51,590 nucleotides of DNA, taken from Fragilaria crotonensis (taxonomy: Eukaryota; Bacillariophyta; Fragilariophyceae; Fragilariales; Fragilariaceae). The notes under the pieces are model-generated. The model was not told where the DNA came from, did not search any database, and saw nothing but the letters and a program-made list of their open reading frames with translations. The DNA is taken from contig JAKSYS010000452.1 of the NCBI GenBank assembly GCA_022925895.1, forward strand, positions 1 through 51,590, in the 5' to 3' direction. Made by a program: the position numbers and the translations under genes. Below are positions 1 to 51,590 of this stretch, piece by piece (position 1 is the stretch's first letter; each line of letters begins with the position of its first letter).

Positions 1-61
1 GATAACGTATGTAAGCATCTTCAAACATTTATAACCCAACTTGCAACAACCGGCTATACCA

Positions 62-3000
62 TCATTGTCGCCTTATTCTGACCACTCCCAGTTCACAAGG
101 AGGAGTATGGTCGTTATCGCCTTTCTCGAGCCAGTCAGCCTTGGCCGCAGCTCCCCAACTCCTAAACAGTTCAGCTGCTTTTTTCTGATACAATGAGTAT
201 TTGGTTTTGTTAGGAGCTTCCCGACGAAAATACCTGGCAAGTCGTTCAATTGATAGTGCCTCGAAATATCTACATCGTGTGGCGGCACACGCAGACGCCG
301 CTTTCTCAAACAGTATCTCAACTTGATCCGGTGGCAATTTCTTAACGCACAAACCCTCCATGGCTTGCAAAAATGTGCTCGGACCAACGAGCATGGTCGT
401 TCCAGTAGTTGCCCACTTCTCAACCCGACGATGGCCTCGGCGGCCATCCCGTTTGTAATGACTTATCCCCGTAGCGAGATACAGGTCATAGTTGCAGACT
501 GCACACCAGGTGAACATGAATCCCGTGGTAAAGTATCCTTCGACCTCCTTTTTGTATTTTTCCACAATTGGCAAATGGATTTTGATGACCTGCAAATCAT
601 CATACACAAAGCCCATAAACATCTGACAGCGACTCACATTGATCACTGCCACCTTGGAATCCATTCGATACACCTCACGTTCAAATTCATCATCGACAGC
701 TTCGCCCTTTAAAATCGCAGGATTCGTGTTGCGCGAGTCACCACATATATTCAGAAACTTCAACGAGCACGTTAGTTCAAGCATAAAGGTTAGCGGGCAC
801 ACTACACAGAGCAATCCGAAAATATATACTTACAACTTGCCAAACCGGCAGAAGGAACATCAATGCGCGACTCGTCTGAAATTCTCGCATTTCCTGAACC
901 ACTCGCCTCGTTGTGGAGTTCAATTCCTCCAGAAAATCGTCAAGGTATAAATTGGCAGCCACCCAGGCAACAAAACCATTTTGTGCAATGACCACGTGCC
1001 CATAACTCATGGCCAAGTAATAGGCGTTTAGAAATTCGCGTCTCGAACTGGAATCCAGCACATTTCTCCAAAAGTGATTCATGCTATAGCTGGCGATAAG
1101 GGCCGACCCCCGGACAGACTCCGCTTCATACTTGTTAACAACGGCGAAAGCGAGCTGTTCAGCTTGCAGTGCGATATCAAACTTGCCCAAAAACGCATGC
1201 ATAGACCCCCAAGCGACAAATGCCCCAGGGGAATGAAGCGGAGATATGCCGAACATGAGCGTTAGACGAAACACCCGCAAGCTGAGCATTGCATACATTC
1301 CTTTATACAACCCGCCCAACAAGTAGCAATCGATTGCCATGGCATTCATGAGGCTGAACGCCAAGATTATTGTCTTATCTGTCATTTCAGGAAGAAACAA
1401 TAACTCGTGGAGTGACCTCCTACCCATCAATGCCTTCACCCTCACCATCTCAGTCGCGATAACCAATTTATCAATCCTTCGAGGAAACTTGACTCCCAAC
1501 TGTCGAAGCACTTTCAATCCAAGTATGACAGAACCCTTTAGGTCCCCTTGAAGCGATACGGAAGCCATTTCCACGGCACCTGCAATAGCGTGGTCATAAG
1601 CGGAGGTTGCTCGGACCTGAATCTCCTTCACCAAGACGCTGCTACGTGAGTACACTCCTGCATTCTTCTCAGTTTCGGCGGCCAACAAAATACTTCAATA
1701 CAAAGGTCATATCGATCGTCCCACAATGAATCGTTACCCTGAACAAGCGACACTGCGATTCGAAGATAGTCAGCCGCTGCGCCGAACGCTGCCTTCTCAA
1801 TCGCTAGTTTGGCAGCTGCCAAGTTCAGTTCAATCAGGTCGCACCTTGAACCCGAGTACTCGATGAGGTGGACCGCTCGATTCAGATTGTGCGCCGCCAA
1901 GAAAACATTCCAATCAGAAGTCTGTGACTTGGCCGTACCTTTACTGAGTCCCAAATTAAGGTACCAATTCGCTGGTGCAGCAGCTGTCGCTCCATTTCGT
2001 CAGGCATGAGAGTTTCATACAACACTTCTTGAATCTTGTCATGCGCAAACTTAAAATGATCAGGATCTGGCATGGTCTCTAACAGTCCTGCGTCAACCGC
2101 CATATTTAATGCAAAAGCGATGCGGTCGCGAATCACTTCCTTAGAATGTCGCTCGAACGAGTACGTCGCTTCAACCATATCCTGCTCCTCGTGTACAATC
2201 ATCACCAGGGCATCTGCAGGAAAGTCATTCCCGACAAAGGACGCAATTTGTACTATTGATCGTACCTGCTCCGGAAGATCACGCATTCTCAACGCCAGAA
2301 TATCAACAAGGTTTTCCGTCACGTTTGTTTCTCTCAAGATTCGATCCGTGTCCCAAGTCCAGGTGCCATCGTTCCCTCGCCAGAGCATACCATTCCGGTG
2401 TAGCATGTCAAGAAAATTCAGAGCGTGGAACGGGTTGCCATCGGTCTTATTCCAAAGAACGGTACTCAGCGATTGCGTAAGGAGGCTATCGATTCCAAGC
2501 GTTTCAGATATAAGCTGGTTGAATGAATTTCGACCCAAGCCAGCAATAGTTATATCACTGATTCCAGAACTGTCGGTAGACAACAGACGAGATACGGCCG
2601 AGTCTTCGGCGTCCATACTTCTACACTCAGCGAGGTTGTACTCCTCCAATTGCTCAGCCGTCATTCCTTCCTCGCGATACGAACACATGATCATGATGCA
2701 ATGCGATTCTCCATTGGTGAGTAGCGTTTTCAATACCTCCAATGATGGAACATCAGCCCATTGCAAGTCGTCGAGAAAGAAGACCAAAGGTGTTTCCGGA
2801 GATGCCACACATCGTAGAAATGCTCGAAACATGAGCTTGAATCGGGTAAACATCTGAGCACCGCTGGCACCGGTGTGGCGACCGCTACTGCCATCCTTTG
2901 CAGTCATTTCGGACAACGTTTGAACCACATTTCCCAACAAATTGATATCCGGACCAAGAACAGCTCTGATTTTGTCGCGTATTTCAATACTGTTTTGACG

Positions 3001-3435
3001 TCGCATAATTTGGTGGCAGAGCTGATCGCATGCTGCAGCAAGTGCCGCGTACGGAGCACGCAATTGAAGTTGATTGAATTTTCCTTCCATGTGGAATGCA
3101 CCTTCCGGGAGAGAATGGATGAAGAAGTGCGCGAGAGCGGTCTTTCCAACCCCTGGTGGTCCATGAATCGTTACGACTGCCGTCGTTTTCATCGTTGCCA
3201 CGTCATCATAGCAGTCGCGAAGCTGTTGCAGTTCCTTTTCCCGCGCCACAATGATGCGTTTGCTCTTCAAAACGGATACGAATTGGTTATCATCTCGAGT
3301 ACTACGAAGTTTGCGTGTCGATAATGACGCCACTCGCTCGCTCTCATCACCTGTTAATGGCTTTTGTTGAAGGTTTCTCACATAGCTCGTCAATACCGAG
3401 CGGCAAGGCGTTCTGTTTTCCATTGCTTCACTCAT
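62..3435 (-). CDS. AAA-type ATPase with helical-repeat C-terminus (COG3899-like), two apparent frameshifts
   Basis: Large signalling-type ATPase. The ATG is at 3435. Residues about 92-99 form a Walker A (GPPGVGKTA) and about 216-228 a Walker B (PLVFFLDDLQWAD); a winged-helix-like region and helical (TPR-like) repeats follow. The C-terminal motif LFRSWGAAAKADWLE is the one that, in COG3899 proteins, precedes GAF and histidine kinase domains, but the protein stops soon after it. No N-terminal kinase domain is present. One canonical intron lies at 833-758 (GTAAGT...AAG, 76 bp, phase 0). The frame breaks twice, near 1945-1955 and near 1687-1695. Both breaks are repaired by adding one base beside a short homopolymer, giving about 1099 residues. 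I read this as one gene, broken either by assembly errors or by early decay. The family is clear; the ligand or partner is unknown. Confidence 0.75.
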
Positions 3436-5120
3436 TTCTGGAACGACGCAAAATTTGGGCCTGCGTTTTACTTCTCACCTGACGACTGTCGATTGTCGAT
3501 TCAGCATGTGCGAATGACTGATATTGAGGTGGTCGATGTGAGATCGTATAATAATCTGTAATCTGATGTCTATCCTAATGTCAAAACATGTGTACAGTAT
3601 ATGATGCATGCCTCTGTGCTATAAATAGTACTACTATGGAAGTATTCGTTTCGTTGTCATACGTCACACTTACAAAGTTGTACGTACGTTGTACTGGAGT
3701 ACATTGTATGATACATTGTTAAAACAGTCAATGAGAACCATGGACCATGACCCGACACATTAATTCTGTTCCTGTATGATTTGGCGAATTTCGACAAAAT
3801 AATCCATGACGCACATGAGCAAATAGGAAAATGCCTCGTTCACGTCGGCCAAGTATGTGGTATCCATGTATCGATACATGTACGCGTGCCTTCAACGTAC
3901 TACGTCGCCCACAAGATGCGCATGTCTCGCCTATAGTAGAGATCAGAGATAAGATTCCAGAAGTTCTAAGTCTTGAGTGTCATGGGCTCGTTGTATCAGC
4001 GATTACGTCGAATCAACACAGAATGCCAAGTGTCGCAACCAATACAAAGCACGCGTCATTCCAGCAAAAATTAACATCCAGAAAGACCGGAATTGTTTCA
4101 TCAGCCCTAAGCGGTTTCTGTCCTGTCAATCACAGGCGCCCATCAGAAAGAGACATTTACGGCGTCACTCTCATGAACGCTTGTTAACCTGCAAATCCAA
4201 GGCCACGTGGAGAATGGGACCAGAAGCATTCCTCAAGGAACTTAACCAAGTAATCAAGCATGAAACAGTATTGGATTTAGACAAAGTTTCAATGGTATTT
4301 TGCAAGCACGCATCACGAACGGTTTGTCTCAAAAATGAAATCTGACGCGAGGACACGCGCAATGACAGGGAAAAAGGCGGCTAGTCAATCTTGTTGAATT
4401 CTTTTCGATGCAGTGATTTTCACTCTCGCCGATATGCAATCAAGATGTACATGGAGCGGACGAGAAACAGCTACGACGTGTAGAAGCACATGCCGAGATA
4501 TCAAGGGAAATCCGAGAACTTTATGACGCGCAAACTCGAACGGAATCGCCCACCTCCCAGATACTCCTACCGCGAGAATAGGGGAATTGTCGAGCACAAC
4601 CACCCGAGCCTAGAGCTCCATGGAAATTACTCTATTTCGGCCATCAATGATGCACTAGCCGTCAAGATAGTGTCGTTGCCAGTATTGGTGCCAGATGGCA
4701 ATTATCCCTGACAAAGGCGTCCAACGCGTTGGTTGCTGACTTGTGGATTGGAGTGTAAAGTGGTGTAGTTTTTCGGAACATGGGCAAGATATAGAATTGA
4801 AACTCTACTAGATCTTGATCCCAACCTCAGTTCTGCCTTCTGATTTGGTAGCTGGTGGGCCTCGATGTACAGGCGCTGAACCTCTGCAAATCCATGGAGC
4901 ATTTCAGCCATACAGAACCTTTAACGGAATGCACTCACAGTATACGGAGTAAATGGTTCACATCAAACCCCCTGATGCGCGCATCCAACTCTTACGCCAC
5001 GTTTCTAGTCGTCGCCGATACGTGCGATTGCCTGGTATACAGTATACATGTCAGCATGCATGAAGACAAACAAGAACAATCACATATATGTTTGGCAAAC
5101 GATGGTTCGTTTGTTGACAT
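3436..5120. other. Intergenic, no gene supported
   Basis: About 1.7 kb between two genes. Short open frames exist around 3831-4345 and 4490-4711 but none has a recognisable domain, a good start or codon pattern. A stretch near 4445-4560 can be read as a charged helical peptide (DEKQLRRVEAHAEI) that soon hits stops, so it may be an old coding remnant. Confidence 0.5.
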
Positions 5121-6617
5121 TCATCCTGGCCTGACGAAGTGCCATTTACGTCGTGTCGACCACTGTTTCTGTTCCATTCTGTTCTGAAATGTCCAAAATA
5201 GAATGCTGGATGTCTTCTGTCCCTGACCCATTTCCACGACACGAGTCTCATATACCGGCATCAACATCCTGTCCACATTGTTGAGGGCTTTCAACAAGAT
5301 GACAAGATTGTCGCGGCGCGATACCAACGATGAGAACCAAAGACATTTTTTGGAATGCGTCGAGGAACGACTTTCATGAATATATTTCAAGAGGAATGCC
5401 ACTTCACCACCTGGACACCACAATTCCGATGCTCCTCCAGCAAAGTTGTTGGATCCACTAAACGAATCGGATGGAAGAATGCTCGATGACATGACCCTTG
5501 ATCCGGCAAGTCCGCTCTTCGTCTTTCTCTTTTCTTGATTGGCGTGGAGATTTTTGATCTTTCGAAGGCTTTCTTTTTGATAGGCCTCCTGGGATGTGTA
5601 AAACGGTGGATTGCACATGCAAAAATCGACATCTTCGTCATCGTCCATTAGAATGCCATCCAAAATGCGTGTCTTTTGCGTTTGCAGGCGAATGTCCACG
5701 ATCTTCTGCGTCTTGTAGAGAGCTCCCAAGGTGCTATCATCACCATTGGTGTTGCAGTTCTGGGAATAGTCATCATGACGGGCACGCTCATTATCGTCAT
5801 CATTATCATCAGCAAAAGCAGCGGAGGCAATCTGACGAGCGGCTGCTTGAGACTTTGGGTCAATCTCGGATGCTAAAAATGACCAACCGTAGAGTCTCGT
5901 GCCCAACAGTGGATAAATCATGCTGGCACCTGTGCCAATGTCCAAACCTCGGATGGTTGGTCCAACGGGCACGTTTGGAAAGCCAACGTGACTGTTTTTG
6001 TTTGTATGAGTATTACTGCCAACTGGGGTGTCATCGTCGTTGTGTATTGAGGATGATGATGCAAGAACATCGGCAATATGGTGTATATAATCTGCCCTCC
6101 CAGGAACTGGAGGAATGAGCGAGAATGGTAACAGATATTCTTGCCAATGTTGGATTCCATAATGATGCGCCAAGAGTGCTGCATTGAGAGTTCGAACCGC
6201 ATCAGGATCACTGAAATCAATGGTCAGTCTTCGATCGCCCTTAGTGGAGTGGCCAGGCCGAAGGAAGGGAGCAAGCCTTGGATATGCACGGCACAATTGA
6301 TCCATATCATAAGAGCCCTGAAAGATATTTCGTGGATGTAGATTTGATTGTCTCAATCTCTTTGTGTTCCTTTTATCTCCTGATTGGAAATCATCGGCGC
6401 GTGCATGTGTTTTGGCGTGGAGTTGATGGGTTGTGGCAACTCGAAAATAAATGAAATGTTTTGGGCCAGTGCTTCGTTGCTGCAGTGGATGGAACTCGAG
6501 TGGTGGTTGAAATGAAACACAGGGCGTAACTAAAGCGAGAACAATGGCAACTGTAGAGACGCGTCGCAAGGTGCGATTCTGTTGATGCGTAGTCGTCCAT
6601 GGCACAAGAGTACTCAT
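5121..6617 (-). CDS. METTL16/RlmF-type RNA N6-adenine methyltransferase, probably plastid-targeted
   Basis: S-adenosylmethionine-dependent RNA adenine-N6 methyltransferase of the METTL16/RlmF family. In residues counted from 6617: LTIDFSDPDAVRTLN at about 131-145, PPVPGRADYIHHIADVL at 169-185, the SAM loop LDIGTGA at 225-231, and the catalytic NPPF at 336-339. All are family hallmarks, in the right order. The frame is open upstream to 6890, but the ATG at 6617 gives a hydrophobic signal peptide ending TPCVS|FQPP. That is the diatom ASAFAP-type bipartite plastid presequence with Phe at +1 (residue 36), followed by a basic, hydroxyl-rich linker. I therefore choose 6617 (498 residues). A bacterial-type role, adenine methylation of plastid large-subunit rRNA, is an inference. 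An acidic, Asn-rich insert lies at about 268-300. The frame is uninterrupted. Confidence 0.85.
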   Translation of the reverse strand: MSTLVPWTTTHQQNRTLRRVSTVAIVLALVTPCVSFQPPLEFHPLQQRSTGPKHFIYFRVATTHQLHAKTHARADDFQSGDKRNTKRLRQSNLHPRNIFQGSYDMDQLCRAYPRLAPFLRPGHSTKGDRRLTIDFSDPDAVRTLNAALLAHHYGIQHWQEYLLPFSLIPPVPGRADYIHHIADVLASSSSIHNDDDTPVGSNTHTNKNSHVGFPNVPVGPTIRGLDIGTGASMIYPLLGTRLYGWSFLASEIDPKSQAAARQIASAAFADDNDDDNERARHDDYSQNCNTNGDDSTLGALYKTQKIVDIRLQTQKTRILDGILMDDDEDVDFCMCNPPFYTSQEAYQKESLRKIKNLHANQEKRKTKSGLAGSRVMSSSILPSDSFSGSNNFAGGASELWCPGGEVAFLLKYIHESRSSTHSKKCLWFSSLVSRRDNLVILLKALNNVDRMLMPVYETRVVEMGQGQKTSSILFWTFQNRMEQKQWSTRRKWHFVRPG

Positions 6618-7176
6618 GATCTCGATCCTTTCACCATTGTCCGCATGCCAAATAGCCGTCCATCGGTGTTGCACGTAAAATGGAATCATGATATGATTCA
6701 TGAGTCGTGAGTCACGAGTCTGCAAATATTCAACCCGACGCAATCGAGCTATTTCTCGTTGTAACAGGTACGCATACCTCGTACTAGAGTCTGGCGAATG
6801 CTTGGGATTTGGGATTGCCAAGGGTATGTGGATGAGCGACGGAACCTGTATGAGCGACCTTGGCTTCACTGCGTTCCTTAATAGCAACATGGCGTTGACC
6901 TACGGCTCCGAAGCTAGTTTCCGGGAGCAGGTCGAGCCTCCATCTTACTTGCAACGCTGCCAATGGAACTTGCCGAAGATTACAGTTGCACGGTCTGACA
7001 TGCGAAGGATTCAAGAGAACCAAATCGCACCTCTAATGTGACATTTTCCTACATTAAGACAGCTCCTGGTAGTCATCCACTACACTCACACCATCACACA
7101 CACTCTCATTACTTGCTACCGTTCTATCCTAGGCGCCACCGGCCCCCGTACATTTACACCCCAATATCAAACTCCT
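6618..7176. other. Intergenic between methyltransferase start and ASH2-like stop
   Basis: About 560 bp expected to hold the promoter of the methyltransferase and the 3' end of the ASH2-like gene. An open frame at 6700-7041 on the plus strand has no recognisable features. A CA-rich stretch lies near 7082-7110. Confidence 0.4.
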
Positions 7177-8529
7177 TTAACTCGACTGGTCCAAATCATT
7201 GGTCGACAAATTGCGCGCCTCACGTTGTTTCCTTACATCTTGTACATGTTGCTGATAATGTTGCTGGTACGCTTCATTCCGAATCTCAGCCTCTGCCATC
7301 ATGGCCTCTTCCAACGCCTTGACGAGTGCATCATCCGTTTTTCTTGGCAATTTCGAAATCCTACTGGCCAGAATCTCCTTCATCATATCCATCGATGGCG
7401 GCTTTTCACACAACTCGCTCACTGGTTTGACCTTGACACCATGCGGCAATTTGCGTGGATTGTACACAAAGTGTGGTCCAAAGTTGGCCCGTACGGATCC
7501 ACCCAAATATACCGAAATGGCAGGATAGTACATGCCCTCGGCAATGTCTTCGAATGCCGCTCCGCCTTCACGTTTGCCACGTGACAATATCGAATGTCCC
7601 ATGGCCGCGCCATTGCGGAAGAAATAAATCTGATTTGATTTTTCTTTTTCGACGGATGCTGAATTTGCATTCGATGATGAAGCTGTTGTTGATGGTGGTG
7701 ATAATGAAATGGCAAAACCAACGACATCCCCAGGACCGTACGGTTCACTTCCCCAATCATCATCACGTTTGGAATTGTGGACACGACTTCCGGATATATC
7801 ACGATACCCATAAGACCACTTGTCATATCCGACGGGTGCCTGCAAATCACCCAATCTCATGGACCAACCAATCCGAGTATGACCTCCGACTGTTGTTGGT
7901 GTGGATGTCGTGTTTTTAGCAATAGTACTAGTACTGCTACTAGCCTTTGATTTTTCCAGTTCTTCAATCGCCTGCAATTGTGCCTTGAGTTTGGGTGCGA
8001 GTCGGACATGTGGTGGCAATAGGGCCTTGATCTCATCGACCGTCGGTCCTGGTTGGATCCAGCATTCGAAATAGTACTCTCCCGCCTGTACCCCGTGTGA
8101 GGCACGACAGGTGCGATACCCACGCATACCACCCTTGAGGGTAAAAAAGTTTTCAATTTTCAATTGTGGAGCCGTGTCGGCTTTCGACAGATGGACCATG
8201 GGAGGTGTCTCTTGAACCATCTTTTTGGAGGATGCTGAGACTTGAGCTGCAGTTGGGATAATGCCAGAGGCAATTGAAGTTTGGACGTAGGGGAAGCCAG
8301 CGGCAGCTTGTGAGAAGGCAGGAATTAAGGTTTGAGGGATGGAGGGAGTGTCGAGTGTGGGGGATAGTCGGCGTTTCTTGTTGCTTGTGCTCGTAGTGTT
8401 GGTGTTGCTGAGGACTGGGTTGGCGTTGCTGTTGACAGGAGGAACTTGCTCTTGCGATTGTTCCATGTCGTGCCCTGAAACAACCGTGGAAGGCAGTGCC
8501 TCAGCACTAGAAGGAGTCACAGTCGCCAT
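7177..8529 (-). CDS. ASH2-like SPRY-domain subunit of a COMPASS-type histone H3K4 methyltransferase
   Basis: 450 residues, single uninterrupted frame, ATG at 8529. The first about 115 residues are low-complexity, Ser/Thr/Pro-rich and contain a basic KKRR stretch that could act as a nuclear signal. A SPRY domain follows: GYRTCRASHGVQAGEYYFECWI, then HTRIGWSMRLGDLQAPVGYD with KWSYGYRD, then YGPGDVVGFAISL, IYFFRNGAAMG, and MYYPAISVYLGGSVRANFGP. The LGDLQAPVGYD, GDVVGF and NFGP blocks are typical of ASH2L rather than of general SPRY proteins. A Lys/Gln/Ser-rich insert of about 40 residues splits the domain. The N-terminal PHD/winged-helix part of animal ASH2L is absent. The ASH2 role in H3K4 methylation is known from the family. 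It starts 400 bp from the divergent UCH gene. Confidence 0.85.
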   Translation of the reverse strand: MATVTPSSAEALPSTVVSGHDMEQSQEQVPPVNSNANPVLSNTNTTSTSNKKRRLSPTLDTPSIPQTLIPAFSQAAAGFPYVQTSIASGIIPTAAQVSASSKKMVQETPPMVHLSKADTAPQLKIENFFTLKGGMRGYRTCRASHGVQAGEYYFECWIQPGPTVDEIKALLPPHVRLAPKLKAQLQAIEELEKSKASSSTSTIAKNTTSTPTTVGGHTRIGWSMRLGDLQAPVGYDKWSYGYRDISGSRVHNSKRDDDWGSEPYGPGDVVGFAISLSPPSTTASSSNANSASVEKEKSNQIYFFRNGAAMGHSILSRGKREGGAAFEDIAEGMYYPAISVYLGGSVRANFGPHFVYNPRKLPHGVKVKPVSELCEKPPSMDMMKEILASRISKLPRKTDDALVKALEEAMMAEAEIRNEAYQQHYQQHVQDVRKQREARNLSTNDLDQSS

Positions 8530-8927
8530 TGTGATTACTACGAGGCGAGCGATCAGTGATCAAAGTGGAGTGTGTCTGAAATGATAAATTTGTTGACAGT
8601 TGGTTTTGGCTCTTTCGTATTGCGAAGTCTGCGGACACATGAAGTAGTGGGAGTCGGACTGTTCGATTCCTACACCAATCGCTACGGAAAGCACTGTTAC
8701 TGTATGCGTGGATATCAAGATCTGATCAATTTCGCAGTGGACATCTTGGACATTCAATACTCGTGTACAGTACCTGTACCCGAAGTATTCGAGTACTGCA
8801 ATACTGGCACTCTAGGATCAAGTACTGGTACCTGGTACTCCCAGTACAGTATTTACGAGTACATCGGACCAGAACACAGGAGCCACACACGCACACACAC
8901 GCACACTCACGCAACATTCGATTGACA
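8530..8927. promoter_or_regulatory. Shared upstream region of two divergent genes, GTAC-rich
   Basis: The 398 bp between the divergent ASH2-like and UCH genes must hold both promoters. No core promoter element is obvious. Between about 8762 and 8866 the tetramer GTAC recurs about nine times, often as AGTACTG/GTACC, far above chance. An imperfect CA repeat (about 8885-8912) lies directly before the UCH start codon. Confidence 0.5.
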
Positions 8928-9686
8928 ATGACGGACGCAACTGCCAACATGAGTGACGACAATGACGGTGAAGGCGAAGACATTTTTCACTGGCCTCCAC
9001 TCGAATCTGATCCTTCCATCTTCACACAGTATTTACACAATATTGGTCTGTCTGACGAATGGGAAATTGGTGAATGTTATGGATTGGATGAAGACTGTTT
9101 GGGTTTCATCCCCAGTTCCTGTGTGGCCATGATTGTCAATGCAGAACGCTTGAACAAGACTTTAGAACGAGCAAAGGGTGATGAAGCCATGGGACTTCGC
9201 GCTGATTTTTATATGAAACAGAGCAACACACTCGATAACGCCTGTGGGATTATTGCCTGTCTTCATGCCATTTTCAATAATTTACAAACGGTATCTGTGA
9301 TTGAACCCAATTCAGTATTGGCCAACTTTTGGAATCAAGTCAAGAATCAGACACCACAAGAACGTTGTCAGACCCTAGAATCATCAAATGAATTCAAAAG
9401 GGTTCACAAATCGTATGCCATGCAAGGACAGAGCCATTTGGCATCCTCACAGGAGGATGTCAATCATCACTACACGGCCTTTGTTGTTCTAACCACTCCC
9501 GGCTACGACAATAACAACAGTACTCGTCGGTTGGTGGAATTTGATGGCACCAAACGAGGACCACTTGTCGTGGCCGACAATGTGGAAAGCCTTGTTCACG
9601 CTACGGCAGCCGAACTACAAAGGAGATTGCAAGAGGGTGAGATTTCAGAAAGTCTATCGGTCATGACCTTGGTCAAACGTTATTAG
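8928..9686 (+). CDS. Ubiquitin C-terminal hydrolase (UCHL3-like, peptidase C12)
   Basis: Cysteine protease that releases small groups from the ubiquitin C-terminus. It starts at the ATG at 8928; the upstream in-frame ATG at 8763 would add a CA-repeat-encoded tail that is not family-like. 252 residues, close to the usual 225-240. It opens with WPPLESDPSIFTQYLHNIG, the UCH N-terminal signature. The active site is complete: Gln98 (oxyanion hole) in MKQSN, Cys106 in LDNACGIIACLHAI, His181 in NHHYTAF, and Asp206 in VEFDGTKRGP. An extended acidic loop precedes the His. The frame is intact and has no intron. It ends 167 bp from the convergent helicase gene. Confidence 0.93.
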   Translation: MTDATANMSDDNDGEGEDIFHWPPLESDPSIFTQYLHNIGLSDEWEIGECYGLDEDCLGFIPSSCVAMIVNAERLNKTLERAKGDEAMGLRADFYMKQSNTLDNACGIIACLHAIFNNLQTVSVIEPNSVLANFWNQVKNQTPQERCQTLESSNEFKRVHKSYAMQGQSHLASSQEDVNHHYTAFVVLTTPGYDNNNSTRRLVEFDGTKRGPLVVADNVESLVHATAAELQRRLQEGEISESLSVMTLVKRY

Positions 9687-9853
9687 CGCACAGTACAACA
9701 ACAATATGATGAAAACCACGCGACGTTAAACTACCATGGCTTCACAAAACGAAACCTTATATGTAATACTTGGAATGCTCGACTACCGTTGAGTGTGGAG
9801 ACCACTAGAATATACTTCCATTAGAATTCCAGTAACCCTTACTGATCTCCTCC

Positions 9854-11713
9854 CTATTCAACTTTCAGTCCTCGTACACCCTTGAGACCCATCTTCCCAA
9901 CGGTCTTCTTCAGCAAACTGGGCTGTTCCTTCAAACCAACATCCTTGGCCCACTGATTGGCAAAATGAACAAGATCATCCTTACTCCAATTCACCTTTTT
10001 CGTATGACCATTGTAAAATCCAAGCCACGCACGGTACGCCTGTTCGGCAGACGCCGTCAATTCCTTATCACGAGAAACTCCCGCCAATGCATCTTGCAAA
10101 TATCCACTGCTCTGACTTGTGGTTGGCACTTGCGCACTGACAAGTGGCAAATCATTCAATTGTTGTCGCATCCATCGTTCTTCATAGTCCGCCACCAGGA
10201 GCGCTCCCTTACCGGCCTTGCCGGCACGTGCCGTCCGTCCCAATCGATGAATGTATTGAGCACGTTCGGTCAATCCCACCTGCAATACAAATGACACGTC
10301 AGGATAGTCCATGCCACGCGCCGACACATCGGAGGAAAAGAGGACAGCGTTTTTGGCACTCCGGAATCGATCCGATGCCTTTTGACGAATCGATTGAGAT
10401 TTGCGAGAATGAATTTCCAAGACGGAATATCCCAATTTGGAAGATTGGCTGTTGAAGAGATCGGCCATGAAACCAGTGAGACGGGCAGTTGTGAAAAAAA
10501 CAATAATCTTGTAGTTGGCATTCTGACTGGTATGCTCTGCCAGGATCTGTTCCATTGCCGCGATTTGCTGGTCCTGTGTCGTCACCAACAGGTCCTGCTG
10601 AACGTGCATATGTGTGTGCTCTTCGTCCTCGCCGACAGTATCAATGTAATCGTAATCCTTCTTCATGGACAAGGCGGCAATGTCCGAAACGGACGCGGGC
10701 ATGGTCGCGGAGAACAGCAAGGTTTGACGAGTCGCCTTGGATGGTTCCAAGAGTTTGAGAATCTTTTCTAAATCAGGACGAAATCCTTGATCGAGCAATT
10801 GATCACATTCATCAAAAATCAAAATTTTCATCTTCTGCAACCTTTGCGCGAGTCCAAAATTTTGCAAATGATCCAAGAGACGACCTGGAGTTGCCACCAA
10901 GATTTGAGTGCTCAATTTGAGAGCACGATGGTCTTTTCCAATAGTGGTACCTCCCACAATGGCAACACTTGTCATGTTGGAATGAAATTTGGTGAGACTC
11001 TCTGCCTCGGTTTGAATCTGAAAAGCAAGTTCGCGAGTGGGTGACAATACAAGACATGAAATATCATTGGGGTTGAGTTTGAATTTGGTCAAGAGCTCCA
11101 CGGCTGGAATGAGAAAGGCCAGCGTCTTTCCAGTTCCAGTCTTGGCGCGAGCCAACGTATCGGCTCCCTTGAGAATGCCATGAATGGTCTCCGCTTGCAC
11201 CACCGTCATGCATTCGTATTTAAACACCTCGGCCATGGCGCGTTTCGTCAAATTTGAAATGGGAAGGTCGGCAAAACGTTGATTGGTAATATGTTTTTGG
11301 GTACCTTCGGATGCTGGAGCAGGAACGGAAATGATGGCATCAGACATGTCAGTGTCTTCCTGAGTATCCTCCGCTGAAACATGCTTGTATCGACAGTCAT
11401 CACCACGAGGACATGATCCATTCTGATCAAAGGCACGGCAAGTTTCTGACGAGGGAGCATTCACTCGACGGGGACGTTTGGTAATGGGACCTCCAGCGGC
11501 TGTCCCATCATCGTGCTTTGGTTTTTCCTTGCGGTCTCCTTGGTCATTGGCAGATCCGTTGGTCGCTGGAGGCCTTGTGTTGTTGTTGTTGCTGTTGCTT
11601 CGTCCTCCTCCACCTCCTCGACCCCCTCGTCCTCCACCACGTCCACGTCCTCGTCCACCACCACGGCCCCTTCCTCTGCCTGGGGTGTTGCTACTGCTGT
11701 TTGGTTCACTCAT
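9854..11713 (-). CDS. DEAD-box-family RNA helicase (DECD box) with RGG tail and CCCH zinc finger
   Basis: ATP-dependent RNA helicase, 619 residues, intact. Residues 12-37 are a GRGRGG-rich RNA-binding tail. Residues 92-111 form a CCCH finger (C-X8-C-X5-C-X3-H). The helicase core follows: Q-motif region RFADLPISNLTKRAM, motif I AKTGTGKT (about 190-197), SPTRELAFQ, VATPGRLLDH, motif II DECD (301-304), SAT (335-337), SSDVSARGMDYPDV, and motif VI HRLGRTARAGKAG. The core resembles the Mss116/plant RH25-RH31 branch. DECD instead of DEAD is tolerated in some helicases. There is no clear organelle signal. The role could be nuclear/cytosolic RNA remodelling; the substrate is unknown. Confidence 0.92.
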   Translation of the reverse strand: MSEPNSSSNTPGRGRGRGGGRGRGRGGGRGGRGGGGGRSNSNNNNTRPPATNGSANDQGDRKEKPKHDDGTAAGGPITKRPRRVNAPSSETCRAFDQNGSCPRGDDCRYKHVSAEDTQEDTDMSDAIISVPAPASEGTQKHITNQRFADLPISNLTKRAMAEVFKYECMTVVQAETIHGILKGADTLARAKTGTGKTLAFLIPAVELLTKFKLNPNDISCLVLSPTRELAFQIQTEAESLTKFHSNMTSVAIVGGTTIGKDHRALKLSTQILVATPGRLLDHLQNFGLAQRLQKMKILIFDECDQLLDQGFRPDLEKILKLLEPSKATRQTLLFSATMPASVSDIAALSMKKDYDYIDTVGEDEEHTHMHVQQDLLVTTQDQQIAAMEQILAEHTSQNANYKIIVFFTTARLTGFMADLFNSQSSKLGYSVLEIHSRKSQSIRQKASDRFRSAKNAVLFSSDVSARGMDYPDVSFVLQVGLTERAQYIHRLGRTARAGKAGKGALLVADYEERWMRQQLNDLPLVSAQVPTTSQSSGYLQDALAGVSRDKELTASAEQAYRAWLGFYNGHTKKVNWSKDDLVHFANQWAKDVGLKEQPSLLKKTVGKMGLKGVRGLKVE

Positions 11714-12629
11714 TCTCGTTTGGTCAATTCAGTTCTGGATGAAAGGGCGATATGGGTCTTTTCTTTAGTATTCAGGGAATTTGTGAGAAGGCATTGGATG
11801 ACCGCTATACTGGTCGTACACACCTTTTACATGTTCTCCGTTCTCCCATACCCTCGGACTTCGGACTATGCATACGAATCGTCACATCAACATTTTACAC
11901 ACTGGTGGTCCCTGTCAAGCCTTGCCTCTTTCTGGTCTTGTTTCGACCGCAAGCGTCTACCAAGTACTGTACCGAAGTGGCTCACAGGGTCACCTGTCAC
12001 CCTGTCTGTCACCAGTCACAAGGGTCGTCTGTCGGGTAAGGGCACAAGGTTGCGTGGTACTGGTACAAGTACCACGTAGGCGGGCAGTACTTCGACTCCG
12101 ATACTGCTACTGTACGGATGTATTACTTGCAAGCAAAGTGCTCCTCACTGAGGAGCACATCCTAAGTATATTCAGTATACAGTTTTTAGGGTTTGGAAAC
12201 TGCGAAAGTGTTATAGTACTGTGTACAACATACTGTACATAGAAAAATTTGTACGATAGGTACTGTAGTACGCATCACCGTATTCTAGTACTCGAACAAC
12301 CGTGCTACCGGCACGGAAAAAGAAAGGCGTGTATTCCAATTTTCTATTTAGAATACGAATATATCGCATATCGGATCTATTTGTCGTCAACGACTCTGTT
12401 CTTCATTCAACGCTCTCGGAGCTCGGAGTAGGGGTCTACATAGCCGTACTGGCAGACCTATTCGCATTCGCAAATGACAAAAAATCAATCCTACAGCCAC
12501 GTTTCGTATGGATAATTCTGTAGCACATCATGCGAAGCACATCAGGAGTAGCACATATACTAATAATACTACTACATCGTAGTCTCTAGGGAGTACAATT
12601 CAATTACGGGCACACACGCCATAATCATC
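11714..12629. promoter_or_regulatory. Divergent intergenic region, helicase and fucosyltransferase promoters
   Basis: 916 bp between two divergently transcribed genes. It contains several GTAC-rich patches (about 12055-12115 and 12215-12295) and no supported coding region; open frames here have no recognisable features and poor composition. Confidence 0.45.
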
Positions 12630-14859
12630 ATGACGATGAGCGATCCCCGGAATGCCGCCGTTGCGGCGTCTACTCGAAATAAAGTTACATCCGAACCGCA
12701 GCAGCAACAACAGCAGCAACAACAAGAACGTGCGAAAGGAGGTTCCGTCATGATGAATTACTTTTTGGCCATTCTAGTGGTCTTTGGAAGTGTTCAATTC
12801 TATTTCAACTTTCATCAAGACAGTAATGTCGATCATCAGATGGATAGCATTGAAGCATTTCAGCGAAATCATTTTATTAAATCGCATTCTCTTGCGAGAG
12901 TTAAGGGCGACTTGAAAACGTTTCTTATGAAGGATCTGAAGGAGCCTAAAGCTCGTAGTGATCATCATGTCCATCTTGCGGCGGTGGGAATCAAAGGAGG
13001 TCAAGGACACAAACAACAACAACAACAACAACAGCAACAACAACAACAACAAGAAAAAGAAGAACAAGAAGATGAAGAACGAGAATTTGATTACCGAGAA
13101 CAAGATATCGATAAACATTATCTTGCAGGATTGAGTTGCGAACGCTTTGGAGGTCCATCAGACGAAGATGCTGCGGAAATGGTCTTCTGGGAGGATATTC
13201 CTTCCGACAGTCTGCACATTTCTCCGTTTCAGGACCCAAAGCGAAAGCAATACCTCACCTTTGAAGCTGATCATGGTGCGTATGGTTGGGAACTATGTTT
13301 CGGCTACTATTGATTTTTGTATTGATTATTGAACTCACTCATGCACTGCCCTATCGTTGACAGGCGGTTGGAATAACATTCGCATGGCCATGGAAACCAC
13401 CATGACCATGGCCGTCGCCATGGGCCGAACTCTTGTATTACCACCAGCCCAAGGCATGTACCTTTTATCCAAGCCCAAGTCAGAACACACTGGAAAAGAA
13501 CAAACCAAGGACTTTACGTTTGCGGACTTTTTTCACATGGAAAGTATTGCCGATGAACATGTGGGCATGGAGGTTATCACTATGAAAGAATTTCTGGAAC
13601 GAGAGGGATTGACTGGAAACTTGCGAGATCAAAAGACCGGAGAGGTTGTGTTTCCTCCTGGGAATCGAACCGACTATGATGGTGCCGATCACCAAGCGAT
13701 ATCCAAGACGTTGGAGGCGTATTTGCAGCGAGTCGGCATGGTGCCACCTTGGGATCCGGAAGAATGCTTGGCAGCATTCCCAGCCTCAAAAGATCCAAAG
13801 GACGTCAAGCCATTGAAAAGATGTTTGAGGACGTCAAAACGTTCCCATCCTATACGCACTTTATCGGAAACCCCGTTCCTGTCAATGGAACTGCCATTGA
13901 TCGATTGAAGGAAAATCGAGCGGATCGCAAGGAGCTCTGCATTTATGATGAAAAGTGGCAAAATGTGCAGCTCATGCACTTTTCAGAAGGAGCCGAAGGG
14001 GAGGTGGGAGCACGACTGTTGGTGCATTTCTATGCGTTCCTTTTCTTTCAGGATTGGAAACACGATTTGTGGATGAAGCGTTTTGTTCGAGATCACGTTC
14101 GTTATATTGATGAAATTCAGGTACGTCGCATCGCTACGGTGTTGATGAGCATTGCGTGATTCCCATATTCCTCACACCTCAAATTATTCTACTCCTGGTC
14201 GCGGTCATTGTTTGTCTTGGATGCCATATTAGTGCGCTGCTGCTCGCATCGTGACAGAACTACGGGCCAGGTCTCGCGCCAAGGGCGATGCCAACGGGGA
14301 CTACAATGCCTACCATATTCGGCGAGGCGACTTTCAATACAAAGACACCCGGTATGAGGCACCCCGCATTATCAAGAATTCGGCCAAGGAGATGACGACG
14401 GGCGGTCTTGTCTACATTGCATCGGATGAGAAGGACCAAACATTCTTTCAGCCATTCAGAGAGATCTATGATGTTGTCATGTTGGATGATTTCAAACATT
14501 TGCTGGTGGGCGTCAATACCAACTATTACGGCATGATTGATTCGTTGATTGCCTCGCGATCAAAAATCTTCTTCGGATGTTGGTTCTCAACGTTTACTGG
14601 ATACATTAATCGACTACGCGGTTTCCACAACAACAAACGAAAGGGGCCTGGGTACGAGATGGGATATCATTCGTCCTACTACTATGCCCTCGATGACCGC
14701 AAGTATCACATTCAGGAATTCTATCCCGTCAAGAAGTCATTCTACGCTCGTGAATTCCCCACGGCATGGCGACTTATTGATGAGGGTATTCAAGAACTCG
14801 CAGAGGCAGACGCAACATCCAATGTAGAGGGTGGTGAAGGAAGCAAAGCAGCACTGTAG
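12630..14859 (+). CDS. O-fucosyltransferase-like type II membrane glycosyltransferase, one apparent frameshift
   Basis: Exons 12630-13275, 13364-14120 and 14233-14859; introns 13276-13363 (GTGCGT...CAG) and 14121-14232 (GTACGT...TAG). A short cytosolic tail with poly-Gln is followed by one membrane anchor (YFLAILVVFGSVQFYF), a second poly-Gln/Glu stretch, then the lumenal enzyme. Family marks: YLTFEADHGGWNNIRMAME spanning intron 1, MGRTLVLPP, the nucleotide-sugar motif HIRRGDFQ, then IASDEKD and the C-terminal MIDSLIASRSKIFFGCWFST. This matches the GDP-fucose O-fucosyltransferase fold, working in the Golgi/ER. The frame breaks once at the AAAA run 13788-13791; one added base restores it and gives 676 residues. 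The donor is presumably GDP-fucose; the acceptor is unknown. A broken copy of its last exon lies at 28.7-29.2 kb. Confidence 0.85.
13002..13055 (+). repeat. CAA/CAG repeat encoding poly-Gln
   Basis: In-frame CAA/CAG run coding about 14 Gln in the stem of the fucosyltransferase. A shorter run (about 10 Gln) sits at 12698-12728. Such stems vary in length between alleles. Confidence 0.85.
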
Positions 14860-15097
14860 TGGAGCGCTCAGGCGCTACAGTCGCTATCTTTATTTATAGT
14901 TAATGAAACCATGTGTATGTTACTGCAGTACGATGGGTGTTTGCAGCAATCGTCTCGACTACTTCAGGTCAGCAGGTGGCTGGATGATTCCGGCTGTCCG
15001 AAGTGTTTGAGGCTTGAAGTAGGATTCCCTAGCAACTCGAGTTTTATGACAGAGTTCCTCACTCACTTTGCAAAGAAAGCCACACAACTCACCTCCC
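14860..15097. other. 3' flank shared with a second copy at 29.2-29.5 kb
   Basis: No gene. This stretch is the untranslated space between the fucosyltransferase stop and a Pcc1 exon relic, and is repeated almost unchanged at about 29244-29487. Confidence 0.7.
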
Positions 15098-15170
15098 TCA
15101 ATCGTTGATCCTGTCAAACTCTTGATGGCACTTGAGTACCACCACCGTCAGATATCGAAAAATCCAGATA
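15098..15170 (-). pseudogene. Orphan last exon of a Pcc1-like gene
   Basis: Preceded by a CAG acceptor at 15173-15171, it reads IWIFRYLTVVVLKC then HQEFDRIND and a stop. This matches exon 2 of the Pcc1-like gene at 29488-29557 except for an extra Val and two changed residues. The matching first exon is absent: upstream of about 15235 the sequence is unrelated. It is therefore the decapitated copy of a duplicated gene. Confidence 0.7.
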
Positions 15171-15233
15171 CTGGCATTATCACTTCTGTTGCCTGGAATG
15201 ATCTGTATTGTTTAGGAGTTTACTAGTACTAGT

Positions 15234-15444
15234 GGCGAAATGCGAAGAAGCCGAGGATCGCTACTAAACACACGAAGAACAAGGCTGGAAAGGATGGCAA
15301 GCCTAACGTCATTAAGACCCTTAAAGCTGTCAAACAATCCGTATCCCAGGTTACCAAGTTAATCAAGCCCGAAGAAGTCCAATCCACGACGCAGTTGACT
15401 GATTCTTCCTTTGAGGCAACACCGATGAACAAAGGCAATGGCTA
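15234..15444 (+). pseudogene. Lysine-rich coding fragment without start
   Basis: The plus-strand frame begins right after a TAG and reads AKKPRIATKHTKNKAGKDGK, then PNVIKTLKAVKQSVSQVTKL, and ends NKGNG before TAA at 15442-15444. Composition (Lys/Thr, regular helix) looks coding, but no ATG is available. I do not recognise it. It starts where homology to the 29.6 kb copy ends, so it may have arrived with the rearrangement that removed Pcc1 exon 1. Confidence 0.35.
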
Positions 15445-16984
15445 ATTGCCCCATTGAACCAACGCCGCCTTGACACTTGACACGCCAAACAAAACCAAGA
15501 GATGTGTTTCATTTTGTGAACGGTTTGGAATTTCATTTTTCAGACATTCCGGGAATCTGGATGAAATTTGTACTTTAACATCGACAATGCTATTGAAAAT
15601 GTTATTGTTTTTCAGTACTTTTGAAAGTACGAAATTTTAGGCGAACCCGGATTTTACTTTTTGTTCATTTTGCTGAATTTGGGGTGAGCCGGTACAAGTA
15701 CCGGTAGAATGAAGTTCGGACTTCGTTGTTCGGTACTCGAGTACTGGTAGTTTTGCCGAAATTAAGGTCTGCGAAACTACCGAAAACAACGGTGACGTGG
15801 CACTTTTCTCTCGTACAACGCCGTGTTAAAAATGGTCAAACTTTGACAGTCAAAGGGATAGTGATAAAGAAGTGAATTCAAAATTCTGATGTTACAAAGT
15901 ACTCACCATGACCCCCATGAAGGCCATGGATGCTTTGAAATTCCATCAGGATTGATCTGTGACGTATGCTTTGCAGATTTTTTGGAGGTCATCTGATGTC
16001 AAATGATGTGCAGTGTCTGGTATGAAGGCTGTGTACAAACATTGCTGGCAGTGGCAACAACATCACCACATTCCTGATCCCAAGTACAACAGGGCAACAA
16101 ATATGTAACAAAAGCATAAAAGCACAGCTCCATTGTGCACTGATTAATTGCTTCCTTTGCCATATTCAAAAGCAACCAGCAGATGCTGATTCATTGAGTG
16201 CTGAGGGAAGCAAGCAATGGCCAGTGAAGCGGGGCGGGTCACCAACAAACTGAGACGAGGCCCTGAAGGAAGGTGTGGCCTTTGTGCTAATACTTGTTGA
16301 CATCTTAACAAATTTCTTGGAGAGCAGAGTAGAGGATGGGCGGATTATGGGGGGAGAGTTGTTGATGACACCCCCCCCCCTGCTATACCAGATTTTCTGG
16401 TGGGGGCTGTGTTGCATGTCACCATTGGATCATCCAAAGAAGCACCACAACATAAGATGGATTGGTTCTTGTTGGTAAAGGTGTTGAGGGAAGGTATTGT
16501 AAACATTGATGCCCTTCTCCAATATCTTGTTCAATGTTGCATAATGCCAAGATGACGGATTCAAGTTGGTGAGATTAAATGCTGGTACTAGCTAACTCAC
16601 AGAGTGCACTTCAATCCTTCAAAGAATGTTTGGGCCAACTAGGTAAAGAAAAGAATCCAGTGAAGGAGCATCATGGTGGTTTTGTTAGTGCATGTCCAAT
16701 ATGAGCTTGGTGGAATCTGACTTCCCATCCTGACGGGCGGGACAGCAAAGGGATCCACATTGAAAGGTACAATTAGCAGTACTCTTTGGACTAAACTTAG
16801 CAATTGCAAACAAATGCAGAACCATGGAGAGTTGGTACACTTAGCTATAAGTTCATTCGGAAAGAGAAAGAGGAAATTTAAGGCACTTCATGGTTCGTAA
16901 ACAACGACAAACAACTACTACCGAATGTAAGCCGAAAATAAGTTTCAAAACGACCGAAAAAAGCTATTTTCGATATCTTCGTGT
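15445..16984. other. Intergenic, no gene supported
   Basis: 1.5 kb of moderately AT-rich sequence with a C10 run near 16371-16380. The segment around 16660-16760 shares a diverged repeat with 44210-44310 (common core ATGAGCTTGGTGGAATC at 16701 and 44254). No coding region is supported. Confidence 0.5.
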
Positions 16985-18118
16985 TTACAAGAAAATAATG
17001 AGGCCTGTCCCCGAGGCGCTGTTTCTCTTTTCCGCCGCCTTAGAGTAACTCTTCTGAATCTGGTAAAATAAGACTCCAAAGACCAGGGTAGCACCGACGA
17101 AAGAAAGTAGCCCAAGGTGATGCTGGAACAAGACCGCCGACATCGTGATGGAAACGAGCTGCCGCGTTGTCATAATGATAGTAAAGACAATAGGTCCGAA
17201 TTCTTTGATTGTGTAAAACATACAGAGCTGCGCCGTTGCGAATGCGATGGCCGTGACAATGTTATAAACCAGAACCTGTGGATTGACTAGGAGGAACTCA
17301 TGCACCTTCAAAAAGTCACCAGTCGCAATCAACCCTAACGTGGTAATGATAATGGCACTGGTGTTGACTCCCAACATCATCTGATATTGATCAATATTCG
17401 CTTTTGCATTATTCTTGTAGAGACGACTCTGCCACTGCGTCGTGAAGGAATCAGAACAAACATAGCAGACCATGAGGAGGAGCCCCTTGATTTCGGTATT
17501 GGTATCAAAGTCGGACGACTTGCTTGCCGTGCTAAAGACAGCGACACCGACTGTGATGAGGAATGCTTCGAAGAACTGGTTCCAAGGATAAACAGTACCC
17601 CTGAGTAGCTTCCCCATGAGCATGACAGGAATGATCTTCGAAGACTTGAAGACAGTCTGGACTGGAAAGGATACGTACGCGAGCGATGCATATTGCGACC
17701 ACGCACTCGTCGTGTTCGAAATGGCACAGGGAGTAAAGGCTAGCAATGGGGCCATGTTGTTTCCGAACACGGAGCCATGCTTGAGCTTGACGCAAATCAT
17801 GGCAACAATGACTGCCAGGAAACGATTCGAAAAGACCGAAAAGGCAGCGCTTGGGAATCGACCAGTGGGGGAGCTGGGATTAGAGGTGAACTTAGTCGTC
17901 ATGATAAGTTCTTGCATGTAACCCCAGGTAAGATATGAGACTTGAAGACCGCCAACGCAGATGCAGAATTTGAATGCAGAGAACCAGAACTGTGGGTTAT
18001 TGGGGCATGCTTTAATGACCAATAGTTCCCAGAACGTGGTTCCCATTTGGCGTGAATCTGGTTCCATTTCCGCTTCATCGCTATCTTTTGTCTCGATAGA
18101 GGGCACCAGCGGTTTCAT
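16985..18118 (-). CDS. SLC35B-type nucleotide-sugar/PAPS transporter
   Basis: 377 residues, single intact frame, ATG at 18118. About ten hydrophobic segments. Family blocks: GGLQVSYLTWGYMQELIMT near residue 56, FPVQTVFKSSKIIPVMLMGK in the middle, and TTRQLVSITMSAVLFQHHLG near the end. These fit SLC35B, closest to the PAPS-transporter branch (SLC35B2/PAPST1), which carries PAPS from cytosol into Golgi in exchange for nucleotide. A UDP-sugar substrate cannot be excluded. The C-terminus lacks a clear KKXX retrieval signal, in keeping with a Golgi site. It may supply donors for lumenal sugar modification, but no functional link to the fucosyltransferase upstream is shown. Confidence 0.85.
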   Translation of the reverse strand: MKPLVPSIETKDSDEAEMEPDSRQMGTTFWELLVIKACPNNPQFWFSAFKFCICVGGLQVSYLTWGYMQELIMTTKFTSNPSSPTGRFPSAAFSVFSNRFLAVIVAMICVKLKHGSVFGNNMAPLLAFTPCAISNTTSAWSQYASLAYVSFPVQTVFKSSKIIPVMLMGKLLRGTVYPWNQFFEAFLITVGVAVFSTASKSSDFDTNTEIKGLLLMVCYVCSDSFTTQWQSRLYKNNAKANIDQYQMMLGVNTSAIIITTLGLIATGDFLKVHEFLLVNPQVLVYNIVTAIAFATAQLCMFYTIKEFGPIVFTIIMTTRQLVSITMSAVLFQHHLGLLSFVGATLVFGVLFYQIQKSYSKAAEKRNSASGTGLIIFL

Positions 18119-19528
18119 TTGACTGCGATCGAGATGTCATCGAAGAGTCAGCCTCAATTAATGCGTAGTATCAAAACGCGTTGGCAAAGCAGTACATATT
18201 CAGCGGCGAATGTTAAACAATCATGGCTTCGTGGACACTCACCTTTCCATGTCCTCGTCGTTCATCGGTGCAGATACCGACGGATTACTCATGGTAGGTG
18301 GTCTCGTTTCGGTCCCAGGCTTTCTCTTCACTGTTGGGCGTTGGGCGTTGGGCGTTGGGCGGCTCATGTGGCAAATAGAGTGCCCTGCGCCCTGCGCCCT
18401 GCTCATGAAATTCTTGAGGTTCCGGAATATCTTCTTTTCGACGCGTTTGTCGAATGAAATGAACATAATTTCGTATTCGACATACATTGTACAGTACATA
18501 CACTACATACTACTTTTTTTAAATTAAATTTATGGATAGACCTATCGAAATTAATAGTAGAAATGTACCTACGACAAATTCGAATCGAAAAAAAATGAAA
18601 GAAGGGTTGGAAAAAAGCACAGTTAACGACTGGTATGATGGTATGATATGATAATCCGATGAATGAATTCTTCACGTTTGATTCCTATGGAATTACTTGA
18701 GATACTCCGACGCATTCGATCGAAGCCTTGTAATTAGGAATCGTCAAGATACACATGTTTTCTAGCAGTTTCTTAAATTTTCTCAAGTTTTCTCAAACTT
18801 TCTTAAGAAACTTTAAGAAGATTTGAGTTGCTAAAAAAAAAAAACTTAAATAATCTACGTGAACTTGGTAATAAAACCGCGCCTTCTTAAACTTTCTTAA
18901 ATAATCTCAACCTTTCTCAATCGGACGTGAGAAAAAAGAAGTTGCTCATATTTTCTTAAACCTTCTCATACTTTCTCAACTCTACTTAACGCAAGATTCC
19001 TATCTGTAACTCTTGTTCGAAAACAATTTGTCCGAACGATGGTCTGCCAAATAGGACAAAATGAAATCACTATATTGTAGAACAAGCTCGTGTGTAGGAA
19101 GGTTATGGTGACTTCGGTAGGACACAAATAGTTAATCGCCAAACAGATTATATAAAGTCATTCTCGATTTATACTTAATAAAGTCTCTGAGGTGCGTCAC
19201 GTTTTGACATGAGATCTGATCGTGAATTACAGAATTTCGTCCTTTAACATTTTCGATGTGCACTGACACATTCTAACCAAACCCTGTACCAATAGTACGG
19301 CGTACGATACACGATGAAGAAGGAATTCCGGAACCTCCTGAGTCCAAGGTCTCGGCAAGTTTTCCAAGGGCTCATCACCCAATAATTCGTGATTCAACTT
19401 CGATATGGGAGTTTGCGGGACTAGTTCTCGTCCAACTTGGCAGTCGAAGTTTCCGAGATTCTTGTATCCAAGTTGTAAGTTGTAACTCCAGGTTGCTTGC
19501 AGCATCCATCTTATCAGAACCGCTCATT
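18119..19528. other. Intergenic with simple repeats
   Basis: Contains GGGCGTT direct repeats at about 18334-18360, a GCGCCCT repeat at about 18382-18400, and an AT-rich motif array (listed separately). The open frame at 19227-19505 (minus, 92 aa) has a plausible composition but no recognisable domain. Confidence 0.5.
18757..18985. repeat. Degenerate CTTTCTTAAA / TTTCTCAA motif array
   Basis: About a dozen copies of a 9-11 base motif of the form (A/C)TTTCT(T/C)AA(A/G), mostly in one orientation, with two reversed as TTTAAGAAG. Spacing is irregular. Low-complexity slippage is the simplest explanation. Confidence 0.7.
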
Positions 19529-19629
19529 TTTTGCGGAGGTCCGAGATCTTCAAAGGATAATTCCTGTTGTGGTCACTACCAACATGTCAAGTAGAAATAG
19601 GTTTAGCAACCGCAAAAGCCTCCGCAAAA
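19529..19629. repeat. Short inverted repeat, 11-bp perfect arms
   Basis: TTTTGCGGAGG at 19529-19539 pairs with CCTCCGCAAAA at 19619-19629, with a 79-bp loop. It lies just left of the Harbinger-like genes and could be a small hairpin element or an end remnant. Confidence 0.5.
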
Positions 19630-19713
19630 TCATTGTTCGGTATCATAAATGATGAGTTCACAACACAACGTTGCATAATTCTTTTGAAGTTCTGTTGTTG
19701 ACAGCTCTGTCTC

Positions 19714-21640
19714 TTGACAGCATCCAATCAGTCCCTGTCCTTTCCTTTCTTTGTGCTTCCGAAGTCCATTCTTGTCATGTCGACGATACAATCGATTGTG
19801 ACGGGTGAAGGGAGACGGGATTATGTAAGCATTCATATGCTAGTACAGAACACGACAACCTTGCCTTCTTGTATGATGACAAGCCTTGAAACTGCTTATG
19901 ATCCTCCTCCTGCTCACGAAGATGCTTTGCATACAGAGACACCAGGAAATGTTGCTGGCGCATCTAATCCTGCTGCTGATCTAGGTGTAAGAGGACAACA
20001 AGAAGGTCTCGACTCAGCACTATCAGCAGCATTCGTCGCAGTCAAACCTGCACCACAAGTACCATCAGTATGTCAACAACTGTACGTCGACTCAGGCAAC
20101 GACAAGATGGTACTCTAGTAGTACCTCATGTCCATCGGCCTCAAGAACAATGGTGGCGAACCTTTAGTTGCATTTGAGAAGGAGCCCTGGTGCTCCCTTC
20201 CAAAGAACCAGTTCCGGTCTCCAAAGAACACTGATCTTGTAAAGGAAATTCGGCGACGTGCAAATCTTCTATCAAGGAACATGACTTTGCTGCCGAGGCC
20301 AACAAACTGGGCGAGAATGCAGATGATGGAATGGTTAGATAGCAATCCTGTGTCTGAAGCTTGCGATGTCAACTTTCTGACTTCTGAAAATTTGAGGCTC
20401 CACGAGGTGTATGACAGGATGCGAAGTGAGCGTCAGCAGCAAGAATCAAGTGCCAACACGATGGACGATGCAACGGACGTTTCAAGAGGAGGTGGGGCAG
20501 GTCCATGATGGCGGGGGAATGGCTGTGCCGTATATGCGTATAATCATGTGCCTAACCGAAGATGATGTAGCTAAAGTCCTTATTCCTTGTTTGAGCAAAC
20601 ACTCTTTTGCGAGCAGACTTGGACGCTTGTAACTCTATTAGTAGGTAAGTGCTGTGTGTGTCATGACTGGTGTGCATCATGTTGCTTGTGGTTTCACTCA
20701 TTCGAACTAACCTTCTAACACCAGTATGCTCGCTCGTTCTCTAGACCCCAAAACGTATTTGAACGTATTGTAGAGCTGTGGAACAGCTCTGCCTTCAATC
20801 CTCTAGCTCCCCCGTCATTGTGTCATGAAGACTTCATGACTTCGATAGACTGTCGTCACGACCTTGTTGTTCATCTTGCCCCCGCCACACCGCAGAGGAT
20901 TCAAGACTTTTTTACCTCAACGCACTCAGAGCTCCTACGAATTATATCTAATTGGGAGGAGATGAGTGGGCGAGGCAATGGAGGCAGAGAAAATGAAGAT
21001 GCTACTGTTGACGACAATGGTAGCTCAACATCCATTGACTTCTAGGAGCTGCCACCAGCAACAATGGGTGGCAATCTTTGCAACAGACCACCCAGGGCCC
21101 TCGACAATCGTGCGGCCTTCTTGAATGGGAGGCCATCGTACTTGCTTTATTATTGGGAAGTGGCTGACACACATCAGTTGTTGGCCTCTTCCCTCCAGCG
21201 CCTCGGCGACAATGCCAATGCCTCAAGTGCATTGTCTCCTCCTTTTATTTCGATCAAGGAGGAGCAGCATTACAAGCAGCGGTGGCAGCTCTCAAGTCCG
21301 CAGACGCGAACGTCATTATGACCATGCTGTGCTGAGGATGGCTCCATTTGTGCATTCGCTTCAGGCTCATGCCGATTCACAACAAGAGCTTCTTGCCGAT
21401 CGTGCAAGAGATCGACAACATGAAAGAGAAGAAAACAGTCGGAAACGTCGCTTCAATCGTCGTTCGGAGTTGATGGATGAAGCTAGTAGACGGTATCGAA
21501 GACGAGATAGTGCAGAAGTAGCAGATTTGCTTGACAAAAGAAGCTTACAACTATCAGAGTTCTATGATTTGGAAGTGGCTAGTAAATTGGAGCATGAGAT
21601 TGTTCGGTTCGAGAGCAAACATGATGATAACCAGTCCTAG
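19714..21640 (+). pseudogene. Transposon companion protein, broken
   Basis: Pieces in shifting frames form one long protein. 19714-20118 reads to a TAG TAG pair; the same frame resumes at 20128-20508 with PTNWARMQMMEWLDSNPVSE and DVNFLTSENLRLHEVYDRM, a block that looks like a helical DNA-binding or partner domain. It continues as YMRIIMCLTEDDVAKV (20540-20590), a likely intron (GTAAGTG near 20645 to CAG near 20725), HEDFMTSIDCRHDLVVHLAP (20825-20885), NRAAFLNGRPSYLLYYWEVA and DTHQLLASSLQRL (21106-21205), and a basic, coiled C-terminus ending 21640. It has two stops and several shifts. Its pairing with a Harbinger nuclease suggests the Myb-like accessory role, but I see no classical Myb motif. 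Confidence 0.55.
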
Positions 21641-21691
21641 TTTTTGTTTTGTCACGGTCTCAATGTTTCACGTGTCGAAGTATTCATACAA

Positions 21692-22852
21692 TCACCTTCT
21701 CCTTGTTGATGGGCGTACTAGCATCGGCCGTGTGACACCAATTGAAGCAACATGGGAATGTAGCACCTCCCTTGGTAGTGGTGCACCATTTGCCGCACGT
21801 TCGTATCGTCGTTGCCTAGTACAACGACCACCTGTGCCAATGTCGTCAAAGTGATGGCCACCGTGCAACAGCTGTTCAGGAATTACCTCATTGCCTGCAT
21901 TCTGTAAATCCACGTCAATTGGCACCAACGGCACTGCACCGTTGACTTCTGAAATCCACTCGTCTCTGGCAGTATTGGAAGCAATGTCCCGTTCATCTGC
22001 ATCTATGCAGTAGTTATGTAGCTTAGCGAGAGCTCCTACTAGTGCAACAGTCTTTGCGATACTGACATTCATCGGTATCGCACTCCGAAGTATTGCCCAT
22101 CGATGAGTTAGCATGATTCCGGAAGCACACTCTATGCGAATTTGCAATTGGGAGTGGTAGAAGTGGTACGAGTCTTTTGTCCCAACAGACACGCCAGCGT
22201 ATGGAGTGGCCATATATGTTGAATTCAAATAGGCGTTGTCTCCGAAAAGACATAAGCCAGGAGCTAGAAGTCCCTCCTCCAAGTCACGGAACAGCGACAT
22301 CCCTTCTAACGCAAGACAACAATCTGAGGTCAACAATCCCGGGTACATGATGGAGATATCCAGGATGCGACCCCTAACGTCACACACTGCCTGGCAGTTA
22401 AGTCCAAACTTCTTCTTTTGTGCACACATGAATTTGCCACTGTCACACCCTAGTACGTCCTGGCAATCTTTCTTGGAGGGCTTATGAATCCAAATAAGGA
22501 TTCCATCTATGGCCCCAGCACAACAGTTGAACAAGCCAGTCCCTGAGACGTTTTGGAATCCTTGTGCAATATGTTTTTGCTGGTCGTGATCTTTTGGGTA
22601 TTCAATCTTGAACTTTGGATTCCGATTGATGGCATCTACGACATACCAGAAGCTTTTTTTGTGTTGGTGTGACCAGTACCGTATGTTGTCATGAGGCCAT
22701 ATGATGAAGCAGCAGAGAACCATCGCATTGCACAAGCAAGGCGGACTTCTGGCAAGATTGGTCCGTTCGAATAAATCTGGATGAACGAGATCCTTCTGTA
22801 CGGGCACTTGCAGATACAGTGTATGGGCAAAGCTCATCTGCAAGTGTCTCAA
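21692..22852 (-). pseudogene. PIF/Harbinger (HARBI1-like, DDE_Tnp_4) transposase, frameshifted
   Basis: Nuclease of the RNase H fold. Numbering the frame from 22852, the catalytic triad is visible: Asp116 in CCAGAIDGILIWIHKP, Asp205 in LFGDNAYLN, and Glu241 in IRIECASGIMLTHRW. The HTH-side segment is in another frame at 22660-22770 (LACAMRWFSAASSYG, then MTTYGTGHT) and returns at the A7 run (22655-22661, minus sense), so at least two frame changes lie between 22650 and 22780. No ATG starts the long frame; an internal Met (MSFAHTLY) or a lost upstream part is possible. The catalytic core is intact, so decay is recent or partly an assembly effect. Confidence 0.75.
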
Positions 22853-22854
22853 AG

Positions 22855-24117
22855 TTAGTCCGATTCAGTTGAGGTAGTTTTCAGTGAACCTGAGAAGCTC
22901 TCAAGTGCTTCCTTCCCTGTGTTTGATTCTGTCCCAACATGCAACAATTCTGCGAACAGGACGTGGTCGACAGTTTGTTGCGTCGGCAGGTTGGAGGCGG
23001 GGAACTCAATAATCAAACGTTCATCTTCGTCGTCAAAGGGATATTGGTAAGAAGACTCACCAAAGAGCTTGGCCCATTCGTCATAGTTGAAGTTGGGAAG
23101 ATTCTCAATGGTAGACGTGACTGTGGTGAACCAATCGTCGAAGACGACATGGAATTGTGGAGTGATGTAACCGGAGGCAACATTGAGGACAAGTGGAACG
23201 GTGCTTGCATGCTTGTCCAACAGGCCCATGTTGATGCTGCGAATTGAACGTGGTTGCCAGCGTGGGACTTTCTTTCCATCAGCCATACTCTTGTCAAGGA
23301 CATAGACGGGGCAGCCCCAGACGTGCAAGTCATGGAACTTGTGTTGCTGCCATCGAGACTTGGTGAAGCCGTCGACTGGAGCCAAGCCTGTTTCCATGTT
23401 GGGCATGTGATTGTGCAAATAGTCGGCGTGAGCGACGGCCATAGGCCAAATGGTAGCATCGGCAACATCAGGCCAATGAATGGCGGAGTGCAACATCATG
23501 GTCCGTGCAATGGACATGATGGTTCGAATCAAGCAATCGGCGTTGCCATTGTGATGGTGTGCGCCGACACCTGCAAATCGTATAATCTGCTCAAATAGCG
23601 TCAGTTTTTCAGAGAACTTGCTCCTTAGAACAAGTGAAGCATTTGCCATTCTCTGACAAGTATGATTGAGGGATGATGCAATGATCTCTGCACATGAGTT
23701 CAAAATTCTCTTTTGCCATGAGCGTCTCGTGCGTAGTCAAATGTGTCTGGAACTCGACATGGATGTAACCCAAGGCATGGTCGTTAAAGATGCATCCTCC
23801 GGTACTATACATTTCATTGTGAGCCGGTTTTCCAGCTGACGTGAATAGCCATCCCTTTGTGCTGCAAATGAAATGATCGATTGACACTTGCTGACCTGAA
23901 ATCAAGTGAGCATCCTTCAAAACTCCATCGCGGTCGCGGATGATTGACGTTGTCCGACCTGAGGCAGCAGGTCGACGATGTTGGTTTTGTACTGACTGGC
24001 GGCGCACTTAGGCATTTGATCAAGTTTGCATGCAGCTTGGTGAAGGTGACGCTTGTTGTTGCTGCGAGTGAGAACGCCGGTGCGCAACCACAAGAACTGA
24101 ATCTTCTTGAAACTCAT
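22855..24117 (-). pseudogene. Copia-type integrase, frameshifted, altered catalytic residues
   Basis: The HHCC zinc region (SFKKIQFL..., HLHQAAC...C..C) spans 24117-23960. The catalytic core contains VSIDHFICSTKG (first Asp present). The second block is YLSENGKCF, where the family has an Asp (DNG), and the third is VGAHHHNGNADCLIRTI, where the family has Glu (AER). Both changes would impair strand transfer. The C-terminal WGCPVYVLDK and RSINMGLLDKHASTV match copia elements of diatoms. Frame breaks occur near 24007 and 23640. Confidence 0.75.
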
Positions 24118-24126
24118 GTGCCCAAG

Positions 24127-24795
24127 TCAGTAGTGCCAACGGAGGAGCTCTTTCTCGGGCTCGGAGAGGTTGAGATTGCTTTTGTTGACGGCAGTTATTG
24201 TTGCATTGAGACATTCGGCGGCCTTGGGGATGTCAACTTGACGATGGGCTTCAGAAGTCGGTAAGTTGTTGTCAGGATTGACACGAGCAACAATCATTGC
24301 CCGCATTGGATCACCGGCAATTCCGCTGAGCGTGAGTTGATGTGCCTCGTCGTTAATGGACTCGCCGTTGTACTTGTGAAGCAGGCTTGTGGTTGACAGA
24401 AGGCGGACGCAAACCTTGGGAATGTAGTAGTAGGCTGGAAGAGTTAATGTTTGTAGGTTTCCGAAGACATTGTGGAACGACCATTTGACATGTCCTTGTC
24501 CTTCAATCCTGAGACCTTTGGCAATGCCTTTGAGCTGAATAATTGTGCTTGGTTTGAGGATCGGATTGTCAAAATTGTCTTTATTGGGAGTAATGGTGAC
24601 ACTTGCACCTGAATCCCAGATGACGGCGAAGGTGGAGTCTGCCTTCAATGTAGATCGGAAGCGACTTGGTGCTTGGAGAACGGCTCGCATCGACGGTCCA
24701 CTTGCAGTCATGTCGACTTCGGCCATGTTGAAGTGGTCCATGATCCTTCTGGCAGCGTTGACACGGCGTGCTGCTCTTGGCGTGTTGGATTGCAC
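24127..24795 (-). pseudogene. Copia-type protease and gag-pre-integrase region
   Basis: The aspartic protease active site reads VIWDSGASVTITPNK (DSGA triad), followed by flap-like KGLRIEGQGHVKW. The frame ends in LSEPEKELLRWHY, the start of the gag-pre-integrase block whose LGHMSF continuation is in another frame at about 24117. The protease itself looks complete; the polyprotein is broken at this shift. Confidence 0.75.
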
Positions 24796-25400
24796 AGGAC
24801 TTGGATAAGCTGTATTGGGAGGTGGGAGCGCGGCAGGCTAGGTAGCTGGAGGATGTGGTCAATTTTGAGCCCGGCGGGCGCGTGAGAACCGGTTGGGACA
24901 AGACTGATCAGGTGATGTCTGTCCACGGTGTCTCTCCATCACTTGTATGCGGTGTCTCTCCTCTCCCTCTCGAGTCACATTCGGTAGTGGTTGCTGACGT
25001 GCCCAAACTTGGTGTTGCGAAAATGTCGGATGGACATCGGGAGGTAGCTCCTGCAGTACCAGTACAGTTTCCGTCAGCTGAAACACTGGATTTTGCAAAA
25101 CATCCAGTTCGCGTCGAATCTCGTGCATGTCATGGACATTAGGAACGAAACCTTTGCAACGTTGAGTGTCGTTACGACGCGGAAGTGGACGACGTATAAA
25201 CTGACCCATCGCTCGGATGTTGATCGGGTATTGACGGTGGAATCCTTCCGTACGAATGCTGCGTTTTGGAGGACTGAGGCTTCGACGGCATTGGTTGCGT
25301 GCAAGTCGTTGGTGAAGTCGCCGCCGCCGACGAGGGGATGCGTCACGGTCGTTTGGTGCCGGTGGCGGACGAGTTGCAGATAATGAATCATGGAGTACAC

Positions 25401-25769
25401 CGTACTGTGAAGCAGTATTCCAGTACGACAGTAACTTCAGTAGAGTGTCGTTGGAAGACGAAAGGGAGCCCCCCTAATCGAGCCGGCCATCACCTGCAAT
25501 AGTGTACGGGAGTACTGAGTTCTACTTACTACTGTTACAGTGTACGGTATTTCTATCCTCAGAGGGGCAGTCTGAGATTCGTATGTAAAGTTGACGTGTA
25601 ACTTTATTTGCACTATAATTTATAGAGTCGATTTTTGTAGAAAAGCTCGATCGGCTCGATTTGGGGACTTACACGGCCTCCCAGTTCCACTTAATCGGAG
25701 TTTATACCAATTCGCACATATGTATGATATGTATATGCATATATATGTATAACACCCTCGCAGCAATAA
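25401..25769. other. Intergenic, GTAC-rich, AT-rich end
   Basis: No gene. Several GTAC motifs (25390-25545) and an AT-rich stretch with ATATGTATATGCATATATATG at about 25727-25747 in shorter blocks. It could contain a lost long terminal repeat, but there is no partner copy. Confidence 0.4.
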
Positions 25770-27020
25770 ATGCTCCGCACAGACATGGAACATGGAGCTG
25801 AAGCCACTGATGGCTGGTGGCTGCCTGGGACATCCAGAAAACCTGGCTGTGGCGTAGAACCGACAGTAGCACCAAGGGCAGTGTATGCCGCTTCCTTAAG
25901 GAGCAATTTGTAATCCTTCGTGTAGGAAATGTGACCAGGTCTGTCACCGTCATGGCGAGATCCTCCGGTAGGAGAGATCCGGCTGATGACATGATTCGCC
26001 GAGCTGCGCATGCTTTGCCATGCCGAATCTCAGCAGAGTCGTCATCCTTGGATAAAACAACGGCGGTGATAGTTTCTGCATTAGTCTCCGGTCCCAGCAA
26101 TGCTCATGCCGATCCCATCACTTTCGCAGCGGCCTCGCGAACGCCGTCATCTTCGTGCTTAAGCAACCTGTGCTGGCGTCCAGAGCTGAAGGAATGCTGT
26201 CCGGAAGTTTCGCCTTAGACCCACCTTCCCTAAGAACAGTTGACAAAGCTTCCAGAGTCGCAGTTTGACGGCAGCAATTCCGCCCTCGTCGCCTGCCTTT
26301 CCGAGGGAACCTGAGGAGAGCTCTTTGAGCAGTGGGTCAACCCTTGTCGAAAGGGCATCAACAGTGCAAGAGCTTTGATTGCTTCCACTCTGACTTGACG
26401 CGATTGATCTGACAATGCCTTAACGAAGGTTGTTTGGAATTGTGGAATTGTGGAACAGAGGCACGCAAGGCAGGGCCGCCCTCAACAAGAACCATCCCGA
26501 GAGTGCGCAGAATGGCAACCTTAACTTCCGCTGGATTGCGATCTCCAACAATGCGAAGCAACGGGCCTGTGATCTTAATGATTAATTGACCGGCCAGGAA
26601 CTTGCTCGACGTATATGAGATGAGCTCACCCAATCCTGCGGCGGATCCGTAGAGGATACCACGCTGGTAGATTGGCAAAAGAGGCTCAAGACCTGAAATA
26701 AACTCAATTGTTAGCTATATATCGAGACCATCCATTAAAAGCACATGGCGCACACGAGAAGAATCAGAAAGACTAAGCAGAATCCCCCAGGTATCGCGTC
26801 GGGATATGTTTACAAAAGAAATCATCATGTTCAACGCATCGAAGCAATGCAACGTTGAAGACTCCGCTTACCTTTTGGTATGTTGAACCCGGGCATTAGA
26901 ATTCTCCATCACCAACGCCACCTTTCCTGCGCCGCGCGTCACTCACCATGCTACTAATGAGGTTTCGGATGAATTCCACATGCTTGACAAGCTCTTCTGC
27001 AGGGACGTGTGTCGAAAGTC
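25770..27020 (-). pseudogene. GCN1-like translational regulator, C-terminal fragment
   Basis: HEAT-repeat protein GCN1, which presents uncharged tRNA to the GCN2 kinase on ribosomes. Exon pieces: EELVKHVEFIRNLISSMVSD and ARRRKGGVGDGEF (27010-26900), PGFNIPK ending at a GTAAGC donor near 26876, then after a TTTCAG acceptor at about 26697 GLEPLLPIYQRGILYGSA, KITGPLLRIVGDRNPAEVKV, KALSDQSRQVRVEAIKALAL, and further HEAT-like segments including AEIRHGKACAARRIMSSAG. Lesions: an in-frame loss of several codons after LYGSA, an 8-bp repeat insertion near 26440, a TGA near 26105, and about five one-base shifts. The intron is kept, so this is not a processed copy. The rest of the roughly 2,600-residue protein is absent. 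Confidence 0.75.
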
Positions 27021-27242
27021 TCTAGCGAGAGAGTAGTAGAGAGACAACATTACGTTAGGATGTATCGGTATTTTTACCATGGTATGTGTATTTATATAGA
27101 ATTCAAATCATTAGTTATGGACTGACATTAACAAGGTTGTATTGTAAGATTCACCCCTCGAGGTTTTATAGACATCATGTCATCAGTTTGTTGCATATAG
27201 ATATACGAGCAATACTTAGTTTTAGAGCAAGGCGACCTTTAT

Positions 27243-27899
27243 TCATCTCCCTTGCAGATAAATCCGGACTATCATAATAGTCTCAAAAGGAATCTCTGGT
27301 AGGATCCAAAGTAATCGTTCAGGATGACCAATTGCAGCAATCAACACAATCAACAAGGAGATAACTTGATAACCCAATGACACAATTACGACTGCTGCTC
27401 TGGTACGTTGGACATACGCATCCCCAAAACTTTCACCCTCGTTGATTACGGCACAATAGCGAATGAAAACGACGCTTGCCCCAACAGACAATATGATGGC
27501 CGCTAGGATTAGTTGCCAACCCGAAAGCGTCGCCACAATTGCCGCCATTTCTAGCAATTCGGCCACCCATGCGATGTTGGTACCCTTGTCGACAAAAAGA
27601 GTATCAACCCATTCTTTTGTATCCGTCCATCGCATGAGAGAAGCTGCAATACTGTGCAAGGCAGAGCCAACGGCATGTGTCCGATTGATGGTTGTACCCA
27701 CCTGCCAATTGGCCGCTCCGGACGTGATATCGAAAAAGATGTCGATGCCTGCAAGGAACATCAAGGGCTTCTTATGTATGATTCCTCCAATTAAACAAAG
27801 AAGGTATGCTTGAACGGCGAACATCGATACTGTGATAAGGTAACTTTCGGAGTATCCTTCCTTGAAAAAATCAACAAAGGTCAAGATAGTGGTCGACAT
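27243..27899 (-). CDS. Multipass membrane protein of unknown function
   Basis: 218 residues, intact, ATG at 27899. About six hydrophobic segments: near residues 19-38, 45-60, 112-130, 129-147, 168-190 and 190-210. It has no recognised motif. The central soluble loop (INRTHAVGSALHSI... WTDTKEWVDTLFVDKG) is amphipathic. I do not recognise the family. A single uninterrupted frame and even hydrophobic spacing make it a convincing gene. It faces away from a 0.8 kb empty region and lies 220 bp from the GCN1 relic. Confidence 0.65.
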   Translation of the reverse strand: MSTTILTFVDFFKEGYSESYLITVSMFAVQAYLLCLIGGIIHKKPLMFLAGIDIFFDITSGAANWQVGTTINRTHAVGSALHSIAASLMRWTDTKEWVDTLFVDKGTNIAWVAELLEMAAIVATLSGWQLILAAIILSVGASVVFIRYCAVINEGESFGDAYVQRTRAAVVIVSLGYQVISLLIVLIAAIGHPERLLWILPEIPFETIMIVRIYLQGR

Positions 27900-28736
27900 A
27901 TGAACTGTCTACGATAACAATGTAATGCACGTCAGTGGAGGAAGTAAGTATCGGTACCTTGTTCCTGGTCTCAGCTCGCGCTAGAGCTACTTGTATTAGT
28001 TATGAATGTATTGAACTTGAACGGCGAATCGAGTGGGAACAGAATACATGTTTCATTTTCCCACGTTTCACGTTTCAGGAATTTAGCCCTGTACTCGTAG
28101 TCAATTCCCGTACAGTACAAGTCCAACGTGCGAGACGCGTCATCGGTGTGAAGTGTGAACGAGATTTCGGACCTTTCTTTACCTGGAACTGGTACTCCGA
28201 GTACTACTACTATGTCATATGGTAATTGCATTGGATCGTCGGGGGTCGGGGGTGGTGGTGGTTCCGGTAACAATATTTTGGTCAACATCTGCATATATAT
28301 CATCTATCATCAGTATTGTTTCATCATTACTACAACGACCATTGCTGTATCCAGCGATGGCTGTTGGATTATTTTGAATGTGAACATGATCGCTAGATGT
28401 AATGGAGTGCAGAAAATGCGTCGTAGTTGCCTTTTTACGCCATGGCGTTGTCGTCGTTGAATCTATATAAAAGCTCGCGCAGGATGATCCGAATTTGGTC
28501 ATAGAAATCGGCCTCGTCTTTCGCTGCATCGCGATGGGTGAGTCAACAGCGAAGATCTATGAACGAACAGATGCATGGCAGAAGTCGTCGGCTTGTCAGA
28601 AACAACGCTCGGAGGCACTGTCCCGTCTAGCGATACACTAAAATGTATTCTGCCGAGCGCTTGTCCTCATTCACGTAGGCAACAAGAAGTACCAGGAGCA
28701 CTTCTTTCTTCGATAACAACTTGGAACATCGCCGTC
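27900..28736. other. Intergenic; one doubtful open frame
   Basis: The minus-strand frame 27971-28303 (110 aa) begins with a Pro-rich segment (PEPPPPPTPDDP) and a regular tail (YDIVVVLGVPVPG), but has no recognised domain; it may be a small gene or chance. The plus frame 28575-28735 leads into the fucosyltransferase relic and is unrelated to it. Confidence 0.35.
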
Positions 28737-29248
28737 GTCTTGTCTACATTGCATCGGATGAGTAGGACCAAACTTTCTTTCAGCCATTCAGAGATCTTTG
28801 ATGTTGTCATGTTGGATGATTTCAAACATTTACTGGTGGGGTCAACACCAACCATTACGGCATGATTGATTCGTTGATTGCCTCGCGATCAAAAACCTTT
28901 TGGATGCTGGTTTTCGACTTTTCTGGATACATTAATCGACTACGCGGTTTCTGATTGATTCGTTGATTGCCTCGCGATCAAAAATCTTTTGGATGCTGGT
29001 TTTCGACTTTTCTGGATACATTAATCGACTACACGGTTTCCGAAATGGGATATCATTCGTCCTACAACTACGCCCTCGATGACCGCAAGTATCACATTCA
29101 GGAATTCTATCCCGTCAAGAAATCATTCTACGCTCGTGAATTCCCACGGCTGGAGACTGATTGATGAGGGTATTCAAGAACTCGCCGAGGCAGACGCAGC
29201 AATCAATGCAGAGGGTGCTGGAGCAAGCAAAGCAGCACTGTAGTGGAG
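28737..29248 (+). pseudogene. Broken second copy of the fucosyltransferase last exon
   Basis: Matches 14405-14859 closely: VYIASDE, then an in-frame TAG where the gene has AAG, then FDVVMLDDFKHLLVG, EMGYHSSYNYALDDRKYHIQ and EFYPVKKSFYAREFP. It contains deletions and an internal 89-bp tandem repeat. No upstream exons or promoter are present, so it cannot make the enzyme. The homology continues unbroken past the stop into 3' flank and the Pcc1 exon, so it arose by DNA duplication rather than from mRNA. Confidence 0.9.
28863..29040 (+). repeat. 89-bp tandem duplication inside the relic
   Basis: Two adjacent units, 28863-28951 and 28952-29040, differ at about two positions. Both share the small deletions that separate the relic from the parent gene, so the doubling happened after the copy had begun to decay. 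Confidence 0.85.
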
Positions 29249-29487
29249 CGCTCAGGCGCTACGGTCGCTATCTTTATTTATAGTTAATGAAATCATGTGT
29301 ATGTTACTGCAGTACGATGGGTGTACTTTGCAATCATATCGACTACTTCAGGTCAGCAGGTGTCTGGATGATTCCGGATTTCCGGCTGTCCGAGTGTTCG
29401 AGATTTGAAGAAGGATTCCCTGCACCGCGTTGTTTATGACAGAGTTCCTCACTCACTTTGCCAAGAAAGTCACACACCGTAAGTCCC

Positions 29488-29894
29488 TCAGTCGTTGATA
29501 CTGTCAAACTCTTGATGGCATTTGAGTACCACTGTTAGATAATCGAAAATCCAGATACTGCAACTCTTAGCATTTTCGCTTCTGTTGCCTGGAATGATCT
29601 GTTTTGTCAAGTTTATTAGCAGTTGGTGGGTAGTGAGCACCAGCAAGCCTCCGCGGTTTGTTGTTGGAATTTGTTGCAAGGCGTCCACTGTCTATGCATT
29701 CACTCATTCACTCACATTCGCAAGGTCCTCGGATCTGTTGACAATACGTCCATGGTCTTGACAACACGATTTCCCAGTTCCTGATCAACGATTAGCACAT
29801 TCTTGGTTCTGCTGGCACTGGCTGCGGTTGGAAAGGACACATTAATCTCACAAGCATATGGATAGCCCTTATTGTGTGCGGCGGCGGCAGTCAT
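29488..29894 (-). CDS. Pcc1/LAGE3-like KEOPS subunit, two exons
   Basis: Small subunit of the KEOPS complex, which makes the t6A modification of tRNA. Exon 1 is 29894-29716 (ATG at 29894), the intron begins GTGAGT at 29715 and ends CAG at 29558, and exon 2 is 29557-29488. Total 82 residues, near the yeast Pcc1 length of 88. Sequence marks: YACEINVSFPTAASA, VLIVDQELGNRVVKTMDV, TDPRTLR (the conserved D-x-R-x-LR), then DYLTVVLKCHQEFD in place of the family's C-terminal amphipathic helix. The middle is about eight residues shorter than typical, so a homolog with modified fold is possible. Its last exon lies inside the segment duplicated from 14.9-15.2 kb. Confidence 0.6.
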
Positions 29895-30587
29895 GATGGA
29901 ATAATAATGATGTGTGGGAGTGTCACTGATGATGTAGTCTAAAGTACAGCACCAACGCCGAGCACAGATTATCTTGTGTTGATGTGCGCCATCATGTCGA
30001 CATCTAAAAAAGGTCATGCTTGAAACTTCATCGTAGTACGACAGTACAAGGTACTGTAGTAACACTACACAGTACCAATGACAGCTGCACTACAGTACCA
30101 GGGTAGAGGTGCAATATGCCGTATGCCATACGGCGGGTCCGATTAGGTTTCACCAATTTGACGTCTGAGCCCACGTCACAGTACTGATGTCTTCACGTTC
30201 AACGTCCTGACATACAGTACTACAGTAAGACAGTAACATACTGAGAGCATCCTGATTGGTACGCGCTGACGTCAAATTGGTGAAACCTAGCAATCGGATC
30301 TGTCATATGTCATATGCCATGTGTACTGTAGTATGAAAAAGTAGTGTTGTACTGTAGAAGTCATTTTTTAACAGGACTGGTACTAGTACTAGTACTGTAA
30401 ACTGTAATTTGTGGTAGCTATTTTTCTCGAAACAATGGAGATGCACGTCTGCTCGTGTAATTGGTGTCGACCATCAGCGCTTGTTTCGTGTCATTTGTTT
30501 TATTTGTGTTGCTTGTGATTGTGTTATCAAAAAGTACTATTACCCCTTGACGTTGTTGACAACTCTGGCTATCTGAACTAAACTGCA
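29895..30587. other. Intergenic with hairpin element and GTAC patches
   Basis: 693 bp between the Pcc1-like start and an unknown membrane gene. GTAC motifs are dense at 30030-30110 and 30215-30420. It holds the 30137-30300 inverted repeat described separately. Confidence 0.5.
30137..30300. repeat. MITE-like inverted repeat
   Basis: The arm TAGGTTTCACCAATTTGACG (from 30144) reappears inverted around 30269-30290; pairing is perfect for about 22 bp and extends imperfectly outward through GTCCGATT/AATCGGATC. The loop is about 100 bp. The arms contain GACGTC. It is too short to code and looks like a small foldback element. Confidence 0.7.
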
Positions 30588-31249
30588 ATGTCACTCTCCT
30601 GTGGTCCTGTCCCGAACGCGCTGAACTGCTACCGGAATTTCGGCGACGACGACGCCGACCTGAACGATGATGTTCCTACCAGTGCCAGTACAGGCAATGA
30701 ATACGAACTAGTGGCACAAATGGATCTCATGTTCCAACCGGACCACCCGCCAGTCGAAATTGAAGGTATCATGACATTTCCTCTCAATCCCAACGTCCCT
30801 CCGGCACCTATTGCAGGCTCTGTCGAACCATCCGAATGGTCCACCTTTGCAACTTGTGTCATGGAACAATCGAATCAGTTTCTACATCATCGATCAATAG
30901 AACTAGCATTCCTCTACTTTGGTGTTTTGGTTCTTTCTTGATCATCCTAACTGCCATCAAATACTACATGGACACATCTCTCGCGGAAGCCATTGGGATT
31001 GGAACATGTCTCGTGGCAATCTTGGCCTTTGTCGTGGCCTTCAATCGACTACCCGTCTGGCACGACGCATCACTCGATGATGCCATTCTCACTCTCACAT
31101 CACGACAACCCCTCCGACACTATTACTTGACGTACATGAGATACAATCCCTCGGAGGGATTCATGGGAGTGACACGACGGATTCGAATTTATCGAAAGAA
31201 TGTGACGTACCAACAACCGAATCTTCTTGGAGTTCCTTCGACAAAGTAG
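30588..31249 (+). CDS. Unknown two-helix membrane protein, one apparent frameshift
   Basis: Two overlapping frames join into one protein of 220 residues if one base is added near 30920-30935. The N-terminal part (30588) is acidic and soluble with MTFPLNPNVPPAPI. The second part has two hydrophobic segments (SFLIILTAIKYYM and IGIGTCLVAILAFVVAF), then a cytosol-like basic tail (HYYLTYMRYNPSEG, VTRRIRIYRKN). The break falls inside the first hydrophobic segment (FLYFGVL|FLIILTA), which is restored by the repair. The fold (two helices followed by a polar domain) is reminiscent of small ER-shaping or PH-like tail proteins, but I do not recognise it. Confidence 0.55.
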
Positions 31250-32002
31250 TTTTCTAGGAGAGCATTTGGGACGACTCGATGAAACCCTGTGTGTGCATGT
31301 GTGTACCTCTTTGTTGAGTGAGTGTTTGTGTGTCGTTGGATAACGTAGTTACTCTGGAGTACGTAGGAGTATACGTGTTTCACGCTTCACATCGAGACGA
31401 ACGCATGATTCCATTTGTCATGACCCGACTGGTGACGAGGTAGTACTAGTACTTAAAGCAATGATGGGATGGAGCATGTCATCGATGTCTACAAACTGTT
31501 CGGCAAAAGGGACAAAGGTTTGGCGACACATCTAGAGTAGAGGCGCGTTCCACATTTATCACTTTCTAAATCCACATAACACAAATTGACGTTCCATGCT
31601 CCTTTATACTTGAATTAGTTTTCATTCGAGTCCGTGTTGACGATTGTGGTAAAGGGCAGTTTAGTCTTGCTCATGCGCTTGATGTAGGTGAGATTTCTGG
31701 GATGTGGAGATTGTACTTTCCCTTCAATATCTCAAGGACGCCGCAAATGCCTACTAGTGCCTCTAGAGCCTAGAGTGCAGTTTCAACCAGGACCTCATGG
31801 CAATCTCGATGGAGTATGGAATGAACTTCCCCCTACTCCGTGAAATGTGCACGCGGACACGAGGTTTGCGTAACTGCCCATGGCATTTTTAATCATTATT
31901 ATTGCGCTCCTATCGTACTACCCTCTTTTTTCTCCTCATGGCCAAGATTGCATGTGTGCGTGTGTGTAGGTGTGTGGACCACTTCCCATGTACAAACACA
32001 TT
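31250..32002. other. Intergenic with a possible coding remnant
   Basis: TG-rich stretches at about 31285-31335 and 31955-31980. On the minus strand 31850-31615 reads like a C-terminal exon (listed separately). Otherwise nothing supported. Confidence 0.4.
31615..31850 (-). pseudogene. Unrecognised C-terminal coding fragment
   Basis: Minus-strand frame ...HEVLVETAL, a TAG, ALEALVGICGVLEILKGKY, then after a one-base shift at a CCC run NLTYIKRMSKTKLPFTTIVN and a stop at 31617-31615. Composition is coding-like and a GAGTAG| acceptor precedes it at about 31845. I do not know the protein. It lies downstream of, and is not part of, the CK2 gene. Confidence 0.3.
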
Positions 32003-32980
32003 TTAAACTGGAAATCCAGGTGCTGATGCGTTTCTGGCCGCCGCTTCTCGGACTGGGGCAAAGTATGGATGTGTCGATGCTTCCTTGGCAGACAGTCTTT
32101 CTTGATGATCATACCTGAAGACAAAAGGGCAAGGGTAAGAGTGAGTACATGTACATACATGCGTGCGCGCATGAGTGGGTTTCAACAAGACAAACATAAA
32201 AAATGCAAATCATTGAACACACCTCAAGAGTTTGGACACATAGTCAAGGGCATCATCCGAAACGAGATGTTGATTCTCCGGAGTAATGAACTTTTGCCAT
32301 GGTTTCTGGAGTGGCGTCCCAAAATCCCATCAAAATGAGGGTCCAGCTCCAAATCGTACGTGTCAAGATAATGAAAGAGTTCTTCCGTTCCCAAAACCTT
32401 GCAATTTTGACCAATTGATCATAATTGTCGTGTCCGTGGAAGAAAGGTTCCTTCCTGAAGATCATGCCGGCAAACATGCATCCCAACGACCACATGTCGA
32501 GGGAGTAATCGTACTCTTGAAGGTCCACCAACAACTCTGGACCCTTGAAGTACCGACTTGCGACTCGGACATTGTATTCACGTCCTGGTGGTAGAATTCC
32601 GCAAGGCCCCAATCAATGAGCCGAAGCTGTCGTTTCTCGTGATCAATCATGACGTTGTGGGGCTTGACGTCACGATGCATCACGCCGTTGGAATGACAAT
32701 AATCCAAGGCCTTGAGGAGCTCAAAGATGTAGTAACGAATGTCATAATCGCTCAAGGTGGGATAGAGAATTTTGAAGTCTGTATTGTTGACATGCTCGAA
32801 GATGAGAGAAGGAGTCTTGGACTGAGGGTCTCTGACAACATCCAAAAGTTGAATAATGTTTGTCCCACCACACATATTTTGGAGTATTTTGATTTCTCGC
32901 TTGATTTTCTTCTTCTTGACCGGTTTCAGAATCTTGATAACACACTTGGTGTTGTTGGCCACGTTGACTCCTTCAAACAC
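32003..32980 (-). pseudogene. Casein kinase 2 catalytic subunit alpha, missing first exon, three apparent frameshifts
   Basis: Ser/Thr kinase CK2 alpha. Exon body 32980-32223, intron 32222-32115 (GTGTGT...CAG), last exon 32114-32003. Very high conservation: [40 protein letters not shown], the CK2-specific DWGLAEFYH in place of [41 protein letters not shown] and [12 protein letters not shown]. Three breaks (near 32592 at CC, 32393 at GG, 32327 at AAA) are each mended by one base, giving 290 codons. The sequence opens at a TAG acceptor exactly where the family has VFEG; the glycine-rich loop and about 60 N-terminal residues are absent. Instead a transposase fragment abuts it. I see no lost exon as far as 37.9 kb. 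The breaks may be assembly errors, but the missing loop would still leave it inactive. Confidence 0.85.
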
Positions 32981-32984
32981 CTAT

Positions 32985-34587
32985 TCATGGATTGACATGG
33001 CAATAGTCAACGTGAAACTCAACCCGAGTCTCATCAGATATAATATCATAGTAATGATGTCCGAAATCTGTGTCTAAGGTCTTGATCGTAGCAGCTTCAC
33101 TGAGTGGAAGCTGAATCCAACGCCGACAACGTGGCTCAAGCACGGTAAGGTAGTTCTTGCAGAATGCATTTCGATGTGCGACAACATCTTCACGTTCATG
33201 GCCATCGACGTAGAAGCTCTTCCTTCTCGTATCATACTTGAATCCGAGTAATCGCATCCAGCGCCATGCTGTTGTGAAGCTCATGTTTTTAAGTCTATGT
33301 GCGCGAAGGAATAGCGCAATATCATCCTCATCTTGATCGACATCGACAGGATTGCTAGTAGGATTAATGGCTGTAGTACTTGTACTCAATGTTGACGTTT
33401 CTGCAGTATCTTCGTCTACTACCGATTCACGTTTCCACAACGCAGCCAGCCTTGGGATTACAGACGAATGAACGAATTGATAGACTGCTTCAATTGAAAG
33501 ATGTGACAAGTTCTCGACGCCAAATGCAACAATCTGCTCCTTTGCGCATGGAAACACTTCGAGAACTCGAGGAAGAGGTCGTTTCCCACACTGAACAGAC
33601 AAGTTTGGGTTTGGGAAGCATTCAAAATTACGGAACACAATGTTCCAATTTGCGATGGTTTTATAGAAGGTTGCTTGCGTCATACCAACAGTGTTCAATA
33701 CCTTACAAGATTCAGTGCAACAGTCTTGCCACGTCCATTCATTCATTTTGCAAGAGCCAATCGGTACGCATAACAAAGAAACGTCGCCCTTTGCCTGACA
33801 GCGCATATCTCAGCTTTGGTACACACGTTGTCGATATCTCTACCTTGCACAACATTCCTCCAATTATTTTCTTCCTCATGAACGCTTTGAAGCAGTACAA
33901 TCCTTCTCTGAAGTGCTTCCATTGGAGTTTCAGAATCGAAATCAGTATCATTCCCATCCTCGCAATTCGTTGTCCCATGTTTCTTTGGTGGTTTGAACAC
34001 TCGGTATGCCTCTGGGCTACATGGCCAGTAACTTGAGCTAGAAGCATCAGCAGCAATCATTACAGCGGCCGCACCAGTATCTCCTATCCTTGCTCGTTTG
34101 CTCGGTGATTGCTCAACAATGTCTCGATCCTTCCTCCCGTTGTAGCCTCCGTGTTGACAGGTGTAGTTATCATTGTGTCGAGAGCGGGTCTTGATCTTGT
34201 GCTTGGAATGACTAGCACATTTGCGGCTGCTTCCATTACTTTTTCGTTCCATGCACTGTTAAGTGGACATGGGTACCGTATCTGCCTTGATTTCTCTGTG
34301 AAGTAGTAATAGAATGTGTTCTTGTATGTGACTCTGAACACTCCTGTTGTGTTTGATCCATCAAATCGGTGCATCAATTCTCCGAAAGAAGCCGACTTGG
34401 ACATCCCTGTATTGAACCTTCTTACATCAATGACGCCAAGGGACGCATTGACATCAAATCTCCCTAAAGCTTCAGCCCAAGTTGATGCAGGAAGCCAGCA
34501 ATTTGACAATCTCGGACCATACGTGATGTCTGTTCGAAGTAGCATGACGGCATCAGTCAAAATAGCATATTTACCTTTGTCAACCAT
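32985..34587 (-). pseudogene. Truncated IS630/Tc1-like transposase with unusual N-terminal region
   Basis: Three frames join: 34587-34084 (LRTDITYGPRLSNCWLPAST, GVFRVTYKNTFYYYFTEKSR), 34252-33743 (Ser-rich, nuclear-type KRAR) and 33806-32985 (helical N-terminal, TTAWRWMRLLGFKYDTRRKS, FYVDGHEREDVVAHRNAF). The last block matches WMNTVGYKYGVWKKGIFIDG and HERTDVV of the complete element at 36.1 kb, so it is the same broad family. It stops at SDETRVEFHVDYCHVNP, just after the region of the first catalytic Asp; the rest of the nuclease is missing, where the CK2 sequence begins. The first about 170 residues are unlike the neighbour element and I do not recognise them. Confidence 0.65.
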
Positions 34588-34588
34588 T

Positions 34589-34668
34589 GTATCTATAGAT
34601 TTATCACCAACAGTAGGTTCACTGAGTTACATAGGAAGGTGACTGCAGGAGGTAAATCTATAGATTAG
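34589..34668. repeat. Short inverted repeat
   Basis: ATCTATAGATTTA at about 34591-34603 pairs with TAAATCTATAGAT at about 34652-34664. It may mark the 5' end of the truncated transposase element. Confidence 0.5.
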
Positions 34669-34891
34669 AATGGAAATGTTGCAAACGACGGCTTGAAAAT
34701 CTCATTGTGGAAGCCTTGCTTCCAACACGACAAAGTCCCGCCCTCGTGACGTCATATTGGCAGTGAAATCGGTCTAGCGTAGAATTAATACTGGGACGTG
34801 CGCCCGGATTTTAGAACAGAAAACCAGCTGTACCGGAATTGAGAAAAATTGGTGACATAAAGAGGGAACGGAACCACAGCGCCGACTTCTA

Positions 34892-37653
34892 CAGTGCAGG
34901 ACACTTATAAACGCCATTTTTTTTCTTTGTTTCAAATTCTCAACTAGTGTGCACTGTAGTACTGTACAACAATTAGCAGTGTGTACTGTTGTACTGTACT
35001 AACTTTAGCTCGCTATTTCATGCAATATCTGATCCAGTTGATGGTCCAGGATTCGCCTGTGAGACTTGTACTTCTTATGGGCATACTCAGCAAGCTTATA
35101 GGTACATCCTTTGGAATAAGCTTGCATTAAATGCGTCGCCCTACGAAAGTACTTGCGCATTGATGACAGAGGTACTGCATCAAGTGAAAGTGGAACCGCC
35201 TTTCTCAAGGCAACAATTGAATAATCACAGTTTGATCGCGTGTGTTTCTTTGCATAACCCCAGAAGTTTTCAATTGGCGCCAATTCACAATGAAATTTGG
35301 GGAGGAAGTCACAAATATGGCGTGTTTTTCCAATTGCTTCATAAAGGATTGACTTCTGGGCTCTGAAGTCCGGCTGGGCACCAAGACGGTGTATTGCACA
35401 GCATACTGGATTTGATCCGATAGCAAACTTGGCACCGCAGTGTTTTGGGAGTTTTTCTATCCACAATTCTCTTTCTGACAGAATTTTCTTCAAACCCTTG
35501 GGTACATTTTGTTCGTGCATGGCTTGTTCAATTGCAACACCCAGTCCATTGACAAATGTAGTGTCCCTCATCACAGGAACCTTTCCTCCAGGCCCCAGAT
35601 TCATCTTTGACGCCACAGCCACAAGAGCATCTGCTGCATATGCTCCATGGTTTGTACTGTTATCAAATATAAAAAGACCTCGAGCGTCGGGATGCATCTG
35701 GTCGAAAGCAGGAATGGCTTTTCTTCTAATTGCTTCAGTATATCTGTGGCTTGCCAGTAACCATCGTGATTTTTTCCTGGTTCAATGATCACACTTACAG
35801 GAATGCCATTCAAGCGCAGTCTGCCATGACATGGGCAGATGAAGTCCGAAACCATTATAGATCTTCCATTCCCTTCTTATGGATATCAGGATGATCTTCC
35901 GAACCCCACCCTTTACCACCATCGTCATTTGAGTAGAATATGGACTCGTCATGTGAGATCCACACAATCTCTGGTTGGAGGCGCACTCCTGCCTCAATGT
36001 TGTTTGCATGTCATCACCCTCCCACCATTGCATGTATTTGAATCGTGAGAGCATCCGAAACAAGAACTCTTTCCTGTATTCAACAACATCAGTGCGTTCA
36101 TGCCCATCGATGAAGATTCCTTTCTTCCATACGCCATACTTGTAGCCCACGGTATTCATCCATCTTCTGACTGTACGCTCTGAAACATTGTGACCAGCAT
36201 GTCCCGTTATCTCGAGGAGCAGGGATTCATTAATCCATCGGCAGAGCTTGTCAGGAGTACGATGGACTTTTGATGTTAGAAGTAGCCACTCACGTATTCG
36301 ACTCGAGACATCTTCGTCGCTAAGTAGCGACGCCCTCTTCTGGTGCTTTCCTTGCTCAGACACGGGTAGCATTTCGGTTTCAAGAAACACCTTTGTCCAA
36401 TTCAAAATACACTTTATGCTCGAACAATATCCATTTCCTGCGGAAGACCCGCAGCTGCTATTTTTGCGGACTCAACCTTCCCCATCCCATCGATTTGACA
36501 AGCCAAGCATTTCTGGATTGTTATGTACTGTACCAGCGTACGTCGACAGAAATTGGAATTCTTTGCCACTATTTCTTCAATAAGGCCGTAGCACCACATC
36601 ATGTGCTCGAATTGCCGTGGCTGCGGCGGCCCTTTGGCAATATCCTCGGCGATTTGTGATGACGCTCGTCTGACTCGTTTCGTTGTTGGTGATGGTGTTC
36701 CCTCCTCCACCCGCATTGTTCCAACAAGAAAGGGTACTCCTGATGCATCAACTGCTTGGTGCGCTGTCGTCATCGCTTTAGTAAAGTAGGTATCAATCCC
36801 TCTCATCGGCACTGCTTTCAAGGTCAACTGCCGATTCTTGTTCTTCCTCCAAATTGATGTTCGGCTTTCCCCATCGTAGCCCTTTGCTCGAGCATACCAT
36901 TTTGGATAATCAGCTTTTCTGTTTGATTCGACCATGGCGGAAAATTCTTTCTCTCCCATTTCTTCAAGAAGCGTGTCAAGAATTTCATCGCGATTTTTTG
37001 AGTTTCTGGTGAGGTCAGATTCATCAGAATGATACTGGAGACCCCTTTCATCATCAGCAGGTTCCTTTCTTCCTGTGCATCCAAATGTTCCTGTAGAAGT
37101 CCTGTTCCTTGCAATCAACCGTGATTTTTTGTTTGGTCTCCCCATGTTGAGTGTTGATGGTCAATAGCAAATGCTTGCTGTTGGTTATGTATGTCAACAA
37201 CATGCATGGAACCGTAGTGCTTGTCAAGCATTACTGTCTATGCATCGTCTTGACGTAGCGTCATACATGTACGAATGCAGCATGGACTGTGCGATACAGT
37301 AGGTGTTGAACTAGTGTAATACTGAGGCCCCTGTAGAACCTACACAGTGTTCGAGTTTGAGCGATTTGTAAACTTCTTTTTTTTTCCGAAAAAGAGTGTT
37401 TCAAATTCTGAGACCGAATTTTAGATTTCTCTAAATCGTCCAGAAATGCAATAAAAAGTGAACATACCAAAAAAAAGTTGCACCTTCGGAGCTCAATAAA
37501 ACTTTCAATTCTAAAAATTATAAATGTTTAATCCGAGGAAGCAGTCAGCAATCAGATTAAGAAGCATGTTGTCGGATTAACATATTTATTTTCATCCATG
37601 GTGAGGGAGAAGTATTTTAAGGAATTTATGGTCTTTATAAGTGTCCTGCACTG
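34892..37653 (-). mobile_element. Complete IS630/Tc1-mariner-type DNA transposon with TIRs and TA duplications
   Basis: The left end CAGTGCAGGACACTTATAAA (34892-34911) is perfectly inverted at 37634-37653. Each end is flanked by TA (34890-34891 and 37654-37655), the target duplication of the Tc1/mariner/IS630 superfamily. The element is 2,762 bp and carries one transposase gene on the minus strand with about 500 bp (5') and 110 bp (3') of flank. Perfect ends suggest recent movement. Confidence 0.92.
35005..37145 (-). pseudogene. IS630/Tc1-like DDE transposase, apparent frameshifts
   Basis: ATG at 37145 (GRPNKKSRLIARN, basic N-terminus). Helical DNA-binding segments follow: GYDGESRTSIWRKNKN, GKHQKRASLLSDEDV, then HNVSERTVRRWMNTVGYKYG and IFIDGHERTDVV. 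Catalytic parts: first Asp in DESIFYSNDDGGKGWG (about 35940), second in LFIFDNSTNHGAYAADAL (35676 region), and Glu in ELAPIENFWGYAKKH (about 35250-35295). The signature MNLGPGGKVPVMRDT is typical of the DDE_3-type fungal/stramenopile branch. The frame changes near 36408, 35885 and 35700; the first looks like one missing base at the GCATAAAG site. It ends at 35005, about 110 bp inside the left repeat. Confidence 0.85.
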
Positions 37654-37655
37654 TA

Positions 37656-37887
37656 TATGGTACCAGGAGGTGGGTTACGTCTCGAAGACCACCTCTGCCT
37701 AAAGCTGGAAATGGACTCAGGAAACCATAGACAGTGTTGCATGTTCAGCGCCTGTTTCACGGAGAGTACAAACATTCGGATTAATGGTGGTGACTGGTAG
37801 GTCGTAGATACACTTCAGATGTTGTTAACGGCTCCGATGTAAAGCGCCACATTCACTCACTCTCCCTAGCGCAGATCTTTTGCATTA
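37656..37887. other. Short spacer after the transposon
   Basis: Flank of the element and 3' side of the plastid-targeted gene. Nothing coding seen. Confidence 0.4.
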
Positions 37888-38742
37888 TTACCCGACCTGA
37901 GTTGGGATATCCGACAATTTATGCAACAACCGGACGGCTGGATTGCCCCTTGTAATACCGGAAATTTCAAAACTCGTATGTAATCCCAACCATTCAAGAG
38001 GTTGTTCCAGATTGACTTTCGTAAAACTCTCCAGCTGATCCACGTCATATCCTGGCGGTAACACAATCAAAGACCCCGTATTGGGTTGATCTAATCTCTT
38101 CAATTCGAACAATTCATTCCAGCATGTACTAAACAGTTCGCATTCTTGCATCAATACTTGAAACCGCGAAACAGCCAACATGCGTCGACCTTCTTCGATG
38201 AATTGCGCATCAAATTCATCATCCTCTTCGGATACGCATGGGATATCCAACAATGCCTGTTGCATGGCATCCAGAAATCCAGCCACAACTTGGCGCTCGG
38301 GCTCGCCCGAGGGAATGGCCTCCAACCGTTTCCAAGGAAACGTGCTGCTGCTACTGCTGCTTGCCAAAAATGCGGATGTATCTAGAATCCCTTCGTCGTC
38401 CACGGCGACTGCGGGAGTTTCCAAAAGAAAGCTCATGGCTGGGACGGTAGAATCCACAGCAAGAGAGCGAAAGACGGGATGCCAATCGTAATTGGCCAGG
38501 AAAAAATCGCTCATGGCAGCATCGGCGGCGTCGAATCTTTCGAAGGCAAGATTCAAGCGGAGCAGTGATTCACCATGGGATGAAGCATCTGCAGCATTGG
38601 TGCTTCGGCTGAGACTCGTTCCATGGTTGGCACGGGTAGCTCCTCGGGTGGAAATGAAGGAGGATCCAAAACTCAAGACTGGCGAGATCAGTAGTTGTGA
38701 GAGCACGACAACAACAGATGCATCCTTCATCCTCATATGCAT
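37888..38742 (-). CDS. Plastid-targeted protein of unknown function
   Basis: The open frame reaches 38757 with a GTG; the first ATG is at 38742, giving 284 residues. The N-terminus has a hydrophobic signal (VVVVLSQLLISP) followed by VLS|FGSS, i.e. the diatom ASAF-type cleavage with Phe at +1, and then a Ser/Thr/Arg-rich transit-like stretch. The mature part contains YDWHPVFRSLAVD, an acidic and a Ser-rich segment, FPWKRLEAIPSGEPERQVVA, FIEEGRRMLAVSRFQVLMQE, LPPGYDVDQLESFTKVNLEQ, and a hydrophilic end. I do not recognise the family. It has one intact frame and no intron. Confidence 0.7.
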   Translation of the reverse strand: MHMRMKDASVVVVLSQLLISPVLSFGSSFISTRGATRANHGTSLSRSTNAADASSHGESLLRLNLAFERFDAADAAMSDFFLANYDWHPVFRSLAVDSTVPAMSFLLETPAVAVDDEGILDTSAFLASSSSSSTFPWKRLEAIPSGEPERQVVAGFLDAMQQALLDIPCVSEEDDEFDAQFIEEGRRMLAVSRFQVLMQECELFSTCWNELFELKRLDQPNTGSLIVLPPGYDVDQLESFTKVNLEQPLEWLGLHTSFEISGITRGNPAVRLLHKLSDIPTQVG

Positions 38743-38757
38743 GATTCGATGTAGCAC

Positions 38758-40994
38758 ACTAGTACTCGTGCAACACCTCGGCGGGGATCACAAAGTGTCA
38801 CAGAGCGTGGTTGATCGCTTCGAGACGTACTTTCGACTTTGGATCGCACACACGTTCGCAAAACTGCAGCCTGCAGATTTCGCTTCAATCGCGGAAAATG
38901 GCATCTGGAGTCGGAGCTTTCCGATGAAAAACGGAACACCTCAGAATTTTCGGCGTCCCAACTGTACAGCATTATTGTACTGGTACTGCGAAAATACGTA
39001 GTACCCGTACGTAGAACGAATTTCGACGATCCACGCACTACAGAACATTCGGCCTCTGGAGCAGTGGACAAGTGAACACGGATTGACGTTTTCCGCCGTT
39101 TTTTACTATCGGCGTTTATGCAAGTATATAAATCATTCTTTATTTCAGAGTCTTTAACGGCTTTTTTGGATGGTTTTTACTCAATAACTTCACCAATTCC
39201 TGAAACGACGATGAGATCGTGCAACTTTGACTTCCTTGTAGAAGCAACCTGACATCATTGGACATCTTACATATTGGCCAAAATGGCTGTGGTATATGCT
39301 CTGTAGAAACCCCCGTAGGATTTGATTATTTTTTTACTCGTTCAGTTTATAATCAACAACAAAAGTAGAGGTGTCTTTCGAATCCCCTGATGAAGATCTA
39401 TTCATTTATGCAATAATAATTGACATTTATCTGTCGCCCTTCATTCGTCCCTCGTTGATTTGTGTTGCTCCCATACTCAGTAATAGTAGGAGGTACTGTA
39501 CTAGGCTCGTACGGTCAATATGACCATACGTAGAACCTACAGGCGCAAATACTCCCTTTGTTTTCATCGTAGTTCACAATGAAGAGTTGCTTGATTTATG
39601 TTTTGTTTAGTGACATTATTCAAGGACAGCATCTCTCCTCTCCAAATCTGCAATAAAATCATGAACTTGGGTGACAGGGTAACCATGAGATGGTGTCAAT
39701 TTTTTTAACTAGCAAATTCACCGCGGTGCCAAGCAATTCAGCATCTTGAATTTGGGCCAAGATTCCCCAAAAAACGGTACTCAAAATATTGAGAAATCTG
39801 TCGATTCAAAATGAAAAGTGAAGATATGTTTTAGATTAAACTCAACAAGCTGTATCGAATGGCCTATTCAGAAATTGAAATTTTCGCCTACAGAGATACA
39901 TATGATTTTTTGGAAACTTCGTGTGGCCAATATGTCAGGTTGCTTCTATATGTAGGTCTCATGGGTTGCACGTTCGCATCGAACTTTCGATTTTCAAGAT
40001 CGTCGACTTTGAGCATGATCATCGACTTCCACGTGGCATGCAAAAAATACCTGTACTGATTCCGACGTAGACTTCTACAGAAGAAAATCTTATCTTCAAA
40101 ACTCGCGTTCAGGCACGTTGTGAAACACCGTGTTGTGAACACACGATGTTGCTTTGGACCGACAACAATCTCATTGTCATGCGTCCAAAACACAATTTAC
40201 ACGGATAATCAGCAGTCAAATAACTTGTATAATGTTACACTTGATAATGTTATAGTCAACGTTTCTCTTGTTGTTGCTTGAAGAAAGATTGTGGAGGGCA
40301 TTTTAGGGATGATGGCATGGTGACACACAACATCTCTCGCGAAGACAACACGAAGCATAAATACTGGGGCACTCCAGTACAAGTAAATTCACGAAAGAAG
40401 AGCAAGAAAAAAATTTAACGTCTGATCTAAAAAGTCGATGCTGTCTTCGTCATTATATAAATACATACGGTGAAAGGCGTTGATTGAAAGTTAAACAAGG
40501 GACATTTTTATATAAAGTTGCGGCACATAACCAGTCACTTGTCCACCTCTCCAGATGCCGAATGTTCTGTAGTGGTCCAACGACGTACAGTACGAACTCC
40601 TAGTACAAGTACTACCGGTAGTAATCTGTACTCTGTACTCCATCATAGCGCAAAGCACAGGTACTGGAGTACAATTCACAATGATTGTATTCGACGTAAA
40701 TCCAGAGATTGGTATCATTATCTGCACAGTCTCTTACTAACATGTCCCATCATTTCATCCCTGAAATTTAAAGAAGAGGATAGCAAGGTCTGCAGTCTTT
40801 GGAGGCATGTTCCGGTGAAAATCCCGAAGGATTGTAATCTGCCCCTTTCTAGGCAAGGATGATAACCTATATCCTTCTTTATGGATTCTAGGTTCTTCGG
40901 TTCCAGTCGTCCTCGAATCAAATTGAAAGCGGGTCCAAGGGGATACCAAGCAAATGATGGTTAAGCTTGAATGCACTTCGACCACTGCCCCGAG
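38758..40994. other. Intergenic containing a probable non-autonomous transposon
   Basis: No coding region. Inverted 40-bp repeats at 39036-39075 and 40535-40574 enclose about 1.5 kb of AT-rich sequence without recognisable genes. GTAC patches occur at 38990-39015 and 40585-40670. Confidence 0.5.
39036..40574. mobile_element. Non-autonomous element with 40-bp terminal inverted repeats
   Basis: The segments at 39036-39075 and 40535-40574 are inverted copies with three mismatches in 40 (core CACTACAGAACATTCGGC). Weaker similarity extends outward about 40 bp each side. The interior encodes no recognisable transposase. Target duplication is not clear. Confidence 0.6.
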
Positions 40995-41000
40995 GTAAGT

Positions 41001-42101
41001 TCAAAATACTACTTTATTGGTACGCAAATTTTGGCAAACTATATACAATGGTTGAACATCGCCACTACTGGAGTATCTATACCGCTGACGTAGATTGAGG
41101 TGCAACCCTGTGATCATGAATGCCAGTGGTTTTCACAACTGTTTACCACGCTGGACGGCGCGTCTACGTTTCCTGGGTTGCGCCTCGTCTCAATCTTACA
41201 ATCATTAATTATGCGACTTGGGACAGTCGACAAGTACACTCCGAGGACCCCTGCTTTAAAGTTATGAGTTGCGACAAGTGACACGAATTCTTAGAACTTA
41301 GCCTTCGTATGATATGCATAGTGGATAATGGTACTCGAATCCAGACAAAGACTTCTCAGGAACCGCATCATTCGAATTCCAAGGCCAAATAGTTGTCACC
41401 CTCTATGAGAGTTCAATCTAATATCTGGAACAACAATGAACATTTGTTGTACTGTCAGCACTGTACGACCCCAACGAGAGAATTTAGTGTCGAAATCGTT
41501 TCTTCGAGACACTGGACAGATCAAAACGATGATAAACCTCTTTAATGCACGCCGAATACCATCAGGTGGGTCAAAATACTACAGTAGCACGTCATTTTTG
41601 GCAAACTTAGTGATCATAACTACTGGAGTATGCATGCTGCTGACGTAGGTTGAGATGCAACCCTGTGATCTTGAATGCAAGTTGTCACAACTGTTTCCCA
41701 CACTCGTCGTTGTGTCTAGTTTTACTGGGTCGCAGCTCCACACAATATCTTATAATCATGTATTATACGACTTGGGATAGTACTACCGGTAGTAGATTAT
41801 GCTTTTGATTTAGGAGACCTGCGACTATATGAGAAGGATCTCTAAAGCGCATGGCCTTCGTATGATTTGAAAAGTGGCACTCGAATTCTGACAACGATTT
41901 CTCAGGAACCACTTCATTCGAATTCCATGGCCGATTGTTTGTCACCCTCTATAGTAGTTCGGTGTTGATTGTTATATCTGGAACAAATGTGAACAATTGC
42001 TGCTCCACTGCCTGATGTCAACACATTCCGACCATCACCAGAGAACAAATGTGTCGAATTCGTGTTTTGGAAGACGCTGGACAAATTAGAAATGTCATGA
42101 G
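41001..42101. repeat. Diverged tandem duplication, about 570-bp period
   Basis: Unit 1 (41001-41530) and unit 2 (41571-42101) align throughout: for example TCAAAATACTAC at both starts, CAACCCTGTGATC, CTTCGTATGAT and GTCACCCTCTAT in each. Similarity is perhaps 70%. No long frame is shared, so it is probably non-coding. Confidence 0.8.
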
Positions 42102-42532
42102 TTCGTCGTTTTTTTGTTCGCTTTCGGGTTCGACGGGCAGAGTGGTTCTGTCCCGGAGCGCTACACTGGCATCTCGTGACTGGGACTTGTAGTACATGTC
42201 TACACAAATGCAAACATGTCTCATGCTTGTCCGAAAGGACTCTTACGTATAGTTCCATGTGGAACAGAAGTATATTTCCATGACTTCGCTGCGAGGTCGA
42301 AAAATGAAGTAAGGAATGCTCAGGAACACCAACATTTTTTCGAGCAACCCACGATCTGATGTCCACGAATTGAAGTGTCCGGTGCGATTCGAGACTTGCG
42401 ATTACGACACGACGAAGACGTCGTCACTAGCGATCGGGATGCCAGGAGGTAATCCTCTAACAAACCCAAGAACCTTCTAAGTTCTCGCAATAAATTTTGC
42501 ACTAGTGTTACATAGTGTAGATTCCTTTCTAT
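42102..42532. other. Intergenic
   Basis: 3' side of the helical-repeat gene and end of the tandem repeat; no gene supported. Confidence 0.4.
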
Positions 42533-43622
42533 TCATCCCTCCAGCTCCATTTGGAGCAGTCGCGTTTCTCGTTCCAACATCTCGTGTCGTGAGTGGCCTT
42601 CTTGTTGGGCTCGCAACGTAGCGGAGGTTGCCCCCATCTTGGCAACAAGTTGCTTGAGCCCTTTGCACTGGCAGACAGAGGTCAGACAACGCGCCGCTTG
42701 GTGAGCAGTATGCAAATCATTGTCGGTCAAGTCCGCGATCAATGTTCGAATCAACTCGTCCGATACCAGGTCTGCAGGATGGCTCAACGCCAAGGAGTTT
42801 GCCAATACTGTAAGGGCATCGCGGCGGAGCATAGTAGCAAATGAATCGTCTTCATCAGGTCGCATAAGGACAAGATTGATAATAATGGTCAATTGATCTC
42901 CGAGGGGTACATTTTCACTCAGCTTGACGAGATTCTGCACGCCCAATAGTTTAGAATCGACTCGGTTGCTCTTCAGTAAATCGAAGGAACGTTCCATCAC
43001 TTCGTCATTGACCTTTGTAGTTTCCTCGCGATTCCGAATAACATCAGGAACGGTAAATCGTTGCATACCACGACGACATGGTTCTTCCCTTTGGCAGCTC
43101 TCAAGACTGCCTTGGAACACTGATGAAAGGTGTAGGAACATCCAGTCCTTCGCTGAACCTCCACGATAAGTTGATGGTCGTCTTCAAAGAGCTTGATATA
43201 GAATTGAGTGTGGCAAGCAGTTTCCGCAACGGCTTTGTTCTAATCCACGAACAACAGCACCAGAGAGGTGAGTGAAATTGCATTGAAATTTTCCAAGTCG
43301 TGTGGAGTCCCATTAATTGCGTGAGGGATACTTACATCGTCAAAGCTCGCTGTGATCGACTGCGTTCGCAGGCACTCAGCGATGCGCTCTGCAATCTCAA
43401 GTGCGTCCGCATCTGGGATCGACACATGTGATCGCTCTAGCATGTATACCTCAGGAAGCTTGGGAACATTGCAAGGTTTCCACGAGCTTCCTGCGTGCGA
43501 TTTAATACTGGGTACCACGTACGATAGGCTCGAATGAGGCTTCCTGATTTGGAATTGAATTGCAAACTGCTTCGTGATGGAATTGATGGGGCCTCAGCTG
43601 ATCGTATCAGTACAGATCGCAT
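42533..43622 (-). CDS. Unknown protein with C-terminal ARM/HEAT-like repeats, two apparent frameshifts
   Basis: ATG at 43622; intron 43335-43240 (GTAAGT...TAG, phase 0). One base added near 43508 (AAA) and one near 43090 (GGG) gives 331 residues. The N-terminal half has VYMLERSHVSIPDADALEIA, ERIAECLRTQSITASFDD, then after the intron TQFYIKLFEDDHQLIVEVQR and RTGCSYTFHQCSKAVLRAAK, an alpha/beta domain of the KA1-like 'VEVQRR' type seen in uncharacterised diatom proteins. The second half has paired helices (SKLLGVQNLVKLSENVP, MLRRDALTVLANSLAL, DNDLHTAHQAARCLTSVC) like armadillo/HEAT repeats. No enzyme motif is visible, so a scaffold role is likely; the partner is unknown. Confidence 0.65.
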
Positions 43623-46600
43623 TTGTGGTACATCGGGGCGATATCATTGTTGTTTGGAATGGACATCGTGGATTCTTATTGAATTGTTTTCGAGAATATC
43701 GGCTTTTTTTTTTGTGTTGCTCCGGGGATGGACAACTGGTGCCCTTCTTCCGTTTCCTGGAAGTTCCCGTGGTTCGTATTCGTGAATTCCAAACTGACGT
43801 TCACTCGTACCAAACATCCTACTTCCGGGCTACTTTTGGAGTTGAGATTTGTCGTACAGTTTTCCGAGTACCAGGTACTTCAGTACTGCAGTGCTAGTAC
43901 GATGCACCTATGCCCGTACCTTGGGTTCACAACTGCGAGCTGCGAGCTGCGAGTGGATGGATGACGTAGCGGTACTGATGAGTATGGAGTACTCGTAGAC
44001 TCGTAGAACACCAATACTAGTTGTACACCATGACTACAGTACCGATTTTCTTGCCAGCAGCAGCCTTAAGATGAAAACCAGTAAAAATCGGTTAATAGCC
44101 CGAATGGTCTGTTGCGTGTCGTTGATGCGGATACCGGTACCTGGTAGATTAAGAAGGTGAAGGATTGATGATGAGAGATTGGAACCAGTTCAATCCATGA
44201 TTACAATGCACTAAATGAATGTTGTGATGGCCTCATTGTCTGTGATGCATGGCATGAGCTTGGTGGAATCCTCTGACTTCTCTCTTCCTGTGATTGGACA
44301 AGGGAGAAAGCAAAGCATAGGTGACAATTCTACTGTAGTAGATGTTAAACAATACATAAGGTTGGAGAGTCAGTCTGCTTAGTAAGTTGTTCCTTTACTC
44401 ATATCAAGAAGTCGGTTACATCTTTTAATAAATTTTCAAAAAATGACGAACAACCTGTTCACCAACCCAACCCAGAAATAAATTTCAGAACTCCCCATGA
44501 GCTCTCTTCATTCGACGTTCTGTTGCCTTCACTGTTGTTGTCCTGACAGTTGACAGTACAAGTACAGCAGTACCTTGTATCAACAACATAAAATATAAAT
44601 ATATGAGAACTTCGGTTTATACTGTAGAACTTGTAGAACTTGGAGTACTCCTCTATTCAAATACCACAGTACTCGAGTACACTTTAGTATAACAGTACTG
44701 GATGACTCCATTAGCCATGAGAAGCAGTAAAGACTCAACCGTAGTAGCTCTAAAATATTTATATCTGTCAGTATGTCAGTACACGTACGACATCTAGTAT
44801 TCCCCAGTCCACAGTACTGTAGTACGAATCAACTGGACTCGACTCTGTATAATTTCTCTGTGCGGTATGATATGTCGTATGGCTGGTTTCATCCTTTGGC
44901 TGAATATCGTAGCAACACGTACACTCAGTACTCTAAAAATTTATCTGGCGCAAAAGTTTTGGAATCAACCTCGTCGTTCGTCATAATTGTTACAATCCAT
45001 CCGTCATGGTAGGCGGTAGGCACAAAGCCGTAAACAAAGCCTGTATCAAAAGTTGACAGCTTTCATTTGTTGTAAATGCCTTGACACGGCGTTCGATTAG
45101 CGGAAGGGTGAGTTTTGTGCTTTAATCTGCCCTGTTTGTGCTCTCATGAATGATATGCGCCGACGTACCCTCTCGCTTGCCTGCCTTGAACACTTGCGGA
45201 GGACTGTCTCGGTTGTGAGAACTTCCCCTGCTTTTTGCATCTTTGACTAACGCCTTCAAATGTGTTCCTTTTTTATCGAAATCGATGCCTTTTTTCTCTA
45301 CTGGCACTAGGGAAGGTGCAGCGTTGTCGGTCACATGCTGCGGCATCGGCATTTCGACTCGTACCCTTCGGAAGACCTTCAGCGACTTGAACACCATCAT
45401 TGGAACTGACTTTTTGAAGGCGATGATTGCCATGGCTGAAGTTCTTAACACTGACTTCCTTGTTTTGAAGGCCTTTTGCAGCCAGCACGACCCTAATCTT
45501 GATGGTGCAGCAGCAAAGTGAAGCGACTTACACCTGATGTCATATGCAACAACAAACTGAGCAACGTTTCCTGACTAATCTCTGACCTCATGACTATGAT
45601 GACTATCATGAAGTATGCCTTTCATGAGATGCCATACTTGGCTCAATACCGCAAGCTCCGCAACGGTCATTGACTCCTATTGCCGGGTTGTGTATTGCTG
45701 TCTGTCATTGCAAGCCCTGCTACGTACCAGCTGAGTCAAACCATGTTGCCGGCGAACCCTACATTCTGGAGTGCAAGAGGAACGTTCAAAATCAGATGAT
45801 GAAGGTTCCAGCCTTTGAAAGCTCCAAGTACTCTGACGTTGCCGAGGATGGACACTAGATGAATGAATTTCCAGCAAAGCAATGTCGTGGATGATTTCAA
45901 GCTGACCATGAGTATATGCCCACTTCATCAACGTCTGCTTTCTATCAAACTCCTTTTTGTGGTGGAATCTTTTGTGGTCAAAAGTTATGCCACTGCATAC
46001 AACCTATTGAGGCAGGAGAGGACCACAAATGACAATCGCATGTAATATTAAACACAACGAGTGAAATAGTAGTGAAGCAGAGCACTTTTTGGTTCACTAA
46101 TACCGTTCATTTTATTCAGATGCTTCAAGCTGGGATGATGAGAACTCCAAATAGCGGGTAGCAGCCTTTCCTTATGTTTCAAGTGCGAGACTGAGTATAA
46201 CTCCGCACCTGATAGCTGATAGTCATAGTCAGGTAGTGTTTATGGTCGAGCAACTTTCTGAAGACCCCTGCTGAGGAATTCAGCTACGTTGTTGCATGCA
46301 ATCTGCTGGGTATGGGATACACACTTCTTGTTGGCTTTGGAAATGAATCACTTCAGGGGACGTATCCACGCCAATTGGCGTCCGGAAATGCATTCTGTAG
46401 AGCGAGAGGCGAACGTTTACAGCCATCATCGGAAGGACATCAGCAGTGGGTTCATTATGGCCGATCAGCCGGACCTTTCAGTTCAGGGGCCTAACCAACT
46501 TGATAAACGAGCTCTGAGTTCAAAAAGGTCCGGCTGATGAGGACTGGAAGACGATCAAATCGTCATTGCAATCTCATGGTCTCAAGATCGTTTTTTTGTG

Positions 46601-46912
46601 TGGTGCCACTCGTGTTGTTCGGAGGCGCGAGGATGCCGGATCGCATTTCACTCCATGACGTCAATGGATTTTGTACCATTCCTACACAACTTGTACTATA
46701 TGTAGTTTCTTGATGAAACCAGCCATACGGAGGAGAAGTACTGAGTGAGTGTAGCTACTCCGAATCCTAAAACGTTAAATGTCGGCAATCGCTAAAAAAG
46801 AATGCCTCCAAACTGATGGTGACACCCGAACCCAAGGAATGCTGATTTGCGTTGGATGAAAACGAGGGTATAACTACTGTACTCATAAGGTTCCTTCATC
46901 TGTGTATGGAGC
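43623..46912. other. Long intergenic region, GTAC-rich
   Basis: 3.3 kb with no supported gene. Dense GTAC motifs at 43855-44050 and 44555-44835. A diverged repeat near 44210-44310 is shared with 16660-16760. Open frames at 45243-45521 and 45670-45858 have no recognisable domain; 45660-46050 has a coding-like look (LLFVVESFVVKSYATAYNLL) possibly from an old transposase. Confidence 0.5.
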
Positions 46913-48458
46913 ATGACATCTCTTTTCAACTTCCCATGCTGCTACGACACGGCGATTGTGTCCCTTCGCTCTGACGACGATGAGAATGACACGACAACGA
47001 AAGAAACGTTTGCTCAACCTCCAAGCACAATAGACGCTGTTCTAGGGTACGTTCAAAATCTGGATACTCCGTGTACACCACATTGGGATCTGTATGACCA
47101 GCCTTAGACTCATTTGGTATGTTTCCCCTTTAGTTGGACTCTGGATGCAGCGGCTCGTGGAACAGTCATTATGGGAGGGGCTGTCTTCATCTCGACTGCT
47201 CTGTTAAAACTCGCGAGGGAGGCCGCAGGCTGTGTTGAGGAGAAGAATGCACAGGTCGAGTCTATGGCATGAGACCGTCTTCATTGTTGACGAATATTGT
47301 CACAATCGTTGGAATCCTGAGTGCAGCATCCATGCCGTTGGTGGGGCTATTATTGATCACACTACATACCGGCGGCAGGTTGGACGCGCATCGGCGTCAA
47401 TACTGACGACCCTTATTCTTGTGCAAGTGATACTACTGAAGCGCTTGTGGTTTGGAGCTGCTATCATCCAAATTTTTCTTGCGTTCACTTATTTCATTCA
47501 TTTGTGTGCATTGTATGCATACCTACCAGAACTGACGAACGATTCGAACCAACTTATCAAATATACTGGATGTTTCATTGCTTCTCAATATGCTTCGAGC
47601 GTTGTGTTTCTGCTTGTGATGGTGGTTCTGCTGGAAGTTTTCAATGTTGCCGACGTACTGACATCATCTTGGATATCTCAGTCTCTTGTCTTTGGCGTGT
47701 GTACACTGTTCTTTGGGTACGCGTGGACCCTCCTCTTTCCAGATCGGCCCGCGGCGCAGCAAGTGCCTGAAGGACAATCAATCCTGACGGCAGGCTTTAA
47801 CAAACTGTACGCCACGTCGCAAACAATCTGGTCGCATCATGACGCAATCAAATGGTTTCTCATTTCTGTGGCATTTGCCGAATCAGCTACTGCAGCATTT
47901 TCGTCCATTGCCATCACCTACATGACCGATCACCTTCATTTCTCGTCGACCGAGAATGGCATTGCAATTCTACTTTTGTTGTTATTCGGAATACCTGGTA
48001 CCAGAGTCGCCTCCATGTTTACCAATCGCTTCAATCCAATTCGTAGCTTGCAGCTCTGTCTCTTGCTTTGGATCGTGACAACGGCTGCTGCAAGCCTCGT
48101 ACTGCACGGGCAAGGTCAGCAATTGTCAGCCTACTGTTTCGCAGCGATATGGGGTCTTTCCACGGGGTGGGTGTATCCAACGGAAAAGGTGTTGTACTGC
48201 ACAATAATTCCCAAGGGCCAAGAAGCGGAACTGATGGGAGTCTACATTTGTGCTTGTCAAATCTTGTCGTGGTTGCCGCCCCTGGTCTTTACTATTATGA
48301 ACGAATCGGGCATTTCAATGAGAATTGGGCTATTGACGCTCAATGCCTACTTTCTTATAAGTTTTGTCATTCTCTTTTCGTTGGAGACTACCAGGCAGCC
48401 CTGGAGCACGCACAAGTTGCGGACTTGGATCGAAACCATGAACAACGAGCAGAAGTAG
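46913..48458 (+). CDS. Atg22/UMF1-like major facilitator transporter, two apparent frameshifts
   Basis: Vacuolar-effluxer-type MFS protein. Exon 1 46913-47046, intron 47047-47133 (GTACGT...TAG, 87 bp), exon 2 47134-48458. The splice joins AVL|GWTLDAAARGTV, the start of helix 1. Within exon 2 one base added near 47250 (AA) and one near 47346 (GGGG) restore VYGMRPSSLLTNIVTIVGIL, SAASMPLVG and AIIDHTTYRRQVG, the family's helix 2-loop. The total is 486 residues with about 11-12 helices and a short Lys-rich tail. Atg22 exports amino acids from the vacuole after autophagy; UMF1 relatives are uncharacterised. The long frame from 47232 alone would wrongly omit the first helix. Confidence 0.75.
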
Positions 48459-51400
48459 CGGAAGGTGCTCCCATGTCCGACTATCAAAGCCTCCAACATT
48501 AGCCAAGCCCGATCGCCTAGCTTATTCTTTGGTTTATTTTTCGTTTTATCACTTTGGGATGATACGTCGAATACAAGCCATCGAAGAATACTTGGAAGGT
48601 CTGGTATGCTAGCGTATCGTCGCCCATTTCCGGTCACGATGCTGCATACTGTCTACGATGGAGCCTGGTAATTACTCTCAAGAGATCGCCCATCCTTTTG
48701 AAGTACAATTTAGTTTATACAAACAGCTATTGTCCTTGGAAACGTCTGGCTTTTTTCTGGCGAATACAACAAGTTCAGTCCACTTCCAAGTGTTTTATGC
48801 AGCAGTAACCTTCAAGCACGCTTCGCATGCGAAGAATGGTATACCACAATGAAGGTCACAGCAGAGTGAGAAAAGGACTCTAATCTTAGGGAGTGATGTA
48901 CTTGGCTTCAACAACTACCGTAGTTATGTCTACTCGTTTTCCTGCCAAGTATTCTACGTTGATTACTTGGCTCTTTTCTTGGCACAACAAGGGTATAATA
49001 CGCTGGGAGGATTCAATTGTGAAGCAAGAAGAATACATTTTCATGACAGGTAATGATTTGCTCCGCCTGTTGTGGGTGGTTGAATTCGTATAGGGGTTTC
49101 CACAAACTGCATACTGTCGAAAATTCGACATCAAAACTTAGAGTAAATTGAACAGGATTTGAAACACCAAATCATGCAAACTCACGCAAACGCATTTGCT
49201 AACCCCTGTGTGCGAGTGAATCACTCATGGACTCATGGAACATAAATGGACATAATTTGCGTAAGCCCAGAAGGGTGTTTTCATTATGCATGAATATACA
49301 ATTGTGTCCATATGCCCATCTCAACGTTTTGAAGTATGAGCTGAAAAACTATATCAGCCTACAAATGCATTAACAAAACATGTCTGCAAATGTTGATCAG
49401 ACATCCATAATGGCGATGGGCAGATACACATAATATTAACATGCAAACACATCTAATTCAAGAGCATGAATGCCGTTGCAGTGAGAAAGGTCTGGACTTT
49501 GTAATGAGAGAGAACAATAAGAATCTCAAACATAGATACATGCAACCTACATCTCAGGAGGTCTCCAAGGCAAACAACCATGGTCTACTATATGAATCTG
49601 CATCTAAGGGATCCGAGGAATTAGACGTCGTGTAGAATGATCTGGAAGAGGAACAGACGGACTTTGAAGGAGAAGAGCTACATTCTCGTAGAATCCGCCA
49701 AAAAGCATTAATGATACTACATACAAGAGCTTGTTAAACCATGAAATGAGACGGCAAGGCATTACCACGAACTTGTTGTCATTTAGTCATCAAAATGTTC
49801 CAAACAATGCAGAACCCTTCTGTCCATAGCTCAATAAATACTACATTTGACAAGGAATCTTATTGAAACTTATGCTTAGTTGGACTGTTTTGGATACCCA
49901 TAGGTACAAAGCTGCATACAGTGACTGCTGGAATGATGTTGTGAAAAAGTAACTGAGTAGAGTAAAACGGTTGAAAACGATGAACTTAGCCATTGATGAT
50001 GGTATGCTACGATGCCCTTAGTCAAGCAGCCATCAATTTTATACATCTGAACCTTGAATTGCAGAAAAAACCTACTACTCTTAGCACGCATGCAATGGTT
50101 CGACAATCATTCACACATGTGGAAGCAACAACCTGTGCATGCAACGGTTTGGCAGTCATCTAAATATGGTGTGGAACAACCTGTGCAATGAAAACTGAAC
50201 AAAATAAGAAACAAATGAGGTGTATGAATAACTGTGTGTTACACGGGTAATGCGCTTGTTTTGTTTATACATGGAATCCAAAACTCAGTATCCTTCAATG
50301 ATGAGAGCTCATGTTTCCCGTAGCATCTGTATTGCATGTAGAAGTCCAATACTTGGCCATTTGTTTAACAGTAAATTCCTTTTCCCAGATCATCAAGACC
50401 ATTTGTGTTCTGTGCCTTGCAGTGCCCATCAAGACTGCCGATGTGTTTGCCCTGAGAATGGAATCCATCTGTCATCATTGAGGAAGAACTTAAAATCTAC
50501 TGGGCGTCCTTCTCCTGTGTGGTATTATCTCTGACGTTGTATTCGTCAGCATTGTCTAGTAATACTGTGCCAGACAATTCATGGTGTACAGACAACAGGA
50601 GTACTTGACAAGTTCACAAGATAAGGACCATCCTTGTTGATGGGAAAACTAAGATTTTTCCTTCTTCTGATCCATTAGTGCTGTCACTCCTCAATGTTCA
50701 GGTTGGATTTGTTACTTAGCTAGTACCTAACAGAGCATCGTCGATTCAGCACTTCACATTGCCCCTATTCTTGATTTCCTGTTGCATGTTAACTAGTATG
50801 CATTGCAGTGACAAAGATCATGTGGCCTACAATCTTCAATTGTCATTGCTGTCAGGAATAATGCTATCTTTATCTTCTACAACAATGCAATGCCACATTT
50901 GGATTGGAACCCAGTTGCTTTTCCAGTATCTCACAGTCTGCTGGCAATGATTGCTGGTTATTTACAAACTTGTTATTTCAAGACACAAATCATTGTCTCA
51001 CCCAATGCATTGCCTGTCTCTACAGACATGGACCTTGCAGTGTGCACTGCTTCATCATTTGTGTTCATGAATGTTGAGGACCCTCACTCCATCGTTTCTC
51101 TTGTTCACGTTCATTTAACTTTTGGATGTACGAAAAGCTTGAAAATGTTGTCATACAGAGATGCGAAAGGACGATGACATTTCAGCGGATTCTGATTGGC
51201 GCAAGTGCATTTTACTGGTCATTATCTCTGACTGACCCCTCCCCCCCAAAAAGCTAGTGGGGGATAATGGGGAGAAATGACACTGCGACTAGACTCCGTG
51301 GTCCCGTCGTATGCATACGCTTGAGCTTTAAGTAGCACTTCCAATCGTGCATGACATTTTGGCTCGTGAGCAACCTGTAATTTGATAAGCCCTAACCATG

Positions 51401-51590
51401 TATTTGTCATAATTCCATGGCAAATCCGAACTCACCCTTTGCGTGCTAACATCTCCATCTGCTTCCTGCGCCTTGTGCCACTGTGGGGAGAGGCCGACGC
51501 GACATAAGAAAATATAGGATCCTTGTGAGATCCTGTTTGGGCTTGCATGACGCATGTATAATGCAGGACTCGTCATGGAGCATTCACTTA
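48459..51590. other. Intergenic, AT-rich, no gene supported
   Basis: 3.1 kb to the window end. Short frames at 50250-50534 (Cys-rich, with CRSPI and CSVPCSAHQDCRC) and 50890-51177 have neither recognisable domains nor good starts. A C-rich run lies near 51237-51247. A minus frame at 51328-51576 may enter a gene beyond the window, but I cannot support it. Confidence 0.4.

Follow-up and report, generated by a model that had tools for sequence, protein, structure and literature searches.

The PacBio FALCON assembly of the diatom Fragilariopsis cylindrus is locally diploid, with redundant contigs and with 745 primary contigs that amount to 59.7 Mb (PMC5634323). When this assembly was compared with Sanger fosmids, indels outnumbered SNPs in some of the clones (14 to 3, for example), but not in others (97 to 162) (PMC5634323). 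In documented small-genome cases, short deletions, many of them at runs of identical bases, make sound genes look like pseudogenes. Here we analysed a window of 51,590 bases, which is the whole of contig C395 in an assembly of 62.1 Mb in 881 contigs, and in which six genes are interrupted by frame breaks; the genes present suggest a diatom. As evidence we used other contigs of the same assembly (C24, C548 and C215) together with paralogues, instead of reads. Gaps were located against the other contigs by BLAST and by MAFFT alignment, and the counts quoted are those of BLAST. From these comparisons we consider it highly probable, close to certain, that the breaks are errors in the consensus of a long-read-type assembly and that the genes are intact in the organism.

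The first-pass annotation had listed eleven breaks, each one base short. All eleven are present, and for ten of them alignment with other contigs shows the one-base gap directly. The remaining one, in a fucosyltransferase gene, was located by frame reading rather than by base-by-base alignment, and its size is consistent with one base lost (net, modulo three). A kinase gene that lacks its first exon (32211-32980, minus strand, low end approximate; Pfam Pkinase in the C24 copy), which we take to be CK2 alpha, has lost one base at each of 32306, 32398 and 32586, and C24 has one 257-codon open frame over the same stretch. A small protein that had been called a membrane protein (30588-31249, plus strand) has a one-base loss at 30933 and a 222-codon open frame in C24; a Pfam search gave no match for it. 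In an ARM/HEAT-like gene (42536-43600, minus strand, ends approximate), for which the Pfam HEAT_EZ match is weak and below cut-off, one base is lost at 43086 and at 43542. A third one-base loss nearby, at 43303, probably sits in an intron, and at all three sites both C548 and C215 are longer by one base. The Atg22-like transporter (46913-48502, plus strand; Pfam ATG22 in the C215 copy) is one base short at each of 47238, 47346 and 48374. The site at 48374 is a twelfth break that the list had missed, and the end assigned to this gene at 48458 belongs to a shifted frame, as C548 and C215 each run through as one 465-codon open frame. Other contigs of this genome thus support the proposal that short runs were under-called in a long-read assembly, as the kinase, small-protein, ARM/HEAT-like and Atg22-like frames are open at the break places in C24, C548 or C215. 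It had also been argued that the repaired lengths are multiples of three, which is no test, as any start-to-stop in-frame model meets it. The total length of the kinase says nothing either, because the contig changes locus near 33005 and the first exon is lost.

Window positions 25622-33002 were assembled twice, the other copy being C24:9685-17117. Between the two copies there are 12 substitutions and 25 differences in length, and in all 25 of the latter the window has the fewer bases (two-sided sign test, 6e-8). Here, where the shared sign of the breaks can best be checked, it goes beyond chance; no loss was seen in C24. The second alignment method gave 23 events within this block, again window-short in 23/23. 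Sixteen of the losses are of one base, seven of two bases, one of 5 and one of 17. Each of the 16 one-base losses is in a run of at least two identical bases, compared with ~43% of bases in runs, in line with the claim that the breaks nearly always fall at runs; the Atg22-like loss at 47346 is outside any run. Homopolymer under-calling likewise covers most of what we saw, as the losses are mostly at runs or tandem units, but losses of 2, 5, 6 and 17 bases occur too, and the distribution is patchy.

The same sizes bear on programmed -1 frameshifting or insertional RNA editing, either of which could restore the frames. The coding breaks are alike in sign and size, which favours such a mechanism, but the losses of more than one base do not. 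Moreover, only four of the losses against C24 are in coding sequence (2.07 kb), whereas 21 of the 25 are elsewhere (5.32 kb), outside the three intact genes of the block, where 'elsewhere' takes in a GCN1-like fragment and a degenerate fucosyltransferase copy. Losses in non-coding DNA argue against recoding or editing, and the longer runs are present in the DNA of the other contig copies and of the probable allele. Recoding should leave breaks confined to coding sequence, with the base missing from genomic copies too; what we found instead were open frames in C24, C548 and C215. We give this explanation practically no credence, in agreement with the first-pass annotation, which had ranked it as less likely.

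This block also holds several fragments and repeats. The fragment at 26118-26714, presumably GCN1-like, is interrupted in C24 as well as in the window, and a related copy on C876 (93% identity) has a longer open frame; amid the artefacts, this fragment is probably a true partial pseudogene. At 28737-29607, C24 and the window share a partial and degenerate copy of the 3' end of the fucosyltransferase; the copy contains an internal direct duplication. A MITE-like element of ~170 bases with weak inverted-repeat structure occupies 30135-30303 and has at least 36 other matches at 90-98% identity. A dispersed repeat of ~213 bases (25471-25685), with six others among the matches listed, straddles the left edge of the block at 25622, and this edge may mark an insertion or another misjoin.

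From 33001 to its end at 51590, the window has a second copy on C548. Over these 18.6 kb, BLAST gave four substitutions and 67 length differences, with the window short at 20 and C548 short at 47, and MAFFT gave 65 length events (20 and 45, respectively) plus five equal-length events. One-base losses are in runs at 16 of 18 window-short and 27 of 30 C548-short sites (43/48 together, against ~43% of bases). A third contig, C215, covers much of this region at ~97-98% and is probably its other allele. In the three stretches shared with C215, to which this site comparison is limited, it overlaps 25 sites at which the window and C548 differ in length, and at 19 it has the length of the longer copy, at two that of the shorter and at four neither. 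At the eight window-short sites among these, in or near the ARM/HEAT-like and Atg22-like genes, C215 backs the longer copy at seven and is unclear at one. Six of the 20 window-short sites are in 2.55 kb of genes (one probably intronic) and 14 in 16.04 kb elsewhere; the density of these sites is higher in genes, an argument against an even spread. Together with the loss outside a run, the uneven density, the two sites at which C215 backs the shorter copy and the four at which it is unclear are among the points against reading the breaks as errors. The 1.85 kb repeat at 44878-46728, which is present in the window and C548, absent from C215 and closely matched on several contigs, is probably a young insertion polymorphism.

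If the breaks were real, the blocks from 25.6 to 51.6 kb might be recent duplicates whose genes, now pseudogenes and free of selection, lose bases through slippage. For all six broken genes there are indeed copies elsewhere that are unbroken at the corresponding places, and the GCN1-like fragment, at 26-27 kb, indicates that some decay is real. Decay, however, would give more substitutions than length changes. This is the pattern where the window and C548 agree against C215 in the three shared stretches (89 substitution events, 23 length events), yet between the window and C548 the ratio is 4:67 (Fisher p ~1e-24), and C548 is short as well, at its own 47 sites. In the kinase stretch 32588-32980, all six substitutions relative to C24 are silent, leaving 131/131 residues identical and suggesting that selection has kept the protein, while the length changes break its frame. 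Neither a predominance of substitutions between near-identical copies nor, in the kinase stretch, changed residues, as decay would produce, was found. Pseudogenes are therefore a very improbable explanation of the breaks, and consensus error remains the reading that we prefer.

The two blocks meet at 33001-33008, where the window switches from C24-like to C548-like sequence and where C24 and C548 each continue differently. Beyond the junction, C24 runs into a frame resembling the first exon of the kinase and C548 into other DNA. To judge from the contigs, the junction is probably a misjoin, because C548 and C215 are present already and the window would be a third copy with almost no substitutions; the window kinase is incomplete for a reason separate from the base losses. 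If instead a rearrangement had truly joined the kinase and C548 loci on one chromosome, the base losses would still be sequencing errors; this alternative is compatible with consensus error as the source of the breaks, and we regard it as unlikely. The six silent kinase substitutions hint that the window copy is something other than C24 reread, which speaks for a rearrangement. On the other hand, the near-identity to C548 over the whole of the second block, with C215 as the probable second allele, means that any genuine third copy must have arisen very recently. That the window is such a copy throughout, having lost bases from short runs by deletion only and gained almost no substitutions, seems to us extremely improbable.

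For two genes, only paralogues could be compared (~80% in DNA for the ATPase, 59% in protein for the fucosyltransferase), and their breaks are argued by analogy for this reason. The ATPase-like gene (123-3430, minus strand, ends approximate; Pfam AAA_16) has one-base losses near 1685 and 1942, and all five paralogues that were aligned have one more base at both sites. These five come from ten other long matches in the genome, at 70-81% identity, among those listed, and two of them, at C875:20101-23700 and on C38, are open over 915 and 917 codons. In the O-fucosyltransferase-like gene (12630-14859, plus strand; Pfam O-FucT), the single break is at ~13803-13830, where the frame changes between the overlapping open reading frames 13333-13908 and 13680-14159. 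Its paralogue on C64 (59% identical) has one 409-codon open frame across the break place. The pseudogene reading finds more room in these two genes, as the copies are paralogues only and three of the five aligned ATPase paralogues themselves have frames split into pieces. By analogy, the two ATPase breaks and the one fucosyltransferase break would nonetheless reflect the same error as elsewhere, with lower certainty.

The first-pass annotation had held seven unbroken genes against a uniform error rate. Six of these were checked, and their frames are open over ~7.6 kb. At the rate of the second block, 1.08 window-short sites per kb, a uniform rate would predict ~8.6 losses in 8 kb of unbroken genes (P(0) ~2e-4), and we rejected it. 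Genes without a near-identical copy have three coding losses in 12.3 kb (~0.24 per kb), whereas genes that were assembled twice have ten in 4.6 kb (~2 per kb); the contrast has a one-sided p of ~3e-4, or ~8e-4 without the probably intronic loss at 43303. Here, 'without a near-identical copy' refers to the matches listed for window positions 1-8000, 8900-15700, 15700-21700 and 21600-25700, with 8001-8899 outside. One unbroken gene, at 27243-27908, is the same in C24, and comparison of a 1.33 kb stretch with its 95% copy on C680 showed no one-base loss in the window. At 21695-22864, a DDE_Tnp_4-type transposase frame adjoins retrotransposon-like pieces.

As controls, we compared five contig pairs over 5-8 kb each, chosen from kinase matches of the same score, with C854/C143 and C218/C56 left out. 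The error signature was seen in C428/C768 (four substitution events, 35 length differences) and C194/C462 (two and nine). Two other pairs, C9/C584 (65 substitution events, 11 length differences) and C627/C301 (103 and 51), resemble pairs of alleles. C33/C147 was mixed, with 47 substitution events and 48 length differences in one stretch and 87 and five in the next. These last three pairs weigh against the error reading. The signature is thus present in two of five control pairs and partly in a third, and this split indicates that the fault is patchy and is found beyond C395 too.

Overall, these data suggest a model in which the assembler or polisher under-counted bases in C395, mainly in short runs and tandem units. 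Under-counting would give errors that share one sign, many of which shift the frame by one base. C395 would be a redundant, probably misjoined copy of DNA that is also on C24 and C548, and its duplicated part may have received few reads, or little or poorer polishing, with reads shared with these two contigs. The part without a near-identical second copy may have been corrected better, which would explain the unbroken genes between 5 and 12 kb. We infer that long-read technology was the source of the errors.

The pattern is most likely an ordinary sequencing and assembly fault and no biological feature. Claims of gene loss, pseudogenes or frameshifts from redundant contigs of this assembly should be checked against a second copy or reads, and the same caution applies to users of the assembly who consider gene order across the junction at 33 kb. 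Even without reads, such questions can largely be settled from duplicate contigs and a probable allele. The breaks resemble the small-genome cases, in which sound genes likewise appear as pseudogenes through short deletions; those were judged from raw reads and references, whereas here a eukaryote was judged from duplicate contigs. The assembly itself is like that of F. cylindrus in being locally diploid with redundant contigs, with 881 contigs and 62.1 Mb here, and 745 primary contigs and 59.7 Mb there (PMC5634323).
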